Assembly (NCBI GenBank): GCA_019637295.1
Contig: JAHBVX010000001.1
Location: 905,501 to 969,500, forward strand
Origin: Polyangiaceae bacterium
Lineage (GTDB): Bacteria; Myxococcota_A; Polyangia; Polyangiales; Polyangiaceae
Reading direction: 5' to 3'
DNA: 64,000 bases
Of this stretch, positions 1 through 64,000 are shown in pieces; position 1 is the stretch's first letter; each line of letters starts with the position of its first letter. The translations under genes were made by a program, and so were the position numbers. The notes under the pieces were generated by a model. It did not search any database, was not told the DNA's origin, and was given only the letters and a program-made list of their open reading frames with translations.

Positions 1-1
1 C

Positions 2-439
2 GAGGATCGCTTGCGCGCGCTCGTCGGCGACGCGGATCAGGAGCTGCGCATCGTGTCGGCCACCGACCCGGCCTGTCCGTGGGGCGCTGTGCTGCCCTGG
101 CCCGAGAGCGCGGGCCACCCGGCGCGCACCGCCGGCTCGAGCGTGGCGCTGCTGGGCGGCGAGCTGATCGCCTGGCTCGGAAAGCGCAAAGAGAGCATCG
201 TCACCTTCGAGGGCGCTGCGGGCACGGCCGGGATCGAGGCGCTCGCAGGCGCTCTCGACGCCGTCGCTCGTGCGCCGGGTCGCCGCGCGCTGACCATCCG
301 TGAGATCGATGGCGCGCCGCCGGAGCAGGGCGTGCTCGGTCAAGCCCTGATGCAGCGCGGGTTCGTCTCCACCTCCCGCGGGCTGTTGGCTCGCGGTGGG
401 AGCGCCGCCGCCTGGCGAGAGCGCGACGTCTCGAGCTGA
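2..439 (+). CDS. Lhr-type ATP-dependent helicase, C-terminal end (partial)
   Basis: This is the C-terminal end of a gene whose beginning lies before the window; the reading frame is open to the left edge. The residues ATDPACPWGAVLPWP, followed by an arginine-rich turn and a short beta-hairpin-like stretch (VALLGGELIAWLGK), resemble the C-terminal domain of large Lhr-type superfamily 2 helicases, where an 'ATDPxNPYGxxLPWP' segment is typical. Such proteins act in DNA repair; the helicase motors are outside the window, so the call rests on the tail alone. It converges with the minus-strand gene that ends 5 bases further on. Confidence 0.6.
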   Translation, partial: EDRLRALVGDADQELRIVSATDPACPWGAVLPWPESAGHPARTAGSSVALLGGELIAWLGKRKESIVTFEGAAGTAGIEALAGALDAVARAPGRRALTIREIDGAPPEQGVLGQALMQRGFVSTSRGLLARGGSAAAWRERDVSS

Positions 440-443
440 GCCC

Positions 444-821
444 TCACGGGCTGGTCGCGAGCCCGAAGCCGAACATGGCCGCGAAGAAGCCGAAGTAGGC
501 GAGCCAGAACAGCAGCATCAGGCCGCCGATCACGCCGCCGGCGATCATGCCGGCGAGGGCGAGCCCGTCGCCACCGATCGTCTCTGGATGCTCCCGCGCG
601 AGGCGGCGAGCCCGCGCCCCGAGGTAGATGGCCACGAACCCGAGCGGAAAGCAGGACCACGCCATGATGCCGCACACCAGCGCGCCGATGGCCTCGCCCG
701 AGGGCTGCGGTGTGGAGGGGCGCACGGGCGCGCCATAGCTGCCGGCGGGCGGCGGGACGAACTGTGGGTAAGCCACCGGAGCCGGCGGTGCAGGGGCGGG
801 TGGTTCCGGCGGGCTCTGCAC
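444..821 (-). CDS. DUF4190-like small membrane protein
   Basis: A proline-rich N-terminus (PPEPPAPAPPAP) is followed by two hydrophobic segments separated by a short charged loop (ARARRLAREHPETIGG), the arrangement seen in DUF4190-type membrane proteins. The second half has the usual small-residue-rich helix (GLALAGMIAGGVIGG). Function is unknown for the family. The reading frame is open further upstream, but into the neighbouring SMP-30-like gene; the GTG at 821 is the first in-frame start past that gene's end. No clear ribosome binding site is visible, so the start is uncertain. Confidence 0.6.
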   Translation of the reverse strand: MQSPPEPPAPAPPAPVAYPQFVPPPAGSYGAPVRPSTPQPSGEAIGALVCGIMAWSCFPLGFVAIYLGARARRLAREHPETIGGDGLALAGMIAGGVIGGLMLLFWLAYFGFFAAMFGFGLATSP

Positions 822-870
822 GGCAAGGGGAGATTGAATCGAACCGTCGCGAGGGTCAACGCACTTGGTC

Positions 871-1920
871 TCAGGGCAGCCCGAGCCCCGGCACGTTGAG
901 CTCGAACCGGTAGAGACCCTTGCGGGCGGTGACGAACAGCGTCTTGCCGTCCGCGCCGCCGAACGCACAGTTGGCTGGGATCTCGGGGACACTCAGCGTG
1001 TCGTGCAGGCTGCCATCCGGCGCGTAGACTTCGACGCCCGCCGTGGTGGTGACGTAGAGGTACCCCTGCACGTCGACCGCCATACCGTCGGCGCTCGCTG
1101 ACGTGTCCGTGAACTTGGCCGGGTTCGAGGTCGTGCCGTCCGAGGCGACGTCGTAGCGACGGACCAGCGCCTGTTGTGTGTCGGCCACGTACAGCACGGA
1201 CTCGTCCGGGGACAGCGCGACGCCATTCGGGGTCGGCAGGCTCGCGTCGACGAGGTGAAGAACTCCCGCGGGCGTCACCCGGAACACTCCCTGAAAGCCG
1301 AGCACGTTGGGGTTGCCCCCGTACGCCGGATCCGTGAAGTACAGCGTCCCGTCGCTGCGCACGATCACGTCGTTCGGTGAGTTGAGCGTCTTGCCTTCGT
1401 GGCTGTCCACGACCGTCTGGGGTGGGTTGCCGCCGGTGCTGCGCGACAGCCGGCGTCCGCTGTGCTCGCAGGCCACCAGCCGCCCCTGAGTGTCGAAGGC
1501 CAGGCCGTTGGAGTTGCCGCTCGGAGTGCGGAACGGCGTGGCGGGACCTGCGCCCGTGAGCGCGAAGATCGCGTTGGCCGGGATGTCGGAGAAGTAGAGG
1601 GTGGAGGTCGGCTTGTGCCAGGCGGGCCCCTCGAGGAAGGTGAAGCCGCCCTGCACGAGCACTGCCGGGCCGACGCCGGCGGTCGGGTCGACGAAGCCCG
1701 CGTCCGGAGCCACCGCGCCGCCGCTGCCACTGGTGCCACCCGTCGCGCTGCCGCCGCTGCCGCCGCCGCCGCCCGTCGCGCCGCCGGACCCGCTGCTCCC
1801 ACCGCTGCTAGCGCCGCCCGCGCCACCGCTGGCAGAAGACGTCGGCTCGTCGTCGCTGCCGCAAGCGGACGTCGCCGCGAGTAGCGTTCCCAGCACGAGA
1901 GCGAGGGCGAATCGAGTCAT
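871..1920 (-). CDS. SMP-30/gluconolactonase-like lipoprotein
   Basis: The protein (349 aa) starts with a lipoprotein signal (LLAATSAC, Cys about residue 20) and a Gly/Ser/Thr-rich linker typical of exported myxobacterial lipoproteins. The rest is a six-bladed propeller of the SMP-30/gluconolactonase/LRE type: EGPAW (metal-binding Glu), NGLAFDTQGRLVACEHSGRR, the NSPNDVIVRSDGTLYFTDP motif carrying the Asn and metal-binding Asp, and PNGVALSPDESVLYVADT. The family hydrolyses lactones or related esters in a metal-dependent way; the substrate cannot be read from the sequence. It lies 1 bp downstream of the small lipoprotein gene on the same strand. Confidence 0.85.
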   Translation of the reverse strand: MTRFALALVLGTLLAATSACGSDDEPTSSASGGAGGASSGGSSGSGGATGGGGGSGGSATGGTSGSGGAVAPDAGFVDPTAGVGPAVLVQGGFTFLEGPAWHKPTSTLYFSDIPANAIFALTGAGPATPFRTPSGNSNGLAFDTQGRLVACEHSGRRLSRSTGGNPPQTVVDSHEGKTLNSPNDVIVRSDGTLYFTDPAYGGNPNVLGFQGVFRVTPAGVLHLVDASLPTPNGVALSPDESVLYVADTQQALVRRYDVASDGTTSNPAKFTDTSASADGMAVDVQGYLYVTTTAGVEVYAPDGSLHDTLSVPEIPANCAFGGADGKTLFVTARKGLYRFELNVPGLGLP

Positions 1921-1921
1921 G

Positions 1922-2239
1922 TCAGTCTCCCGGACGCCGAGCGTCGGCGCGAACCTTCATCTCCAGTGAGCAGACGCGCACGTCTCGACCCACTCGCACA
2001 CAGGCTAGCATTTCTGCGTCGTAGGGTAGCGTCAGGCACTCCACGGTGAGGCGATCCACCGCCGGTTTTACCCCCCTGAGCTCCGCCTCTCGGACGTCGC
2101 GCACCCCGATCATGCGCAGCGCGAGGGCCTCGCACTCGAGCGGCCCGGGCGCCTTGCGGGTGCAGCCCACGGTCGCGAGCGTGAGCCCCACGACGGCGAG
2201 CGCGGTCAGGCAGTGCTTCGTTCTTCTCGCTAGGGACAC
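1922..2239 (-). CDS. small lipoprotein, unknown function
   Basis: The GTG at 2239 overlaps the end of the preceding gene (stop at 2232-2230), which suggests translational coupling. The product has a basic N-terminus, a hydrophobic core and a lipobox (LATVGC), then about 80 residues with four cysteines and no recognised domain. A longer frame exists upstream but runs through the neighbour's coding sequence. The role is unknown; it lies between two other exported proteins on the same strand. Confidence 0.55.
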   Translation of the reverse strand: MSLARRTKHCLTALAVVGLTLATVGCTRKAPGPLECEALALRMIGVRDVREAELRGVKPAVDRLTVECLTLPYDAEMLACVRVGRDVRVCSLEMKVRADARRPGD

Positions 2240-2697
2240 GAGACCCCGATGCCCGGACCCGCCTGCCCGAACGTCTGCAGCATGTTCGCGCAGGCCTGGG
2301 TCGGAGCGGTGCGGATGGACTCGCACATCTGCAGCATGCTGGGGTCGTTGGTCGTCGCCGTCAGGATCTTCAGGCAGCAGTCCGCCGCCCGGTCGCAGTC
2401 GACGCCGCCCGAGGGGCCGCCGTGGCTGCCCCAGGGTGAGCCGGGGACCGGATCGTCAGGGTCGTGGTCGTGGTCGAGCGCGTCTTCGTCGACCTCGGGG
2501 CGAGCGACCGCCGTGTTGTTGCTGCTCGGCGCGGGAGCGTCCGGGTTCGACCCCTTCGCCGCCGAGCTCGAGGGGATGAGCACGGTCTCGGCGCCAGGGC
2601 CAGCGGGCGTAGCGGCGCCACACCCAAGCACGAGTAGCGGCACCATCAGCCAGCTCGCGCGTGCCTCAGAAGACGAACGATAGGCCAAAGCTTGCAC
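2230..2697 (-). CDS. lipoprotein, unknown function
   Basis: The signal peptide ends in a lipobox (LVLGC) and is followed by a Ser/Pro-rich linker with an acidic His/Asp stretch (DHDHDPDD). The C-terminal part has several cysteines (CDRAADCCLKIL and further Cys to the end) that probably form disulphides, as in other secreted myxobacterial proteins. The start is uncertain: GTG 2697, TTG 2688 and ATG 2646 are all in frame, but only the first two leave a usual-length signal peptide. It overlaps the 3' end of the upstream barrel gene by about 30 bases. Confidence 0.5.
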   Translation of the reverse strand: MQALAYRSSSEARASWLMVPLLVLGCGAATPAGPGAETVLIPSSSAAKGSNPDAPAPSSNNTAVARPEVDEDALDHDHDPDDPVPGSPWGSHGGPSGGVDCDRAADCCLKILTATTNDPSMLQMCESIRTAPTQACANMLQTFGQAGPGIGVSCP

Positions 2698-3499
2698 CGA
2701 GGGTCGCTTGCGGGATCGGCAAGCCGCCGATCGCTGCTCGAGCTCCATTCTGATCGATCGCCGCGTGCGCGTCGAACACGCTGCCGGAGACGTTGCTGAG
2801 CAGACCGCCGTGCCCGGTGATCGTCGCGGCGATCACGTCCGGGACGACGTCGAAGACCGCGCCGAGGCTCGCTGACCACTCGACGAAGACGCCGGACCGC
2901 TCCGCCACCACGAGGTCGGACTGTCCGCTGGTGGTCGGAATGGGGGCGACCAGTCGGTTCCAGGCCACGCCGGCGCCCACGAACAGCTGTACCCGGTCGA
3001 GCGGGCGAAGGCCGGGCTCGAGTCGCGCTCCGAGGGTCGTGAGCCATACGTTCGGCTGAGCCACGCGGCTGCCGGGCAGACCCAGCGCCCCCGGCTCGGT
3101 GGTGACGGGCAGGTTGTTCCGGCTGAAGTAGCCTCGAAACGCCAGCCAGGTCATCAGGTCCGCTCGCGCGTGGGCGCCGTAGCCGAGGCCGGGCAAGTAG
3201 CTCACGCCGGCGTCGCTGGTGGGCAGCGCCTTCAGCGTCAGGTCCGCACCCAACGCGAGCGCACGGACCCTCTCGGGCGCCTCGGGCTCGCGATAAGGCC
3301 CGGGGTCTTGCTCGCCCGCCCGCGCTGGGTCGAGTGGCGGATCCGCGACGACCTGGTCGTCGCCCTCCGGGAGCTCTTCCGCATCCGTCGGTTTCGCGGG
3401 GCCGCGCTGCTCCGCGGCGTCATCGTCGTCCGGCGTGGCGAGCGCCGCGGGCGCGGCCCAGGTCAGCGCGGCGGCGAGCAGACCGGGAGTGACGCGCAC
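2666..3499 (-). CDS. outer-membrane beta-barrel protein, unknown function
   Basis: A Sec signal peptide (LLAAALTWAAPAALA) precedes an acidic, proline-rich region of about 60 residues. Then follow alternating hydrophobic/aromatic strands (LMTWLAFRGYFSRN, VQLFVGAGVAWNRL) ending in SFGLSFVF, an aromatic C-terminus typical of outer-membrane barrels. The GTG at 3499 begins right after the pheT stop codon, with a purine-rich site (CTGAGGG) inside pheT, so the two are probably co-transcribed. No specific family was recognised. Confidence 0.7.
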   Translation of the reverse strand: MRVTPGLLAAALTWAAPAALATPDDDDAAEQRGPAKPTDAEELPEGDDQVVADPPLDPARAGEQDPGPYREPEAPERVRALALGADLTLKALPTSDAGVSYLPGLGYGAHARADLMTWLAFRGYFSRNNLPVTTEPGALGLPGSRVAQPNVWLTTLGARLEPGLRPLDRVQLFVGAGVAWNRLVAPIPTTSGQSDLVVAERSGVFVEWSASLGAVFDVVPDVIAATITGHGGLLSNVSGSVFDAHAAIDQNGARAAIGGLPIPQATLGASFGLSFVF

Positions 3500-3501
3500 G
3501 G

Positions 3502-5994
3502 CTACGCCCTCAGCTCCGCACCGAAGCGCGCGCTCATCGCCTGGACCACCTCGGCGTGCCGCAGATCGACCTCCCGGTCCGTCAGGGTTCGCGCGGCTTC
3601 GGGCGCGGTGCTGGCCTTGGGATCCCTGTACACGATGTGAAACGCCAGCGAGCGGTGCCCCTCCGGGACGGACCCGCCCTGAAACAGATCGAACAACTGC
3701 ACGCTCTCGCACAGCTCCCCCGCAGAAGACACGATGAGTTGCTCTACCTCCTTCGCACTGACCGTCTCGCGCACGATGAGCGCTAGATCCCGAGTCACCG
3801 CGGGCACGCGGGGCAGCGGGCGGAAGCGCGGCACTCGCGCCGGGAAGCGCTCGAGCGCAGCCAGATCCAGCTCCACGACGTAGAGCTCTCCGTCGGTGTC
3901 GAGCGCGTCGAGCACGTCCGGGTGAAGCGGGCCGAAGGTCCCCACGGGCTGTCCGTCCAGGCGCAGGATGCCCGCACCTCGTGGGTGCAAGTGAGGGAGG
4001 AGCGACGCTCCCGTGGCCAGCTCCACGCTCGGCACGCGGGCCGTCAGGTGCAAGGCGATCTCCGTGGCGATGCCCTTCGCGTCCCACACGTCTACCGGCT
4101 CGGGTTGTGCCAGGTGGGCCGGCCGCGTCCCCGACAGCACGGCGGCGAACATGGGTCGCTCTTCGGGCAGCGCGCCTCGGTCCTCCGCCATCCGCGGGCG
4201 AGCGTCGCTGCTCGAGTCGCCGCGCGGCGCGAGAAACACGCTGCCGACGGAGAACAGCCGCACCGAGCGCTCACCGTGGCGACGAGCGCGCACCACGGCG
4301 TCCAGCAAGCCTGGAAGCAAGCTGGTCCGCAGCACCCGGCGCTCTTCGCTCAGCGGGTTCTGCAGTGAGATGACCGCGGCGGGCGCGTGCAGCTCGGCGA
4401 GCTGTCTCTCCGAGACCGTGGAGTGCGTCACCGCCTCGGTGAGTCCGAGCGCCGTCGCGCGTTCGAGCACGCTGCGCTCGAGCTTGCCCGTTGCTCGGGG
4501 CGCCTGCGGGGGGATGGCGGGGAGCACGGTGGGGATTTGGTCGAGCCCCCAGACCCGCGCGACCTCTTCGATCAAGTCGACCTCGAGCCTCACGTCCGGG
4601 CGCCATGAGACGGCGGAGACCTCGACGAAGCGTCCTCCGTCCGCCGTGCTGCCCGAGGCGCGCTCGGGGAAGCCGAGCCGCTCGAGCAGGTTCGTCGCTT
4701 GGACGAACGGAACCTGGGCGCCGAGCAGCGCGTCCATGCGCGTGGAGCGAAGCCGGATGGATGGCAGCTCTGGCGTAGGACCGTTGGCGAAGACCTGACC
4801 CGAGACGACTCGTCCCCCGCACAGCTCCGACAGCCAGGCCTTGGCGTGCTCGAGCACCGACGGGATGGCTCCGAAGTCCACGCCCCGCTCGAAGCGAAAG
4901 CTCGACTCGGTCGACAGGCCGTGGCGCCGCCCGGTCCGACGCACGCCACGGGGCTGAAAATAGGCGCACTCCAGCAACACGGTCCGCGTGTCGTCCCGGA
5001 TCTCGCTCTCTTGCCCGCCCATCACGCCTGCCAGCGCGCTCGGGCGCTCGCTGTCCGCGATCACCAGGTCGTCCTCGTCCAGCGTGCGCGCCACGCCGTC
5101 CAATGTGGTGAACGCTTCACCGGAGACCGCGCGGCGAACGACGATGCGGCTCGAGCGGACCAGCGCGAGATCGAACGCATGCATCGGCTGGCCGAAGCCG
5201 AGCAGGATGAGGTTCGTCACGTCCACGACGTTGGAAATGGGGCGTACCCCCAAGCGACCCAGGCGCCAGCGCAGCCACTCGGGCGAGGGGCCCACGGTGA
5301 CATCGACCACGACGCCTGCGCCGTACACCGGGCAGCGCTCCGTATCCCGATTCTCCACGCTGACCAGGTCGCTCGCGACCCGTCCTTCGGCGACCTGTCG
5401 CGGCGCGGGCGCCTCGGGGAAACGAAACGGGAGCTCGAACAGCGCCGCGAGCTCTCGCGCGACGCCCACGTGCCCGAGCGCGTCGGGACGATTCGGGGTG
5501 ACGCCAACCTCCAGCAGGGTGTCGCGGATGCCAGGGAATGCTTCGAGCAGCGGTGTTCCCGGAGCGAATCGGTCGGGCTCGAACACCAGGATGCCGTCGG
5601 AGCTCTCGCTCAGGCCGAGCTCAGCCTCCGACAGCAACATCCCCTCACTGCGGACTCCACCAATCTCGCGCGGTGTCAGCTCGCCGATGCCGGGGAGCAC
5701 GGTGCCGACGGGAGCGAGCACGACCAGCCCACCGGGCTCGGGTACGTTGCTGGCACCGCACACGACCTGCTGCTGCCCGCCGCCCCGGTCCACCGTCACC
5801 AAGCGGAGCCCGGAGCGCGAAGGATGCGGCGCGATCGACTCGACCTTCGCGAGCCGAACGGGCTCGAGGCCGGCGCCGACTTCGGTCATGGCCTCCACCT
5901 CGAGCCCACAGTGAGTGAGGCGCGAGGCGATCTCGGACGGGGTCGCCTCGAGACCGGTCACCAGTTCGCGTAGCCAAGCAATCGACAGCCGCAT
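3502..5994 (-). CDS. pheT: phenylalanine-tRNA ligase beta subunit
   Basis: The product (830 aa) has the bacterial PheT layout: the N-terminal segment MRLSIAWLRELV, an EMAP/OB tRNA-binding domain at about residues 40-150 (AKVESIAPHPS, VCGASNV), the B3/B4 editing region (NRPDALGHVGVARELAAL), B5, the catalytic-like core, and a C-terminal anticodon-binding ferredoxin-fold domain (RFRPLPRVPAVTRDLALIV). It pairs with PheS to charge tRNA-Phe in the cytoplasm. The usual upstream partner pheS is absent; the next gene upstream is a HAD phosphatase, so pheS must be elsewhere. Length is normal and no key region is missing. Confidence 0.97.
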   Translation of the reverse strand: MRLSIAWLRELVTGLEATPSEIASRLTHCGLEVEAMTEVGAGLEPVRLAKVESIAPHPSRSGLRLVTVDRGGGQQQVVCGASNVPEPGGLVVLAPVGTVLPGIGELTPREIGGVRSEGMLLSEAELGLSESSDGILVFEPDRFAPGTPLLEAFPGIRDTLLEVGVTPNRPDALGHVGVARELAALFELPFRFPEAPAPRQVAEGRVASDLVSVENRDTERCPVYGAGVVVDVTVGPSPEWLRWRLGRLGVRPISNVVDVTNLILLGFGQPMHAFDLALVRSSRIVVRRAVSGEAFTTLDGVARTLDEDDLVIADSERPSALAGVMGGQESEIRDDTRTVLLECAYFQPRGVRRTGRRHGLSTESSFRFERGVDFGAIPSVLEHAKAWLSELCGGRVVSGQVFANGPTPELPSIRLRSTRMDALLGAQVPFVQATNLLERLGFPERASGSTADGGRFVEVSAVSWRPDVRLEVDLIEEVARVWGLDQIPTVLPAIPPQAPRATGKLERSVLERATALGLTEAVTHSTVSERQLAELHAPAAVISLQNPLSEERRVLRTSLLPGLLDAVVRARRHGERSVRLFSVGSVFLAPRGDSSSDARPRMAEDRGALPEERPMFAAVLSGTRPAHLAQPEPVDVWDAKGIATEIALHLTARVPSVELATGASLLPHLHPRGAGILRLDGQPVGTFGPLHPDVLDALDTDGELYVVELDLAALERFPARVPRFRPLPRVPAVTRDLALIVRETVSAKEVEQLIVSSAGELCESVQLFDLFQGGSVPEGHRSLAFHIVYRDPKASTAPEAARTLTDREVDLRHAEVVQAMSARFGAELRA

Positions 5995-6019
5995 GACGAC
6001 GGCGATCTTTAGCAGGAAA

Positions 6020-6817
6020 TCACGAAGGGAGGGGCCCTTGGTTTCGTAGCGCGACCAGCTTTTGGCTCAGCTCCACGAATCCGTCGGCGGCCGGGCGCTC
6101 CGTCCGATAGCGCGGTGGTACGGTCATCAGGCCGGACAGGTTCCGTACGCCGAAGGTCGTGGCGAAGCCCGCGAAGCACGAGGCGTCGTTGGCGCTGTCC
6201 CCCACGAAGGCGAAGCGGAAGCGAGCGGCCGTGGCGTCCACGCCCAGCAGCTCCCCGAGCAAGCGGACAGTGCCCGTGGCCTTGTCGTCGCGGTCCCAGG
6301 TGACGTGCAGGTGGATGCTGGAGCAGATCACCCGCGCGCCCCGCGAGCGAGCGAACTCGCGGGCGCGTTCGATGACCTCCGCCGGTACTCGCTGCCGCTC
6401 ACCGATGTCGAAAGCGAAGTCCGACAGTCGCTGTCCGACATCGCCCGTCGCGCGCAGCTCCGGGAAGCGATCCATCAGCTCGCTCACCAGGACGGCGAGC
6501 GAGCCGCGCCGTCGCCGGCGTTCTGCCTCGTCCACGCAGTCGCGCACGGTGCAGTGGCCGCTTCGACGGTCGACCAGCACAGCGCCGTTCTCGGTGACCG
6601 CGCCCTCCACCGGCCACTGGCGGACCAACACGTCCCCCCAGCCGCTGGGCCGACCGGTCACGATCACCAGTCGCAGGCCCGATTCGCGTAGGCGAAAGAG
6701 CGCCGCGTAGGCCGCCTCGGTCAAGCGGCCCTCGACCAGGAGAGTGTCGTCCAGGTCGAAGAGCAGGCCGTGCAGGCCGCGCGCCGTCTCGGCGGATAAC
6801 GCCGACAAAGGTCTCAT
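6020..6817 (-). CDS. HAD-family (type IIB/Cof-like) phosphatase
   Basis: The protein (265 aa) has all HAD motifs: motif I LLFDLDDTLL with the nucleophile Asp, motif II VIVTGRPSG, and motif IV FAFVGDSANDASCF. The roughly 100-residue cap between motifs II and III suggests the IIB group, which includes mannosyl-3-phosphoglycerate and sugar-phosphate phosphatases; the substrate is not evident. The ATG at 6817 is chosen because the open frame upstream crosses the divergent protease gene. It is followed by pheT on the same strand with a 25-bp gap. Confidence 0.85.
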   Translation of the reverse strand: MRPLSALSAETARGLHGLLFDLDDTLLVEGRLTEAAYAALFRLRESGLRLVIVTGRPSGWGDVLVRQWPVEGAVTENGAVLVDRRSGHCTVRDCVDEAERRRRRGSLAVLVSELMDRFPELRATGDVGQRLSDFAFDIGERQRVPAEVIERAREFARSRGARVICSSIHLHVTWDRDDKATGTVRLLGELLGVDATAARFRFAFVGDSANDASCFAGFATTFGVRNLSGLMTVPPRYRTERPAADGFVELSQKLVALRNQGPLPS

Positions 6818-6889
6818 GACGTGGCTATACCACTCGACGGGCCGCCCCTGCCCGTGCGCGCGCCGCGCAGGGGCGCTAGGCTCTGTCCG

Positions 6890-8602
6890 GTGGTGCGCCC
6901 GCTCCCCGCTGCGCTTGCGTTGGTCACCCTGCTCACGGCAGGGCAGAGCGCCCTCGCCGGCGGCCCCCTCGAGCGGCCCGCGGTGTCGGAGTTCGAGGCC
7001 CGGGGTGAGCTCTTGGTGGACTTCGAGGACGACGTCGACCAGCCCGAGGCGCGCGACATCCTCGCGAACCTGGCCGTCGAGATGTTCCCGGCCGAGTCGT
7101 TCGCTCGTACGGCCACGGTCGTCGTACGCGCCGCACCGACCCGGCTGGACGAGCTGCTCCGAACTCTCGAGCGCAACCGCCGGGTGGAGATCGTCGAGCC
7201 AAACCACCGCGTGTTCGCCGCGTTCGTGCCCAACGACCCGCTCTTGTCCGAGCAATGGAACTTCACTCGCGTCCGGGCCCAGCGCGCTTGGGACTTCTCC
7301 ACCGGTCGCGGCGTGACCGTCGCCGTCGTGGACACGGGCATCGCCTGCGAGACCTTCGGACCCTTTCAGAAGGCCAGCGACCTCGGCAGCACACGCTGCG
7401 CGCCAGGCTTCGATTTCGTGAATCGTCGCGAGCACGTCGCTGACGACAACGGTCACGGCACCCACGTCGCGGGCACCATCGCGCAGAGCACCAACAACTC
7501 GATTGGCGCCGCCGGCATCGCCTTCGACGCGCGGCTCATGCCGGTCAAGGTGCTCAGCGGGGATGGCTGGGGAACCTTCGCGCAGGTGGCCGACGGCATC
7601 CGCTGGGCGGCGGACAACGGCGCGCAGGTGATCAACCTGAGCTTGGGCGGTCCGTTTCGTTCGCGAGTCGTCGAGAAGGCGGTCGCCCACGCGCGCTCGC
7701 GCGGCGTGGTCGTCGTGGCCGCCGCGGGCAACAGCGCGGGGCCCGTGGAGTACCCCGGCGCGAGCCCCGGTGTCATCGGCGTGAGCGCGACGGATTCGGA
7801 CGACGATCTGGCGTGGTTCTCTTCACGCGGGCCCGAGGTCGACATCGCGGCACCGGGGGTGGACGTCATTCAGCAGACCGTGTGTGACGGGGGACACAAC
7901 GGCTGTGAGCAGTTCCCTCGATACAGCGGCACGAGCATGGCCTCCCCTCACGTCGCGGGGGCGGCGGCGTTGCTCATGAGCCTTGGCGTCACGCGGCCCG
8001 AGGCGGTCGAGGCTCATCTGCTCGCGAGCGCCCGCGTAGCCGCTTCGTCCTCCGCGAGCCCTGCGACTCACGGCGCGGGCGTGCTCGACGCCGGCGCCGC
8101 CGTCGCGCGAGCGGCGTCGCACCGAGTCGTCGCCCGGCTGTTGTCCCTGGCGCTGGCGCTGTTCGTCGTCTTTCGCTGGGTGCGTCGCCGGGACGGGACC
8201 ATCGCCACCCCGTGGCGCGCGCGGCTGCTGGTCCCTGCGCTGCTGACTGGACCTGGGCTCTTGTTCTTCGCGCCGTTCATCGCGCCTCGCACCGTGGGCG
8301 TCGTCGATTTGCTCGCCCGCCCACTGGCGGATTGGGATCTGCTCGTCGCTCCGGCCGTGCACGCGTTCTTGCCGCTCGGGAGCTTCGCCGTTCCGTTCGG
8401 GCTGACGGTGCTGCTGCTCGGTGTTCGGGGCGCTCGGCTGCCGCTCGCGGGCGTCAGCATTGGCACGGCCAGCACCCTGGTCGCCACCGCGCTGCTCGGG
8501 GATCACCACTTCCCCGTGAACGCGACCCTGGGCGCGGCGTGGTGCCTGCTGAACGCCGCGCTCTCGGTCGCGCTGGCTCGGATCGTGCTCCGGCGCGCGT
8601 GA
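6890..8602 (+). CDS. membrane-anchored subtilisin-like (S8) serine protease
   Basis: From the GTG at 6890 the protein has a signal peptide (LALVTLLTAGQSALA), an inhibitor-like propeptide (about residues 30-110) and a subtilisin domain. The catalytic residues are Asp about 148 (VAVVDTGIA), His about 189 (NGHGTHVAGT) and Ser about 349 (SGTSMASPHVAG), with the oxyanion Asn in AAGNSAG. The last 150 residues hold about five hydrophobic helices, so the protease is probably tethered in the membrane. An in-frame ATG at 6821 exists but would put a poor N-terminus before the signal. The gene diverges from the HAD phosphatase; the 70 bp between them should hold both promoters. Confidence 0.92.
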   Translation: MVRPLPAALALVTLLTAGQSALAGGPLERPAVSEFEARGELLVDFEDDVDQPEARDILANLAVEMFPAESFARTATVVVRAAPTRLDELLRTLERNRRVEIVEPNHRVFAAFVPNDPLLSEQWNFTRVRAQRAWDFSTGRGVTVAVVDTGIACETFGPFQKASDLGSTRCAPGFDFVNRREHVADDNGHGTHVAGTIAQSTNNSIGAAGIAFDARLMPVKVLSGDGWGTFAQVADGIRWAADNGAQVINLSLGGPFRSRVVEKAVAHARSRGVVVVAAAGNSAGPVEYPGASPGVIGVSATDSDDDLAWFSSRGPEVDIAAPGVDVIQQTVCDGGHNGCEQFPRYSGTSMASPHVAGAAALLMSLGVTRPEAVEAHLLASARVAASSSASPATHGAGVLDAGAAVARAASHRVVARLLSLALALFVVFRWVRRRDGTIATPWRARLLVPALLTGPGLLFFAPFIAPRTVGVVDLLARPLADWDLLVAPAVHAFLPLGSFAVPFGLTVLLLGVRGARLPLAGVSIGTASTLVATALLGDHHFPVNATLGAAWCLLNAALSVALARIVLRRA

Positions 8603-8797
8603 CCGCGGGCGTGTATCAGGTCGTGGTGACCTTCGCCCCACTCGTCGGCCAGGTCCAGGTCTCGAACCCAGCGTTCGATGTAGCCCCCGGCGAGCTTCGA
8701 CCACTCGAGCTTCGCCACGATCGTATCCTCGGGCGAGGCCACGAACACCGGTACCCCCAGCAGCGCGGCCGAGAACGCTGCTGACTTCGCCGCTCAT
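8590..8797 (-). pseudogene. remnant of AbiEii-like nucleotidyltransferase toxin
   Basis: An ATG at 8797 overlaps the stop of the antitoxin-like gene (ATGA), as expected for a coupled second gene, but after about 15 codons the frame is lost. In another frame the segment LLGVPVFVASPEDTIVAKLE, then WSKLAGG and IERWVRDLDLADEW, match the middle and end of nucleotidyltransferase (DUF6036/AbiEii-like) proteins found beside this kind of small gene. The N-terminal nucleotidyltransferase core and the usual stretch between SKLAGG and IERWV are missing. This is best read as a toxin gene reduced by internal deletions. The end coordinate is approximate. Confidence 0.6.
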
Positions 8798-9042
8798 CAA
8801 CGCACCAGGCGCGCGTGTCGTACGGCGGCGGCGAGGTCAGGTCCCCAGACGCGGTCGAGAACCGCCTGACGAGCTTCCGCCGCGGAGGGCTCAGGGTGCC
8901 GCCGCCGCTCCGCCTCGAATGCGATGCGCCGGAGCTCTTCGCTCATCTCCGCCGCGAGCCGCACTCTCTCCGACGGACCCATCTGTCGAAGGATCGCGAG
9001 CTGCGCGGCACGAGCCTCGTCGTGGGTATCGGAGGAGGACAT
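8797..9042 (-). CDS. antitoxin-like small protein paired with a decayed nucleotidyltransferase
   Basis: This 81-residue protein (from MSSSDTHDE) has the pattern [20 protein letters not shown], followed by a helix ending in [17 protein letters not shown]. It is typical of small helical proteins encoded just upstream of AbiEii-like nucleotidyltransferases. Its stop overlaps the ATG of the remnant gene downstream (ATGA). Family knowledge suggests an antitoxin or partner role; the partner here is broken, so the gene may be an orphan. A start 12 codons further upstream (9078) is possible but adds an atypical N-terminus. Confidence 0.65.
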
Positions 9043-9148
9043 CCTATCCGAGTGTAGGCGAGTACGGTCCATCCGCAATCACCGGCCCTGCACACCCACC
9101 TGGCGCTCGTTCACCCCCACGGTTACCCTGCCGGCTCGGAGGTCACCC

Positions 9149-10135
<987 letters not shown>

Positions 10136-10167
10136 GCCACGCGAACCTAGCCCGCGTCCGGCAGTGA

Positions 10168-10212
10168 CCGCGTCTGACCGACAAGATGGAGAGTCCGATG
10201 CCTCTTGTCGGT
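10168..10212. repeat. intergenic palindrome with the shared 13-bp motif; likely bidirectional terminator
   Basis: The stretch between two convergent genes holds a perfect 10-bp inverted repeat: ACCGACAAGA at 10177-10186 and its complement at 10203-10212, with a 16-nt loop. An outer CCGCG/CGCGG pair extends the dyad. It begins with CCGCGTCTGACCG (10168-10180), a motif that recurs at 59380, 59423 and 62729. It may act as a terminator for both genes and belongs to a small family of dispersed repeats. Confidence 0.6.
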
Positions 10213-10246
10213 GCATCGCGGGTCCTGCAGCCGGCGCCGCCTGAGG

Positions 10247-11050
10247 TCACTCACGGAGCGCCTCCCGCTCGCGGGCAGAGCCACACTCGGCGATGAGCCC
10301 GCTGGCTCCGAAGGCGCGCGCGTGGATGCCCAGCTCCCCCTCGACTCGCGCCGCCAGGCTGGCAAGCCACCGTTCGGGGACTGCCTCGAGCCGGCTGCAC
10401 GCCGTCGCCCGAGTGATGGTGTAGCAGTCGACTCGGTTCGGCATCGCGAAACGCAGCGCGGCGAGCCAAGCCTCGACCTCCGGCTCGCTCGTGTTGGTCA
10501 ACGCCCCCGTCAAGAAGCACGACTGCACCGCCGCGCCGTGCAGCTTTCGGATCATGCGCGCCTGATGGTAGACACACGCCGGCCCGGTCGGCTGATTCAG
10601 CTTGTGCAAGGTTTCGCACAGCCCCGCGTCCAGCTTGACCGAGACCTCGTCCACCCGGCGCAAGGCCTGTCTTACTTGGCTCTTGTGCAGCTCACCGCCG
10701 TTGGTGAGCAGAACGACCGGCACCCCCGGGAGGCGATCGTCGCGAAACTCCGTCAGTGCTGCGAGCGCGTCGTCGAGCCGGGGGTGCGTCGTCGGCTCGC
10801 CGCTGCCGCAGACTACGAGCGCGCTCGGTGTGCACTGCAGCTCGGTTGCCTCGAGCCGGGCGCGAAGCGCCGATGGATCGGCGGAGTCGGGATGCCCCGC
10901 CCGTCGATCCGTCGTGCCCAGCTGGCAGTAGACGCAGCTCCAAGAGCAACTCTTCTTGGAGGCAGAGAGCAGGTTGACTCCGTACACGACGCCGTAGCGT
11001 CGACTCACGACCGGTCCGTACAGCGGGCTCGGGGCCGGTCGTGAGTCCAT
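10247..11050 (-). CDS. radical SAM protein, substrate unknown
   Basis: The 267-residue protein has the 4Fe-4S/SAM motif as CSWSCVYCQ (CX3CX2C) near residues 35-43, then CGSGEPTTHP and VVLLTNGG, which fit the barrel strands of a short radical SAM enzyme. The layout recalls archaeal/bacterial radical SAM proteins annotated near wybutosine or cofactor pathways, but no substrate-binding signature was recognised. It lies downstream of the decahaem cytochrome on the same strand with a 16-bp gap, so it could be read from that promoter, but nothing in it suggests a role in electron transfer. Confidence 0.8.
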   Translation of the reverse strand: MDSRPAPSPLYGPVVSRRYGVVYGVNLLSASKKSCSWSCVYCQLGTTDRRAGHPDSADPSALRARLEATELQCTPSALVVCGSGEPTTHPRLDDALAALTEFRDDRLPGVPVVLLTNGGELHKSQVRQALRRVDEVSVKLDAGLCETLHKLNQPTGPACVYHQARMIRKLHGAAVQSCFLTGALTNTSEPEVEAWLAALRFAMPNRVDCYTITRATACSRLEAVPERWLASLAARVEGELGIHARAFGASGLIAECGSAREREALRE

Positions 11051-11066
11051 GGCGGGGGCCGTCCCG

Positions 11067-13418
11067 CTATGGGTTGAGGGCGTGGTACTTGTCTGGATCG
11101 TAGGACGACCCCTGCTTGTGGCACGTGGCGCAGCCTTCTTCCCCGGCGCTGCTGGTCATGGTCGCCGCGTGCGCCTTGCTCGACGGCGCCGCATGGCAGG
11201 ACGTACACGTTGCGGTTGCGGGGGGGATGTACTGGTTGGTGGCCGTCCAGTACGGGTTGTCACAGTAGTTGTTGGTGTCGGCCGTCGGATCCTCCGAGCA
11301 GGTGAGCAACTGCTGGAGAGAGGGCAGGGCGTTCTGCGTGATGGGCAGGGTCCACGTGCCCGCCTTGTGGCACGCCGCGCAGTCGTTGGGCGGGCGGGGG
11401 AAGCGGATCTCGCTGAAGTCGATCTGGTTGCCCGCGGGGTTGCTGGCGTTGGGAGCGGGGTTGCCGCCCATGATCAGCGGCACCGCGCGCTCCTCGCCCA
11501 TGTGGATGGCGTGGACCATCCACTTGAAGTGCGTGGGCAGCGCCAGCGACGGCTTGTCTTCGAAGCGTGACACCCGCGCAGCGTTCGGCAAGTTCGCGTT
11601 GTGGCAGAGCAAGCAGTACGTGGGGCTGCGCCGGATGCCGCCATGAAACGACAGCTTGTCGTGGCAGTTCTCGCAAGTCTGATTCGTGATGACCTCCCGG
11701 CGTGGAGCCACGCTGGTGTCGGTTACCGGGAAGTAGGCCACGGGGTTCATGGCGTCGTAGTTGACGTTCACTCCACCGACGTTCTTCTGGTTGCGTCCCT
11801 CGAGGCCCACGGCGTAGGAGCCCGTGGCCGACGCGGGCATGGGCGCCGGGAACGTGTACTTGAAGTTCGTGCCGCTGGCCGCCAGCGTTCCGCTCGCGCC
11901 GCTGCCCTGGATGGTGTGCTGCCAGCGCTCGGCGTAGTCGGTGGTCGGGCCGGCCACGGTGACGCGCAGCGTGTTCAGCGGAGTCGTGATGATGTTGCGC
12001 ACCACGCCCTTCTCCTTGACGGAGAAGATCAGCTCCGGAGTCTGCCCCGGGGCCGTGTTGGCGATGCTGACGATCTCGAGCTCGATCTGACCACCTGCCG
12101 GGTCGGTGTCGCGTGTGTAGTGCGACTTGGGGATGGGCGCGAGCCCGCCCACGTCGCCGTGACAGAAGCTACAGTTGCTGTCGGTGAGCTGGGCTCCTCC
12201 GGTGTGCAGCGTCATGCCCGTGGGGGCAGGGTCGACGAACGCGATGTTGTCGTGGCACGCGCCGCAGGCGTGCCGACTGGGCTTGGTCTTCCAGTTGTCG
12301 GCTTGCGCGCCCTTGTGGCACGTCTCGCAGTTCTGAATCGCCTGCGGGTAGAGCACGCCCGAGTAGTCGTGGACGCTCTGGTTGAAGCCGATGATCTGGT
12401 AGGGAGATCCCGCCACCACGCTCGGGAGGTTGTGGCCGCGATGGATCTTGTGGACCATGACCGCGAAGTCGAGGCGATTGCCCGTGTCAGGGTCCTTGTA
12501 GGGCGCGGAGTGACACAGGGTGCACAGCTCGACGTCCCGGCGACGGTCCCCGTGCAGGCTCAGTCGGCCGTGACAGTTGTTGCAGCCCTCGGTCGTGACC
12601 AGTTGCCGATGCAGCGCCGTGCCGCCGGCGGGCACGAAGCGGTGGACCGTATTGGCGACGTAGCGCTTTCCGCCCACGTCGCGTGAGGCGAACACGCCGA
12701 TGGCGTGGGTCTTGGACGTGTCCGGCGAGGTGATCGCTGCGCTGAACTCGTACTCGTACTCGCCCGGTGCTCCCGCCACGGGCGTGAACTTGCCGTTGTT
12801 CTCGGAGCCCGGGTGCGTCTCGGTGTCGTTCGTGATGGGGCTGGTCTGCTGCGTGGTCGTGTACGGGACCCAGTGGTCCGGGGCGCCACCAGAGTCGGTT
12901 TGCAGAGCGGCGATCACGAAGCTGGCGGACACGGCGCCTTCGGTCAGGACGCCCGCGCGGTCGAGAGGCTTGCCGTCGTTGTCAGTGAGCTTGAACTTCA
13001 CGGTGGCCTTGCCGCCGGCGATGGCCGCGCTGGTCACCTCGAACTTCAGGCCGATGCCCGCGGTCCACGCCCCGGTGCCACCATCGGGGCTCGGCCCGCA
13101 GAGCTTCTCGCTGGTCCCGTCGTCGCAGCTGATGGTCTTGCACCCGTCACCGTCGTCCGTCACCGTGCAGCCTTGGGGCGGAGCGCCGCCGTCGGGCGCG
13201 CAGACGGTGGTGCTCGTCCCGTCGTCGCAGCTGATCACGCTGCACCCGCTGCCTCCTTCGGTCACGGTGCACTTGGAGGGCGGTGGGGTCGTCCCCGCCT
13301 CACCGGGTGGGCCCGCCTTGCCCGCCTTGCCATCGTCCCCACTGCAGGCTCCTAGCAGAGCCACCCCCGCAACGACGCCGACCATGATGGCACGCATCCA
13401 CGAGCTCGATATGTTCAT
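11067..13418 (-). CDS. OmcA/MtrC-type decahaem cytochrome c, surface lipoprotein
   Basis: The product (783 aa) starts with a lipobox (LLGAC), then a linker with two Cys-rich repeats (CTVTxxGxGCxxISCDDGTS), then a long beta-rich part. Ten CXXCH sites follow from about residue 275 to 765 (GCNNCH, LCTLCH, NCETCH, ACGACH, NCSFCH, TCENCH, CLLCH, CAACH, CTSCH, CATCH), in two groups of five as in OmcA/MtrC proteins. These are outer-surface electron exporters in metal-reducing bacteria. The ATG at 13418 has a good ribosome binding site (ACACAGGAG) and a sigma-54-like promoter about 50 bp upstream. It is the last clearly related gene of the cluster. Confidence 0.92.
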   Translation of the reverse strand: MNISSSWMRAIMVGVVAGVALLGACSGDDGKAGKAGPPGEAGTTPPPSKCTVTEGGSGCSVISCDDGTSTTVCAPDGGAPPQGCTVTDDGDGCKTISCDDGTSEKLCGPSPDGGTGAWTAGIGLKFEVTSAAIAGGKATVKFKLTDNDGKPLDRAGVLTEGAVSASFVIAALQTDSGGAPDHWVPYTTTQQTSPITNDTETHPGSENNGKFTPVAGAPGEYEYEFSAAITSPDTSKTHAIGVFASRDVGGKRYVANTVHRFVPAGGTALHRQLVTTEGCNNCHGRLSLHGDRRRDVELCTLCHSAPYKDPDTGNRLDFAVMVHKIHRGHNLPSVVAGSPYQIIGFNQSVHDYSGVLYPQAIQNCETCHKGAQADNWKTKPSRHACGACHDNIAFVDPAPTGMTLHTGGAQLTDSNCSFCHGDVGGLAPIPKSHYTRDTDPAGGQIELEIVSIANTAPGQTPELIFSVKEKGVVRNIITTPLNTLRVTVAGPTTDYAERWQHTIQGSGASGTLAASGTNFKYTFPAPMPASATGSYAVGLEGRNQKNVGGVNVNYDAMNPVAYFPVTDTSVAPRREVITNQTCENCHDKLSFHGGIRRSPTYCLLCHNANLPNAARVSRFEDKPSLALPTHFKWMVHAIHMGEERAVPLIMGGNPAPNASNPAGNQIDFSEIRFPRPPNDCAACHKAGTWTLPITQNALPSLQQLLTCSEDPTADTNNYCDNPYWTATNQYIPPATATCTSCHAAPSSKAHAATMTSSAGEEGCATCHKQGSSYDPDKYHALNP

Positions 13419-13468
13419 CGCCGACTCCTGTGTGTCCCGCGCATTGAAATTCACCGCGTTGCACACGA

Positions 13469-13484
13469 AGCAAGCGCTGGGCCA
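13469..13484 (-). promoter_or_regulatory. sigma-54 (-24/-12) promoter candidate before the decahaem gene
   Basis: On the minus strand the sequence TGGCCCAGCGCTTGCT has the GG-N10-GC spacing and the TTGCW box of sigma-54 promoters. The predicted start of transcription is near 13458, leaving a 40-nt leader with a good ribosome binding site before the ATG at 13418. The motif GCAAACGTTC at 13500-13509, just upstream, is similar to one at 30065-30075. Confidence 0.5.
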
Positions 13485-13516
13485 GGCCGGCCACTCGTCG
13501 CAAACGTTCCGCAACG

Positions 13517-13747
13517 TCAGAACTGCTTGCGCTCCAGCCCGCTGCGCAGCGAATTGAGCGCCCGGAGAACCGCCCGATATTCCTTCATCACGTCGCGGGA
13601 CAGCACCTTGGCCTGCTCGGGATCCTCCACGGAGCGCGTCGCCTCCACCATCGCGCGTCGGACCAGATCTGTCACCTGAACGTGAAACTCCGTCACCTCT
13701 TCGTGACACGAGAACTCGAGGGTGGTCGACTCGGGGTGGTACTTCAT
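13517..13747 (-). CDS. small protein of unknown function inside the electron-transfer cluster
   Basis: About 76 residues, starting at MKYHPESTT. It has no signal peptide, no haem motif and no membrane segment; it looks like a short strand region followed by two amphipathic helices (VTDLVRRAMVEATR and EYRAVLRALNSLRS). It sits between the second NrfD gene and the decahaem gene, in the same direction. A start 8 codons upstream (13771) is possible. I do not recognise it; its position suggests a regulatory or assembly role for the cluster, which is only inference. Confidence 0.55.
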   Translation of the reverse strand: MKYHPESTTLEFSCHEEVTEFHVQVTDLVRRAMVEATRSVEDPEQAKVLSRDVMKEYRAVLRALNSLRSGLERKQF

Positions 13748-13783
13748 GCGCGAACCCAGTGCGCGGCGCAAGATGTGCGGACT

Positions 13784-15037
13784 TCAGCCGCCGGCAGCTT
13801 CCGTTGAGTCATCTTGCAAGGTTGGTACCGGCTGCTCGAGCCGCAGCTCACCCGTCTGAATCGCGATGGTCACCTTGGCCATGATGGTGAACAGGAACGC
13901 ACCGAGCGCGACGATGCCCAGGCTGACGATGATCTCGCCAGCGTTGGGGGTGTACTCCACGATCTCGCCGAGGGGGTTGGGAATGAAGCCGGGAAAGATC
14001 AACCCCATGCCCTTCTCGATCCAGATCCCCACGATGGTCAGCCCACAGCCAGCGAACAGGATCTTCTGGTTATTGCGCAGCTTGGGCAGCAAGAAGATGG
14101 CCGTGGCCGTGACGTTGAACGCGATCGCCGTCCAAATGAAGGACGTGAGCATCGAGTGGCCGTGCAACCCGAAGTACAAGTAGTACGCCGACGCCGAGTG
14201 GAGCGCCCCGGTGTAGAACTCGTGGAACACCTCGCAGCCGAGCAGGAACAGGTTGATCGGCATGGTGATGCGCAGCACGTACTTGAAGTACTCGAAGACG
14301 CTGTCCTTGACGTCGAGCTTGGTATAGCGGCGGATGGCAGTGAACAGCAGGATCAACAGCGCAGGTGCGGACGCTCCGGCGCTGATCAGGAAGCGTGGCG
14401 CCAAGATGGGTGTATTCCAGAAATGCCTGCTGCCGAGACCGGCGAGCAGGAACGCGGTCACCGTGTGGATCGTGACCGCCCAGATCATCGACACGAACAC
14501 GAACGGTAGGTAGGCGATCGGCCGCGGCTTCTCGCCCAGATAGCGGCGGTACAGCAGGTAGCCCGGGATGTGCAGGTTCAGGAACAAGTACCCGTTGAAC
14601 ACGACCACGTCCCAGGCCAGCAGCGAACTCGGAAGGTTGATCTTGCCGATGCCCGGCATCAGGTGCCACAGCTTGAGAGGCTGGCCGATGTCCGTGATGA
14701 TGAAGAGCAGGCACATGAGCACCGCCACCACCGCCAGGAGCTCTCCCAAAAGGACGATCTCCTTCACGTCCTCGCGGTGGTACGCGTACGCCGGTACGAC
14801 CAAGACCGCCGCGCCCGCCGCGACTCCGACGAAGTACACGAAGTTTGCGATCCCGATGCCCCAGCTGACGTGGTCGGTCATGTTGGTGACGATCAGCCCG
14901 TCGGACAGGTGGTGCGCGTAGCTCACGCCGCCCATGGCCACGAACACCAACAAGGTGCCTAGCCACAGGTAGTACTGCCGACTGCCGCGAGCGGCACAGG
15001 CGATCATGCGCAGGACGTAGACGGCAAATCGAACCAT
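13784..15037 (-). CDS. NrfD/PsrC-type quinone-binding membrane subunit (module B)
   Basis: A 417-residue integral membrane protein with about ten hydrophobic helices. It has NrfD-family features such as WGIGIANFVYFVGVAAGAAV, FIITDIGQPLKLWHL and LLAWDVVVFNGYLFLNL. The family exchanges electrons between the quinone pool and a periplasmic Fe-S subunit. It begins at ATG 15037, 5 bp after the Fe-S gene's stop codon. It is about 60% similar by eye to the module A copy and keeps the same C-terminal block (IWIEKGMGL, EIVEYTPNAGEI). Confidence 0.9.
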   Translation of the reverse strand: MVRFAVYVLRMIACAARGSRQYYLWLGTLLVFVAMGGVSYAHHLSDGLIVTNMTDHVSWGIGIANFVYFVGVAAGAAVLVVPAYAYHREDVKEIVLLGELLAVVAVLMCLLFIITDIGQPLKLWHLMPGIGKINLPSSLLAWDVVVFNGYLFLNLHIPGYLLYRRYLGEKPRPIAYLPFVFVSMIWAVTIHTVTAFLLAGLGSRHFWNTPILAPRFLISAGASAPALLILLFTAIRRYTKLDVKDSVFEYFKYVLRITMPINLFLLGCEVFHEFYTGALHSASAYYLYFGLHGHSMLTSFIWTAIAFNVTATAIFLLPKLRNNQKILFAGCGLTIVGIWIEKGMGLIFPGFIPNPLGEIVEYTPNAGEIIVSLGIVALGAFLFTIMAKVTIAIQTGELRLEQPVPTLQDDSTEAAGG

Positions 15038-15042
15038 GATGC

Positions 15043-16002
15043 TCACGCGTAGAAGTAGAAGAACCTCGGGTCGGTCCCCAAGTCCTCTTTCAAGATCCAC
15101 ACCCGCTTGCTAGCGATGATCTGGCGGACCTCGCTGCTGGGATCGGCGAGGTTGCCGAACTTGCGCGCCCCGGTCGGGCACGCCTCGAAGCACGCCGGAT
15201 AGCGACCGCGCCGCACGCGGTGCAGGCAGAAGGTGCACTTCTCGATCACACCCACCGGGCGGATGCGGTTGGAGAGGTAGCCCTGGTCCGGGTTGATGCG
15301 GTCGGGCTCGATGGAGGGTACGGTCCAGTTGAAGCGACGAGCGTGGTACGGACACGCTGCCTGGCAGTAGCGGCAGCCGATGCACCAGTCGTAGTCGACC
15401 ACCACGATACCGTCGGGCTCCTGCCAGGTCGCCTTCGTGGGACACGCCTTCACGCAAGGTGGATTGCGACACTGGTGACACTGCACGGGCAGGTAGTACT
15501 TGCCGGGCTCGGGCACCTGCTCGCGATCGTAGTTGACGGTGCCGTGCTCGAGGTGCTGCGAGCCGTTGTCGGCCTCGACCACCCGGATGTAGCGGATCTC
15601 GGGATCGTTCGGCAGGTTGTTCTCGCGCGCGCACGCCTCCACGCAGCGACGATTGCCGTTGCAGTGGTTCAGATTGAGCGCATACCCCCAGTGCACGCCG
15701 TCCAGCGGCTGCGGGTCGCTGACTTTGACACGCACCCCGGACCAGGCGTGGGTGCGTTGCTCGATGCGCTGGAACAGCTCCTTCTTGTCCTCGTCGCTCA
15801 GCTCCTTGTAGTGCTTCTGCAGTAAGTCCTTGACGAACGGGTGGTCGCAACCCGACGCGACGGTGCCAGTGACGGCCGCCGCCAGCGCGGACTTCAAGAA
15901 GCTCCGCCGCGAGCCGTCCTTGCTCAGACGGAGCTCGACCAGCTTCTCGACCCTCGCTCCAGCGCAGCTTGCTTCGTCCTTCTTCATGCTCTGCTCCGTC
16001 AT
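15043..16002 (-). CDS. four-cluster periplasmic ferredoxin-type subunit (module B)
   Basis: The 319-residue protein has a twin-arginine-like N-terminal signal (SRRSFLKSALAAAV) ending in a Cys (VASGC), then four Cys clusters: CNGNRRCVEAC, CHQCRNPPCVKAC, CIGCRYCQAAC and a last one split as CTFCLHRVRRGRYPACFEAC. This is the HybA/NrfC/DmsB type, which carries four [4Fe-4S] clusters and links a membrane quinone subunit to a redox partner. The ATG at 16002 overlaps the stop of the tetrahaem gene (ATGA), so the two are coupled. Confidence 0.92.
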   Translation of the reverse strand: MTEQSMKKDEASCAGARVEKLVELRLSKDGSRRSFLKSALAAAVTGTVASGCDHPFVKDLLQKHYKELSDEDKKELFQRIEQRTHAWSGVRVKVSDPQPLDGVHWGYALNLNHCNGNRRCVEACARENNLPNDPEIRYIRVVEADNGSQHLEHGTVNYDREQVPEPGKYYLPVQCHQCRNPPCVKACPTKATWQEPDGIVVVDYDWCIGCRYCQAACPYHARRFNWTVPSIEPDRINPDQGYLSNRIRPVGVIEKCTFCLHRVRRGRYPACFEACPTGARKFGNLADPSSEVRQIIASKRVWILKEDLGTDPRFFYFYA

Positions 16003-16526
16003 CGCGACTGCACCGGCGCAGGCGGCTTCTCCGGGGTCATCGACCGGAAGCGGGGGTTGTGGGGGTCGTGGCAGCCGGTGCACGAGCGCCGGTGCTTCTT
16101 GCCGTTCCACTCCCCGATCGTCAGCCCATGGATGCCGCGCTGGAAGTCTCGCTGCTTGTCGCCGTGACACGAGGTGCACAAGCGCCAGGCCTCGTCGAAG
16201 CTGATCAACTGACCGCTGGCCATCCGGAGCTTGTCGATGTCCTCGAGCGCGTGGCACTGGTAGCACCAGAACGCATCGTCCCCGTGCTTCAGATCGTCGT
16301 ACCGGGTCCGGTGGTAGTCCGCCAGCCGGCGTCGCGTCGGCTGCGCCTCGCGCTCGTCGTGACAACTCGTGCACGGATAGGTCGGCAGCAAGTGGCTGCG
16401 CGGCTCCACCAGGATCTCCTCGTGCGTGGGAGCAAAGGGTCGCTCAGCTGCCTGGTCGGGCGCGTGGGTCGCCTCGCAGGCCAGCGCTGCGACGAACGCG
16501 ACGAGCACGAGGCGCCCGGCGCTCAC
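15999..16526 (-). CDS. tetrahaem cytochrome c lipoprotein (module B)
   Basis: The 175-residue product begins at GTG 16526, which overlaps the stop of NrfD of module A (GTGA) and has a strong ribosome binding site (AGGAGGG). A lipobox (VAALAC) is followed by four CXXCH motifs: CTSCHD, CYQCHA, CTSCHG and CTGCHD. It is the c-type partner of the Fe-S/NrfD pair encoded next. Its gene order and sequence mirror the module A copy at 18665-19192. Confidence 0.9.
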   Translation of the reverse strand: MSAGRLVLVAFVAALACEATHAPDQAAERPFAPTHEEILVEPRSHLLPTYPCTSCHDEREAQPTRRRLADYHRTRYDDLKHGDDAFWCYQCHALEDIDKLRMASGQLISFDEAWRLCTSCHGDKQRDFQRGIHGLTIGEWNGKKHRRSCTGCHDPHNPRFRSMTPEKPPAPVQSR

Positions 16527-17740
16527 GCGTCGCCCTCCTGAAGCCGTAGCCGTCCCGTCTGCACGGCGATCGTGACCTTTGCAGCTGCCGTGAACAGCAG
16601 AGCTCCAGCCGCGAGGATGCCGATCGTCAATACGATCTCGCTGGCGTTCGGCACGTACTCCACTACCTCGCCCAGGGGAGATGGGGTGAACCCTGGCAAC
16701 ACCAGCCCCATTCCCTTCTCGACCCAGATGCTGAACACCAAGAGGGCACAGGACGCGTACAGCAGGCGGGGCTGTTGGCGCCACCGCGGAACGAGCAGGA
16801 TCACGAGCGCCACGACGTCGAACACGATGGCAGTCCAGATGAACTTGGGCAGCAACGTGTGCTCCCCCAACCCGAAGAACAGATAGCGTGCCGACTCCGT
16901 CACGGCCGTCCCCGAGTGGAGCTCCGTGAAGACCTCGCAGCCCAGCAGGAACAAATTCACCGGCAACATCACGCGCAGGACGTGAGCCAGATAGTCGAAC
17001 ACCCTGTCTGCGATCCTCATGCCTCCGTAGCGGTTGATCGCGGCAAAGCAGAGCAGGATGATGGCCGGACCCGAGACGGCGGCGCTCACCAAGAACCGCG
17101 GCGCGAGCAAGCCGGTGTTCCAGAAGTCACGGCTCTTGAGGGCCGACAGCAAGAAGGCCGTGACGGTATGGATGATGACCGCCCACAGCATGGACAACAT
17201 CACGGGCGGCAGCACGAACGCGAGGTTGGGCGCCTGCCCCAGGTAGCGCTTGTACAGCAAGTAGGCCGGAATGTAGAGGCTCAGAACCAGCTGCACACTG
17301 AACACCATCACGTCCCACGCCAGGTGGGAGCTCGGTAGATTGATGACGCCCAGCCCGGGGGATAGATGCAGCAGCCGATCCGGGCGACCGAGATCGCTGA
17401 TGATGAAGGACAGGCACATCACCACGGAGATCACGGCGATGATCTCCGCGAGCACGACGACCGCCTTGAACTCCTCGATGCGATAGATGTACGCGGGCAC
17501 GATCAGCAGCGCCACCGATGCCGCCACGCCGACGAAGTAGACGAAGTTGGCGATCCCGATGCCCCAGCTGACCTGATTGGACATGTTGGTGATGCCCAGT
17601 CCGTCGGCGATGTGGTGGTACCAGCTGATGCCGCCGAGGAAGGTGAGCACGAATAGCCCTCCCATCCAGAGGTAGTAGTTGCGTCCACCGCGGAGCACGC
17701 AGCCAGCACAACTCTTCAGATACTGGAGGTAGCGAATCAC
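16523..17740 (-). CDS. NrfD/PsrC-type quinone-binding membrane subunit (module A)
   Basis: A 405-residue membrane protein with about ten helices and the same landmarks as its paralogue: WGIGIANFVYFVGVAASVAL, FIISDLGRPDRLLHL, HLAWDVMVFSVQLVLSLYIP and IWVEKGMGLVLPGF. It should bind quinone and deliver or receive electrons through the Fe-S protein encoded 7 bp upstream. Its stop overlaps the GTG of the module B tetrahaem gene, so the six genes of the two modules form one tightly packed run. Confidence 0.9.
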   Translation of the reverse strand: MIRYLQYLKSCAGCVLRGGRNYYLWMGGLFVLTFLGGISWYHHIADGLGITNMSNQVSWGIGIANFVYFVGVAASVALLIVPAYIYRIEEFKAVVVLAEIIAVISVVMCLSFIISDLGRPDRLLHLSPGLGVINLPSSHLAWDVMVFSVQLVLSLYIPAYLLYKRYLGQAPNLAFVLPPVMLSMLWAVIIHTVTAFLLSALKSRDFWNTGLLAPRFLVSAAVSGPAIILLCFAAINRYGGMRIADRVFDYLAHVLRVMLPVNLFLLGCEVFTELHSGTAVTESARYLFFGLGEHTLLPKFIWTAIVFDVVALVILLVPRWRQQPRLLYASCALLVFSIWVEKGMGLVLPGFTPSPLGEVVEYVPNASEIVLTIGILAAGALLFTAAAKVTIAVQTGRLRLQEGDA

Positions 17741-17747
17741 GAGAGCC

Positions 17748-18668
17748 TCATCCGAAGAAGTAGAAGAAGCGGGGCACGGTCCCGAGTTCCTCTTTCAAGA
17801 CGTACGTGCGCTTGCGCTCGAGCATTCGGCGCACTTCGCTGTTCTCGTCGTTGATGTTCCCGAACTTGCGCGCACCCGTGGGACAGGCTTCCAGGCACGC
17901 CGGGTAGCGTCCACGTCGCGTGCGATGCAGACAGTACGTGCACTTCTCCACCACCCCCGCGGGTCTGATGCGGTTGGACAGGTAGGCCTGATCCGGGTTG
18001 ATGCGGGACGGCTCGATGCTGGGCTCGCGAAAGTTGAAGCGTCGAGCGTAGTAAGGACACGCTGCCTGGCAGTAGCGACAGCCGATGCACCAGTCGTAGT
18101 CGACCACCACGATGCCGTCCGGCTCGACCCACGTCGCCTTGACCGGGCAGGCGTCTACGCAAGGGGGCTTCTTGCACTGCTGGCACTGGACCGGGAGGTA
18201 GTTCTTCCCGCTGCGAGGAACCAGCTCGGGGTCGTAGGCATGCTCCGCGTTCGCCAACTCGAGCGTCCCCGCGTCCACCTCGACCACGCGCAGGTACCGA
18301 ATGTCGTCTGGCAGGTTGTTCTCGCGCGCGCACGCCTCGACGCAGCGCCGGTTGCCGTTGCACAGGCTGAGGTCGAGCGCGTGCACGAACTCCACGCCGG
18401 CCATGGGTTGCGGGTCACCCACCGTCACGCGCACCCCCGAGCGCGCGAGGACCTCGGCCTCGATGCGTGCGAAGAGCTTGCGCTTGTCCTCGTCCGTGAG
18501 CTTCAAGTAGTGCTTGCTCAGGAGTTTCTCCACGCCCGCGCCGTCGCACGCGGTCGACGCGGAGGCGACGGCTGCACCCGCGAGCGCCGTCTTCAGAAAC
18601 CCGCGGCGCGTGTCATGGCGGCCCAATCGAAGCCGGACCAGCTCCCCCAGGCGAGCCTCGGGCGTCAT
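17748..18668 (-). CDS. four-cluster periplasmic ferredoxin-type subunit (module A)
   Basis: The 306-residue protein carries an N-terminal twin-Arg-type signal (TRRGFLKTALAGAAV) and four [4Fe-4S] Cys clusters: CNGNRRCVEAC, CQQCKKPPCVDAC, CIGCRYCQAAC and CTYCLHRTRRGRYPACLEAC. Family: HybA/NrfC-like electron-transfer subunit. It starts with ATG at 18668, overlapping the tetrahaem gene (ATGA), and is the closest relative in the window of the protein at 15043-16002. Confidence 0.92.
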   Translation of the reverse strand: MTPEARLGELVRLRLGRHDTRRGFLKTALAGAAVASASTACDGAGVEKLLSKHYLKLTDEDKRKLFARIEAEVLARSGVRVTVGDPQPMAGVEFVHALDLSLCNGNRRCVEACARENNLPDDIRYLRVVEVDAGTLELANAEHAYDPELVPRSGKNYLPVQCQQCKKPPCVDACPVKATWVEPDGIVVVDYDWCIGCRYCQAACPYYARRFNFREPSIEPSRINPDQAYLSNRIRPAGVVEKCTYCLHRTRRGRYPACLEACPTGARKFGNINDENSEVRRMLERKRTYVLKEELGTVPRFFYFFG

Positions 18669-19192
18669 GTGCGCTCTCCCAAGACGTCCGGGGGCCTCTC
18701 CGGGACCATCGGTTCAAAGGCAGGTTTGTGGGGGTCGTGACAGAACGTGCACGACTGCCGCAGCTTGGGTCCGTTCCATGAGCCACGATTCAGTCCATGC
18801 AGGCCCGCCTTCCAGTCGATCAGCTTGTCGCCGTGACAAGAGCCACACAGGTCCTGCGGGTCCGAGAACGCCACCGGCGTTCCGAGCGTCGTGCGCAGCC
18901 TGTCGATGTTCTCCAGCGAGTGGCAGCGATAGCACCAGCCGTCCTTGGTGCCGTGATCGAAGCCGTTCTTGGGAGTGTGATACTCCACCAGCTTGCGCGG
19001 GCGCGGATCAGGCTCGCGGTCGGCGTGACAACTCGAGCACGGGAACGTAGGGATCAGCGCCGGGTGGTCCTCGACCATCACGACGGAGGACGCGGGTGGG
19101 GGATCGGCGAAGTCGCGCTTCATCGGCTCGATCCCTTGGTTGCACCCACTCGCGCAGAGCAGCGCCAGCAAGCACGACGAGCGCGTCATCAC
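18665..19192 (-). CDS. tetrahaem cytochrome c lipoprotein (module A)
   Basis: The product (175 aa from GTG 19192, or one codon shorter from ATG 19189) has a lipobox (LLCASGC) and four haem sites: CSSCHA, CYRCHS, CGSCHG and CTFCHD. Spacing and flanks (SLENIDRLR, WNGPKLRQSCTFCHDPHKP) match the module B copy (ALEDIDKLR, WNGKKHRRSCTGCHDPHNP), showing a tandem duplication. It overlaps both its neighbours, so translation is coupled. Confidence 0.9.
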   Translation of the reverse strand: MMTRSSCLLALLCASGCNQGIEPMKRDFADPPPASSVVMVEDHPALIPTFPCSSCHADREPDPRPRKLVEYHTPKNGFDHGTKDGWCYRCHSLENIDRLRTTLGTPVAFSDPQDLCGSCHGDKLIDWKAGLHGLNRGSWNGPKLRQSCTFCHDPHKPAFEPMVPERPPDVLGERT

Positions 19193-19869
19193 GGCTGCCT
19201 CGCTGCATCCACCCCCGCATCGAGACCCACGCCGGCGTCCCGCCGCTTGGCGATGCCGCCGTCCGCAGGGGGCGGGCGCTCCATCGCGGCGGTGCCGCGC
19301 ACGTGCTGATCGATACGAATCGGACAGTAGTCCGCCGCGAAGCGACCGGACACGCAGCTACCCGGAGCATCGGCGAAGCAGGCCCACAGCTCGCCCGAGA
19401 GCTTCAAGTCCGGCCCAACACCGTGGATGACGACCAGCGCAGACGCGGTCCCGTTGCCGAACCAGCGCCGACCGTCGTGCGCTTGATAGTGCACTGCCCA
19501 GGGCTCGTCTTCGCCCGGAGCCAGGCGCACCTCCTCGGCTTTGAGCGGCTCGGAGCCCTTGCGACGCAGCCAAACGCTCGGCGCGTCTTTCGGTTTTCGC
19601 TCGGCACACGGACTGTCCGCGCTCGCCGCGGAGAGGCTGACCTCCACCTTCTCGTAGCCCGGGCGGCGGTCCACGATGTAGCGCGCGTTGGCGAGGAGGA
19701 AGGGACCTCCCGCGATCTCTCCCCCGAGCGTGGCGGCGGAGATCCCTGCGGCAGAAGTTGGGGCCGGCTTGGGCTCGACCGGGTCAGGTTCCGGCTTCTG
19801 GCAGCCCACCAGCGTGATGCATGTCGCGGACAACAACCACCGCAGAGATCGCGCTCGTACGTACGGCAT
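19189..19869 (-). CDS. lipoprotein, first gene of the duplicated-module unit
   Basis: A 226-residue protein from ATG 19869 with a lipobox (TLVGC), a proline-rich linker, and a domain rich in beta strands with four cysteines (DSPCAERK, LWACFADAPGSCVSGRF). It contains no haem motif and no recognised domain. Because it leads the unit, overlaps the first tetrahaem gene, and follows a sigma-54-like promoter, it probably serves the same pathway, perhaps as an assembly or structural protein; this is inference. Confidence 0.7.
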   Translation of the reverse strand: MPYVRARSLRWLLSATCITLVGCQKPEPDPVEPKPAPTSAAGISAATLGGEIAGGPFLLANARYIVDRRPGYEKVEVSLSAASADSPCAERKPKDAPSVWLRRKGSEPLKAEEVRLAPGEDEPWAVHYQAHDGRRWFGNGTASALVVIHGVGPDLKLSGELWACFADAPGSCVSGRFAADYCPIRIDQHVRGTAAMERPPPADGGIAKRRDAGVGLDAGVDAARQP

Positions 19870-19889
19870 GGGCTCGCCGCCTCGACGAG

Positions 19890-19905
19890 TGCAACCCACA
19901 TGCCA
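19890..19905 (-). promoter_or_regulatory. sigma-54 (-24/-12) promoter, strong match
   Basis: On the minus strand TGGCATGTGGGTTGCA fits the sigma-54 consensus (TGGCAYR-N4-TTGCW) at every defined base. It lies in the 148-bp gap between the 15-haem gene and the lipoprotein gene, pointing toward the latter; transcription would start near 19880, about 11 nt before the ATG. It is the best promoter match in the cluster. Confidence 0.65.
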
Positions 19906-20017
19906 GTGCGCCGCACCGCCCTGCCCGAGCGCGCGCGCAGGATGTGCGAAGCGTGAGTCTCCGAATGCAGCGGGTGCGCCACTCGGCGGTGTTGGCTCTA
20001 GCAGGCGTGGATGCACT

Positions 20018-21685
20018 TCAGTCCACCTTTCCATTCATGTGAAGCGCGGGGTTCACGAAGTCCCAGCCGGTGGTGCCTCCCATCCACGCGTGGCACGTGC
20101 CGCAGGGCTCGTTCGGGAAGAGGAGGTGGGCACCCGAATCGGGCGGCAAGCCGTGGCAGCTGCCGCAGTTCAGCGAGGGCTTTCCCACCCAGGGCGGGAG
20201 GGGAAGCGAGCCTCCGAACGCGTTGCCCTCGTACGTTCGTCCTCCGTGACACCAAGTGTTGTCACAGGTCACGCCGTTGAAATTCGGAGGCCCACCTCCG
20301 CCCGTCGAGACCAGCGCCGAGAACGCCACCTCGGCTGGCAGCGCGGTGTCCAGATGGCCGGTGTCGAGCACGTTCACCGGTACGACGTGGCAGTCACCGC
20401 ACTCGATCGTCCTCCGCCAGGAGGCGACGGAGAGGTGCGCCTGGTGTGCTCCTACTCCGCGTTCGGTGAAGGAGGTGTTGCCCGCGAGGTCCTTGGGCGG
20501 CGCGGGGGAACCCGAGCTGCCGTGGCACGCATTGCATGCGGTCGGCATCTGCACGTCCACCTGACCGTTCACGTGGAGAGCGCGGTTCTTGATGGTCGCG
20601 TTGTCCGCCGCGACCACCGCGCCGTGACAGAAGGCGCAGTCGCTCATCTGCGGGTGCGGGGGAGCAGGAGGGTTGCCGTGACAGCTGGTGCATCCGAGCG
20701 GTCCGTTCTCGTACGTCCACTTCGGCGACGCCGTCGATGCAGGCTGCCGCGGTCCGTGGCACCAGGCAGACGCGCAGGTCGACGAGCTGCGATCCCACAC
20801 GGCCAGGCTGCCCTCGGCCAGCGCGACGCCGGAGAAGATCACCTCGGCGCCGGGTGTGTCGTCGAGGTGTCCCGGATCGCTGACGTTGGCGGGCACCTGA
20901 TGACACTCCCCACACTCGAGCGCGCGGCTGAAGGCGCCCCCGCCGAGGTGCGCCTGATGAGCGCCGACCCCGACGCTGGAGCGCTCGTTGTTTCCGGCCA
21001 GGTCCACCGGCGGCGCGTTGGAGCCAGCGCTGCCGTGACAGCTGTTGCAGCTCATCTTGAGCTCCAGCTTGCCGTTCACGTGCAGGTCCGGCCGCAGGAA
21101 GCTGCGGTCCTTGGCGATCACCTCGCCGTGACATTGCTCGCAGTTCTGAGCCTGGGGGTGGGGCGGCGCGGGAGGTAGCCCGTGACAACTCCCGCACGCC
21201 GCGCTCGAGCTGCGCGGCTCGTTCCAGACCGGAACGGCACCGCCGTGGCAATACGATCCCGCGCAGGTGAGACTGGTCGTGTCGTACGTCGGGGAACTAC
21301 CTCCGGTGCGCGCCAACTCGCCGAACACGACGGAGGCAGGATGGACGCCGTCGGCGTGCCCGGGGCTGTCCACTCGGGTGGGTACGACGTGACACTCCCC
21401 GCACGCGACCTTGCCGTGCGTTGCTCCCCCCGCGAGATGGAGCTGGTGCGCGCCGACCCCCCGGAAGCGCGTCTCCGTCCGTCCAAGCAGGTCCACCGGA
21501 GGCGCGGCCTGTTCGAGCATGGAGCCCTCGCGCGCCGAGGATCCATGGCACGCGGTGCACGGATTGCTGGCGGGCGTGCTGTCGCCGTCTCTGCGCTTCT
21601 GACAGCCGACGACCAGCAGCAGCAGCAAGCTCGCGAACAGGAGCGCGCCGCCCACTGGAGAAGCTCCGTGTCGCTCAGGGTTCAT
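20018..21685 (-). CDS. 15-haem cytochrome c lipoprotein with CX4CH sites
   Basis: A 555-residue lipoprotein (lipobox LLVVGC) with twelve CXXCH motifs and three CX4CH motifs (CAGSYCH, CASAWCH, CDNTWCH), fifteen possible haems. The sequence is made of three repeats, each with GVGAHQxHL, a CGECH/CGDCH site, the CX4CH site and a CGSCHG or CTSCHG site. This is the CxxxxCH...CxxCH type known from Geobacter outer-membrane multihaem proteins. It starts at ATG 21685, overlapping the 12-haem gene by 11 bp. Together with that gene and the barrel it resembles an outer-membrane porin-cytochrome complex. Confidence 0.88.
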   Translation of the reverse strand: MNPERHGASPVGGALLFASLLLLLVVGCQKRRDGDSTPASNPCTACHGSSAREGSMLEQAAPPVDLLGRTETRFRGVGAHQLHLAGGATHGKVACGECHVVPTRVDSPGHADGVHPASVVFGELARTGGSSPTYDTTSLTCAGSYCHGGAVPVWNEPRSSSAACGSCHGLPPAPPHPQAQNCEQCHGEVIAKDRSFLRPDLHVNGKLELKMSCNSCHGSAGSNAPPVDLAGNNERSSVGVGAHQAHLGGGAFSRALECGECHQVPANVSDPGHLDDTPGAEVIFSGVALAEGSLAVWDRSSSTCASAWCHGPRQPASTASPKWTYENGPLGCTSCHGNPPAPPHPQMSDCAFCHGAVVAADNATIKNRALHVNGQVDVQMPTACNACHGSSGSPAPPKDLAGNTSFTERGVGAHQAHLSVASWRRTIECGDCHVVPVNVLDTGHLDTALPAEVAFSALVSTGGGGPPNFNGVTCDNTWCHGGRTYEGNAFGGSLPLPPWVGKPSLNCGSCHGLPPDSGAHLLFPNEPCGTCHAWMGGTTGWDFVNPALHMNGKVD

Positions 21686-22718
21686 GACAATACCTGCACA
21701 TCGCCGCGCCCTTCGAGCGCGAACTGGACCATCCCGCGGGGTGAGGATTCCCTCCGCCGCCGCCTGCCTTGTGACACCGAATGCAGTTGGTCGCCGGGCC
21801 ACGGTCGTGGCAGGACGCGCAGCTGACGATGTTGTGCCGCGCCGCGCGGCCGTGGAAGTTGCTGGAGGTCGGATCGGGTCCCACCCAGCCGATGGGATGA
21901 GGATTGACGCTCCCCACCGCGTTCCCGCTCACGCCGCGCTTGGTGTGACACGCGTCACACGAAGAGGCAGTGTGACAGGTCGCGCAGGTCGCGGGCTGCG
22001 AGCGGGCCTCGATGGGGTGGCGCGTGATGAAGTCGCCACGATGGACGAAACCCGCGCCGACCTTCTCGGGATGGCGCACCTCGACGGGCAGCGTCTGGCG
22101 CTGGTCGTGACAGTCGGCGCACTGGGTCTGGGTGTGGCACTGGTTACACTGCGGTTCGGTGCGCTTGGCATGGGCGCCGTGGCGTTGCACCCAGCCCGTG
22201 TCGTGCCGCGAGAAGGACTGGGGCACCAAGCGCCGTAGATGCTTGGCCTCGTGACAAGGCGTGCAGCGCCCTTGGTCGAACTCGGGTTGATGACAATCGA
22301 GGCACAGCGACATCGGTGGGTACGCCGTGGCCTCCGACTTCTCGGAGACCACGCCGGCGTGACACTTCACGCATTGCCCCGCAATTTGGGGAAGATCCAG
22401 GTGCTTGACGTGCTCGAAGCGGATCGCGCGCCCGAGGGGATAGTCCGGGTCCAGCGTCGTCGCGGCTTGGCGAGCGACCTTCTCGGCGTTGTCGTGACAG
22501 CCTGCACACTGCCGCGTCTCCGGCAGGATGGGCCGCGCCGAGTCTCGCGCTCCAGCGTGGCAGCTCGCGCAGGTCAGACATGAGGGCTGTCCGCTCCCGC
22601 CGCACTCGATTCCGGTCAAGTGCACGACGTGCGGGAAGCCAACCGCCGCCTGCCGCGTCGACTCGCACGCCGAGACGACCAAGCCGGCGGCCAGCAGCGC
22701 GAAGGCTAAGCGCTTCAC
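21675..22718 (-). CDS. 12-haem cytochrome c lipoprotein
   Basis: A 347-residue protein with a lipobox (LVVSAC) and twelve CXXCH motifs spread over the whole chain (CASCHA, CAGCHD, CVKCHA, CLDCHQ, CTPCHE, CNQCHT, CADCHD, CATCHT, CDACHT, CASCHD, CIRCHK, CRYCHE). Extra His residues between them are likely distal ligands. It starts at ATG 22718, overlapping the barrel gene by 4 bp. It is probably one side of the porin conduit. Confidence 0.9.
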   Translation of the reverse strand: MKRLAFALLAAGLVVSACESTRQAAVGFPHVVHLTGIECGGSGQPSCLTCASCHAGARDSARPILPETRQCAGCHDNAEKVARQAATTLDPDYPLGRAIRFEHVKHLDLPQIAGQCVKCHAGVVSEKSEATAYPPMSLCLDCHQPEFDQGRCTPCHEAKHLRRLVPQSFSRHDTGWVQRHGAHAKRTEPQCNQCHTQTQCADCHDQRQTLPVEVRHPEKVGAGFVHRGDFITRHPIEARSQPATCATCHTASSCDACHTKRGVSGNAVGSVNPHPIGWVGPDPTSSNFHGRAARHNIVSCASCHDRGPATNCIRCHKAGGGGGNPHPAGWSSSRSKGAAMCRYCHEP

Positions 22719-24148
22719 GAGCCACCTCCACCGGGCAACCCGTCGAACACGTAGCTCGCCCGCACCACGGTCTGGGCATCCCAGGCCGCATACGGGGAGC
22801 GCGTCAGAGACGTGCCGAGCAAGAGCTTCAGCGCCGGTGTCACGGCGTAGTCGGCGCTGAGCGCTTCGACGGTCGACGTCCCGATCCCTCGGATCGCCGC
22901 GTCGTAGACGTAGGTGTACTGTTCGGCCGTCACCGCGGCGGGCTCGAGCAGTTGAAAGCGGAGCGAGGCGCGCCCTGACCAGTAGCCGTTCTCCCGTTCC
23001 GCGACTCGCCCGAGGGCGAACTGCAGCGCGACCCGCTTCGCGTCGTCCGGAACGATGCGAGTCGACAGCGACAAGCGCGTCCCCAAGTCCTCTCCGCCGA
23101 ACACTTGCACGAAGCCGCCGCCGCCCATCCTCCAGCGGGATGTCGCGCGAAAACCCAGCTCTCCCCCGACCTCGTCGAAACGGTCGGTGGAGAACACGCT
23201 CAGCACCGACTGCCGGGACAACAAGAGCGCCGGCTCGGCTCGGCGGTAGCCGAAGTTCAAGTCGACGCGCTCCACGGGTCGGGTGTCGAGCAACGCTCGG
23301 GCCTCCACCAGGCCCCCGCTATCGGTATCGAGAAACCCGTCGACCAGTAGGCTGACGTCGTCGATGGCCGACAGCGCAGCGTCCAGGCCGACGTCGCGGC
23401 GTCCGAGCTCCCCGCCCTCGGACTGATGGTGCACCGAGGCTCCAAGTCCACCGTACCGAGGGTGCTCGTAGAACAGTCGCGAGCCAAACATCAGGTTCTG
23501 CGTGCGACTCGGCTCGGGCAGCGCATCGGGGCGGCGCAAGAGGGAGTCCGCCGCCGAGCCCAGGTGGTAGTAGCCGGGCTGCTCCGCCCAGCGCGGCAAC
23601 ACCGTCATGCCACCGTAGCCGTCGATGCCGAGACCGAAGTCCGTCCGCGCCCCGGCGGAGATGCCATCGAGCTGGCTGAAGCGCGAAACACCTGCGACCA
23701 CGATCTGTCGCCCGATGCGGACGTGTGCGGGCCCCACCCGGTGTCGGACGTTCGCGATCGTGACGTCGCCGTCGAGCAACCGCTCCGCGTCGGCGTCCGG
23801 GCGCCGATCGACGAACAGGACGGCGGCGCTGCCCCAAGCGGACAACTCGACGTCGACGCTGTCCCGGCTCCACGCCGTATCCAGGTCGAGCGCGCGGACC
23901 GTCACATACTGGTGCAGCGGCACCCAGGTCTGGGTGCTCACGCGAGCCCCCCCCGCTCCCGGCAGCAGGCTCCGCTGAAACAGTCGGAGGTAGCTGTGCG
24001 CCTCGGCGTGCAGCGAGTACCGGTCCGAGTCGTCGGGCTCGGCGGCGACGGCCCGCGTCGGAAGGCAGACCGCCACCGCCGCCAGCAAGCTGACGGCACC
24101 CCACCCGAGGGCAGAAGTGCGGCGGAGGGCGGCAACGGAGCGGGTCAT
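22715..24148 (-). CDS. outer-membrane beta-barrel, likely porin of a porin-cytochrome conduit
   Basis: The 477-residue protein starts at ATG 24148, overlapping the 34-haem gene (ATGA), and has a signal peptide ending near VAVCLPTRAVAA. The rest is a train of amphipathic strands (VDVELSAWGSAAVLFVDRR, VERVDLNFGYRR, KRVALQFALG) ending TVVRASYVFDGLPGGG. It lacks the CXXC of MtrB and is not clearly in that family. Position between 34-, 12- and 15-haem cytochrome genes strongly suggests the barrel that holds cytochromes across the outer membrane. Confidence 0.75.
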   Translation of the reverse strand: MTRSVAALRRTSALGWGAVSLLAAVAVCLPTRAVAAEPDDSDRYSLHAEAHSYLRLFQRSLLPGAGGARVSTQTWVPLHQYVTVRALDLDTAWSRDSVDVELSAWGSAAVLFVDRRPDADAERLLDGDVTIANVRHRVGPAHVRIGRQIVVAGVSRFSQLDGISAGARTDFGLGIDGYGGMTVLPRWAEQPGYYHLGSAADSLLRRPDALPEPSRTQNLMFGSRLFYEHPRYGGLGASVHHQSEGGELGRRDVGLDAALSAIDDVSLLVDGFLDTDSGGLVEARALLDTRPVERVDLNFGYRRAEPALLLSRQSVLSVFSTDRFDEVGGELGFRATSRWRMGGGGFVQVFGGEDLGTRLSLSTRIVPDDAKRVALQFALGRVAERENGYWSGRASLRFQLLEPAAVTAEQYTYVYDAAIRGIGTSTVEALSADYAVTPALKLLLGTSLTRSPYAAWDAQTVVRASYVFDGLPGGGGS

Positions 24149-26391
24149 TTGAAGGGGTGGCAGGCCTGGCAGCTCTTGGCTGCGGGTTGGTGTGGGGTCA
24201 TGTCGGTGTGACAGCGCATGCATTGCGCGCGCGAGGGCAGACTCGCCGAGTGAGTCGAGTGACAGTCGCGACACGTCTCGTGGCCCTTGACTCGATGGCC
24301 TGCCTTGCCCGTCGCAGTTTTGTGACAGCTGTTGCAGCTCGGCGCCGTGAATCCGTGGGGCTTGTGACACTGGTTGCAATCCGCATGCACTTTCCCGGCC
24401 TTCGCGTCGCGGCTCTGCGACGCATGGCAACTCGAGCAGCGCTGCCACCAGGCCTTGCCCGCTCCCGGCGGCTGCTGATGCGGAGCGTGGCACTGCCTGC
24501 ACTCGTGCCGCCCTCCCTTGGCGGAGGCGGCTTGCTGGCTGTGGCAGCTCGCACACGTCTTGGTCTCGCCCACCGCATGGGGCTGATGGCACTCGTTACA
24601 GGCTCCGGCGTGGGCGCTGCCCGCGGGCCACGTCTTGGCGACGGCGGCCTTGTCCTGATGGCAGCTCGAGCAGCGCGCGGGAGCTTGACTGGCAGGGCGA
24701 TGCGGTTCGTGACACGAGCCGCAGTTCGCGTGGGCGACGCCGCCCGCCGGCGGGCGCAGGCGGATCGACTCGTGACACCCCAGGCACGCTTGGCGGCCAA
24801 CCGCGGGCGAGCCGTGGGGAGCGTGGCACTTGTTGCAGGCTCCGTCATGCGCGCCGGGTGCGGCTGCGATCGACTGGTGGCAAGCGGCGCACGGCGCCGA
24901 GGCGTTCCTCACCTCGAAGCGATGAGGCTTGTGGCAGGACTCGCAGCGACGGTGTTCCGCGGGGCGCGCGCTGGTCACCAGCTTGCCCTGCGGCTTGTGA
25001 CAGCTGGCACACAGCCCGGCTCGGGGTCGCGGACTGCCGTGGGATTGGTGGCAGCCCCCGCAACCGAGCTTGCGATGCGCCTCGGGACCGTCGCTGACGA
25101 CCTGGCGCGTCTGTCCGGTGTGGCACCCCGCGCACGAAGCCGTGGGGCGGACGTTGGCCGCATGTGGGTCGTGGCAGCTCGCGCAGTTCTTGTGCTTGCT
25201 CGGCGCGGTGGCGAGGTGCCCGCGCCGCTCCTTGTGGCAGGAGGTGCACGCCTCCCCACCCGGAAGGGGCGCGTGGGGCGCGTGGCAACTGGTGCAGTCT
25301 TGGTGTGCGGCGGGTGACTTCTCCAGCAAGAGCGACGCTTTCTCGTCGTGACACTGCACGCAGCCGCTGCGCGCCGCCGTCCAGGTGTGCGGCACGTGGC
25401 AACTCGCGCAGCTCTCGTGGTGGAGCGCAGTGGACCGCGGCCCGCGTGCGCTCAAGCGCCCCTCCTCGTGGCAGTCCTTGCACGGCACGACGAACTGATC
25501 GATCGGCGCGTGCGCCCCATGGCACCCCACACAGTTGTCGTGCCCCTCCGGCACAGGCTTGCCGCGGGTGCCAATCTGCATCTGGTGACACTCTCGGCAC
25601 ACGCGCCCGCCGGCGATGCTGTCCGGGTCGGACACGTGAGCCGCCGTCACGTTCTCGGCGCCGGCCGCCGGCGCGACGCGGGGCTTGTCCCGCGGCATGG
25701 CCCGGTGGGGCTGGTGACACTGTTTGCAGTCGACCCCTCCGTGCAACATCTCGCGGGACACCAAGAGCCCCTCGCGTGGCAGGTCGGTCCCAGCGCTCTG
25801 GGCGAGCTCCTTGGGGTCGGCGTGACAGCGAATGCACTCCATCAACGTCAGCCGCCTCTCACCGGGTTTGGGCAAGGCGAAGTTGTGGCAGCCCGTGCAG
25901 CTGTCCGCGTCCTTCGCGGTCTTGTGTAGGCGATCGTCGTCGTGGCAGTCGGTGCAGGACCGCGCGGCGCTCTCGGGGCCGTGCGTGCTCTGCTTGTGGC
26001 ACGATAGGCAGTCGACCTTCTCGAGCCCCGCGTGCCCACGGTGTCCCGCCGTCTCGTGCACGAGGCGTCCCTGCTCGGACTTGGAGTCGTGACAACTCGA
26101 ACAGGTTCGCACGTCCACCGCGGCGTGGGGCGGAGCGGGGCCTCCGCGCAAACTCGACCAGGCGAGCTTCGCCGCGGCCCCAAAGCTCACCGCGTGACAC
26201 GCCTGACACGACACCGCGTCGTGTCCGCCGGCGGAGCGCCACGGTTGTGGATGGCGCTCGGCATCGTGGCACGACGTGCAGTACGTACTGTCGGTCCGGG
26301 CCCGTCGCGACGAGACCGTCGCGCCCGCCGCTGCGAGGGCCACGACTGCCAGGACGACCGTGATGGTCCACGCCCATGCGCGCCCGGTCAT
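24145..26391 (-). CDS. 34-haem cytochrome c
   Basis: I count 34 CXXCH motifs in 748 residues, one per about 22 residues, from CTSCHD near residue 37 to CQACHP at the C-terminus. Many come in pairs of the 'CxxCHxPH ... CxxCH' type (doubled CXXCH domain), with a His two or three residues after the motif. The N-terminus is a single hydrophobic helix (ITVVLAVVALAAAGATV), followed by a first pair that recalls NapC/NirT anchors, so the chain is either membrane-anchored or exported. It overlaps its neighbours on both sides by 4 bp. It could be a long periplasmic wire or a filament subunit. Confidence 0.9.
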   Translation of the reverse strand: MTGRAWAWTITVVLAVVALAAAGATVSSRRARTDSTYCTSCHDAERHPQPWRSAGGHDAVSCQACHAVSFGAAAKLAWSSLRGGPAPPHAAVDVRTCSSCHDSKSEQGRLVHETAGHRGHAGLEKVDCLSCHKQSTHGPESAARSCTDCHDDDRLHKTAKDADSCTGCHNFALPKPGERRLTLMECIRCHADPKELAQSAGTDLPREGLLVSREMLHGGVDCKQCHQPHRAMPRDKPRVAPAAGAENVTAAHVSDPDSIAGGRVCRECHQMQIGTRGKPVPEGHDNCVGCHGAHAPIDQFVVPCKDCHEEGRLSARGPRSTALHHESCASCHVPHTWTAARSGCVQCHDEKASLLLEKSPAAHQDCTSCHAPHAPLPGGEACTSCHKERRGHLATAPSKHKNCASCHDPHAANVRPTASCAGCHTGQTRQVVSDGPEAHRKLGCGGCHQSHGSPRPRAGLCASCHKPQGKLVTSARPAEHRRCESCHKPHRFEVRNASAPCAACHQSIAAAPGAHDGACNKCHAPHGSPAVGRQACLGCHESIRLRPPAGGVAHANCGSCHEPHRPASQAPARCSSCHQDKAAVAKTWPAGSAHAGACNECHQPHAVGETKTCASCHSQQAASAKGGRHECRQCHAPHQQPPGAGKAWWQRCSSCHASQSRDAKAGKVHADCNQCHKPHGFTAPSCNSCHKTATGKAGHRVKGHETCRDCHSTHSASLPSRAQCMRCHTDMTPHQPAAKSCQACHPFK

Positions 26392-27692
26392 GCCTCACGC
26401 CGCCTCCGGCGCTCGAGCTGAACCGCCTTGGCCGCCAACAGCAGCAACAAGAGCAAGGAGAGCCCGAGCGCGAAGTAGTAACCCCGCCGCTCCACTCGGC
26501 GGTCCGTTCGGGCCTGATCCGCGAGCCGCATGGCCTGAAGCGAAGCCTCGTCTGCGGCCCTGGCCACCACGCGGATCTGGTTCTTGTCCACGGTGTGCAC
26601 GACGGTACGGAGCTTGAGCTCCTGAGTTCGAAGCTCGTCCAAGATCGGACCCGCCCCGCGGATCAACAGCCCCGCTCGGCGCGCGTCCTGAAGCGACTCC
26701 CGAGCCGCTTCGGAGCGCTCCCGCACACCCGACAGCAGCGTGGCGATCTCGTCCGCAGCGGTGTGTACCTTTTCGTCCAGGCTATGGCACTTGCCGCACG
26801 CCGAGTCCGCTGCCATTCCGACCAGCCAGCGGGTAGCCAACGCTTCGTGCTTGTCGTGACACGGCGTGCACTCGGACAAGCCCAGCTGCTCGAAGGGCTT
26901 GGCGTGAGGGCTCTGTCGCACGTACTTGAGCTGTTCCTCGTGGCACGCCCCGCACACGTGAGTCGTGGAGCCCGCTGCTGCGGCTCCGGCGTGAGCGCCG
27001 TGGCATCCGGTACAGGTTGGCGCCGCTGCTTGGTCAGTGGCGAACACCTCGGCGTGCAGGCTGCGCTGCCAGCGCAGCACCTGGTCGGTCGTGGTCTCGT
27101 AGGGCTTCATGCGCTCCCGGTCGGAGTGGCACTTGCCGCACAACTCGACCACGTTCTTCGGATGCACGGGCGCGGTCAGCGCGTCGACTCGCGACACGTC
27201 GTGAGCCCCATGGCAGTCGGCACAGTTCGGAGCGTTGCGGTCACCCGCAGCCGACAGCTTGGAGTGCAAGCTCAGGTGGTACAGCGTCGCCTGGTCGACC
27301 TGCAGGCGCGGATTGAACTCGCGAATGAAGCGCGCGTCGCTGTGGCAACCGCCGCAGATGGCGCTGACCGCGTCGTGCGGCGGGCGCGGAATGAATCCTT
27401 CGGCGGCGTGGGCGCGAACGGTAGGGTCCTCCGGATCTCCCTTGTGACAGCCCACGCACCCAATGCGCGGATCCTTGTGTACGCTCTTCTCGTACTGGAC
27501 CGCTGGCAACCGGAGCTTCGCTTCGGGCAGCGATGCATGGCACGTCGCACAGGTGTTGGGGTGTGCTTCGGGCCGCGCAGCTCGTCGTTCGCGCAGTTCG
27601 TCCTTGGCGCTTCGCTTCGGTTCCGCCCACGCCGAACTCGACGCGACAGCGAGCGCCAACCAGAGTCCGAGCAAGTGTCTAAAGCACGGCAT
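26388..27692 (-). CDS. 9-haem cytochrome c with C-terminal membrane anchor
   Basis: A 434-residue protein with a signal peptide (LALAVASSSAWA) and nine CXXCH sites in the first 300 residues (CATCHA, CVGCHK, CGGCHS, CADCHG, CGKCHS, CTGCHG, CGACHE, CTPCHD, CGKCHS). A coiled-coil-like helical stretch follows, then a transmembrane helix (YYFALGLSLLLLLLLAAKAV) and a basic tail. It overlaps the cytochrome b gene by 14 bp and is probably the electron acceptor of the Rieske/cytochrome b pair. Confidence 0.88.
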   Translation of the reverse strand: MPCFRHLLGLWLALAVASSSAWAEPKRSAKDELRERRAARPEAHPNTCATCHASLPEAKLRLPAVQYEKSVHKDPRIGCVGCHKGDPEDPTVRAHAAEGFIPRPPHDAVSAICGGCHSDARFIREFNPRLQVDQATLYHLSLHSKLSAAGDRNAPNCADCHGAHDVSRVDALTAPVHPKNVVELCGKCHSDRERMKPYETTTDQVLRWQRSLHAEVFATDQAAAPTCTGCHGAHAGAAAAGSTTHVCGACHEEQLKYVRQSPHAKPFEQLGLSECTPCHDKHEALATRWLVGMAADSACGKCHSLDEKVHTAADEIATLLSGVRERSEAARESLQDARRAGLLIRGAGPILDELRTQELKLRTVVHTVDKNQIRVVARAADEASLQAMRLADQARTDRRVERRGYYFALGLSLLLLLLLAAKAVQLERRRRREA

Positions 27693-28707
27693 GGATCGAC
27701 AACATCACGGCCGCAAACAGCAACAGCGCACTCAGCGCCGCGGTCACTCGGGATCCCCTGCGATCGAAGAACGGCAGGAAGAACGCCAGCAGGATCACGA
27801 CCGCCCCCGCGCCCACGATGAACTTGGCGCTGGGCACGCCCAGTAGTTCGGGGGGTGCGCGCAGCAGCAGGTCGTGAACGAACAGCAGATACCAAGGTGG
27901 GCTGGCGCCGTCGGGTGCGGCGGCGGTCACCTCGGCCGCCACGCCCAGCGGACGCTCCACGAACGTGGCGAGCGAGATGACCAGCACGAGCGCGGCGGTC
28001 ATCACCGTGCCCAGGCGAACCAGGTAGTCGGGGTAGATCGGGATGGTGCCGGGGGTCCGCTCCGAGGTCGGTTCGGGCATCGCTCGCCGCAAGAAGACCG
28101 CGTGGACGAAGAGCAGGCCGGTGAGCGCAGCGGGCAGAACGGCGACGTGAAACCCGTAGGCGTGGCGCAAGGTCGCGGTGGTCACCTCGTCGCCGCCCCG
28201 CATGATGTATCGGAGCAACGGCCCCGCCACGGGCATCTGTCCGGCTATCTCGCTACCCACCCGCGCCTGCAGATATGCATCTTGACTCCAGGGCAGCACG
28301 GCCCCCGTAAACGCGAACGCGAGCAAGATGAAGAACGAGAATAGACCCGACACCCACATCAACTCTCGCGGGGAGCGGAAGGCCCGTCGTATGGCCACGC
28401 TGAACAGCTGAACGATGACGGTCAGCACGAGCAGGTCGCTGCACCACAGGTGGATGCTGCGAACTAGAGCGCCATACGGGATCCCGCCCACGATGAAGGC
28501 TACGGATGCGTGCGCTTCCGCCGCGTTCGGCTGGTAGTGAAGCAGCAAGAGCAGGCCGCTCGCCACCTGCAGCACGAGCAAGAACGCGAGCAAACCGCCC
28601 ACGTACAATAGCGGGCTGTTCCCGCGGACCCGCCGCGCGGCGAGGCGCTTGCGGAGCGACGACCACCCCGAGCGATCATCGAACCAGCCTTGGACCGGAG
28701 CTGCCAT
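27679..28707 (-). CDS. cytochrome b (b6 plus subunit IV type) with unusual ligand residues
   Basis: A 342-residue membrane protein that aligns with cytochrome b6 and subunit IV in one chain. Helix B reads RSIHLWCSDLLVLTVIVQLF, SPRELMWVSGL follows, FTGAVLPWSQDAYLQARVGS marks the Qo side, and helix D is GFHVAVLPAALTGLLFVH with both His residues. In helix B the second ligand, His in cytochromes b, is Gln (VIVQLF), and the Qo motif PEWY is PPWY. The gene directly follows the Rieske gene (stop and start touch) and precedes the 9-haem gene. Confidence 0.9.
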   Translation of the reverse strand: MAAPVQGWFDDRSGWSSLRKRLAARRVRGNSPLLYVGGLLAFLLVLQVASGLLLLLHYQPNAAEAHASVAFIVGGIPYGALVRSIHLWCSDLLVLTVIVQLFSVAIRRAFRSPRELMWVSGLFSFFILLAFAFTGAVLPWSQDAYLQARVGSEIAGQMPVAGPLLRYIMRGGDEVTTATLRHAYGFHVAVLPAALTGLLFVHAVFLRRAMPEPTSERTPGTIPIYPDYLVRLGTVMTAALVLVISLATFVERPLGVAAEVTAAAPDGASPPWYLLFVHDLLLRAPPELLGVPSAKFIVGAGAVVILLAFFLPFFDRRGSRVTAALSALLLFAAVMLSIHAVL

Positions 28708-29151
28708 TCATCCCTCGCTCACGACCACGACGCCGCTCTCGATCGTGACCTTGAGGGCGGCGAGTGGGCGGGGGGGCGGCCCAGAGACGTTCGCGCCCTC
28801 GACCGAGTACACGCCCTCGTGGCAACGGCACTCGATCCGGTTGTTCTCCGCCGAGTAGCCGACCACGCACTGGAGGTGCGTGCACAGCGCGATGTACGCG
28901 CGAAAGCTCCCGTCCGGGAGACGGATCACGAGCGCCGCTTGCTCGCCCAGGACCACCGAGCGCGCGGTCCCGGCGGCGAACTCGTCGACGGGGCAAACCT
29001 CTGCGCGCTCCTTGGTCCGGCGGGAAACGGGAGACAGGAATCGCACCACCGGATAACCCGCGGCAGTACCGAGCGCCGCTGTGGTGCCAACGATCGCGAT
29101 GCTCAGGAAGTCCCGGCGGGCGCCAGGCTCGTTGTCGTTCGAGTCACTCAG
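28708..29151 (-). CDS. Rieske iron-sulphur protein, probable CTG start
   Basis: The protein carries the two Rieske boxes CTHLQC and CRCHEG, which bind a [2Fe-2S] cluster. In-frame ATG/GTG/TTG starts appear only late (GTG at 29049) and would cut off a clear N-terminal twin-Arg-type signal anchor (RRDFLSIAIVGTTAALG). Upstream the frame continues to a CTG at 29151-29149, which lies 6 nt after a good GGGAGG site and just past the stop of the preceding gene (29157-29155). From CTG the protein has 147 residues, a normal length. This start is inference. Confidence 0.85.
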   Translation of the reverse strand: MSDSNDNEPGARRDFLSIAIVGTTAALGTAAGYPVVRFLSPVSRRTKERAEVCPVDEFAAGTARSVVLGEQAALVIRLPDGSFRAYIALCTHLQCVVGYSAENNRIECRCHEGVYSVEGANVSGPPPRPLAALKVTIESGVVVVSEG

Positions 29152-29154
29152 AAC

Positions 29155-29949
29155 TCACCTCCCGGGGTTCAGACGTGCTCCCTCCACGATCACCGCATAG
29201 CGGTAGCCTGCCCCAATGTCGCGATCGACGGCGACCACGCCCTCGGCGGTCACGGTATCTCCGACCACCGCCTCGACCTCGGTCGTGAGCGTCAGGTCAT
29301 TGGTGCCGGCGGCTTCGTCACCGCTGCCGTCGCGCAGGTGGACGAAGGTCTTGCCCAGGATGCCCGACGTGCTCTTGACCACGACCCCTCGCACGCGGAC
29401 GGTCTTACCGACCCAGGCCGACTTCTTTGCGTATAGCTCGTCGATGCGAAGCGCGTTGTCTCCGCTGGCCTTGTCGACCTGCCCCACCCTCACGGCTTCG
29501 GGCTTGGACGGGAGGGCCAGGCCCTGGTGTGGGTCTGCCAGGGGTGCGGGCGCCGCAGCCACATCGCCCTCGAGCTCACCGAAGTAGATGGAGTCGAACG
29601 TGCGATCCAGGGTCTCGCTGCGGAAGCTCTCCATCCGAGTGCTGGAGACGACGCGCGCGCGCGCGCCGACGGCGAGCGGCGTGGACGCGACCGCTGTCCA
29701 TGTTCCGGGCGTGGCCGGCGCGCCGATCCTCAAGTAGACATAGCCGGAGACCTCGAGCCGCTCGAGCACCTCCCCCTCGATCACCGCTTGGTTGTCCGGC
29801 GCGCTGACCACCCCGGTTGCAGCGGGGGGACTGCCCTGCTCCGCCGTCGTGGCCGGGGTCGTCTCGGCCTTGCCCTCTTGTCGTTGCAGCAGCGCGACGC
29901 CAAACCCCGCGACTACCGCGACTGCCAGGACCACGTTGATCGTCCGCAT
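29155..29949 (-). CDS. NrfJ-like and OB-fold exported protein, first gene of the bc operon
   Basis: A 264-residue protein with an N-terminal hydrophobic segment (INVVLAVAVVAGFGVALL). A first domain at about residues 55-115 (GEVLERLEVSGYVYLRIG, then SETLDRTFDSIYFG) resembles NrfJ-type proteins found with cytochrome c systems. A second domain with an OB-fold pattern follows (WVGKTVRVRGVVVKST, DTVTAEGVVAVD). It heads the operon that encodes the Rieske protein and cytochrome b. Role unknown; an assembly or haem-handling function is possible. ATG at 29949 lacks a clear ribosome binding site. Confidence 0.7.
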   Translation of the reverse strand: MRTINVVLAVAVVAGFGVALLQRQEGKAETTPATTAEQGSPPAATGVVSAPDNQAVIEGEVLERLEVSGYVYLRIGAPATPGTWTAVASTPLAVGARARVVSSTRMESFRSETLDRTFDSIYFGELEGDVAAAPAPLADPHQGLALPSKPEAVRVGQVDKASGDNALRIDELYAKKSAWVGKTVRVRGVVVKSTSGILGKTFVHLRDGSGDEAAGTNDLTLTTEVEAVVGDTVTAEGVVAVDRDIGAGYRYAVIVEGARLNPGR

Positions 29950-29963
29950 GTCGGGCGGCCGTT

Positions 29964-29979
29964 TGCAAAACTCACACCA
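29964..29979 (-). promoter_or_regulatory. sigma-54 promoter candidate before the bc operon
   Basis: On the minus strand TGGTGTGAGTTTTGCA has the GG-N10-GC spacing and a perfect TTGCA box, with weaker agreement between. Transcription would begin only a few nucleotides before the ATG at 29949, implying a nearly leaderless message; this fits the missing ribosome binding site but lowers confidence. Confidence 0.4.
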
Positions 29980-30011
29980 GGGCCGTTCAGCGCCGCGGCT
30001 CCCTGCGGCTC

Positions 30012-30029
30012 GCGGCCACGCATGGCCGC
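30012..30029. promoter_or_regulatory. inverted repeat between regulator and operon; possible activator site
   Basis: GCGGCCA and TGGCCGC flank a 4-nt spacer (perfect 7-bp arms), about 35 bp upstream of the -24 element of the minus-strand promoter candidate. A second dyad, GTGAC-TGGC-GTCAC, lies at 30098-30111. Either may bind the NtrC-type regulator encoded to the right. The plus-strand sequence CGGCACGATCATTGAA at 30130-30145 is sigma-54-like but has GA in place of GC. Confidence 0.35.
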
Positions 30030-30158
30030 AAAACGCAGAGGTTGCCGCTCTCGACTTGTGGGGTGCAAACGGTTCGCGCCCGGGCTGTCTCACCGGCGTG
30101 ACTGGCGTCACATTCGCGAGATCCCCGCTCGGCACGATCATTGAAGCTGGCGAGCGCG

Positions 30159-32132
30159 ATGAAGGCGCTCGCCCGGATGCGATTCCTAGCCGCGCCGAGC
30201 GCGCTCGCCGTGGCGGCCATCGCCGGCGTGTTCCTGACATACGAGCTGGTCGAGCGGCTCCTTCTGCCCGGGATGGACCTCGAGCAACTCCGCCGCGCGC
30301 ACGTGATGCGCGGAGTCGTCTCCTCGCTGGCGGCGGCCTCCGTGGTGACCTGGATGCTGCTCCGGAGGTCTCCCTCGCTGCTCGCAGCGGACCCGAGCCC
30401 GGCCCCGGACGGCACCTACACCGACGAGGACCTGTTGCGCCAGTCTGCGCAGTGGTTCGTACACATGCGCTGGGTCGCAGTCGCGGTGGCCACCGCGCTG
30501 GTCGTCTTGGCCCTACCTGTCGCCGGGGTGTTGCCCCCTGCCGCGCTGCTCCCGCTCGCCCTTGGGGTCGCCGCGCTCGCCCTGGCCAACGTCGTTCACT
30601 CGCGCTTGCTCGCGCCCTCACGGTCTGCGCGGTCGCCCACGCTCCTGCTGGCGCTCCAGATCCATCTGGACCTCGCCCTCATCGCGTACCTGCTTCACTT
30701 CTCGGGCGGGGTGGACAATCCGCTGTACGCCCTGCCGGCGCTGCACGTCGCGCTCGCGGGGGTCCTGCTCAGCCCGAGACAGTGCTACCTCGTCGCGCTG
30801 GCCGCCACGGGCCTGGTGGCGGCGGTGGCCTTCGGTTCCTGGTCGGGCGCGGTCGCCCACTATCCACTCGCGTTGTCGAGCGCCGAACCCACCCGCCTCG
30901 ATCTCGCGCACGTGACGAGCCGAGTCGGAGTTCAGGCAGCACTCCACTTTCTCGTCGCCTTCATCGTGTCCAAGCTGGCGGAACACTCGCGCGCCAACGC
31001 CCGCCGCTACGCACAAATGGTCGAGCGCGCCCTGGCGGAGCGGCAGCTCTTGGCGCGCGCGCTGGAGACCACCGGGACGGGCCTCCGGGTAGTGGACCGC
31101 GACGGACGACCGCGCTGGAGCAATCAACGCTGGGACGAGTGGTTCTCGAACGGGTGGGCCCGAGCTCGTGACCAAGCGATTCGCCAGACCATCGCCGACT
31201 CAGCCGTCCGGGTCGCCGAGGTGACGCTGGACGGCTGCGACTTCGCCTCGCCGGGCGAGGAGGTTCGTACCCTGCACATCACCACCGCGCCCATCCTCGG
31301 CGCCAGCGGAGAGGTCGCCGAAGTGGTCGAGCTCGCTCAGGAGATCACCGCGTTCAAGCAGGCTCAGGCGCAGATGGTCCGGGCCGGCAGCATGGCGGCG
31401 GTCGGCGAGCTCGCCGGCCAGGTGGCGCACGAGGTGAACAACCCCATCGCCATCATCAGCGCGAAGGGGAGACTGATGCTCTCCGGCCACCGCGCCGAGA
31501 TGAGCCAGAAGGTCGCGCAAGAGATCGGCAAGATCGTGGACCTCGCGGATCGAGTCGCGTCCATCGCCCAGGGGTTGCTGTCCTACTGCCGACCGTCGCC
31601 CAAGACCCGGACCATCATCGACTTGGCCGCGCCCGCTCGCCAGGCCATCACCATGATCTCCGATCGCGCCCGCACCTCGAACATCGAGATCGAGGATCGC
31701 CTCGCTCCCAGCATCGGTCTCGTTCGTGCCAACGAGGGGGAGATGGGCCAGGTCTTCTTGAACTTGCTGCTCAATGCGCTCGATGCGATGCCGAGCGGCG
31801 GCACCTTGACGATTGCCGGGGTTGCCGACGCTGGGCTGGCCGACGGCCGTCGCGGGATCGGAATCGCGGTCTCGGACACGGGAGATGGCGTTCCCGAGGA
31901 GCTGCGACCGCGGATCTGGGAGCCCTTCTTCTCCACCAAGGGCGAGGCGCGGGGCACCGGCCTCGGTCTCTCGATCTGCCAGGGCCTGGTGACCGATCAC
32001 GGCGGACAGATCGACGTAGGCAGCAGCGACAGTGGCGGGGCATGTTTCGTGGTGCGGCTTCCCGAGGTGACGCGGGAGGTGGCACGTGACGAGGAGCAGC
32101 AGCATGGCCAAGCTCAGAATCCTGGTAGTTGA
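30159..32132 (+). CDS. membrane-bound sensor histidine kinase
   Basis: From ATG 30159 (657 aa) the protein has about eight membrane helices in the first 290 residues, a PAS-like domain (LETTGTGLRVVDRDGRPRWS, about 300-390), then a kinase core. The phospho-acceptor His, about residue 423, is in GQVAHEVNNPIAII; the N box is LLNALDAMP, and the G boxes are VSDTGDGVP and GTGLGLSICQ. Alternative starts are TTG 30141 and ATG 30177. It is divergent from the cytochrome cluster and overlaps the regulator gene by 29 bp, forming a two-component pair with it. Its signal is unknown; the membrane part may sense quinone state. Confidence 0.92.
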   Translation: MKALARMRFLAAPSALAVAAIAGVFLTYELVERLLLPGMDLEQLRRAHVMRGVVSSLAAASVVTWMLLRRSPSLLAADPSPAPDGTYTDEDLLRQSAQWFVHMRWVAVAVATALVVLALPVAGVLPPAALLPLALGVAALALANVVHSRLLAPSRSARSPTLLLALQIHLDLALIAYLLHFSGGVDNPLYALPALHVALAGVLLSPRQCYLVALAATGLVAAVAFGSWSGAVAHYPLALSSAEPTRLDLAHVTSRVGVQAALHFLVAFIVSKLAEHSRANARRYAQMVERALAERQLLARALETTGTGLRVVDRDGRPRWSNQRWDEWFSNGWARARDQAIRQTIADSAVRVAEVTLDGCDFASPGEEVRTLHITTAPILGASGEVAEVVELAQEITAFKQAQAQMVRAGSMAAVGELAGQVAHEVNNPIAIISAKGRLMLSGHRAEMSQKVAQEIGKIVDLADRVASIAQGLLSYCRPSPKTRTIIDLAAPARQAITMISDRARTSNIEIEDRLAPSIGLVRANEGEMGQVFLNLLLNALDAMPSGGTLTIAGVADAGLADGRRGIGIAVSDTGDGVPEELRPRIWEPFFSTKGEARGTGLGLSICQGLVTDHGGQIDVGSSDSGGACFVVRLPEVTREVARDEEQQHGQAQNPGS

Positions 32133-33507
32133 CGACGAAGAAGGAATGCTCGAGGTCTGCGCAGAGACGCTGGCCGCGTTGCCCTACGCCGATGTCCAAA
32201 CCGAACGCAGCAGCCCGCGAGCGCTGACCAGGATCGGCAGCGAGTCCTTCGACCTGCTCATCACCGACGTCCGCATGCCGGGCGTCGGGGGCATCGAGCT
32301 ACTTCGGGCCGCACGAGAGCGAGACCCGGACCTGCCCGCTCTCGTGCTCACGGCCTACCCGACGGTGGACACCGCGGTAGAAGCCATGAAGCTGGGCGCC
32401 TCGGACTATCTCACCAAGCCGTTTCGTCCCGACGAGCTGTTGGCGGCAGCCCGTCGCTTGCTCGAGGCCCGACGACTACGCGAGGAGAACGATCTGTTGC
32501 AGCGACAGTTCGAACGCCGCCACTCGTTCGACGACTTGGTTGGCTCGAGTCCGACGATGCAGCGGGTGTACGACCTGATCGAGCGCGTTGCCTCGACGGA
32601 CGCTGACGTGCTCCTGCTCGGCGAGACGGGCACCGGCAAGGAGCTGGTGGCACGCAGCATTCACAAGAGAAGCCCACGCGCCACCTGCCGCTTCGTACCC
32701 GTGGACTGTGGCGCCATCCCCGATAACCTCATGGAGTCCGAGCTGTTCGGCCACGAACGCGGCGCGTTCACCGGAGCCAACCAGCGAAGCCTGGGCTTGC
32801 TCGAGTTCGCTCATCGCGGCACCTTCTTTCTGGACGAGGTCGCTGAGCTTCCGCTGCGGCTCCAGGCCAAGCTCCTGCGTGTCTTGCAGGAACGGAAGGT
32901 GCGCCGCGTGGGAGCCAACCAAGAGGGCGAGATCGACGTGCGCACCATCGCCGCCACCAGCCGCAATCTCACGACCGAGATCCGCGACGGAAAGTTTCGC
33001 GACGACCTGTACTATCGCATCAATGTCGCGTGCATCGAGCTGCCTCCGCTCCGGTCGCGACGCGAGGACATACCGATGCTGGTCACGCACTTCCTGGGGC
33101 GCTTCGCGCCGCAGATGGGGCGCGAAGGGATCGAGTTGGATCCCGAGGTGGCCGAGCTGATGAGTCGCCACTGTTGGCCGGGGAACGTTCGCGAGCTGCA
33201 GAACGTGGTCAAGCGGCTGATCGCCATGTCCAAAGGCAACCGCATCACGCCCGAGGATCTACCCGACGAGGTCGTGCTGGGTGCCAACGATGCGCAGCCT
33301 GACAGCGGCGACGGCGAGAACGACGGCGACGGCTTCTTCGCTCGACGGGCAGCGGAGATCGAGAACTTCGAGTCCGCGTACCTGACGAATCTGTTGCGTA
33401 CGACAGCGGGCGACGCGACGCGCGCAGCCCGCTCGGCGCGAGTCCCCCGTGGCACGCTCTACCGGTTGCTCAAGAAACACGGCATCAACCCTGCGAGCTA
33501 CCGCTAA
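32104..33507 (+). CDS. NtrC-family sigma-54-dependent response regulator
   Basis: The 467-residue protein has a receiver domain with Asp about 55 (LLITDVRMPG), an AAA+ domain with Walker A GETGTGKE (about 173-180), the GAFTGA loop (about 220-225) that contacts sigma-54, Walker B GTFFLDEV and the R-finger region, then a Fis-type helix-turn-helix at the C-terminus (RAARSARVPRGTLYRLLKKH). Start ATG 32104 has a GAGGAG site inside the kinase gene; GTG 32086 is an alternative. Sigma-54-like promoters upstream of three cytochrome units make these its likely targets. Confidence 0.95.
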   Translation: MAKLRILVVDDEEGMLEVCAETLAALPYADVQTERSSPRALTRIGSESFDLLITDVRMPGVGGIELLRAARERDPDLPALVLTAYPTVDTAVEAMKLGASDYLTKPFRPDELLAAARRLLEARRLREENDLLQRQFERRHSFDDLVGSSPTMQRVYDLIERVASTDADVLLLGETGTGKELVARSIHKRSPRATCRFVPVDCGAIPDNLMESELFGHERGAFTGANQRSLGLLEFAHRGTFFLDEVAELPLRLQAKLLRVLQERKVRRVGANQEGEIDVRTIAATSRNLTTEIRDGKFRDDLYYRINVACIELPPLRSRREDIPMLVTHFLGRFAPQMGREGIELDPEVAELMSRHCWPGNVRELQNVVKRLIAMSKGNRITPEDLPDEVVLGANDAQPDSGDGENDGDGFFARRAAEIENFESAYLTNLLRTTAGDATRAARSARVPRGTLYRLLKKHGINPASYR

Positions 33508-33575
33508 ACTCCCCCGGGCTACCTTGCGTGCCCTCCATCTGCGGCGAGGGTGAGAGCCTCACCGCGCGGCACGAG

Positions 33576-33905
33576 TCACTCGCAGCACGGATTGCCGGCG
33601 CAGGGCACGACGATGTTGCACACGTTCGGGCCGAGGCAGCAGGTCCCGGCTGGGGTCTTGCACTCGCTCGGGCACCCGGCGACGCCGCCGGTGGATTGCC
33701 CGCCGGTGGCGGCGGTGCCCGCGCCGCCGGTGCCGCCGGAAGAGGTCCCTCCCGAGCTCGCGGGCGATCGGCACTCGCCTTGTTCGCAGAGCCGGTCGCC
33801 TTTGCAGTCGTTGTCGCTCTGGCAGCCCTCCTGGTCGGAGGAGCAACCTGAGCTCGTCATGACGATTGCGGCGAGAGCGGCGATGACGAAGTGTCCGCGA
33901 CGCAT
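33576..33905 (-). CDS. small Cys-rich lipoprotein
   Basis: A 109-residue protein with a lipobox (MTSSGC), a Cys motif (CQSDNDCKGDRLCEQGEC) typical of myxobacterial secreted proteins, a Gly/Ser/Thr linker, and a second Cys-rich tail (CKTPAGTCCLGPNVC) ending CAGNPCCE. A GAGGT ribosome binding site precedes the ATG. Function unknown. Confidence 0.75.
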   Translation of the reverse strand: MRRGHFVIAALAAIVMTSSGCSSDQEGCQSDNDCKGDRLCEQGECRSPASSGGTSSGGTGGAGTAATGGQSTGGVAGCPSECKTPAGTCCLGPNVCNIVVPCAGNPCCE

Positions 33906-33908
33906 GGT

Positions 33909-34304
33909 TTACCTCGCGTGCGCCAGGAGGGTGGTCTCCGCGTGCTCGTGGGAGTCGAAGGTCTCGAGCACCGTGGCGATGCGTTCGAGGAGATCCGGCA
34001 GCGAGGCTCGCGGCGCGTCGCCGATCAGTCCGTCGAAGTCGCCCCGCAGGGTCGTGTGCTGCTCCAAGAGCTGCGCCGCCTCCGCCTTCAGCTCCGGGCG
34101 AGCTTCGAGCAGGCTGCTCAGGTACCCGCCCTCCTCTTCGCTGGCGAAGTGTCGCAACAGAAGCTCGCGCAGGGTGACGAGCTCGTCCACCAGCACGTCG
34201 CGCAGGCGGCTTTCGGGCAGCACGTCTCGCGGCGCAGAGATGAGCACATGCAGCCGATCGGCGTGGCGCCGGAGCTGCGTAGACGGAGCCGGCAAGGACG
34301 ACAC
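33909..34304 (-). CDS. hemerythrin-like protein
   Basis: A 131-residue all-helical protein with His/Glu motifs in hemerythrin order: HADRLHVL near the N-terminus, RHFASEEEGGYLSSLLE, LEQHTTLRGDF and FDSHEHAETTLL near the end. These match a four-helix hemerythrin/HHE fold that can bind a di-iron centre and oxygen. The start is GTG 34304, the only start between the neighbouring gene's end (34340) and the helix. Confidence 0.7.
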   Translation of the reverse strand: MSSLPAPSTQLRRHADRLHVLISAPRDVLPESRLRDVLVDELVTLRELLLRHFASEEEGGYLSSLLEARPELKAEAAQLLEQHTTLRGDFDGLIGDAPRASLPDLLERIATVLETFDSHEHAETTLLAHAR

Positions 34305-34339
34305 GGCGCGAGCGTAGCGCGAAATGGCCGGTCGTGGCG

Positions 34340-36082
34340 TCAAGGCTGCGCCGGCTCGGGCGCGGTCGGCGCGGGAGCGGATGAGTCGGCGCCTCCGAGC
34401 GCCGCCTTCAGCTCGGCCACGGCTCGCTCGACGACCGGCTTCGGGAGCCGCTTCTGCACCTCGCAGGCAGGTGGGAAGCCCGCCGCGCATGCCCGCACGA
34501 CCAGCGCCGCCGCGCGCGGGATGTCCTTCTTGACGCCCGTGCCCTGACCGTAGGCCACGCCGGCGATCAGGCAGGACTGCACCTCGCCCATCTGGCACAG
34601 CTGCTCGGCGCGCTCCGCGCCGTCTTTCACCGCCGCGCGGCCGCCGGCGCCCAACACCAGCGCGCGAGCGTGCATGGCGCAGCCCTGCAGCGAGCCGAGC
34701 ACGTCGCAGGAGCGCTCGAGCAGCGAGAGCCCGGCGGCCACGTCGCGCTTGACGCCCTGCCCCTCCACCACCTGCGCGCCGAAGTAGGCGCAGCCGTTGC
34801 CGTCGCCGCCCGCGCAGCCCTTCTCGAACAGCTTCGCGGCGCGCTCGACGTCCGGCTTGCCCTCGGCGCCCTGCACGATCAGCCCACCGAGCAACGTGCA
34901 CGCCGGCGGAAACGCGGCGTCGCAAGACTGCGTGGCCCGCTTGACGGCGCTCTCGACGTTGCGCTCGATCGACGCGGAGCCACTCACCTCGAACAGCGCC
35001 AGCGTGGTGCAGCCGTGGGGGCTCCCGCTGGCGCAGGAGTCCTGCACCAGCTTGACGCCACGGCTCTCGTCGCGACGCACGCCGGCCCCACCGACGACCA
35101 GCGCGCGACCGAGGGCGGCGCAGCCGTCCGGTAGCCCGTGGGTGCAAGCGCGCTCGAAGTAGCTCACCGCCTTCTCCGGCTCCGGCCTGCCGAGGCCGGC
35201 GCCCGCGTACAGCTCGCCCAGCAGCGCACAGCCGGCGGGGGGCGCGCGATCACAGGCCCGCTCCAAGACGCCCAGGGCCTTCTTCACGTTGCGCTCCGCG
35301 CCGATGCCCGAGAGGTGCGCCATGCCGACGTAGGCGCAGGCATCTTCCAGCTCGCCCGCGCAGAACTCGCGGAATTTCTTCACCGCGGTCTCTGGGCTCC
35401 GCTCGGTCCCGCCCTGCCCATGGTACTCCAGCACCGCGAGCCCGAGGCAGCCCCGCTTCTCGTCCCCGCGGCACGCTGTCGCGAAGTACTCCTTCGCCTT
35501 CTCGGCGTCGCGTGGGACGCCGATGCCGTTGAGGCTGGCCAGACCGAGCAACGCGCAACCTCGCTGCTCGCCCTGCTCGCAGGCCTTCTCGGCCAGCGCT
35601 ACGCCGCGCTTCGGCTCCGCACCCTTGCCCGAGCGACCGAACAAGAGCGCGTGCCCCAGTCCAGCGCAGCCGAGCGCGTTGTCCGCGTCGCACGCGCGCT
35701 CGAAGTTGCGCTCCGCTTGCTCGAGGTCCCGGCTCGTGCCCTTGCCGTTGTACTGAGCGCGACCGAGCCGCGCGCAGCCCTCTGGACTGTCAGCTAGGCA
35801 AGCCTTGGCGAACAACTTGACGGCTCGCGCCGCCTCGTCCCCGGTGCCTTCGGCGAGCTCCTTACCGAGCACCAGGCAGGCGTTGGGGTCGGTCGGCGTG
35901 CGACTGCACAACGTGGCGCAGGCGAGCTTGTCCTTCTTCTCGCACCTCGCCGCGAGCTCCGCTTGGTCGTCGGGCGCTGCCGTGTTCTTGAGCAACATCC
36001 AGGCGACGACGCCGATCATCGCGGCGGCAGTGAGCCCAATGCCCGTCCAGATGACGGGCAGGTCCGAGTCGGCTTCACTCAT
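34340..36082 (-). CDS. Sel1/TPR-like repeat protein with N-terminal membrane anchor
   Basis: A 580-residue protein with one N-terminal transmembrane helix (GIGLTAAAMIGVVAWMLL), then about a dozen Sel1-type repeats of 35-40 residues with conserved Gly, Ala and paired Cys (for example GCARLGRAQYNGKGTSRDLE, GCALLGLASLNGIGVPRDAE). Each repeat carries a Cys-Gly pattern, so disulphides between helices are likely. It ends in a proline/alanine tail. Sel1 proteins act as scaffolds; no partner is visible. Confidence 0.88.
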   Translation of the reverse strand: MSEADSDLPVIWTGIGLTAAAMIGVVAWMLLKNTAAPDDQAELAARCEKKDKLACATLCSRTPTDPNACLVLGKELAEGTGDEAARAVKLFAKACLADSPEGCARLGRAQYNGKGTSRDLEQAERNFERACDADNALGCAGLGHALLFGRSGKGAEPKRGVALAEKACEQGEQRGCALLGLASLNGIGVPRDAEKAKEYFATACRGDEKRGCLGLAVLEYHGQGGTERSPETAVKKFREFCAGELEDACAYVGMAHLSGIGAERNVKKALGVLERACDRAPPAGCALLGELYAGAGLGRPEPEKAVSYFERACTHGLPDGCAALGRALVVGGAGVRRDESRGVKLVQDSCASGSPHGCTTLALFEVSGSASIERNVESAVKRATQSCDAAFPPACTLLGGLIVQGAEGKPDVERAAKLFEKGCAGGDGNGCAYFGAQVVEGQGVKRDVAAGLSLLERSCDVLGSLQGCAMHARALVLGAGGRAAVKDGAERAEQLCQMGEVQSCLIAGVAYGQGTGVKKDIPRAAALVVRACAAGFPPACEVQKRLPKPVVERAVAELKAALGGADSSAPAPTAPEPAQP

Positions 36083-36088
36083 GGGCGG

Positions 36089-38068
36089 TCAGTTGCAGGC
36101 CGACGCGTAGTCGGCGCAGCAGTCGCTGTTCTGTACGCAGTAGCTGTCGCAGTAGCAGCTCGACCCGGGGACCGGGGTGTTCTCGCCGCAGTGACCGACG
36201 CAGCTCGCGCCGGCGGAGCCGCCGGAGCCGCCCGAGCCCGCCGTTCCGCCGCTGCCGCCCGCTCCGCCGCTGCCGCCGCTGCCGCCGGTGCCGCCGGTGC
36301 CGCCGCCGCCGTTGCTCGGCAGATCACACCAGGCCACCCAGCCATGCGCCTTCTCGGTGTCGTTCTGCACGTCCCGCTGGGCGCAGGGCTCGTCCTCGGT
36401 CCAGGCCTTCCACTGGGCGCCCTGGCCGTTCTGCGCGGCGTAGGTGGCGAACACCTGGTAGCCGCCGTTCGTGTTCTTGAACACTACGGGCGCCGTGCAC
36501 GCGCTCTGCTGCAGGCTCTCGTTGTAGTTCATCGCGATCTGGTACATCGCGTTGTTGGTCGAGTTCCAGCAGCAGGTCTTGCTCTGGTCGTACTCCAGCT
36601 CCGCGAACACGTAGTCCGCCAGCGTGCGGTACTGCGCGTCCGCCTGAGCCTTCGAGACGCCGAACTTCTCTTGCAGGAGGGTGTACAGCTCGCGCCAGGC
36701 GTTCTCGCGCTTGGTGCGCGCCGAGCAAGACGCGGGGTAGTTCTCGAGGTGCTTGCGCGCGTCGTTGATGATGCCCACGAGCGCGTCGCGCAGCTCCGCG
36801 GGGCTGACCTCGCCCAGCAGCGTCTCGAACTTGCTGGTGCGCTCCGCGATGGCGTCCAGATCCGTGTCATTGACCCAGTTGGCCTCGTCCGCGTTCATCC
36901 AGGTGTTGGTCCAGGAGCCGCTCCAGAGCTTGGCCACCCGGAAACGCTTGAGCCCGCCGCCGAGCGCCGCGTACTTGTCGCCCGCGCTGTTCGTGCCCGG
37001 CCCACCGGCGCGCTCGTCGGTGAAGGAGCGCTTGCTCGAGATCGAGTCCTCCCACTTGGGTTGCCGGCGCGGCATGCTGCCGCTGACCAGCTGGGCATCC
37101 AGGCGCCCGCCCGCGATGGGCTCGACCTGCTTGACCACCAGCGTGTGCCCGATGCCCTGTTTCTGCCAGCGCTCGACCAGGACGTCCCCTTCGCGCAGCG
37201 CTTCCGGCTTCAAGTTGAAGGTGTTGCGCGAGTTGGCCAGGTTGGCGCTGCCGAAGTACGAGAGCAGGTGCAGCGTGAAGTGGCCCACGCGCTTGTTGAG
37301 GTGGACCTCATCCATGTACCCACCCGCCTTGGCGCCCTCGAACAGGTACGACATGTCGTCCCCGCCGCCGTACAGCCCCTTGTTCCTGAGGGACGTGTCC
37401 TTGGGCCAGTTGGCCTGGTACTGCGCCGGCGTCAGCGCGCTGTGGTCCTTGTACACGGCCTTGTAGCGCGGCATGTTCTTGTACACGCCGCTGCCGGTGA
37501 TCGAGCCCATGTGGCCGAAGAACACGCGGGTGCCGCTCTGATCCGTCGTGGTCATGTAGAACGGCAGGTTGTACCAAGCTGCGAAGGTCACTCGCAGGAA
37601 CATGGCGACCTCCGCGCACTCGAGCTTGGGCGCCGGCAAGGTCTTGCCCCAGGGCGTGGTCAGTTCGAAGGTGTCGCCGCCCCAGGTGCTGTGACCCGGG
37701 ATCTTCTTCATGGAGTCGATCCAGCGCGCGTACTTCTCGTCCCAGTTCAGTCCGCTGTTCGCCGCCCACGCCAGCCCCGCCTCCTTGGCCGCGGTGGTGT
37801 TGCGATCTTCCCACTGGTTCTTCACCGCCCACACGGCCGTGTCGCCGCCATCGAAGGACCCGCTCGGGCCCGGGATGCCGGCGTTGTCCGCCTTGCCCAG
37901 CATGCCCTCCGAGTCGAAGGGCGTGACGCCGTGCTCGTCGTAGTACGGATCCCCGGCTGCCGGCTCGTCCGCAGCGCTGCAGCCGCCGACCGCGAAGACC
38001 ACCCCGAACAGTGACCAAACCAGCGCGCGAACTGCCGTCGTCGCGTCCCAAGCCCAAGCCGTCTTCAT
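36089..38068 (-). CDS. large lipoprotein with peptidase-like motifs and somatomedin-B-like tail
   Basis: A 659-residue lipoprotein (lipobox VGGC). The central part has a Cys in LECAEVAMFLRVTFAAWYN and a His in GIGHTLVVKQVEP, the order seen in NlpC/P60- or transglutaminase-like Cys proteases, but no third residue could be fixed, so this is inference. A Gly/Ser/Thr linker leads to a C-terminal Cys-rich stretch (SCVGHCGEN, SSCYCDSYCVQNSDCCADY) matching the somatomedin B pattern of eight cysteines. The protein is exported and likely acts at the cell surface. Confidence 0.7.
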   Translation of the reverse strand: MKTAWAWDATTAVRALVWSLFGVVFAVGGCSAADEPAAGDPYYDEHGVTPFDSEGMLGKADNAGIPGPSGSFDGGDTAVWAVKNQWEDRNTTAAKEAGLAWAANSGLNWDEKYARWIDSMKKIPGHSTWGGDTFELTTPWGKTLPAPKLECAEVAMFLRVTFAAWYNLPFYMTTTDQSGTRVFFGHMGSITGSGVYKNMPRYKAVYKDHSALTPAQYQANWPKDTSLRNKGLYGGGDDMSYLFEGAKAGGYMDEVHLNKRVGHFTLHLLSYFGSANLANSRNTFNLKPEALREGDVLVERWQKQGIGHTLVVKQVEPIAGGRLDAQLVSGSMPRRQPKWEDSISSKRSFTDERAGGPGTNSAGDKYAALGGGLKRFRVAKLWSGSWTNTWMNADEANWVNDTDLDAIAERTSKFETLLGEVSPAELRDALVGIINDARKHLENYPASCSARTKRENAWRELYTLLQEKFGVSKAQADAQYRTLADYVFAELEYDQSKTCCWNSTNNAMYQIAMNYNESLQQSACTAPVVFKNTNGGYQVFATYAAQNGQGAQWKAWTEDEPCAQRDVQNDTEKAHGWVAWCDLPSNGGGGTGGTGGSGGSGGAGGSGGTAGSGGSGGSAGASCVGHCGENTPVPGSSCYCDSYCVQNSDCCADYASACN

Positions 38069-38195
38069 GATGCCTCGATAGTCGCACGCCCCGCTGGGCG
38101 GTTGTCAGTGATCGGCGGCATAGCGCCAAATTCGGCCCCTGGGTCGCACAACTCCCGCGGGCCCAGGCTGCCAAGCGTAAGTGCGCGAAAATACG

Positions 38196-38873
38196 TCAGT
38201 TCACGCTCGCCATCGCGGTGTGGCGACGCAGAAAGTCGAGGCTGCGCCGCCAGGCGAGGGTCGCGGACGGCTGGTGATAGGCCTGCGGATCGCCGGCCCG
38301 CATGAAGGCGTGGCCGGCGTCGTATAGGTGCAGCTCCACCGACTTGCCCGCCGCGAGCAGTTGCTCGCGCACGCTCTCGGCGCGCTCCTTGGCGATGAGC
38401 GGATCGGCTGCGCCGAAGTGGGCCTGGATCGGCGCGGTCACGCGAGCGTAGTCGGCGTGCTCCGCCTTGGGGATGCCGTAGAACGGGACCGCGGCGGCGA
38501 GGTCGCTCAGGTTGCAGGCGGCGGCCAACGTCACCGCGCCGCCCAGACAAAATCCGGTGACGGCGACGCGACCGTTGCAGCGCGGATCCGCGACGAGGAA
38601 GTCTCGCGCCAGGGCAACGTCGCTCACCGCGTCCATCGTCCGGAGCGCGTCCGAGAGCTCGTAGGCGCGCCTCGCCTCCGTCGTCACCTCGCCGTGGTAC
38701 AGGTCCGGCGCGAGGGCGAGGAACCCTTCGCTCGCGAAGCGCTGGCACAGCGCCCGGATGTCGTCGTTCAGTCCCCACCACTCCATCAAGACGATCAACC
38801 CGGGCGCGGGGGTTCGCTCGGGCACGGCGAGGGCCCCCTGCAGGTCGTGTGACAAGGAGACGCTGACGGTCAT
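38196..38873 (-). CDS. dienelactone hydrolase family protein
   Basis: A 225-residue alpha/beta hydrolase with the dienelactone hydrolase triad: Cys in VAVTGFCLGGAV (about 108), Asp in HFGAADPL (about 156) and His in YDAGHAFMR (about 187). The N-terminal LIVLMEWWGLNDDIR also fits the family. Substrate unknown; many relatives are general esterases. The gene stands alone between other functions. Confidence 0.9.
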   Translation of the reverse strand: MTVSVSLSHDLQGALAVPERTPAPGLIVLMEWWGLNDDIRALCQRFASEGFLALAPDLYHGEVTTEARRAYELSDALRTMDAVSDVALARDFLVADPRCNGRVAVTGFCLGGAVTLAAACNLSDLAAAVPFYGIPKAEHADYARVTAPIQAHFGAADPLIAKERAESVREQLLAAGKSVELHLYDAGHAFMRAGDPQAYHQPSATLAWRRSLDFLRRHTAMASVN

Positions 38874-38912
38874 CCGCCGGACTTCTAGGCTCGACCTGGC
38901 CTCGGCTGCAAC

Positions 38913-39530
38913 CTAGAGCGTTCGTGCGCGGCTCTCGCTCACGGCGGCGGCTCCACCTGCTCGAGTGACGGCGACGCGGCGACGCGCGCGCGCGGGGCGG
39001 CAGCGGTACGCGCTCGGCAGGCGTTCGCGCTGCGCGAGGACCGCTTGGGCCAAGCGCTCGTTGAACGCCAACATGGCGATGGCGGCGGCGAACTGCGCGT
39101 GCTTCACCGCCGCGGAGGTGGTGCCCTGGGCCCCAACGACGGGCAGCGTCACGGTCGCGATGCGCGTGGTGGTGGCGTCGAGCTCGTGGAGGGTGATCCC
39201 GGTGAGATCGGACGTCACGTCCCTGATGCGCTTCAGCGAAGTGGTGCGCGCTCCCCAGCGGGACTCGAGCACGAGCTGACTGGCCTCGAGGCGCATCCGT
39301 GGAGCGAGGGCCGCGCGCAGCAGCGGGACTGCCGCCAGCCAGCGCCGATGGCGAGCGAGGTGGTCGTCGCTTCCGTGGGCTCGGGTGCGCCCGCTCGCGG
39401 GCTGTGGGCTGCCGACCACGACGCCACGGCCGCGAGGGCAACGAACGCGAGCAGCCCCGCGCCCCACGTCGTGGGCTCGGCCGTGGTGGCCAGGGACGCC
39501 GCCCGCCTCCAGTTGCCGGAAATCGTCCGG
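38913..39530 (-). pseudogene. membrane protein gene with a probable frameshift, or two overlapping small ORFs
   Basis: From about 39530 to 39340 one frame reads VVDGRTISGNWRRAAS and a membrane helix (WGAGLLAFVALAAVASW); near 39350 the likely coding frame switches to one carrying LRAALAPRMRLEASQLVLES, TSLKRIRDVTSDLTG and AVKHAQFAAAIAMLAFNERL. Joined, they would make one membrane protein with a PH-like domain. No good start is seen for the first part. Either a single base is missing or the gene is decaying; function unknown. Confidence 0.35.
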
Positions 39531-39537
39531 CCGTCGA

Positions 39538-40371
39538 CTACCAGTAGAACGTGATTCCGCCGCGGAATAGGCCGCCGCCGGACGTATTCGTGGTGCGGCC
39601 GGTCTCCGGATCCACGAACTCGGGCTCGGTGCGCGCCTGCTCGTCCGTGCGACCGCGCACGAAGCCGATCACGTCCAGATTGAGCGCCGTCTTGCGACCG
39701 ATGCGAAACTCCACGCCCATGCCGAGCTGACCGCCGAAGTAGCTGAACTCTTTCCGCTCTTCGGTCTCGAGCACGTCGCCGTCCGTGGTCTCGACACGCT
39801 GGCGTTCATTCACCTGCGCGCCGCTGAAGCCGAGGCCGCCCAGGGCGTAGACCTGCACTTTGTCTTTCGGGTTGAAGAACACGATGCCGTTCAACAGCAG
39901 CGCCGTCTCTGCCCGCTCGTTGCCCTCGTAGTCGATGCCGCCGATGAAATCGAGGCCCGCGTCGAACGCGAAGTGCGGCACCGGGCGATAGCGCAAGCTG
40001 AAGCCGAGGCCGCCCATGCCGGCGTTCTCGGCCGGCTTCTGCGTCTGGTGTCCTCGCCCCATCATCACGCCCTGCAAGTGCAGGTTGAAGCCCCACTCCT
40101 TCTTGATCCGGCGCCGCGCCGGCTTGCTGGGAGGCGGAGCCTTGTCGATGATGACGATCTTGCGCGTGCCGTCCGCGTCGGTCTCCGTCACGACCTGGGG
40201 CTCGTTCGTCGCCGCGTCATCCACGTCGTCGGTGTCGGCGGCGTCGGGGTTCGGCTCGGTCTCTTCACAGAACCAAGCGCCTGGCGGACAGTCCGCGTCG
40301 GTCTGTGCCGAGGCCAAGGACGGGGCGAGCAGGCACGCGCCCGCGACGGTGGATAGTAGTAGGCTCCGCAT
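39538..40371 (-). CDS. outer-membrane beta-barrel protein
   Basis: A 277-residue protein from ATG 40371 (ribosome binding site AAGGAG) with a signal peptide (LLLSTVAGACLLAPSLASA), an acidic linker with several Asp, and a barrel of alternating strands (GFNLHLQGVMMGRGHQT, FSLRYRPVPHFAFDAGLDF) ending GGLFRGGITFYW, the aromatic C-terminus of a barrel. It resembles small porin-like or OmpA-fold proteins. Function unknown. Confidence 0.75.
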   Translation of the reverse strand: MRSLLLSTVAGACLLAPSLASAQTDADCPPGAWFCEETEPNPDAADTDDVDDAATNEPQVVTETDADGTRKIVIIDKAPPPSKPARRRIKKEWGFNLHLQGVMMGRGHQTQKPAENAGMGGLGFSLRYRPVPHFAFDAGLDFIGGIDYEGNERAETALLLNGIVFFNPKDKVQVYALGGLGFSGAQVNERQRVETTDGDVLETEERKEFSYFGGQLGMGVEFRIGRKTALNLDVIGFVRGRTDEQARTEPEFVDPETGRTTNTSGGGLFRGGITFYW

Positions 40372-40595
40372 GTCGGGCTCCTTCAGAAGCGTTCCAACGC
40401 CCCTACGGTAGCAACCTGAGTGCCAAGCGCCACCGGGGCGTTGTGCCCGGGTTTCTGGGGCCTCGGGCACCGGGGCGTGGAGAATCGTTTACAGCGCGGT
40501 GGGACCGGGACTACTCGCGAGGGCCCGCCGACCCGCGCCGGGGAAGGGGACCCCACCTCCCGGCGTAGCAGGCGCCTGAAAACGAGGATCCGACG
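40372..40595. promoter_or_regulatory. divergent intergenic region with hairpins
   Basis: The 224 bp between the barrel gene and the divergent lipoprotein gene must hold both promoters. Inverted repeats are visible: AACGCCCC with GGGGCGTT, and GTGCCCG with CGGGCAC. No consensus promoter stands out. Confidence 0.3.
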
Positions 40596-42104
40596 ATGAG
40601 ACCCAGCACCATCACGACCCCACTGTTCCTGCTCTTGGCACTCGGCGCAGCTTGCGGACCGCGCATGGCCCCCGGGATGGGAGGCAGCCGCGAGTCCGGG
40701 CAGAGCAACCTCATGGGCGAGACCTTCGCGGGTAAGAACGCCTGCAACCCCGAGAACCACGAGCGCCCCTTCATCATCGAGTGGGACGCGACCGACATGA
40801 GTCAGTTCGAGTCCATCGCCGCGGACGACGTGGTGTTGGTCAAGTACGAGGGCTGCAAGCTGACCGTGCTCGACGGCTGCAGGGACGACTCCGTCAAAGG
40901 CAACTACGGCACCTACCGGCCCGTCGAGTGGACCAGCGGCTCGCTCGAGAAGATGGAGATCAAGAGCGAGGCCGAGCTGTACGCCAACCTGCCGCTCGGG
41001 GTCGCGTCCCTGGGCGGTCGGGTCTCCGGCGGCGAGCAGTTCCGCATGGAGTACTACGTCGCCGGCACGCGAACCGCGACGCGGCCCGCGGTGTACAAGG
41101 GTGACGTCAAGAGCAACCCGGGCTGCGCCAGCGCGACCCACTTCGTCTACGGCTACAACCTCGGAGCCTTCGCGCTGGGCAGCGTCTCCAAGTCCAGCGT
41201 GGAAGCCGAGGGCAGCCTGTACGGCTTCGGCGCGGGCGGCAAGAACACCCAGTCCCAGAGCGCGGACAAGAAGGGCGGCGACCTGGCCGTGTGCAAGGCC
41301 GAGTCGGCCACCGAGATCCGCGGCTGCAAGGTCCCCATCCGGCTGACCCTGCGCAAGCTCGAGGGTGGCGAGAACCCCGACGTCTCCGCGCGCAAGGCGC
41401 CCGAGACGGACGAGGCCAAGAACCTGGCTGCCAAGGTGGACGCGAAGATCGAAGTGGCGGGCAAGGCCGGCGAGCACTGGTCGAGCGCCAACGTGAAGAT
41501 GAACGCCCGCGACGGCAAGGGCTGCCTGGCGGAGCTCGACACCCACGACAAGCTGGATCCGAAGCACAAGTCCACGGATCCCAAGAGCGGCAAGGGCTAC
41601 ACCCGCGCGCGCTGCTTGATGCTCGCCGGTCAGTGCGACGCGGGCAAGCAGCTCAACCGTCTGACCGCGCAGGCCATGGCGGGGACGCAGCTGAGCCCCG
41701 AGCAGATCGATCGCGGCGCCGAGGCCGAGGCGAGCCGCTGGTGCCAAGGCAAGATGAGCGACCGCGACACGCTGCTCAAGGCGCTGCAGGAGCTGCAGCA
41801 GGGCGCGTACATGGCGCAGAAGGACGGCCCGTTCTGTCAGAGCGCCTACAATACCGCCAAGCGCCTGGTCAAGACGGTCAAGCCCAAGGACGACGACGAC
41901 ACGCAGGTCCTGCACGCCCCCAAGTCGCTCTATCACATGGCCGCCAACTGCGCGGCCCGCGCCGGCGACTGCAAGCTCGCGCGCAAGCTGTTCGAGGATG
42001 GCTACCCGCCGGAGGTGCTGGCCAAGGTGGACGATCCCAAGACGCGCGCCACCATCATGGACAGCAACTTCAACAGTCTCGTCAGCAAGTGCAAAGGCAA
42101 GTGA
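40596..42104 (+). CDS. lipoprotein of a lineage-specific family (long form)
   Basis: A 502-residue lipoprotein (lipobox LGAAC). The first half has beta-rich sequence around FIIEWDATDMSQFESIAADD; the second half is helical with regular cysteines (RCLMLAGQCDAGKQ, SRWCQGKMSDRDTLLKALQE, CAARAGDCKLARKLFEDGYP). The second half is clearly related to the next gene. The start ATG 40596 follows a GAGGA site. No known domain; probably a conserved myxobacterial protein. Confidence 0.75.
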   Translation: MRPSTITTPLFLLLALGAACGPRMAPGMGGSRESGQSNLMGETFAGKNACNPENHERPFIIEWDATDMSQFESIAADDVVLVKYEGCKLTVLDGCRDDSVKGNYGTYRPVEWTSGSLEKMEIKSEAELYANLPLGVASLGGRVSGGEQFRMEYYVAGTRTATRPAVYKGDVKSNPGCASATHFVYGYNLGAFALGSVSKSSVEAEGSLYGFGAGGKNTQSQSADKKGGDLAVCKAESATEIRGCKVPIRLTLRKLEGGENPDVSARKAPETDEAKNLAAKVDAKIEVAGKAGEHWSSANVKMNARDGKGCLAELDTHDKLDPKHKSTDPKSGKGYTRARCLMLAGQCDAGKQLNRLTAQAMAGTQLSPEQIDRGAEAEASRWCQGKMSDRDTLLKALQELQQGAYMAQKDGPFCQSAYNTAKRLVKTVKPKDDDDTQVLHAPKSLYHMAANCAARAGDCKLARKLFEDGYPPEVLAKVDDPKTRATIMDSNFNSLVSKCKGK

Positions 42105-42105
42105 C

Positions 42106-42849
42106 GTGAGCGGCGCGCAGCGGGTGCTGCTCGCCGGTTTGCTCGGGGCGCTCGCGAGCTGCGATCGCCCCGACGCCTCGCCTCCCGCGGAGGCCAGCCC
42201 CGCAGCCGACAGCACCGACATCGCCACGCTCGTCACGACGGCCAACCGCCAGCTTCATCATGGCGAGGGCCAGGCCTGTCTCGACACGCTGGCTCGGCTG
42301 CGCGCCCAAGCCCCGAAGCTGATGGACAGCATGGTCCCCATCCACGCGCAGTGCGAGATGTTGGCGGGTCGCTGTCAGGCCGGCAAGCGCGCCCTCGCCG
42401 CATACTACGAGCGCGAGACCGCCATGGCGCCGGAGCAGGCCGAGCGTACCACCGAGGCGATCGCGAGCATGCGCTGCCGAGGTGATGATTTGACGGAGCG
42501 GGACCGGCTCTTGCGCGCCCTGTGGGAGATCACCGACGGCGCCTATCAGCGCAAGCGGGACGACTGCGACGAGAACATCGCGCTGGTGCGCGAGCTGGGG
42601 CCCAAGGTGACGCCCAAGGATCCGGACGACACGCAAATCAAGGGCGGACCCGGCGCGCTGTTTCACCACGGCGCCCAGTGCCTGGCTCGCGCCGGGGACT
42701 GCCCGGCGGCGTGGCGCGCGTGGCAAGAGAACTACCCGAGCGCCGCCCTCGCCAAGCTGACGGAGGAGCAGCGACGAGAGATGCTGCGCAGCGGGTTCCG
42801 GTCGAGCATCGAGCGCTGCGCCGACGGCTTCGAGGCGCCCGAGCCATAG
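42106..42849 (+). CDS. lipoprotein paralogous to the C-terminal half of the preceding gene
   Basis: A 247-residue lipoprotein (GTG 42106, 1 bp after the previous stop; lipobox GALASC). QCEMLAGRCQAGKRALAAYY, LLRALWEITDGAYQRKRDDC and CLARAGDCPAAWRAWQENYP match the equivalent segments of the upstream protein, so it is a shorter paralogue. Function unknown; the pair is likely co-transcribed. Confidence 0.75.
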   Translation: MSGAQRVLLAGLLGALASCDRPDASPPAEASPAADSTDIATLVTTANRQLHHGEGQACLDTLARLRAQAPKLMDSMVPIHAQCEMLAGRCQAGKRALAAYYERETAMAPEQAERTTEAIASMRCRGDDLTERDRLLRALWEITDGAYQRKRDDCDENIALVRELGPKVTPKDPDDTQIKGGPGALFHHGAQCLARAGDCPAAWRAWQENYPSAALAKLTEEQRREMLRSGFRSSIERCADGFEAPEP

Positions 42850-42905
42850 GCAGCCGGCGACCCGGGTGCTCGCCCGACGGTGCTGTGGCATCATGAGGCT
42901 TGCTC

Positions 42906-43532
42906 ATGCGCCGCCGGCTCGCTCATCCCATCGTCATCACCGTCACCGCGGTCGGCGCTCACGCGCTGGCTGCTGCGTGTGGCGTAGCGTCCGTGGACGG
43001 CAATGGAGGACCCGGAGACGCCGCGCTGCCGGATGGAGGCGACGCCGCGCAGTCGGATGGAGCTGCGCCGCCGGATGGAGGCGACGCTGCGCCGCCCGAT
43101 GGTGGTGGCACCTCCTGCCCCGCCGCGCCGCCCAGCATCCACTACGACACCTGCGACTCCCCGGGCTTCTCCTGCAAGTACTCCGTGACCTGCCACAGCG
43201 GGCCGCACGAGAGCGTGTACGTGTGCGATGGGCAACGCTGGACTGTCCCGCCCGCGCCCTGCGCCAAGCCCTACGACGAGTGCACCGACGGAACCGGCTG
43301 CGGACCGGGCACCTGGCATGGCCCGTCCAACCCGCAGTACAACCCGCCCGGCCCTTGTCCGTGGACCCCTCCCGAGCACGGCGCCACGTGCAGCCCGGGT
43401 GGCTTCGGCGCCGACCCGTCCGCGTGCGGGTATCCGTGCGATCTCGATGGCGGGGAGGGCTGGCTCGTCGCCCGTTGCGACTTCAGCGTGGACGCGGAGC
43501 CCACCTCGTGGCAGCTCGGCGCTTGCGAGTGA
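42906..43532 (+). CDS. Cys-rich lipoprotein, unknown function
   Basis: From ATG 42906 a short signal region with HALAAAC is followed by a linker of PPDGGDAA-type repeats and a Cys-rich part (CDSPGFSCKYSVTCHSG, YVCDGQRWTV, CGPGTWH) with about 14 cysteines, which suggests a disulphide-bonded exported domain. TTG 42900 is an alternative start. No homologue recognised. Confidence 0.65.
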   Translation: MRRRLAHPIVITVTAVGAHALAAACGVASVDGNGGPGDAALPDGGDAAQSDGAAPPDGGDAAPPDGGGTSCPAAPPSIHYDTCDSPGFSCKYSVTCHSGPHESVYVCDGQRWTVPPAPCAKPYDECTDGTGCGPGTWHGPSNPQYNPPGPCPWTPPEHGATCSPGGFGADPSACGYPCDLDGGEGWLVARCDFSVDAEPTSWQLGACE

Positions 43533-43545
43533 AGCTCGGCCACTC

Positions 43546-44736
43546 ATGTCGAAGGTGACGCTCAAGTCGGGGCACGTCCAGCCCGTCTGGGCGGGGCACC
43601 CCTGGATCTACGCTCAGGCGGTGGCGCGCGTCAGCGGCGGGGCGAGCCCGGGCGACGAGGTCGACGTCCTGGACGAGCGCGACAACTTCATGGGCCGCGG
43701 GCTGTACTCACCCGGGTCCGCCATCCCCGTGCGCCTGTACACCCGCGAGCGAGACGTGCACCTGGACGGCGCGTTCTTCGCGGCACGGGTCCAGCACGCG
43801 ATCGCGCGGCGCGCGCGGCTGGGGCTGCCGAGCGACGAGACCAACGCGTACCGCGTCGTACACGCCGAAGGAGACGATCTACCGGGCCTGGTCGTCGATC
43901 GCTACGGCGAGTCGGTGGCGGTTCAGTTCGGCACCGTGGGCATGAAGCGACGTGAAGGCATGCTGCTCGACGCCCTCGAGCACGCGCTTGGTCCGAAGTC
44001 GATCATCGATCGTACGACGACCACCGCCGCCGAGCGCGAGGGCTTCACCCCGGCGGCCGGCGTCGTGCGGGGCGCTGCGGAGCTGACGGAGCTCGCCTTG
44101 CGCGAGCTCGGGGTCGACTATCGCATCCCCCTCGAGCTGACGCAGAAGACGGGGTTCTATCTCGATCAGCGGCCGCTGCGGGAGCGCGTCCGTCAGCTGG
44201 CCCGAGGCCGTCGCGTCCTCGACACCTTCACCTACGTCGGCTCGGTGGCGCTCGCGGCCGCGCGGGGCGGCGCGGCGGAGGTGCTGGCGATCGATCGCAG
44301 CGCGCTCGCGCTCGAGGTCGCGGCCGAGAACGCCAGAGCCAACGGGCTGGACGCGCTCGTGACTTTCGAGCGCGCTGACGCACACGACGCGCTCGCTCGC
44401 GCTGGACGACAGGGTGGCTACGACTTGGTGGTTTGCGATCCGCCCAAGCTCGCGCCGTCACGAGCCGCCAAGAAGCGGGCGCTCGGCGCGATGCGCCGTC
44501 TCGCCGCCGCGGGCGCGGCCGCGACGAAGCCGGGGGGCCTGATGGTGCTCTGCTCGTGCTCGGCCGCCATCGGCGTGGACGAGCTCACCCGCGCCGCCGC
44601 CCTCGGAGGTCGCGACGTGGGGGTTCGTCCCATCGTGCTCGAGCGCTTGTTTCAGGGCGCCGATCACCCCGTGCCCGCGGCGTTCCCAGAGGGACTCTAT
44701 CTGTGCAGCTTGATCTTCGAGATCGCGACGCGCTGA
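43546..44736 (+). CDS. class I SAM-dependent rRNA methyltransferase, RlmI-like
   Basis: A 396-residue protein with an N-terminal PUA-like RNA-binding domain (GHVQPVWAGHPWIYAQAV), then a Rossmann methyltransferase with SAM motif VLDTFTYVGSVALAAARGG, motif IV DLVVCDPPK and the Cys motif VLCSCS of 5-methylcytosine methylases. RlmI modifies C1962 of 23S rRNA; by homology this protein does so or something similar. It begins 13 bp after the previous gene. Confidence 0.88.
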   Translation: MSKVTLKSGHVQPVWAGHPWIYAQAVARVSGGASPGDEVDVLDERDNFMGRGLYSPGSAIPVRLYTRERDVHLDGAFFAARVQHAIARRARLGLPSDETNAYRVVHAEGDDLPGLVVDRYGESVAVQFGTVGMKRREGMLLDALEHALGPKSIIDRTTTTAAEREGFTPAAGVVRGAAELTELALRELGVDYRIPLELTQKTGFYLDQRPLRERVRQLARGRRVLDTFTYVGSVALAAARGGAAEVLAIDRSALALEVAAENARANGLDALVTFERADAHDALARAGRQGGYDLVVCDPPKLAPSRAAKKRALGAMRRLAAAGAAATKPGGLMVLCSCSAAIGVDELTRAAALGGRDVGVRPIVLERLFQGADHPVPAAFPEGLYLCSLIFEIATR

Positions 44737-44794
44737 GCCGCGGATTGCCGCGCGCGGCGAGGGGCGCGATACTGCGTGCTCGGAGGAGCTGGAC

Positions 44795-46132
44795 ATGATC
44801 TCGTCACTTCGCGCGTTGGCTGGGCTCGGGACCTCACTACTGGTCATCGCGTGCGGCTCGGACGGCGACGGCGGCGGGGCCGCGGGCAGCGGCGGAGCGA
44901 GCGCTGGTGGCACCGCGGGCACCGGGGCCGCTGGCGGCAGCTCGGGCAGCGGCGGCGCAGGAGGGTCCACCGGCGGAGGCGGTGGCGCGAGCGCCGCGGG
45001 AGGCACCGGCGGCGGCTCAGGCAACACCATCGCGGCGGCGTCGTGCTCGACCAGTGACGTGCAGACCGCGATCGACGCCGCGGCTGTTGGCGACACGGTG
45101 GCCGTCCCCGCCGGGAGCTGCTCCTGGTCCGGCCTGTCGCTGGCAAAGGCCGTTCACCTGCAAGGGGCCGGCACGACTCAGACCCTGATCACGCTCGCCG
45201 GCAGCAACAGCGTCGTCAAGCAGCCAGCTGGCGTCGTGCGCATCTCGGGCTTTGGCTTCTCCAAGAACGGCGGCGGCAACGGCAGCAAGGGATTTTCCCT
45301 CTCCGGTTCTTGGAAGAACGCCGAGCCGATCGTGATCGAGAAGAACACGTTTCAAATCTCGAACACCGGACTGTTCGTCATCGACGTGGTCGGGGGCGTC
45401 GTCATCGCGGACAACGCGTTCACCGGAGGCTGGGACGACTCGTTCATCCAACCCAAGCACGCCCAGGACGCGGAGGGCTCGTGGACGAGCGCCGACACCC
45501 TGGGTAGCAAGGACACCACGGGGAAGCTGAATCACTACATCGAAGACAACACGTTCTACGGGGGAACGAACCAGGGCATCGACGCGGACGACTCGACCCG
45601 GGTCGTGTATCGCCACAATCAGCTCACCTACTCCTCCTTCAACACCCACGGTTGGGCGACCTCCCCCGTGGGCGTCCGCCACTTCGAGATCTACGGCAAC
45701 GCCTTCAAGCATCCCGGAGGCACCGACGCGATCGCGAACCAGAACTGGGCCGTGTGGATCCGCGGCGGCACCGGCGTGATCTTCGACAACCAGTTCGACG
45801 ATCTGGCGGGCTCCCACTGGGGTCAAAAGGACGAGATCCGACTGACTATTCGCGGCGCGGAGGATGCGCGCCCGCAGGGGCCCTGCGCCAGCACCAGCTA
45901 CCCGGTGCCTCACCAGATCGGTCAGAGCCACGACGGCACCGGCGCGGTCACAGACCCGCTCTACCTGTGGGGCAACACGGGCACCGTCGCGGTCTCTGCC
46001 GGTTGGAACTGGGGCAACCCCTGCGGCTTCACCTTCAGCGACTTCTTCCAGTGGGGTCGCGACGCCGTGAACACGGGCACGCCGAAGCCCGGCTACACGC
46101 CGTACACCTATCCACATCCGCTGCGCGGGTGA
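44795..46132 (+). CDS. beta-helix lipoprotein
   Basis: A 445-residue lipoprotein (lipobox LVIAC, Gly/Ser/Thr linker) with a right-handed parallel beta-helix pattern: VQTAIDAAAVGDTVAVPAG, repeated NxF/NxL turns (IEKNTFQISNTG, IADNAFTGGWDD, IEDNTFYGGTNQ, IYGNAFKHPGG, IFDNQFDDLAG). Such folds occur in pectate lyases and other polysaccharide-active proteins; catalytic residues cannot be assigned. A GGAGGAG site precedes the ATG. Confidence 0.82.
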   Translation: MISSLRALAGLGTSLLVIACGSDGDGGGAAGSGGASAGGTAGTGAAGGSSGSGGAGGSTGGGGGASAAGGTGGGSGNTIAAASCSTSDVQTAIDAAAVGDTVAVPAGSCSWSGLSLAKAVHLQGAGTTQTLITLAGSNSVVKQPAGVVRISGFGFSKNGGGNGSKGFSLSGSWKNAEPIVIEKNTFQISNTGLFVIDVVGGVVIADNAFTGGWDDSFIQPKHAQDAEGSWTSADTLGSKDTTGKLNHYIEDNTFYGGTNQGIDADDSTRVVYRHNQLTYSSFNTHGWATSPVGVRHFEIYGNAFKHPGGTDAIANQNWAVWIRGGTGVIFDNQFDDLAGSHWGQKDEIRLTIRGAEDARPQGPCASTSYPVPHQIGQSHDGTGAVTDPLYLWGNTGTVAVSAGWNWGNPCGFTFSDFFQWGRDAVNTGTPKPGYTPYTYPHPLRG

Positions 46133-46229
46133 AGCTGCCTCCGGACGACCACGTCGAACTCGTGCCCGACCGGCGGGTCCTACACGGTCGACACGGGGAT
46201 CGCGGGCCGCGCCCGCAGTGACCGCTGCG

Positions 46230-46814
46230 TCACTCGCTCTTGAACAGGAATGGGTAGCGGATCGTCGTGTTGCCGCGGTCGGACGCCGGGAAGGTCATCT
46301 TCTTCACGGCCGCGATCACGCAGGCGTCGAGGGACGGGATGCCGCTGCTCTTCTCGATGGTCGCCGAGATGACCTTGCCGCTGTCGTCGACCACGAGCTT
46401 GGGCAACACCATCGTGTCGAGCGCTGGAGAGATCTGCAGCGCCTGGACCAGGCAGTGCCGAATCCTCGCGCGGTACGCCTGCACCACTCTTGCCACGAGT
46501 CGTTTCTCAAGGAGGTTCGGCCCTGCGCTCGGGGCCCTTGGCGTATGTTCCCCCGCGAGGTGAGCGTGTGCGCCCGGTGCTGGCTCCGCGCCCGGTGCCG
46601 CCTCGGCGAGCGCGCCCGCGTCCGTGTCGGACTCGCCGGACGGTGGCGGCTGCTCCAGCTCGGCGGCGTCGGGCTCGGTTGCCTGGTCCGGTAGGGAGAC
46701 GGTGACCGGCCGGGCCTCGCTCGGGGTGGCGGGCGCGGGCCGTGGGGCGCTGGAGCCGCACCCCAGCAGGGCGAAGGCGCCGAACACGACCGCACTGCTG
46801 AGCCGAGGAGTCAC
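46230..46814 (-). CDS. AgmX/PglI C-terminal domain lipoprotein (copy 2)
   Basis: A 194-residue lipoprotein (GTG 46814 overlaps the stop of the next gene, GTGA) with a lipobox (LLGC), a disordered acidic/proline linker, and a TonB-like C-terminal domain (ARIRHCLVQALQISP, KVISATIEKSSGIPSLDACV, RYPFLFKSE). This domain is common in myxobacterial gliding (AgmX) and related proteins. The pair with the gene upstream is a tandem duplication. Confidence 0.8.
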   Translation of the reverse strand: MTPRLSSAVVFGAFALLGCGSSAPRPAPATPSEARPVTVSLPDQATEPDAAELEQPPPSGESDTDAGALAEAAPGAEPAPGAHAHLAGEHTPRAPSAGPNLLEKRLVARVVQAYRARIRHCLVQALQISPALDTMVLPKLVVDDSGKVISATIEKSSGIPSLDACVIAAVKKMTFPASDRGNTTIRYPFLFKSE

Positions 46815-47500
46815 TGGGGTTGGAACACGAAGGGGTAGCTCACCTTGACGACGCCGCCCTTGGGGGCAGGATACCGCATCCGCTTCGCGACGTCCACCAG
46901 GCATTGGTCGAGTGACGTCACACCGCTCGGCCTGACAACGCTCGCGGAGCTGACGTGGCCGCCGGTGCTGATCACGAACTGTACGGTCGCTTTGGCCCGT
47001 AGCGTGGGCGTTCCGGCGAGTTCGAGCTGATAGCACTGCTTGATGCGCGAGAAATTGCTCCGGACCACGCGATGAATCACATCCCGATCGAGGCTCCCCG
47101 CCGCAGTGGCCGAGCCCGCCGTGACTCGGGGACCGTGGGACATTGCGCCGAGGCCCCCGAGGCCCGCGCCGCTGCCGCCGAGCACGCTGACCGCGCCCTC
47201 ACCGCTCGCTCCGTACAAGGCTCCGAGGCCGCCCTCCACCGAGGCGCTGCTCCAGTACTCCTCCGCCTCGCTCTCGTCCCGATGACCACCCTCCGAGCCG
47301 GGATCGTCCACGGGCACGGTCGCCACGGGATGCTGCGTCTCGGCTGCCTCGGGCTCCGGGGGTGGCACGTCGACGGCGACGGGCTCGGTCGGCGCGGCGA
47401 CCGCGGGGCCGGCCCCGGCCCTCCCGCTGCACGCGACGGCCGCGGAGAGCGCGGCGGTGAGGGCGAAGAAGCGGACGGCGTCGAGGGGCGGGGTGGTCAC
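46811..47500 (-). CDS. AgmX/PglI C-terminal domain lipoprotein (copy 1)
   Basis: A 229-residue lipoprotein from GTG 47500 (signal ending AAVACS), with a linker that includes an acidic patch, a Gly-rich stretch, and the same TonB-like C-terminal domain (SNFSRIKQCYQLELAGTP, ATVQFVISTGGHVSSASVV, RYPAPKGGVVKVSYPFVF). It diverges from lnt, leaving 59 bp. Role unknown; perhaps cell-envelope structure or motility. Confidence 0.8.
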   Translation of the reverse strand: MTTPPLDAVRFFALTAALSAAVACSGRAGAGPAVAAPTEPVAVDVPPPEPEAAETQHPVATVPVDDPGSEGGHRDESEAEEYWSSASVEGGLGALYGASGEGAVSVLGGSGAGLGGLGAMSHGPRVTAGSATAAGSLDRDVIHRVVRSNFSRIKQCYQLELAGTPTLRAKATVQFVISTGGHVSSASVVRPSGVTSLDQCLVDVAKRMRYPAPKGGVVKVSYPFVFQPQ

Positions 47501-47559
47501 ACTGACCTGATACGCCCGAACGGCGCGCTCCTGCCCCGAGCCGTGCCAGACTGCGGCGC

Positions 47560-49080
47560 GTGACGGTGAATGGTCGCGCCTTGCTCGCTGCCGTGCTCGG
47601 GGGGCTGGTGTTCGCGCTGTGCTCACCGCCCTTCGACCTCTTGCCCGGCATTTGGCTTGGGCTCGCGGTGCTGCACTGGGTCACCGTCGACGCTCCCCGC
47701 GCTCGGACGGCCTTTTTCCGCGGTTGGGTCTGGGCAGCTTCGGCGGCGCTGCTCGGCATGCGCTTCATCCCAGGGGTCGTCGACCGCTTCACCCCACTCG
47801 GGGTGACGGGGGGAGTCGCGGCGTTGGTCCTCCTCGCGCTGGGGCAGGGGGTATCCTGGGGCCTCGGCGCGCTCCTGGCGCGTGGGCTGGCGCGCCGAGT
47901 CGGGTTGCCCGAGCCCGTCGCCTTCGCCACGGCGATGACCGTGGCCAGCACGCTGACGCTGGTGATCGCCTGGTCGCCGGGGGCGCTCTTGTCGCCCTGG
48001 CTCGCCGCGGTCCAGCTCGCCGAGTTCGTGGGGGAGCGCGGCGTCACGTTTCTCGTGGCGCTGGTCGCGGCGCTGTGCGCCGAGCCGCTCCGACGCCTGC
48101 TGGGCGGTGCGCGCAGACCCTGGCAGGTGCCGCTCGCGATCGCGGCAGGTGTGGGGGTGCTGCAGTTCGGCAGCGGCGCGCTCTTGCTCGAGCGCGAGGC
48201 TCGCGCGCAGCGTGAGCGTCCCACGCTTCGTGTTGGTGTCTTGCAGCCCGCGGTCGAGGCGAAGCTGCGCTGGGAGCCGGCGCAACGGCAGGAAATCCTA
48301 CGTCACCTGCGCACCCTGACGATGGAGAGCGAAGCCGAGGACGTGGACCTGACGGTCTGGCCCGAGGCGGCGTATCCCTACCCCATCGCGCATGGGCCGC
48401 ATCGCACGCGGCGCGGACGCGAGGCCATCATCGGCGGCGGCGTGCGGGGCCCCGTGCTCTTTGGCGTGCTCACCCAGGCGCCGGACGGGCAGGGCCGTCA
48501 CAACTCGGCGACCATCGTCGACCGCGACGCGCACACCCAGCTCGCGCAAGCGAAGATGGAGCTGCTGTGGTTCGGCGAGACGGTGCCCCTGTCCTCGGTG
48601 TTTCCCGTGCTGCGGCGCTGGTTCTTCCGCGCAGGGGGGCTCGTGCCTGGGGACTCGGTGAACCTCCTGACCGCCGGGCCCGCGCGCATCGGCGTGCTCA
48701 ACTGCTTCGAGGACACCCTTCCGGCCGTCGGCCGCCGGCTGATGGCGCACGAGCCGAACCTGCTGGTGAACGTGACGAACGATGCCTGGTTCCCGGCGCC
48801 GGAGCCGGAGTTTCACCTGCGTCTCAGCGTGCTACGCGCGGTAGAGCTCAGGCGGGATCTCGTGCGCGCGGTCAACCTCGGCGCGGCCGGGTGGATCGAC
48901 TCGACGGGACGCGTGCGCGCCCGCGCCGACGAGACCCGAGCCAACGTGATCGTCGTGACTCCAGCGCTGAACGACGGGCCGCGCACGCTCTACGCGAGGT
49001 TCGGTGATGCGCCGCTGCTCACGGTGGTGCTCGGCTGGGGTTTCGTTGCGTTGGTTCGGCGGCGCCGCCGGGCTCAGTAG
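47560..49080 (+). CDS. lnt: apolipoprotein N-acyltransferase
   Basis: A 506-residue membrane enzyme with about six N-terminal helices and a C-terminal nitrilase-type domain. The catalytic residues are Glu about 268 (TVWPEAAYPY), Lys about 331 (QAKMELLWFGE) and Cys about 382 (GVLNCFEDT). Lnt transfers a third acyl chain to lipoproteins, fitting the many lipoprotein genes nearby. The start is GTG 47560. It ends convergent with the next gene, overlapping by 7 bp. Confidence 0.93.
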   Translation: MTVNGRALLAAVLGGLVFALCSPPFDLLPGIWLGLAVLHWVTVDAPRARTAFFRGWVWAASAALLGMRFIPGVVDRFTPLGVTGGVAALVLLALGQGVSWGLGALLARGLARRVGLPEPVAFATAMTVASTLTLVIAWSPGALLSPWLAAVQLAEFVGERGVTFLVALVAALCAEPLRRLLGGARRPWQVPLAIAAGVGVLQFGSGALLLEREARAQRERPTLRVGVLQPAVEAKLRWEPAQRQEILRHLRTLTMESEAEDVDLTVWPEAAYPYPIAHGPHRTRRGREAIIGGGVRGPVLFGVLTQAPDGQGRHNSATIVDRDAHTQLAQAKMELLWFGETVPLSSVFPVLRRWFFRAGGLVPGDSVNLLTAGPARIGVLNCFEDTLPAVGRRLMAHEPNLLVNVTNDAWFPAPEPEFHLRLSVLRAVELRRDLVRAVNLGAAGWIDSTGRVRARADETRANVIVVTPALNDGPRTLYARFGDAPLLTVVLGWGFVALVRRRRRAQ

Positions 49081-49685
49081 ACTGGGTACATCAAGCGGCA
49101 GCCCTCGTACGACGGTCCCATCGCGCCCTGGGCCCAGGCGCGCTCGCCGCCCGTGAGTGACGAGAGCACCTGGACGCACTCCTGCTGGGTGAAGCGGGCG
49201 GGCGATCGCTCGTTGCGACAGCGGTCGAGGATCTCTCGGCAGGGCGCCTCCGCGTCGGGCTCGGGGCAGGCCGTGCGGATCCCCTGCAGGTAGCAGCCCT
49301 TGCGCGCCTGGATGTTGCACACCCGGGTACCCAGGCCGGCGAAGCACGCGGCGATCTCGCGCGCCGGGCCCAGGCGATAGCCGTGGCCGCTCTGTAGCGA
49401 CCGGCACATCCACCGGCCCCCTTCGCAGCCTGGGTCGAAATCGTCGCAGGTCACCGGCCCGCGGTCGTTGTCGCATGCGGACGGCTGGCCCTCGCTGATG
49501 GCGACGGTCTCGACGGGTGGCCCGGGGGGCTCGCTGGGCTCGGGTTGCGAGGGCACGTTCACCGTCGCTACGGCCCGGGTGGGCTCCGGCTCGGCGGGGG
49601 CGGGTGTGGGCGACGCGCTGCACGACGCCCCGGCGATGCTGGCGACGAGCACGAGGAATCGATCGTGATTGAGCCCAGGGATCAC
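49074..49685 (-). CDS. Cys-rich lipoprotein, unknown function
   Basis: A 203-residue protein with a signal sequence ending in a likely lipobox (IAGASC), a proline/acidic linker and then about 12 cysteines in a compact region (CDNDRGPVTCDDFDPGCEGG, RVCNIQARKGCYLQGIRTAC, CREILDRC). The Cys spacing suggests a disulphide-bonded exported domain. No family recognised. Confidence 0.7.
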   Translation of the reverse strand: MIPGLNHDRFLVLVASIAGASCSASPTPAPAEPEPTRAVATVNVPSQPEPSEPPGPPVETVAISEGQPSACDNDRGPVTCDDFDPGCEGGRWMCRSLQSGHGYRLGPAREIAACFAGLGTRVCNIQARKGCYLQGIRTACPEPDAEAPCREILDRCRNERSPARFTQQECVQVLSSLTGGERAWAQGAMGPSYEGCRLMYPVY

Positions 49686-49701
49686 TGCTGCACGACTTGT
49701 A

Positions 49702-50547
49702 TCACGGAACTCGGAACTCGCCCCGGGCGACCACGACCGCCGAGCCCCCGACCTCGACGCACTCTACGGCCTCAGCGCTGCCGATCACGCGCGCGTGAAG
49801 CACGCTGGGCCTCCCGAGCTCCGCGCCTTGCTCGATGCGGATCGCGTCGCCGAACGCGAGCCGCCCGTGCCGTGCGAGGTGTAGCGCAAGCGGGCCCGCG
49901 GCGGAGCCGGTCGCCGCGTCTTCGTTCACGCCGTGCGAGGGAGCGAACATGCGCGTCTTGTAGTCCGTGCCCCTCCCCGCGAAGGTGCTGACGCCGTGGG
50001 GGGCGACTGCAGCGAGGCGCTCGAAGTCGGGCCGCACTCGGGCGACGTCGTCGGATGACGGCAGGGCGACGTAGGCGTGCGGGATGCCGTTGTCGTACAG
50101 CTCGATCGGCAGCGTGGAGCCCGCCACGCCGAGCGCGTCGAGCAAGGCCTGGGGCTCGGGCAGCAGCGAGACGGTCGGGACGGGCTGCGTCATCCAGCCG
50201 AAGCGCACCGCGGCGCCCTCACGCTCGAGCCGCACCGGGATGACCCCGCGGCCCGTCTCCAGGCGCAGCTCGTCGCTCTGCAGGGCCGTCGCCAGCACGA
50301 ACGCCGTGCCCAGCACCGGGTGCCCCGCGAAGGGTACCTCTCGGGTCGGCGTGAAGATGCGGAGCCGGGCGTGCCCGCGCTGCTCCGGCCTGAGCACGAA
50401 CACCGACTCGGAGAAGCCGAGTTCGGCCGCCAAGGCCTGCATCGTCTCGGGCGGCACGCCCCGGGCGTCGGTGAACACCGCGAGCTGATTGCCCGTGAGC
50501 GGCGTGTCCGTGAACACGTCGCAGATCGAGAAACGTAGGGTGCGCAT
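49702..50547 (-). CDS. PhzF-family isomerase-like protein
   Basis: A 281-residue protein from ATG 50547 (MRTLRF) with the PhzF landmarks DVFTDTPLTGNQLAVF, ESVFVL, RIFTPTREVPFAGHPVLGTA and, near the end, GVNEDAATGSAAGPLALHL. PhzF and relatives are epimerases/isomerases; only a few act in phenazine synthesis, so the substrate is unknown. It lies downstream of HU on the same strand, separated by a terminator-like hairpin. Confidence 0.9.
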   Translation of the reverse strand: MRTLRFSICDVFTDTPLTGNQLAVFTDARGVPPETMQALAAELGFSESVFVLRPEQRGHARLRIFTPTREVPFAGHPVLGTAFVLATALQSDELRLETGRGVIPVRLEREGAAVRFGWMTQPVPTVSLLPEPQALLDALGVAGSTLPIELYDNGIPHAYVALPSSDDVARVRPDFERLAAVAPHGVSTFAGRGTDYKTRMFAPSHGVNEDAATGSAAGPLALHLARHGRLAFGDAIRIEQGAELGRPSVLHARVIGSAEAVECVEVGGSAVVVARGEFRVP

Positions 50548-50587
50548 GACCCGGGCTACTCGAACACGGGCTCCACAAACGAACAAT

Positions 50588-50612
50588 CCCCGACCCTCGG
50601 AGAGAGTCGGGG
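50588..50612 (-). terminator. intrinsic terminator after HU
   Basis: On the minus strand CCCCGAC pairs with GTCGGGG (7 bp, 11-nt loop) and is followed by the T-rich sequence ATTGTTCGTTTG. It lies between the HU stop (50664) and the PhzF-like start (50547), the expected place for a terminator of the HU message. Confidence 0.6.
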
Positions 50613-50663
50613 ACCGTACGGTGATGCGGCGCGGCGACAGCTAGCTCGCCGAGCCGACCGTGA

Positions 50664-50975
50664 TCACTGAACCAGATCTTTGAGAGCCTTCAGGGCCGTT
50701 GCGCGGACCTTCTTGCTCGCCGGCTTCGCCGGGATCGTGATCGGCTCCTTGGTGAACGGGTTGATGCCCTGCCGCTCCTTGGTCGCGGGCTTCTTCACCA
50801 CGCGCAGCTTCACCAGACCCGGAACCACGAACTCACCCGGGCCCCGAGCCCCGAGCTGCTTGCGAATCAGATTCGAAAGCTCCTCGAACACTCGGTTCAC
50901 GCTCTTCTTGTCGAGCTCCGATGCATTCGCCAGCTCTGCAACCACCTGCGCCTTCGTCAGCCTCTTTCCAGCCAT
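50664..50975 (-). CDS. HU-family DNA-binding protein
   Basis: A 103-residue histone-like protein with helix-turn-helix start MAGKRLTKAQVVAELA, the beta-arm motif GINPFTKEPI and the C-terminal helix KVRATALKALKDLVQ. It bends and packages DNA. A strong ribosome binding site (GAAGGAGG) is 7 nt from the ATG. The upstream region carries repeats described separately. Confidence 0.92.
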   Translation of the reverse strand: MAGKRLTKAQVVAELANASELDKKSVNRVFEELSNLIRKQLGARGPGEFVVPGLVKLRVVKKPATKERQGINPFTKEPITIPAKPASKKVRATALKALKDLVQ

Positions 50976-51301
50976 CGTGTGCCTCCTTCAGAAATCCTAG
51001 CCAAAACACCTCTCCCGCCCTCTCTCGCCGCTCCAACCGAATTTGCGAGAGCCGTTCAAGGCACGCGACGAGTACCAGTTGGTTTTGGGCCGTTCAAGCG
51101 GAAAAAATGAGAGACGGCTCTCGGATCAGGCTTTTTTTTCGGGGTGGCGTGGAGGCACACCGGCTCAGGTGGCACCAAAACGGGCCGATCCAGCCTCCGC
51201 TGTCGGCGCCTCGGAGGCGCGATCGGGCACGCTCCGCCGGCCGAGCCCGCTTTCCATTCTCCAAGATGTGCGCGGGCTTAGCGGCTCATCTTGCATCGGC
51301 T
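50976..51301. promoter_or_regulatory. HU upstream region with repeats
   Basis: This 326-bp gap holds no gene. It contains a 10-bp inverted repeat (CGAGAGCCGT at 51046-51055 and its complement at 51114-51123), a direct repeat GCCGTTCAAG (51051-51060 and 51089-51098), and an A/T-rich run GCTTTTTTTTC near 51130. These may be binding sites controlling HU, which is often autoregulated, or a terminator for ybeY. No clear -35/-10 pair was found. Confidence 0.35.
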
Positions 51302-51796
51302 TCACGAACGCGCGCTGCGCGCCGAGCTCCGCGGGCCGGTCGGCCGATCGCGCGCGACGGTCGAGGCGTGGCGGACCAACGCGACGGTGCGGGCGGACAT
51401 GCGCTTTTTCTTTCGTGGCGTGTCGTGGTCATACCCGAGCAAGTGCAAGAGGCCGTGCGCTAGCAGGAACCGCACCTCGTCCTGCAGGGGCCGGCGGCGC
51501 CCCCGGGCCTGCCGCGCGGCGGTGTCCAGCGAGATCACGACGTCCCCGAGCAGCCGAGGGCCGCCGCCCGTCGCCGCCTCGGTCTGGTCGAGGGGAAACG
51601 CGAGCACGTCGGTGGGTTTGTCCTTCCCGCGGTGAGAGCGGTTGAGCTCTCGGATGCGCTGGTCGTCCGTGAGCAGAACGCTCAGCTCCGCGTCGCTGAG
51701 GTCGAGCGCTTCCAGCATCGCGTCACCGAGCTTGCGCACCGCCAGGGAGGAGAGCTTGGGCGCGCGGGGCGCACGTCGTGAGACGACCGTCGGCAA
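51302..51796 (-). CDS. ybeY: endoribonuclease YbeY
   Basis: A 164-residue protein with the YbeY signature HGLLHLLGYDH near residues 113-123, whose three His residues bind zinc, and LNRSHRGKDKPTDVLAFPL upstream. YbeY acts in 16S rRNA processing and ribosome quality control. The start at 51796 is 7 bp after the stop of the transaldolase gene, so the two are likely co-transcribed. The C-terminal tail is longer and more basic than usual. Confidence 0.9.
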   Translation of the reverse strand: MPTVVSRRAPRAPKLSSLAVRKLGDAMLEALDLSDAELSVLLTDDQRIRELNRSHRGKDKPTDVLAFPLDQTEAATGGGPRLLGDVVISLDTAARQARGRRRPLQDEVRFLLAHGLLHLLGYDHDTPRKKKRMSARTVALVRHASTVARDRPTGPRSSARSARS

Positions 51797-51803
51797 GCTG
51801 ACG

Positions 51804-52451
51804 TCAGTCCTTGGGGATCTGCTTGGCGTCTTCCAGGAAGCGGGCGAGCCCGAGGTCCGTCATGGGGTGCTTGATCAGCTGCGTGATGACCTTGAACGGG
51901 ATGGTCGCGACGTGTGCGCCCATCAAGGCGGCCTGCACCATGTGCAGCGGGTGGCGAACGCTGGCCACGAGCACCTGCGTCTCGAACGCGTAGTTCTCGT
52001 AGATGGTGACGATCTGCTGAGCGAGGACCATGCCGTCCTCGCTCAGATCGTCGAGGCGACCGACGAACGGCGAGATGTAGGTCGCGCCCGCCTTCGCGGC
52101 GAGCAGCGCCTGACTCGGCGAGAAGCACAGCGTCACGTTGGTCTTGATGCCCTCGCTGGTGAGCTGGCGCACGGCCTTGAGGCCGTCGGGGATGAGCGGC
52201 ACCTTGACCACGACGTTGGGGTGAATCGTGGCCAGATCCCGGCCTTCCTTCAGGATACCCGCGGTGTCCGTGGCCAAGACCTCGGCCGAGATGGGGCCGT
52301 CCACGACCTCGCAGATCTCCGCGATGGCCTTCTTGATGGGCTTGCCAGCTTTGGACAGGAGGGACGGATTGGTGGTCACCCCGTCGATGGCGCCCATGGC
52401 CCAGGCCTCGCGGATCTCGCCGATGTCCGCGGTGTCGATGAAGATCTTCAT
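51804..52451 (-). CDS. transaldolase, TalC/fructose-6-phosphate aldolase type
   Basis: A 215-residue protein, the normal size for the small TalC/MipB group. It starts [16 protein letters not shown] at ATG 52451 with a GAGGTGAG site. The Schiff-base Lys is in [11 protein letters not shown], and GVTTNPSLL and [20 protein letters not shown] are typical. It acts in the pentose phosphate pathway or as an aldolase; the group cannot be separated by eye. Confidence 0.92.
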
Positions 52452-52560
52452 GGTCTCACCTCGCGTCCTTGGCCTACCGCAAACCCCGGGCGTGGTCGAG
52501 GAGCGAATTGGGCTGCCCGGACTTTCCAAAGAAACTGCCTCGCGCTAGGTTCCATCTGTC

Positions 52561-53130
52561 ATGGCTCGACCTTCCCGTCCCCCCGGGTTCGACATGACCT
52601 ATCGCCCGGCGGAGTCCATCTTCGGTCCGCCCTGGCCCGCGCGCGTGCCCGCGATGCTGTATGTGCTGCTGGCGCTCGGTGTGGTCGCGTTCGTCGTGAC
52701 GGGTGAGGCGGCTCCGTCGAACACCTGGCTCTACATCTATGTGGTCGAGCAAGACGTGCACCGCGTCGTGGGCATGCGGACCTTGGCCGCGGTGGTCTGC
52801 CTGAGCGCGCTCGCGACCGTCGTGCGGTCGGGCATGCGCGGCGTGAGGGTCCGCCCGGACGGCGTGGAGTATCGGGACGTGCTGACCCTCGGGTTACCCC
52901 GGGTTCGGCGCTTCCGCTGGGCCCAGATCGACTGCGTGGTGCTGGATCAGCCGAACACCATCGCGCTGGATCTGTGGGACGGTTCCCGCGCGTTCTTGCC
53001 CCGGGTCGGCGATCGGGCGGGGCTAGCGCTGGTGCTCGAGACGGTGGCGACGGCGCGGGCCATACCCGTTCGCGGCGGACGCGGCATCGACGAGCTCCCG
53101 GAGTCCGGCGAGATCTACGACGACGAGTGA
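52561..53130 (+). CDS. membrane protein with PH-like domain
   Basis: A 189-residue protein with two hydrophobic helices (MLYVLLALGVVAFVVTG and LAAVVCLSALATVV) and then a strand-rich domain that fits a bacterial PH-like fold (VRPDGVEYRDVLTLGLPRVR, RFRWAQIDCVVLD). It is probably an inner-membrane protein. The next gene overlaps its end by 4 bp. Confidence 0.65.
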   Translation: MARPSRPPGFDMTYRPAESIFGPPWPARVPAMLYVLLALGVVAFVVTGEAAPSNTWLYIYVVEQDVHRVVGMRTLAAVVCLSALATVVRSGMRGVRVRPDGVEYRDVLTLGLPRVRRFRWAQIDCVVLDQPNTIALDLWDGSRAFLPRVGDRAGLALVLETVATARAIPVRGGRGIDELPESGEIYDDE

Positions 53131-53972
53131 AGGCCCCCTCGACCATCGCCGCCGCCGAGGTAGGGCCCGTGGTGCTCGAAGGCGTGGCGCGCTCCGACGG
53201 GCGAGAGCTGCTCCTGGCGCCGCTCAGCTCCAGGCCCTGCATCGCCTATCGCGTGGCTGGACGCGCGTCGGGCCACACCCAGGAGCAGGGGGCGAGGGAC
53301 TTCCTGCTCGAGGACGAGACGGGCTCGGTGCTCGTGAGCGGGGCCAGTGTGGAGCTCGCGTTGGGCCAGCTCCACGTAGGCGCGTCGATCCAAGCGCTCG
53401 ACGCGGACATCCACGAGGTCTCCGCCGAGCTCGCCAAGCTCAAGACGCAAGCGAAGCGCCTCCAGGGCAAGGCCGCGAGTGACGCGCGCCGCGAGCTGCG
53501 CGAGCTGCGCGGCCTCTACACGCTCTTGTGCGCGATTCGAGCGCACGCCAACGGCAAGTGCCACGTCGGCAAGTCGCTGGCAGGGCAGGAGCGATACATC
53601 GAGGAGCGTTCGCAGGCGTACCAGGGAAAGCGCCGCGAACTCGCGACGATTCACCTGATGCGACACGAGACGATACTCGAGGAAGGAGCGCGCGTGCGGG
53701 TCGAGGGCGAGCTGGCCATCGAGGCTTCGCCCGTCGATGGGGGCGGTGGCTACCGCGACCGGGCGACCCACCGCGTCGTGCGCGCGCCGAAGCGCGGCAG
53801 CGTCAACATCGTGGCGGAGGGCTCGGAGCTGGTGCGGCAAGCGCTCGAGAAGCGCGAGGCGGCGCCCGCGCAGCGCCGCCGGCGTGCGCCACCCCCCATC
53901 GTCATCTACGCTGCCTGGGCGCTCGCGCTCGGTGCGGGACTACTCGTGTGGCGCTACGCCTTCAGCCGGTGA
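53127..53972 (+). CDS. C-terminally anchored protein with coiled-coil-like region
   Basis: A 281-residue protein from GTG 53127 (overlaps the previous gene, GTGA). It starts with a strand region around PVVLEGVARSDGRELLLAP that recalls the outer domain of GIDE-like membrane proteins, has a long helical segment (VSAELAKLKTQAKRLQGK), and ends with one transmembrane helix (IVIYAAWALALGAGLLVW). Function unknown; the pair with the upstream gene may form a membrane complex. Confidence 0.65.
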   Translation: MKAPSTIAAAEVGPVVLEGVARSDGRELLLAPLSSRPCIAYRVAGRASGHTQEQGARDFLLEDETGSVLVSGASVELALGQLHVGASIQALDADIHEVSAELAKLKTQAKRLQGKAASDARRELRELRGLYTLLCAIRAHANGKCHVGKSLAGQERYIEERSQAYQGKRRELATIHLMRHETILEEGARVRVEGELAIEASPVDGGGGYRDRATHRVVRAPKRGSVNIVAEGSELVRQALEKREAAPAQRRRRAPPPIVIYAAWALALGAGLLVWRYAFSR

Positions 53973-53982
53973 GCGGCGCGGT

Positions 53983-54399
53983 TCAAGCGGGGAGCAGCTT
54001 GCCGAGACAGGCGGCGAGCTGCGCGAGGTCGAAGGGCTTCTCGAGCAGCTCCGTGTCCGGAAGCTCGAGCACGGTCGTCGCCGACAACGCGTACGCCGTG
54101 CAGGCGATGACCGGCAGCGACGGCAGGCGGGCTCGGAGCGCCGTCACGGTCTCGGTGCCGTTCATGCCGGGCATCATCATGTCCACGATGGCCAGGACGG
54201 GCGGGCCCTCCCCGGCGTCGAGCCAGGCGATGGCGTGCTCTCCCGACTCCACGGGCACGCTGCGGTGCCCGAGCTCTCGCAGTGAACGGGCGAGCACTCG
54301 GCGAACCGCGGGCTCGTCGTCCACGACGAGCACGACGCCTCCGGCGGCCTCGGGGCCGCTGCTGGGGGGCGAGGACGCCTGATCTGTACTACCGGTCAT
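53983..54399 (-). CDS. single-domain (CheY-like) response regulator
   Basis: A 138-residue protein with a disordered N-terminus and a receiver domain: acidic pocket VLVVDDEPAVRRVL, phospho-Asp in LAIVDMMMPGMNG, Thr in CTAYA and Lys in LLEKPFDL. No output domain follows. Its partner is not nearby. Start ATG 54399. Confidence 0.92.
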   Translation of the reverse strand: MTGSTDQASSPPSSGPEAAGGVVLVVDDEPAVRRVLARSLRELGHRSVPVESGEHAIAWLDAGEGPPVLAIVDMMMPGMNGTETVTALRARLPSLPVIACTAYALSATTVLELPDTELLEKPFDLAQLAACLGKLLPA

Positions 54400-54505
54400 C
54401 GGTGCGCACAGGCATCGTGCGGGAGGCCTGAAAAGTCCAGTGGCATCGCTGCTCAATTTCGTCCCGGCGAGGGTCTGCTCGGGTCGAGACGGTGATCGCC
54501 GCGGG

Positions 54506-56290
54506 TCAGACCGGAGGCTCCGCGCCCGTGGCCGGCTTCTTGCCAAGCGGGACGAGGCGTTGGGACTGCAGCTTGCGGGCGGCGTCGGGGTCGACGTAGT
54601 CGCTGTGGCAGCTCGCCTTCGCCCCCGCGGCGGCTCCCACCGCCGTCCGCGTCTTGCTGGCTAGCTGGTGCAGCTCCTCCGGCGACAGCACCCCGCGCTG
54701 CTCGAGGACGCGGCGCTGCTCTTCGCTCAGCGCTGCCGTCTTGGTCACGCCGCCGCGCTCGAAGCCGTCGGCCTTGCCGCTCGCGAACTCGACGATCTCC
54801 TTCGAGATCCGCACCGAACACCAGTCGTGTCCGCACATGGCACAGAAGTCCGTGTCCACGTCCAGATCCTCGTCGTGAAGTGCGCGAGCGTACTCGCCGT
54901 CGAACGCGAGCTCGAAGTGCTTCTCCCAGTTGAGGGCGGCGCGGGCCTTGGTGAGAGCGTCGTCCCAGTCCCGCGTGGCGGGGACGCCGAGCGCGACGTC
55001 GGCGGCGTGAGCGGCGATCTTGTAGGCGATGCACCCCTGCTTGACGTCGTCCCGCTTGGGCAAGCCGACATGCTCCTTGGGGGTCACGTAGCAGAGCATG
55101 GCCGCGCCGTGGTAGGCGGCCGCCGTCGCGCCGATGCAGCTCGTGATGTGGTCGTAGCCAGGGAACACGTCGGTGACCAGCGGCCCGAGCACGTAGAACG
55201 GCGCGCCGTGACACAGCCGGCGCTCGAGCTTCATGTTGAACTCGATCTGATCGAAGGGCACGTGCCCGGGGCCCTCGACCATGACCTGGCAGCCGTGCCG
55301 CCAGGCGCGCTCGGTGAGCTCGCCGAGGGTCAGTAGCTCGCGGAGCTGCGCGTCGTCGCTGGCGTCCGCCAGTCCCCCCGGGCGCAGTCCGTCGCCCAAG
55401 GAGAAGCTCACGTCATACTGGCGCATGATCTGGCAGATCTCATCGAACAGCTCGTACATCGGGTTCTCCTTGCCGTGGACGAGCATCCACTTGGCGAGGA
55501 GCGAGCCGCCGCGGCTGACGATGCCGATCAGTCGATGCTTGACCAGCGGCAGGTGCGAACGCAGCACCCCCGCGTGAATCGTGAAGTAGTCCACTCCCTG
55601 CGCGGCTTGATGCCTCAGGGTCTCCAGTATGAGCTCGGGGGTGAGCTCTTCGATCTTGCGACCGATGATCATCGAGTAGATGGGCACGGTGCCGATCGGG
55701 ACCGGGGAGGCGCGCAAGATCGCGTCCCGACAGCCGTCCAGATCACCGCCCGTGGACAGATCCATCACCGTGTCTGCGCCCCAGCGCACGCTCCAGCGCA
55801 TCTTCTCCACTTCTTCGCTGGTGTCGCTGCTGACGGGCGACGCGCCGAGGTTGGCGTTGACCTTGGTGCGGCCGGCGCGCCCGATGCACATCGCGTCGAG
55901 CTGGTAGCCGAGGTGGACCCGGTTGGCCGGGATGATCATGCGGCCGGCGGCGACCTCGTCGCGCACCTGCTCCGGAGACAGGTGCGGCTCGCGCTCGGCG
56001 ACGCGGCGCATCTCGGGCGTGACGGTACCGAGGCGCGCGTGCTCGAGCTGAGTCACGGGCACGAAGCCCGCGGGCGCGTCGGCGAAGCCGTCCTGCCGGC
56101 GGTGCCAGCCCGGGGGCAGGAAGTCCCACGCCGTCTTGTCGCTCGGCGCGGGCATGCCGGGGGTGTCGGGTGAGCTGAAGGCGAGGGGACCGCCCACGTC
56201 CGGCGCTGCGGCGAAGGAGCCGGGCGACGTGCCCTCGCGGGCGGTTGACGGGTTCTCGGCTCCACGGAGGGGCAGGTTCCAGGCGGGCAT
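54506..56290 (-). CDS. thiC: phosphomethylpyrimidine synthase
   Basis: A 594-residue radical SAM enzyme that makes the pyrimidine part of thiamine. The C-terminal Fe-S motif is CAMCGHDWC; landmarks include [47 protein letters not shown] and [18 protein letters not shown]. Start ATG 56290 has an AAGGAG site. The gene is controlled by the TPP riboswitch about 200 nt upstream. Confidence 0.97.
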
Positions 56291-56305
56291 CGTCTTCTCC
56301 TTCTC

Positions 56306-56391
56306 GAGAGCTGTCGCACATCGACAGCTCTCTCATTCTTTCGCCGGGGAGGCACGCGCCTCCCCGCCCCGCCGAAGTGAATTCGTCGGGG
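56306..56391 (-). promoter_or_regulatory. three-hairpin expression platform before thiC
   Basis: Between riboswitch and thiC lie three hairpins on the minus strand: 56391-56367 (about 10 bp), 56365-56346 (8 bp, GGGGAGGC with GCCTCCCC), and 56332-56306 (perfect 11 bp, GAGAGCTGTCG with its complement). The last one ends directly next to the ribosome binding site. No U-run follows, so control is more likely at translation than by termination. Confidence 0.45.
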
Positions 56392-56487
56392 CCCCCACGC
56401 GGGCCGGCTCCGCCGGCGTGAACTGGGTCAATTCTTGGGCAACTCTTCAGGTGTCGAGGGGAGAGAGAGGACGCCGACCACCGGACG

Positions 56488-56562
56488 CCGCTTCCCTCCG
56501 CCGGTGCGAACCGGATCAGGTTCCGCGGGTGCTTCTCAGCGGTCTGTGGACCGCGCCCCGAG
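56488..56562 (-). promoter_or_regulatory. TPP riboswitch (THI element)
   Basis: On the minus strand the sequence contains the conserved TPP-aptamer parts in order: GGGGCGC, CTGAGA (56539-56534), ACCTGATCC (56521-56513) and GGAGGGAAGC. It precedes thiC on the same strand. It should bind thiamine pyrophosphate and lower thiC expression. Confidence 0.93.
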
Positions 56563-56753
56563 CGACGAGGCCGAGCATAGTCGAGTGGGCTCCGGTGTCG
56601 AGCCCCGGCTGACCGAGAAGCTCAAACCAGCGCAACGTGGCGCGCACGCACGCCGCCGATCAGGTGGCCAGCGGACCCGCTTCGCAGCCGAAGGGGCGCG
56701 TCGCGGTGTCAGGCCGATCGCATCTGGCCCCTGGTTGCCTGCGCTTCGGGCGC

Positions 56754-58046
56754 TCACTTCACGAGCGTGGTGCAACCAAACTGCACGGCGATCTCGACGT
56801 CACCCGTCGCGACACCGGCCTGCTCGGCCTCGGCGCAGGAGGCAGGGCACAAGAAGATCTTCGTGGGGGCGGCGTCGTTGTCGTAGTACCAGCCGCCGCT
56901 GGCATCGCAGGCGCTAGCTCCGGGGACCTTGAAGATCGTCGCCGCCGCGCCGCCGCCGCCGACGATGGCCACGTTCACCTTGCCGGGATCGAGGGTGCCG
57001 GAGCTCGGCTCGGGCAACTCGAGCTCGCAGGAGAGCTTGCTGTTGGTCGAGACCGCTTGGGCTACCGCGTCGAAGAACGGCGTCCAGGCGCTGGCCCCGT
57101 CACAGATCTTCGCGCGCACGCCGCCGGTCTTCTGCACCAGGGCCGTGTAGGTCGGTCCGGCACTCGGCGGGGCACCGCCACCCGGGTACTGGCAGGTCAC
57201 GTGCGGATCCGTGGTCGAACCCCAGCCGTAGAGGCCGCCGAACACGTACCCATCGAACAAGCCGCCCCATGACGGGTCCAAGATGCCCGGCGGCAGCGTG
57301 AGGGAGTTGAAGGGGTTCTTCCCACCCAGGAAGTTCTCGAAGTCGCTGGGCCAGAGGCGCGCGTTGTCGTCCGTCACGACGACGATGGTCTTGGTAGCGG
57401 CCGGTCGGAGCTGCTCCTTCCAGGGTTCGCCGCCTCGCTCTTGCCCCTGCTGGTAGCCGTTCGTCTGACCCAGAGTGCCGAGGAATTGCTCCAGCGGCTG
57501 AGTGCTGCGGATGTCGACGCTCGACTGAAAGTAGCGCGGACCGTTGCCACAGTCGGAATCTCCCGCGAGCGGCGGCGGAATACACACCGCGTAGCGATTC
57601 GACCCCCCCACGACGATGGGGTTGGTCTTGCTGCGCAGGCTGAGCATGATCACTCGATAGTCGAGGTTCTTGCTGTCGATGAGGCTGGCGAAGGCATTGA
57701 GCCCCGCCGTGACCTGGTCGATGGCGGGCTGCATGCTGACGGAGTTGTCGACCACCCAGATGATGTCGACGGGGAGCAGCTCCGGCTCGGCCTGCTCGGT
57801 GACGGTGGCGCAAGCCGCGTCCGGGTCGAAGGGAGCATCGCTGGGGCCGCTGTCGAAGACGATGCCGCCGTCGTTGCCAGCGGTCCCCGCGCCGCCGCCC
57901 TGACCCGCGCTGGCCTCGACGCCGCCGCCGTCCGTGGCGCCGCCCCCGCTGTCCATACCGCCCGTCGGCCTGCCCGAGCCCTCGCTGATGGCGCACCCCG
58001 CGACGGCGCAGGTGAGCATCAGCCCAAAGCCGCGAGCGGGACGCAT
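56754..58046 (-). CDS. vWA-domain lipoprotein
   Basis: A 430-residue protein from ATG 58046 with a lipobox (CAVAGC), a Gly-rich linker, and a von Willebrand A domain: the MIDAS motif WVVDNSVSMQ near residues 100-105 and the strand TIVVVTDDNARL. Between them an insert has paired Cys. Such proteins bind ligands through a metal; the ligand is unknown. The start at 58082 is an alternative. Confidence 0.82.
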   Translation of the reverse strand: MRPARGFGLMLTCAVAGCAISEGSGRPTGGMDSGGGATDGGGVEASAGQGGGAGTAGNDGGIVFDSGPSDAPFDPDAACATVTEQAEPELLPVDIIWVVDNSVSMQPAIDQVTAGLNAFASLIDSKNLDYRVIMLSLRSKTNPIVVGGSNRYAVCIPPPLAGDSDCGNGPRYFQSSVDIRSTQPLEQFLGTLGQTNGYQQGQERGGEPWKEQLRPAATKTIVVVTDDNARLWPSDFENFLGGKNPFNSLTLPPGILDPSWGGLFDGYVFGGLYGWGSTTDPHVTCQYPGGGAPPSAGPTYTALVQKTGGVRAKICDGASAWTPFFDAVAQAVSTNSKLSCELELPEPSSGTLDPGKVNVAIVGGGGAAATIFKVPGASACDASGGWYYDNDAAPTKIFLCPASCAEAEQAGVATGDVEIAVQFGCTTLVK

Positions 58047-58097
58047 CCCTTGAACGCTAGCGGGGATCCACCTCATCGGCAAGGCGCGTCTGCTTTC

Positions 58098-59285
58098 TCA
58101 GCGCGTCGCTACCCGCGCGGCCTCGTCCTCCAAGAGCTCGACCAACGGCGTCCCGCCGCCGCGCGGCGGCAGGTCGCCGACGTGACGAATGGTCTGGGAG
58201 AGATCGACCAGCGTGCGTGCGGCCTCGGTAGCGGCGAGCCCCCGCGCGGCGATGCCGTGTCCGGCTGCGACGAGCCAGACGCGCGCGGACTCCGGGGCGT
58301 CACCTCCATGACGAATGAACTCCGCCGCGCGGCCGTGGTCCGTGGTGACGAACAGCGTGGTCCTGCGACCTTCGCGACGCAGGTCGTGCAGAGTCTCCAG
58401 CACGCGCCCGATGACGGCGTCGCCATGTTGCAGCGCCTTGAGGTAGCCGCGGTAGTCGTCGCGATGCGCGTACTCGTCCGTCTCGCCGAGACCCAGAAAC
58501 AGGAAGTGCGGCTTCCTGACCGCCAGGTAGCGCAGGGCGATCTCGGCGGTCTGCTTGTCGCGACGGAAGTCACCGTGGCCCGGGGTCGGGCCCGACTTCG
58601 CGCCGGCGTCGAGCAAGGCGGCGGCCTGCGGGTCGTAGCGCAGCCGATCCAGGTTCGAGCCGCGACTGCGCCCCGTGGAGACGATGATGGCGGACGGATC
58701 CCTGGCCGAAGCGCGCTCTATCCCTTCCCAGCTCGAGATCACCGCCACGTCGTCGGGACCGCTCTGGGCGCGGAAGTCGTCTGCGAGGGTGGGCAGGGTG
58801 GTGGGGGCGCAGCCATTCGTCGTGCATCCGGTGTCCTTGCGGCTGGTCAGCAGCTCGAGGTAGCCAGGCAGTGAGAACGGCTCCGGTCCGGCGACGAACA
58901 CACCGTGTCCCCGCTCAGGCGCGCCCAAGGCCGTGCCGGTCGTCTCGATCAAGGCGTGCAGGTTCGGCATCAGCTCTCGCGCGCTCAACACTTCCCCAGG
59001 GGCGAGACCCTGCTCCTCGGCGAGGTCGGCCTCGACCCCCAGGAACACGTCCTCCCAGCGCACACCGTCGAGGGCCAAGAGCACGACCGTGGGGGGACCC
59101 GCTCCCGCTTCCGCGTTCGCTCCGCGAACGAACGGGGCGGGCTTTGGTGTGGGCTGTGCGCGTAGGGGGACGGCCACTCGCTCGGCTCCTGCACAGCTCG
59201 TCCAGGAGAGGAGTAGCCCGAGGGTCGCCCAGCGGCACAGCGAGGCCAGGCGACGCTTCGTCGTTCTGCGATTCGTGGTGTTCAC
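58098..59285 (-). CDS. alkaline-phosphatase-superfamily lipoprotein
   Basis: A 395-residue protein from GTG 59285 with a signal and lipobox (LLLSWTSC). LLALDGVRWEDVFLG holds a metal-binding Asp, and VTTDHGRAAEFIRHGG carries Asp-His metal ligands; LGLGETDEYAHRDDY fits the same superfamily (phosphodiesterases, phosphoglyceromutases). The frame is open upstream but without signal character. Substrate unknown. Confidence 0.75.
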   Translation of the reverse strand: MNTTNRRTTKRRLASLCRWATLGLLLSWTSCAGAERVAVPLRAQPTPKPAPFVRGANAEAGAGPPTVVLLALDGVRWEDVFLGVEADLAEEQGLAPGEVLSARELMPNLHALIETTGTALGAPERGHGVFVAGPEPFSLPGYLELLTSRKDTGCTTNGCAPTTLPTLADDFRAQSGPDDVAVISSWEGIERASARDPSAIIVSTGRSRGSNLDRLRYDPQAAALLDAGAKSGPTPGHGDFRRDKQTAEIALRYLAVRKPHFLFLGLGETDEYAHRDDYRGYLKALQHGDAVIGRVLETLHDLRREGRRTTLFVTTDHGRAAEFIRHGGDAPESARVWLVAAGHGIAARGLAATEAARTLVDLSQTIRHVGDLPPRGGGTPLVELLEDEAARVATR

Positions 59286-59377
59286 GAGGCCGGACCCTCG
59301 CAGGCTCGTGTGTCGCGACCCGTCCATGCGCGTGCCCGACGGGCAACCTCGCCGTAACGAGTGGGTGTCGGCGTCGG

Positions 59378-59437
59378 TTCCGCGTCTGACCGACACCGAC
59401 CGCGTGAGGCTCCTTGTCTTGCCGGTCAGACGCGGAA
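59378..59437. repeat. long palindrome with the shared 13-bp motif
   Basis: A perfect 15-bp inverted repeat (TTCCGCGTCTGACCG at 59378-59392 and its complement at 59423-59437) with a 30-nt loop. The inner 13 bp (CCGCGTCTGACCG) also occur at 10168 and, as the complement, at 62729. It lies between two minus-strand genes and may be a terminator or a REP-type element. Confidence 0.65.
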
Positions 59438-59466
59438 ACGCCCGACGCGGCGATGGGCGACGCGGG

Positions 59467-60150
59467 TCAGCCGGGCCCGCCGCCGCCGGTTCCGCCCGCT
59501 GCCACGGCTTCTCCCGTGACGGTGACCGCGCGGAAGTAGACGAACCCGCCCTGGGCCTTGACGCGCCACGTGCAGTCGTCTGCAGCCGAGACGGCGTGCG
59601 CGGGTGACGGGAGGTTGTTGAAGCCCGGCAGCCCAGTCGAGCCCGAGGTCAGATCGATGGCGGGGAGGTTCGCTCCGCAGATCTCGAGCACGCCCTGTCC
59701 AACGCCGGCTTCGCTCGTGGCCGCGAGCTGCACGTTGATGCCGGTGATGTTGCGAAAGCGTCCCCACAGCGCGCCACCCGACTCGATGCGGGTGACCTGT
59801 TCCGTGCAACCCCCCGAGCAACTCGCGCCGCCTTCGGCCGCGGGTAGCGAGGTCTGGTCCTTGTGCTCGAGCATCACGAACGAGACTGGCCCCTGCCACT
59901 CGATGTAGTCGGACTGCTGGTCGTAGGTGCGCCCCGGCGGCAGGTAGTAAGGTTTGGTGTTCGCGGAGCCCGCGGCTCCGGCGCTCCCGCCGTTGGCGCC
60001 ACTGCCGCCGGGCGCGCCGCCCCAAGACGAGTTGCCGACGCCGCCGTCGCCGCCACTCGACGTCGAGCCCCCGCCGCCCGCGTCATCCACGCCAGCGTCC
60101 GTGGCACACCCGAGGAGCGCGAGCCCGAGCCATGCCACGACGCGCAACAT
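59467..60150 (-). CDS. lipoprotein, unknown function
   Basis: A 227-residue lipoprotein (lipobox LALLGC) with a Gly/Ser linker and a strand-rich domain (YIEWQGPVSFVMLEHKDQ, ITGINVQLAATSE, CTWRVKAQGGFVYFRAV) with paired Cys. The layout is that of a small jelly-roll-like exported domain. No family recognised. Confidence 0.65.
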   Translation of the reverse strand: MLRVVAWLGLALLGCATDAGVDDAGGGGSTSSGGDGGVGNSSWGGAPGGSGANGGSAGAAGSANTKPYYLPPGRTYDQQSDYIEWQGPVSFVMLEHKDQTSLPAAEGGASCSGGCTEQVTRIESGGALWGRFRNITGINVQLAATSEAGVGQGVLEICGANLPAIDLTSGSTGLPGFNNLPSPAHAVSAADDCTWRVKAQGGFVYFRAVTVTGEAVAAGGTGGGGPG

Positions 60151-60238
60151 GCGTTAGAGCATACTATGGCGGTGCGCCAGCGCCCACGTCATCCGTGCCG
60201 CTTGCCTGGCCTCGCCACAAGTGACACCCTGAACCGGC

Positions 60239-61261
60239 ATGGCGCGGTGGTTTTGGGCGATCACGATACTGCTGTCGACCTCGTGCTCGTCGGAGAGCGG
60301 AGAGCCCGCCGGGGACGGCGGTGGGAGCGGGAGCTCGGGTAAGGGCGGCAGCGGCGGGCTGGTCGCCAGCGGCGGGATGCCCGGCGCGGGTGGCAGTGGC
60401 GCGACGAGTGGAGCGGGCGGGTCCACGGCGGGGACCTCGGGAACCGGGGGACAAGGCGGTCCCTCTTGCGGAGAGCTGGCGACGCAGAGCGGATGGCCCG
60501 GCGCGCTGTGCGAATGGAACGGCAACGGTGTGTGCGGCGGCCAGGGGACGCCGACCTACGACTGCGACTACTGCTGCTCCACCGGCGGCGGTAGCGGCGG
60601 CAGCGTGGGCAGCGGCGGCAGCGCAGCGGGAGGCACGGGTGGCGGAGGCCCCACGCTCGGGTTCGGTTACCCGGTGGGCGACAAGACCACGTCTCCGGCC
60701 GGCGGCTGGGTCGTGTGGCAGATGCTGGGGCACTACTGGAGCGCCTACGGCGGCCGTCACCTGGCCCAGGACATCAGCGTGCCGGGTGGAACGGGCGCCA
60801 TCAACGCGCCGGTGTATGCCATCGCCGACGGAACCGTCGTGTACGCGAAGGCGAACAGCTCGAGCTACAAGAACGTGCTCTTGATCGAGCACGCGGTGGG
60901 CAACGGCAAGACCGTGTGCTCCTTCTTCGGTCACATCAACCCGCCGACGGTGTCCACGGGCCAGAAGGTGACGCGCGGTCAGCAAGTGGCCACGGTGAAG
61001 AACTGGGCGGAGTGCGTGAGCGGCGGAGCGCCGTCGAACACCCACCTGCACTACGTGCTCGCGAGCGAAGCGCTGTGCGCGAAGGCCAAGAGCTGGAACA
61101 GCATCTGCGGCTACGACACCGGGGGTCCGAACGGCCTGCCGCGGAACAACCTGTCCCAAGAGCCATACTACTACACCGCGGTCAACGACGCCTGCGGCGC
61201 CTACACGGTGCAAGACGGCCTCATCTCGCCGACGAAGTTCATCGACGATCATCACTTTTGA
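60239..61261 (+). CDS. M23 peptidase (LytM-like) lipoprotein
   Basis: A 340-residue lipoprotein (lipobox STSC) with two Gly/Ser-rich linkers and a Cys motif between them (CGELATQSGWPGALCEWNG), then an M23 domain: metal-binding His/Asp in HLAQDISVP (about 173-177) and His-x-His in NTHLHYVL (about 267-269). These residues are intact, so it should cut peptide cross-links in peptidoglycan or other proteins outside the cell. Confidence 0.88.
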   Translation: MARWFWAITILLSTSCSSESGEPAGDGGGSGSSGKGGSGGLVASGGMPGAGGSGATSGAGGSTAGTSGTGGQGGPSCGELATQSGWPGALCEWNGNGVCGGQGTPTYDCDYCCSTGGGSGGSVGSGGSAAGGTGGGGPTLGFGYPVGDKTTSPAGGWVVWQMLGHYWSAYGGRHLAQDISVPGGTGAINAPVYAIADGTVVYAKANSSSYKNVLLIEHAVGNGKTVCSFFGHINPPTVSTGQKVTRGQQVATVKNWAECVSGGAPSNTHLHYVLASEALCAKAKSWNSICGYDTGGPNGLPRNNLSQEPYYYTAVNDACGAYTVQDGLISPTKFIDDHHF

Positions 61262-61510
61262 CGTCTGTCAGGGGCGAGGAACCTCAGTGAGCTCTCATCG
61301 ATGTAAGCGCAGGTCTCAGATCCTCCCGTCGCCGGACCGGCCGATCCATCGCCGCTGGCAGCGTTGCTCGCTGCGGGGCGCTCCTCACGTGTTTCAGTAC
61401 GCTCCGGGCGCTCCTCGCTCGCGCCTCGCCAGCGGCGCGCCTCGGTCCGCCCGGCTCGGTCCGGTCTCGAGCTCTGCTCCAAGCGAGGCGGTGCCGTCGA
61501 GCGCGGTGGC

Positions 61511-62707
61511 GTGGTGGGGCTGGCGTCCTGCGCGAACTGCGGCGCGATGATCGGCGTGCTCCCGGCGCAGGCACCGTTCGTCGAGCGCGTCTTCGCCGGC
61601 GGAGGCCTGGTGCGCGGTCCGCCGGGTCTGGGTGCGCGGTTCACTCCGCGCACCGCCGTGCTCGCGGACTACCGCGCCGGAGCCCCGGAAGCCGAGCCCA
61701 TCGGCGAGCTGTTCGCCGAGTATCGCCTGCTCCGCCGGCCGGAGGAGTCGACCGCGCTCGTGCTCGTCGTGCTGGCGGCGGTGGTCTCTGCATGGGCGGT
61801 CTTTCGCATCGGGGTCGAGCCCTGGCTGCTCGTGCCGGCGTGCTTCTTTGCCTCGAGCGCGCTCCTGGTAGCGTCCCGAGCGAGGATGCTCACTGCCGTT
61901 CACGTCGCCGATGGCGTGCTGCAGTACGACACCGTGCCCTTCGGGTTCGCTGCGCGCCAATCGCAGCGCTTCGCCGCCCGAGACGTGCGCCAGCTCTACG
62001 TCATGCGCGAGTCCACGCCGAACGGCGAGCTCTACGAGCTCGTGGTGCGCAAGCACGACGGGGCCGGCGTCGCGGTCGATCGCTTCCTGGGCCCCGAGAT
62101 TCCATTGCTGCTCGAGGCGTTGATCGAGCGTGCCCTAGGCATCCCCGACGAGCCGCAGCCAGGGGAGCTGGACCGCCAAGTGCCAACGACGTCGCGGCGT
62201 TCCATCGCCCCCTGGGTGTCGCTCGGGCTCGTGGCCGGAATGCTCTCGACCGCGGTGGCCGTGGAAGTGGCGAAGGGGCGCCTACCGCTCATTCCCCTCG
62301 CCGAAGCTCCGAGCCACGTGGTGCTCGAGCCGTCGACACCCATGACCCTGTGGTTCCACGTCGAGCTCGCGTTCGAGCAACGCGAGTCCCCCGGGCAGAG
62401 CGCGCTCCCCTCCGCCGAAGCGGTGCCAGAGGTGGCTACCGTTCACGTCGAGCTCGTCCGTGATGGCCAGCCGAACCACGTTCTGGTGTGCAACGCTCAC
62501 GCGCTCGCCGGAGCAGTCGCCGCAATCGAAGAGGCCGGCGCGGGCAAGCGGCGCTTCCGCGTGCTCGGAGGCATGCGCGGCTGCTCGGTGCGCCTCGAGC
62601 CCGGGCGATGGGTGGTCGCTGCGCGAGTGGAGCGCTTGCCTGGCGCCGCCACGGCGGGCCTCACCAACGCGAGGCTCCAGCCGCGCTTCGTGCGCCATCT
62701 CTGGTGA
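61511..62707 (+). CDS. membrane protein with N-terminal zinc-ribbon-like motif
   Basis: A 398-residue protein. The likely start is GTG 61511 or 61514; CANCGAMIG near the N-terminus looks like half of a zinc ribbon. Hydrophobic helices lie around residues 85-130 (ALVLVVLAAVVSAWAVFRIG, WLLVPACFFASSALLVAS), followed by a PH-like strand region and one more helix (APWVSLGLVAGMLSTAVAV). The 249 bp before it hold nothing recognisable. Function unknown. Confidence 0.6.
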   Translation: MVGLASCANCGAMIGVLPAQAPFVERVFAGGGLVRGPPGLGARFTPRTAVLADYRAGAPEAEPIGELFAEYRLLRRPEESTALVLVVLAAVVSAWAVFRIGVEPWLLVPACFFASSALLVASRARMLTAVHVADGVLQYDTVPFGFAARQSQRFAARDVRQLYVMRESTPNGELYELVVRKHDGAGVAVDRFLGPEIPLLLEALIERALGIPDEPQPGELDRQVPTTSRRSIAPWVSLGLVAGMLSTAVAVEVAKGRLPLIPLAEAPSHVVLEPSTPMTLWFHVELAFEQRESPGQSALPSAEAVPEVATVHVELVRDGQPNHVLVCNAHALAGAVAAIEEAGAGKRRFRVLGGMRGCSVRLEPGRWVVAARVERLPGAATAGLTNARLQPRFVRHLW

Positions 62708-62728
62708 GCTTCGCCCGTGCTGGTGGAA

Positions 62729-62741
62729 CGGTCAGACGCGG
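62729..62741. repeat. single copy of the shared 13-bp motif
   Basis: CGGTCAGACGCGG matches the complement of the motif at 10168 and 59380. It lies in the 74-bp gap between two plus-strand genes, without an inverted partner here, so it may be a half-element. Confidence 0.45.
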
Positions 62742-62781
62742 GCGCGGAGTGGCGCGCCGTGCCCGCGGGCCCACGACACAA

Positions 62782-63225
62782 ATGAAGACCGTCGCCCGCG
62801 ACCCGGCATCAAAAGCGCCTTTCGTGCGAAATATTTCGAGGGTCTCCCGCGAAGGACTCTGGAGCATGTTCCTGGTTCGCGCGCTGTGGTTTCTGTTGGT
62901 CGGTTGGTGGCTCGGGCTCCTGTGGGGCGGCGTGGCGTACCTGTGTTGCGCCAGCTACGTGCTCTTGCCGGTGGGCACGGTCATGTTCAATCGGCTCCCG
63001 CAGGTGCTCACCCTGAAGCCGGCGGAGCGAGTTGCCCAGACCGGACGGCGCCTGCCAGAGGTCTCGTTCGTCGTTCGCGTCCTGTGGTTCTTCCTGGTGG
63101 GCTGGTGGCTCGGCCTGTTGTGCTTCAAGGTCGGCTACGTGCTCTGCCTGACCATCGTGCTCATGCCCGTAGGACTCTGGTTGCTGCATCGCGTGCCCGA
63201 AGCGATGACCCTGCGGCAGGCGTGA
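62782..63225 (+). CDS. YccF-like inner-membrane protein
   Basis: A 147-residue protein with two copies of a membrane unit: RALWFLLVGWWLGLLWGG and RVLWFFLVGWWLGLLCFK, each followed by a second helix. This fits the YccF domain, an inner-membrane component with unknown transport-related role. Start ATG 62782. Confidence 0.8.
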   Translation: MKTVARDPASKAPFVRNISRVSREGLWSMFLVRALWFLLVGWWLGLLWGGVAYLCCASYVLLPVGTVMFNRLPQVLTLKPAERVAQTGRRLPEVSFVVRVLWFFLVGWWLGLLCFKVGYVLCLTIVLMPVGLWLLHRVPEAMTLRQA

Positions 63226-63386
63226 CAGCGTCGACTGGGGCGCGGGGGGGATGGGAGGCTGATCGTGAACGGCTCGTCGTCCACCTTGCGCAGAAAGCAA
63301 GTCGCGCACAGTCCGCGCCCGCAGCTGCGGCACGTCACACGCGACGGCTCGTCCGGGTGGTTGGCACAAGGCTTTCGTTGCACCAC
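63135..63386 (-). CDS. B-box-type zinc-finger protein, possibly truncated
   Basis: From GTG 63386 the residues CANHPDEPSRVTCRSCGRGLC form a B-box-like zinc motif found at the start of myxobacterial membrane proteins, but the rest of those proteins is missing here and the tail overlaps the YccF-like gene by 91 bp. It could be a short remnant or an artefact of the convergent overlap. Confidence 0.35.
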   Translation of the reverse strand: MVQRKPCANHPDEPSRVTCRSCGRGLCATCFLRKVDDEPFTISLPSPPRPSRRCHACRRVIASGTRCSNQSPTGMSTMVRQST

Positions 63387-63512
63387 GGTCCCTAACGCAT
63401 CGCGCCGGAGGGTAGCTTCGATGACGAGAGGCGGCAAATTACCCCTTCGACCCGTCTCGTCGAGTATCCGGCACCCCGGGCACCACGATCCAACGAACGA
63501 CGCGATTGCGAC

Positions 63513-63530
63513 GTGCCGAACGATCGGCAC
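63513..63530 (+). promoter_or_regulatory. perfect palindrome before the NERD gene
   Basis: GTGCCGA and TCGGCAC surround ACGA (7-bp arms), ending 24 nt before the GTG start at 63554. The size and place fit an operator for a dimeric repressor; no repressor gene is adjacent in the window. Confidence 0.4.
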
Positions 63531-63553
63531 GAACTCTCCGCTATCATCCCCCC

Positions 63554-64000
63554 GTGTCTGCGATCGGCCTCTTCCCCCGCGGTGCGCCGCGCCCGACGAG
63601 CAGCGCGGGCGAGCAAGCCTTGCACCGCGCGCTCGGAAGCGGGCTGCCCGCCGGTTGGACCGCGTGGCACTCGCTGCGGGTGAGGTCCGAGTCCGGTTGG
63701 GAGGGTGAGGGCGACTTCGTGATCGCCATCCCCGATCGCGGCATGGTGGTGCTCGAGGTGAAGACTGGCGCCATCGAGGTGCGCGACGGCCAGTGGCTGC
63801 AGAACGGAAGACCGATGGACCGCGCGCCGCGCGAGCAGGGCCATGGCTTCGCGCGGTTGCTCGCCAGGAAGCTCGTCGAGCGCGGGCTCGCGAGCGCTCC
63901 ACCCTTTGGCGTGGCCACGGCGTTTCCGACGTGCCCCTTCAGCAACCCACCGCGGCACGGTGATCTCGACGGCGTGGTGCTGGGCCAACAAGACCTGCCG
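63554..64000 (+). CDS. NERD-domain protein, N-terminal part (runs off the window)
   Basis: From GTG 63554 the frame stays open to the window end (149 codons). EGDFVIAIPDRGMVVLEVKTG, followed by VRDGQWLQNG, matches the NERD nuclease-related domain, in which the Asp, Glu and Lys are catalytic-like. In many bacteria NERD is fused to a UvrD-type helicase; whether that follows here cannot be seen. Confidence 0.75.
   Translation, partial: MSAIGLFPRGAPRPTSSAGEQALHRALGSGLPAGWTAWHSLRVRSESGWEGEGDFVIAIPDRGMVVLEVKTGAIEVRDGQWLQNGRPMDRAPREQGHGFARLLARKLVERGLASAPPFGVATAFPTCPFSNPPRHGDLDGVVLGQQDLP

Follow-up and report, generated by a model that had tools for sequence, protein, structure and literature searches.

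In Geobacter sulfurreducens, the extHIJKLMNOPQS cluster (GSU2940-2930) has been described as bringing together a Rieske protein, a cytochrome b, 12-haem and 10-haem cytochromes, a barrel and a small cytochrome lipoprotein, to which 4 haems are attributed in PMC5877670 and 2 in PMC2825233. The Geobacter Ext/Omb conduits encoded by extABCD and extEFG combine a barrel, for which 18-21 strands were predicted, with a 12-haem cytochrome and cytochrome lipoproteins (PMC6148476). In Geobacter Cbc4 (CbcSTU), a c-type cytochrome, a DsrO-like FeS protein and a NrfD membrane protein follow one another in that order (PMC11434368). Chains of 34 haems have been reported in Geobacter metallireducens (Gmet_0571, Gmet_0581/OmcN and Gmet_2470), and Gmet_0571 and Gmet_0581, the latter with an Ig-like domain, were placed at the outer surface (PMC10989804). 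The Rieske/cytochrome b pair of the Caldithrix abyssi Nap locus was described without a monohaem cytochrome nearby, and a multihaem partner was proposed (PMC5317091). The Shewanella Mtr pathway includes the OmcA/MtrC decahaem cytochromes and the 26-strand barrel MtrB (PMC12133095).

The locus compared here with these systems occupies positions 11067-29949 of the window, the whole 64-kb stretch of DNA that was analysed. According to the gene models it comprises 16 minus-strand genes, where an earlier note on this DNA had counted 19. The gene order is OB, Rieske, cytochrome b, MHC9, MHC34, barrel, MHC12, MHC15, LP19, two tetrahaem-FeS-NrfD modules and MHC10 (Table 1). The other contents listed in the earlier note were recovered: a single minus-strand block with a Rieske/cytochrome b pair, two NrfD modules and a barrel (as a 22-strand prediction), and seven cytochromes c whose haem motifs do add up to 88 (9 + 34 + 12 + 15 + 4 + 4 + 10). 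Five of the cytochromes are lipoproteins (MHC12, MHC15, MHC4a, MHC4b and MHC10). At the DNA level, the CXXCH pattern matched 88 times on the two strands of the window, against a mean of 2.99 and a maximum of 8 in 100 shuffles. The 85 minus-strand matches within 11118-27551 are all the CXXCH motifs of the seven cytochrome genes, the remaining three lying elsewhere in the window or on the plus strand; three CX4CH motifs, all in MHC15, complete the 88 haem sites.

Table 1. Genes of the multihaem block and the divergent regulatory pair (positions in the window).
Feature	Position	Strand	Description
OB	29155..29949	-	Exported protein, 264 aa; N-terminal hydrophobic stretch; OB-fold label guessed by eye
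Rieske [2Fe-2S] protein	28708..29151	-	PF00355 51.3 bits; TAT-like N-terminus; start inferred as CTG, with 28708-29148 used in family searches
Cytochrome b	27679..28707	-	342 aa; PF00033 126.8 bits
MHC9	26388..27692	-	9 CXXCH; signal peptide, C-terminal membrane helix (by eye)
MHC34	24145..26391	-	34 CXXCH; one membrane helix, at the N-terminus (by eye); first part resembles NrfH
Outer-membrane beta-barrel	22715..24148	-	22 strands predicted; AlphaFold2 pLDDT 69.5, pTM 0.64
MHC12	21675..22718	-	12-haem lipoprotein; 12 CXXCH; lipobox Cys 18
MHC15	20018..21685	-	15-haem lipoprotein; 12 CXXCH + 3 CX4CH; lipobox
LP19	19189..19869	-	Haem-less lipoprotein; lipobox; possible earlier start at 20034
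MHC4a	18665..19192	-	Tetrahaem lipoprotein; 4 CXXCH; lipobox
FeSa	17748..18668	-	DsrO-like 4Fe-4S protein; twin-arginine motif; NF045797 178 bits (cut-off 200)
NrfDa	16523..17740	-	NrfD/DsrP-like quinone-module membrane protein; PF03916 115 bits; NF045798 321 bits (cut-off 350)
MHC4b	15999..16526	-	Tetrahaem lipoprotein, second copy; 4 CXXCH; lipobox
FeSb	15043..16002	-	DsrO-like 4Fe-4S protein, second copy; twin-arginine motif; NF045797 193 bits (cut-off 200)
NrfDb	13784..15046	-	NrfD/DsrP-like membrane protein, second copy; NF045798 368 bits (cut-off 350); GTG start inferred, searches run on 13784-15040
MHC10	11067..13418	-	OmcA/MtrC-family decahaem lipoprotein; 10 CXXCH; lipobox
Sensor histidine kinase	30141..32132	+	Divergent from block; possible regulator (candidate)
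NtrC/AtoC-type response regulator	32104..33507	+	Divergent from block; possible regulator

With the starts chosen, eight of the 15 gene junctions are 4-base overlaps, two genes overlap by 11 and 14 bases, three junctions have gaps of 0-7 bases, and two gaps are wider (148 bases before LP19 and 365 before MHC10). Scans for promoters (1 found, mean 1.1 in shuffles) and terminators (10 found, mean 8.6) remained at shuffle level. The overlaps suggest that the block genes are co-expressed, a hint rather than the proof of tight co-expression drawn from them earlier. In the congener G244, a homologue of the divergent histidine kinase is encoded on a contig that lacks the island.

In the Rieske protein, the cluster ligands (CTHLQC/CRCHEG) are those of canonical bc complexes. 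The cytochrome b departs from them at two points. Its Qo motif reads PPWY instead of PEWY, as in all ten cytochromes b of the island clade (the window included) and in L036; among the 71 relatives outside this clade, PEWY was read in 66 and PEWF in 3, thus in all 69 readable sequences, two being unreadable. Of the four haem b histidines, present in 71 of 71 of these relatives, the window protein keeps H86, H187 and H202, while position 100, a haem bH ligand, is a glutamine. One bH ligand is likewise lost in L057, and both are lost in the near-copies L091 and L114. A normal Q-cycle looks impaired, and given the lost ligand the bc part of the block may be decaying. An MHC9 relative follows the cytochrome b in 68 of 80 loci compared, and the Rieske-cytochrome b-multihaem triad is found in 67 of the 80, across many phyla; Calditrichota loci are included in this set. 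The C. abyssi pair, likened to ours by description, differs in being linked to nitrate reduction (PMC5317091). The OB protein matched no database family above cut-off in the Pfam/NCBIfam scans; its homologues occur at 7 further distinct sites in the loci compared.

For MHC34, the NrfH model scored 28.7 bits, below its cut-off, with residues 11-78 as the best stretch. Eleven orthologues were compared: ten have 34 haem sites and the remaining one 33. Relatives with 23-27 haems lie near the barrel trio in 10 of 14 further, larger regions. Since the 34 sites are kept in ten of eleven orthologues and the chain is apparently anchored in the membrane, these features suggest a fixed trans-periplasmic wire. 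An AlphaFold attempt failed (pLDDT 38.5) and gives neither the length nor the path of the chain. Compared by description only, MHC34 differs from the G. metallireducens 34-haem cytochromes in its NrfH-like N-terminal anchor.

The predicted barrel is encoded together with multihaem cytochromes, at least one of them a lipoprotein, as in porin-cytochrome conduits. Its predicted 22 strands are close to the 18-21 of the Geobacter Ext barrels and fewer than those of MtrB; the model was built on five sequences. Fold searches with this model returned generic outer-membrane barrels, with no conduit barrel among the matches listed and MtrB absent from the best 50 of each search; nor did the sequence match MtrB or any Pfam/NCBIfam family. 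MHC15, which carries Geobacter-type CX4CH/CXXCH pairs, scored 116.5 bits with TIGR01904 (cut-off 27). The barrel gene adjoins a 12-haem lipoprotein gene in all 25 barrel loci inspected, one per genome, four of which (the window, G286, G191 and G102) were rows of the search profile; at least a piece of the 15-haem gene is visible in 21. The barrel occurs in 44 of 108 Polyangiaceae genomes and 26 of 48 genera, and on contig C20 of the host genome there is a further barrel/12-haem/15-haem trio. Set against extABCD and extEFG, by description only, the block has additional 15-haem and 34-haem partners.

LP19 homologues, 39-49% identical, were found in 9 other distinct places, and the protein is conserved in sister islands. 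Beyond it, the ordered arrangement of Cbc4 occurs twice, the copies being 45% (MHC4a/MHC4b), 67% (FeSa/FeSb) and 57% (NrfDa/NrfDb) identical. NrfDb exceeds the DsrP equivalog cut-off and NrfDa falls below it; both FeS proteins miss that for DsrO, and a scan of the 19 proteins encoded in 10247-33507 found neither DsrM nor DsrK. The modules resemble CbcSTU by arrangement, and differ from it and from DsrMKJOP in their two tandem copies, their tetrahaem lipoproteins and their place in the same block as a conduit. MHC10 belongs to the OmcA/MtrC decahaem family (TIGR03507, 412.9 bits against a curated cut-off of 209.3, model positions 3-672 of 672), with sequence matches in the PDB to MtrF (1.9e-20) and OmcA (1.3e-18). 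Its relatives, 40-48% identical over about 680-800 aa, stand beside the barrel trio in 3 of 14 regions; the type was not seen beside the triad-bearing sister islands. Unlike the Shewanella Mtr pathway, the block has no protein above the MtrA-like DmsE cut-off.

Relative to the ext cluster, the block adds the 34-haem chain, the CX4CH 15-haem lipoprotein, the two NrfD modules, the OmcA/MtrC decahaem and the PPWY cytochrome b; no ExtKL-type selenoprotein was noticed, the Ext proteins being compared by description. The earlier view that this is not a described system can hold for the combination and the barrel trio, but not for the single parts, which have relatives in the ext cluster, CbcSTU and OmcA/MtrC. 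The window joins the bc triad and barrel trio to CbcSTU/DsrOP-like modules. As the bc triad, the NrfD modules and the outer-membrane trio also occur apart in relatives, the block is a set of separable modules rather than one indivisible system.

We consider it probable that the block encodes one trans-envelope conduit in three modules, carrying electrons from menaquinol to the surface, a reading that draws on the constant adjacency of barrel and 12-haem genes. At the inner membrane, menaquinol would give up its electrons to a Rieske/cytochrome b/9-haem complex and to the two NrfD-FeS-tetrahaem modules of CbcSTU/DsrOP type. MHC34, its predicted N-terminal helix in the inner membrane, would serve as a fixed wire over the periplasm in place of small diffusing cytochromes. 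The barrel, MHC12 and MHC15 would form a porin-cytochrome complex in the outer membrane, from which electrons would pass to MHC10 at the surface and on to an acceptor outside the cell (minerals, humics, other cells). In the earlier note the block was said to look like a complete extracellular electron transfer system; parts for quinone, periplasm, outer membrane and surface are indeed present and linked, whereas their assembly, order of transfer, outward direction, function and physiology are what we infer. Since the trio and the bc modules are found apart, they need not form one chain; nor need the host depend on the conduit, as its genome has three COX1-family oxidases together with an alternative complex III-like locus. 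A more specific version is conceivable but doubtful: a Q-cycle-free Rieske/cytochrome b, hard-wired through MHC9 to a single covalent, inner-membrane-anchored MHC34 spanning the periplasm and docked on a porin-cytochrome conduit of a new, 22-strand family, would give Polyangiaceae equipped with oxygen-respiring oxidases a diffusion-free exit. This version takes in the change from PEWY to PPWY and the erosion of haem bH ligands, apparently more than once.

The same conduit could instead run inward, from extracellular Fe(II), reduced humics or partner cells through MHC10 and the trio to the quinone pool or an oxygen-reducing chain. Quinone-linked cytochromes of such pathways are described both from organisms that reduce Fe(III) and from those that oxidise Fe(II) (PMC6295460), and the three oxidases would suit this direction. 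No RuBisCO match was found in the host genome by a search that was positive in 5 of 14 control genomes, which counts against an autotrophic electron-uptake role through this pathway, the sole carbon-fixation route searched; quinol oxidation would also be the simpler fit for a Rieske protein with two quinol-type modules. We regard inward flow as unlikely.

A system for reducing selenite, tellurite or other oxyanions, like that of Geobacter ext, seems very improbable. In the ext cluster, too, a porin stands with a Rieske protein, a cytochrome b and cytochromes of 12 and 10 haems, and selenite and tellurite reduction is weak when extI is mutated (PMC5877670). The ExtP model (NF040969) was the best NCBIfam match of our cytochrome b by E-value, but at 163 bits, below the equivalog cut-off of 290, a level at which it matches many cytochromes b (in 8 of 14 control genomes). 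Moreover, no rhodanese-like ExtH was found among the 16 genes (Pfam/NCBIfam, E<=0.01), the barrel lacks a match in these databases, and extHIJKL is described in PMC6148476 without an outer-membrane cytochrome, while MHC10 is present here. That the haems act mainly as an electron store, a capacitor buffering changing oxygen with little net export, is the least probable reading: 88 haem sites in one block and the host oxidase genes would agree with it, yet a store needs no barrel, and the barrel with its 12-haem lipoprotein is the most constant pair.

Among myxobacteria, Anaeromyxobacter is the main genus known for extracellular electron transfer. A study of sludge genomes names this genus and also reports multihaem extracytoplasmic proteins in a few other Myxococcota (PMC11495043). 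The conduit core is common in Polyangiaceae, and if the outward conduit we propose is correct, electron exchange with iron, humics or other species may be far commoner in this family than thought. With MHC34 one could ask directly whether a single protein serves cells as a fixed, periplasm-crossing wire, and natural variants at the eroding haem bH site could show whether a Rieske/cytochrome b complex is able to function without a Q-cycle.

Gene models resolve the island, a minus-strand block in a 7.65-Mb host genome (98% complete), into 16 genes with starts picked by eye, where an earlier note had claimed 19. In transcription order, these encode an exported protein (OB, a fold label given by eye), a Rieske protein, cytochrome b, the multihaem cytochromes MHC9 and MHC34 (the numeral gives the number of haems), a predicted outer-membrane barrel, MHC12, MHC15, a haem-less lipoprotein (LP19), two successive MHC4-FeS-NrfD modules (a and b) and, set off from NrfDb by 365 bases, MHC10. 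The seven cytochromes and 88 haems of the same note proved exact by motif count, with 85 CXXCH and 3 CX4CH sites, every motif being assumed to bind haem. Across the 64 kb, 88 CXXCH-coding patterns were observed versus about 3 by chance, and 85 of them lie within the seven cytochrome genes. Lipoboxes are present in MHC12, MHC15, LP19, MHC4a, MHC4b and MHC10.

Analysis of the individual cytochromes revealed that MHC10 is a decahaem member of the OmcA/MtrC family (413 bits against a cut-off of 209), the sole match to this model across the host genome, with MtrF and OmcA as PDB sequence matches. MHC15 carries the CX4CH/CXXCH domain named for Geobacter (TIGR01904), while PDB sequence searches with MHC12 and MHC9 gave weak matches to multihaem proteins and nothing stronger. 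The PF14537 profile matched three places genome-wide and missed most island cytochromes. Elsewhere in the window, a 659-aa open reading frame ends in a C-terminal Somatomedin_B domain (PF01033, 35.1 bits vs 23.1), a domain best known from animals.

Coordinates of the island and of the other features discussed
Feature	Sequence	Coordinates	Strand
Island (16 genes)	window	11067-29949	-
Open reading frame with Somatomedin_B domain	window	36089-38068	-
Second trio of the host genome	contig C20 (locus L204)	6473-10627	
ImcH-like protein	locus L053	1934-3490	
ImcH-like protein	locus L054	14894-16441	
ImcH-like protein	locus L154	13762-15405	
Nine-haem protein with collagen-like stretch	locus L156	8253-11285	

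The Rieske protein and cytochrome b are clear family matches. The best curated model for cytochrome b, ExtP of the Geobacter selenite/tellurite cluster, scored far under its cut-off (163 vs 290 bits), which places the island protein outside that family, and below cut-off the model also matches in 8 of 14 control genomes. A cytochrome b profile scan of GTDB genome contigs gave 130 relatives, of which 80 loci, all from metagenome assemblies, were kept. The Rieske protein, cytochrome b and an MHC9-type multihaem protein (the triad) are adjacent in that order in 67 of the 80; the other 13 comprise seven at a contig edge, two read in a single frame with cytochrome b, three with the MHC9 relative upstream and one (L077) with no MHC9 relative adjoining. 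These loci are labelled as Acidobacteria, Bacteroidetes/Ignavibacteria, Calditrichota, Gemmatimonadota, Marinimicrobia, Elusimicrobia, Myxococcales and others. Two Marinimicrobia loci (L100 and L108) combine FeS/NrfD proteins, a 14-haem MHC12-like protein and the triad, with a 17-haem protein also in L100, and may represent a distant counterpart of the island. Locus L120, whose contig bears the label Actinomycetes (Ww568), has its cytochrome b grouped with that of the Myxococcales locus L127 (Ww259; 96/56) inside a four-row group supported at 100/100, with a similar gene order; it is probably a mis-binned contig.

In the cytochrome b tree (80 rows, two overlong frames omitted and L036 included), the window and ten relatives were split from the rest by a branch with 100/100 support, forming an island clade of eleven. 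Seven of the ten are tied to genomes in the window's family, presumably Polyangiaceae (L036, L052, L053, L055, L091, L098 and L114); L054, L056 and L057 are placed solely by this tree. MHC34 adjoins the triad in all ten relatives, and wherever the contig extends far enough an FeS-NrfD module lies on the opposite strand, usually with MHC4 and LP19 alongside and in two copies in L091 and L114; OB, the barrel, MHC12 and MHC15 are present in several. All 34 haem sites of MHC34 are kept in 10 of the 11 aligned proteins and 33 in L054. At the first site the window has CXXCH, whereas its ten relatives share CX3CH. The MHC34 profile (E<=1e-60) matched 14 of 108 family genomes and 13 of 48 genera, with no match at that threshold in the sole congener, G244. 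Proteins that are ImcH-like in architecture, with 6-7 haems and N-terminal helices judged by eye, lie beside three relatives' islands; when the one from L053 was used to search the window's genome, without a positive control, no match came up.

MHC34 has no lipobox; basic residues come after its N-terminal helix, and its first part weakly resembles the NrfH model (28.7 bits, below cut-off); we read this N-terminus as a putative inner-membrane anchor. PDB sequences gave weak multihaem matches at best, and the AlphaFold model (pLDDT 38.5) was set aside. A strict tie between MHC34 and the triad was rejected, since six distant MHC34 copies (L151, L153 and L155-L158) sit with a barrel and MHC12, mostly also with MHC15, and show no Rieske protein or cytochrome b in the stretch read. 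One of these conduits, in L156, adjoins a nine-haem protein that resembles a lipoprotein and contains a long collagen-like stretch.

The barrel matched none of the families compared, either through family models or, as a profile, among PDB sequences. Its model, predicted from a five-row alignment, has 22 strands (pLDDT 69.5, pTM 0.64), and fold searches returned generic outer-membrane barrels; MtrB is absent among the matches listed, a listing uninformative on kinship to MtrB. The barrel profile was found in 44 of 108 family genomes and 26 of 48 genera. Among the 52 places listed, 25 were taken as loci, one per genome, including the window and three other loci used in building the profile. An MHC12 relative with 11-13 haems adjoins the barrel on the same strand in all 25, and part of an MHC15 gene is visible in 21, the loci extending only 1.5 kb. 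In 14 larger, hand-chosen regions around this trio of barrel, MHC12 and MHC15, an MHC34 relative with 23-27 haems occurs in ten and a long MHC10 relative in three (L212, L214 and L215). One trio carrier, G417, is a single 16.04-Mb contig and probably a cultured strain. From this adjacency and these partner counts, the conserved unit is therefore the barrel with its cytochrome lipoproteins and not the whole block, to which the window adds the bc and NrfD modules.

The host genome carries a second trio on contig C20, 46-51% identical to that of the island and showing no 34-haem gene over the 20 kb that were read, and the proposal that the island is its only conduit was rejected on this ground. 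The congener G244 has a trio (L205) with a 27-haem chain. Dedication of the divergent kinase/regulator pair to the island was not supported, as a 45% identical kinase lies in G244 on a 17-kb contig without the island. A radical-SAM neighbour used as an empty-site probe had no match in G244 and distant matches in two of six genomes.

In the NrfD modules, the FeS proteins, both with twin-arginine motifs, resemble DsrO and the NrfD proteins DsrP; one NrfD passed the DsrP cut-off, while the other and both FeS proteins stayed under the DsrP/DsrO cut-offs. NrfDb weakly matched two NrfD subunits among PDB sequences. The window's tandem copies may or may not have a common origin with the two of L091 and L114; their comparison gave an open fork and a long-branch warning.

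The island cytochrome b is altered at both quinone-related and haem-binding positions. The Qo motif is PPWY in 10 of 10 island-clade rows, including the window, and also in L036, whereas the 71 rows outside the clade read PEWY (66), PEWF (3) or are unreadable (2). Position 100, the second histidine of the first pair, which we take to correspond to the haem bH ligand H97 of bovine bc1, is glutamine in the window and L057 and leucine in the near-copies L091 and L114, where H202 is also replaced by tyrosine; all four haem b histidines are present in 71 of 71 outsiders. Because L036, the sister of L057 (100/99), retains H100, the ligand was lost more than once or its loss was reversed. If haem bH is missing, the usual path to the Qi site would be closed to the second quinol electron. 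The complex may then act as a plain quinol oxidase that supplies the wire, or it may be in decay, its role passing to the NrfD modules, which are duplicated here. No open-access paper was found that pairs PPWY with PEWY; published surveys of Qo-motif variants exist, and PPWY may thus be described already.

As a whole, the island would work like a porin-cytochrome conduit with quinol modules, and its NrfD modules are like DsrOP/CbcSTU. The nearest whole-cluster analogue, in the portions of the papers available, is extHIJKLMNOPQS of Geobacter (PMC5877670, PMC2825233). Proteins with 34 haems also occur in Geobacter metallireducens, and two of these are assigned to the cell surface in the text available (PMC10989804); MHC34 is likened to them by haem number. 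The open-access literature searched, as far as its text was accessible, showed no description of the block, and nothing was found there joining Polyangiales, extracellular electron transfer and cytochrome. The earlier claim that this is not a known described system can hold for the combination, but its kind is already known.

We consider it fairly probable that the island forms one trans-envelope conduit from menaquinol to the surface. Menaquinol would be oxidised at the NrfD modules and at the Rieske/cytochrome b complex, CbcSTU being described, in the portion available, as a menaquinol:ferricytochrome c oxidoreductase (PMC11434368). Electrons would be gathered by the MHC4 lipoproteins and MHC9, cross the periplasm via MHC34 and the outer membrane via the barrel/MHC12/MHC15 complex, and reach the acceptor through MHC10. 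This last step is weakened by the few trio regions with MHC10 and by its absence from the sister islands examined by tblastn, many of whose contigs end early, and our confidence in the conduit was lowered slightly because MHC10 seldom accompanies the trio. Regarding direction, RuBisCO had no match in the host genome, and an autotrophic uptake of electrons is less likely for that reason. The host encodes three COX1-family oxidases, one adjoining genes that resemble alternative complex III; the conduit would therefore be a second outlet under scarce oxygen.
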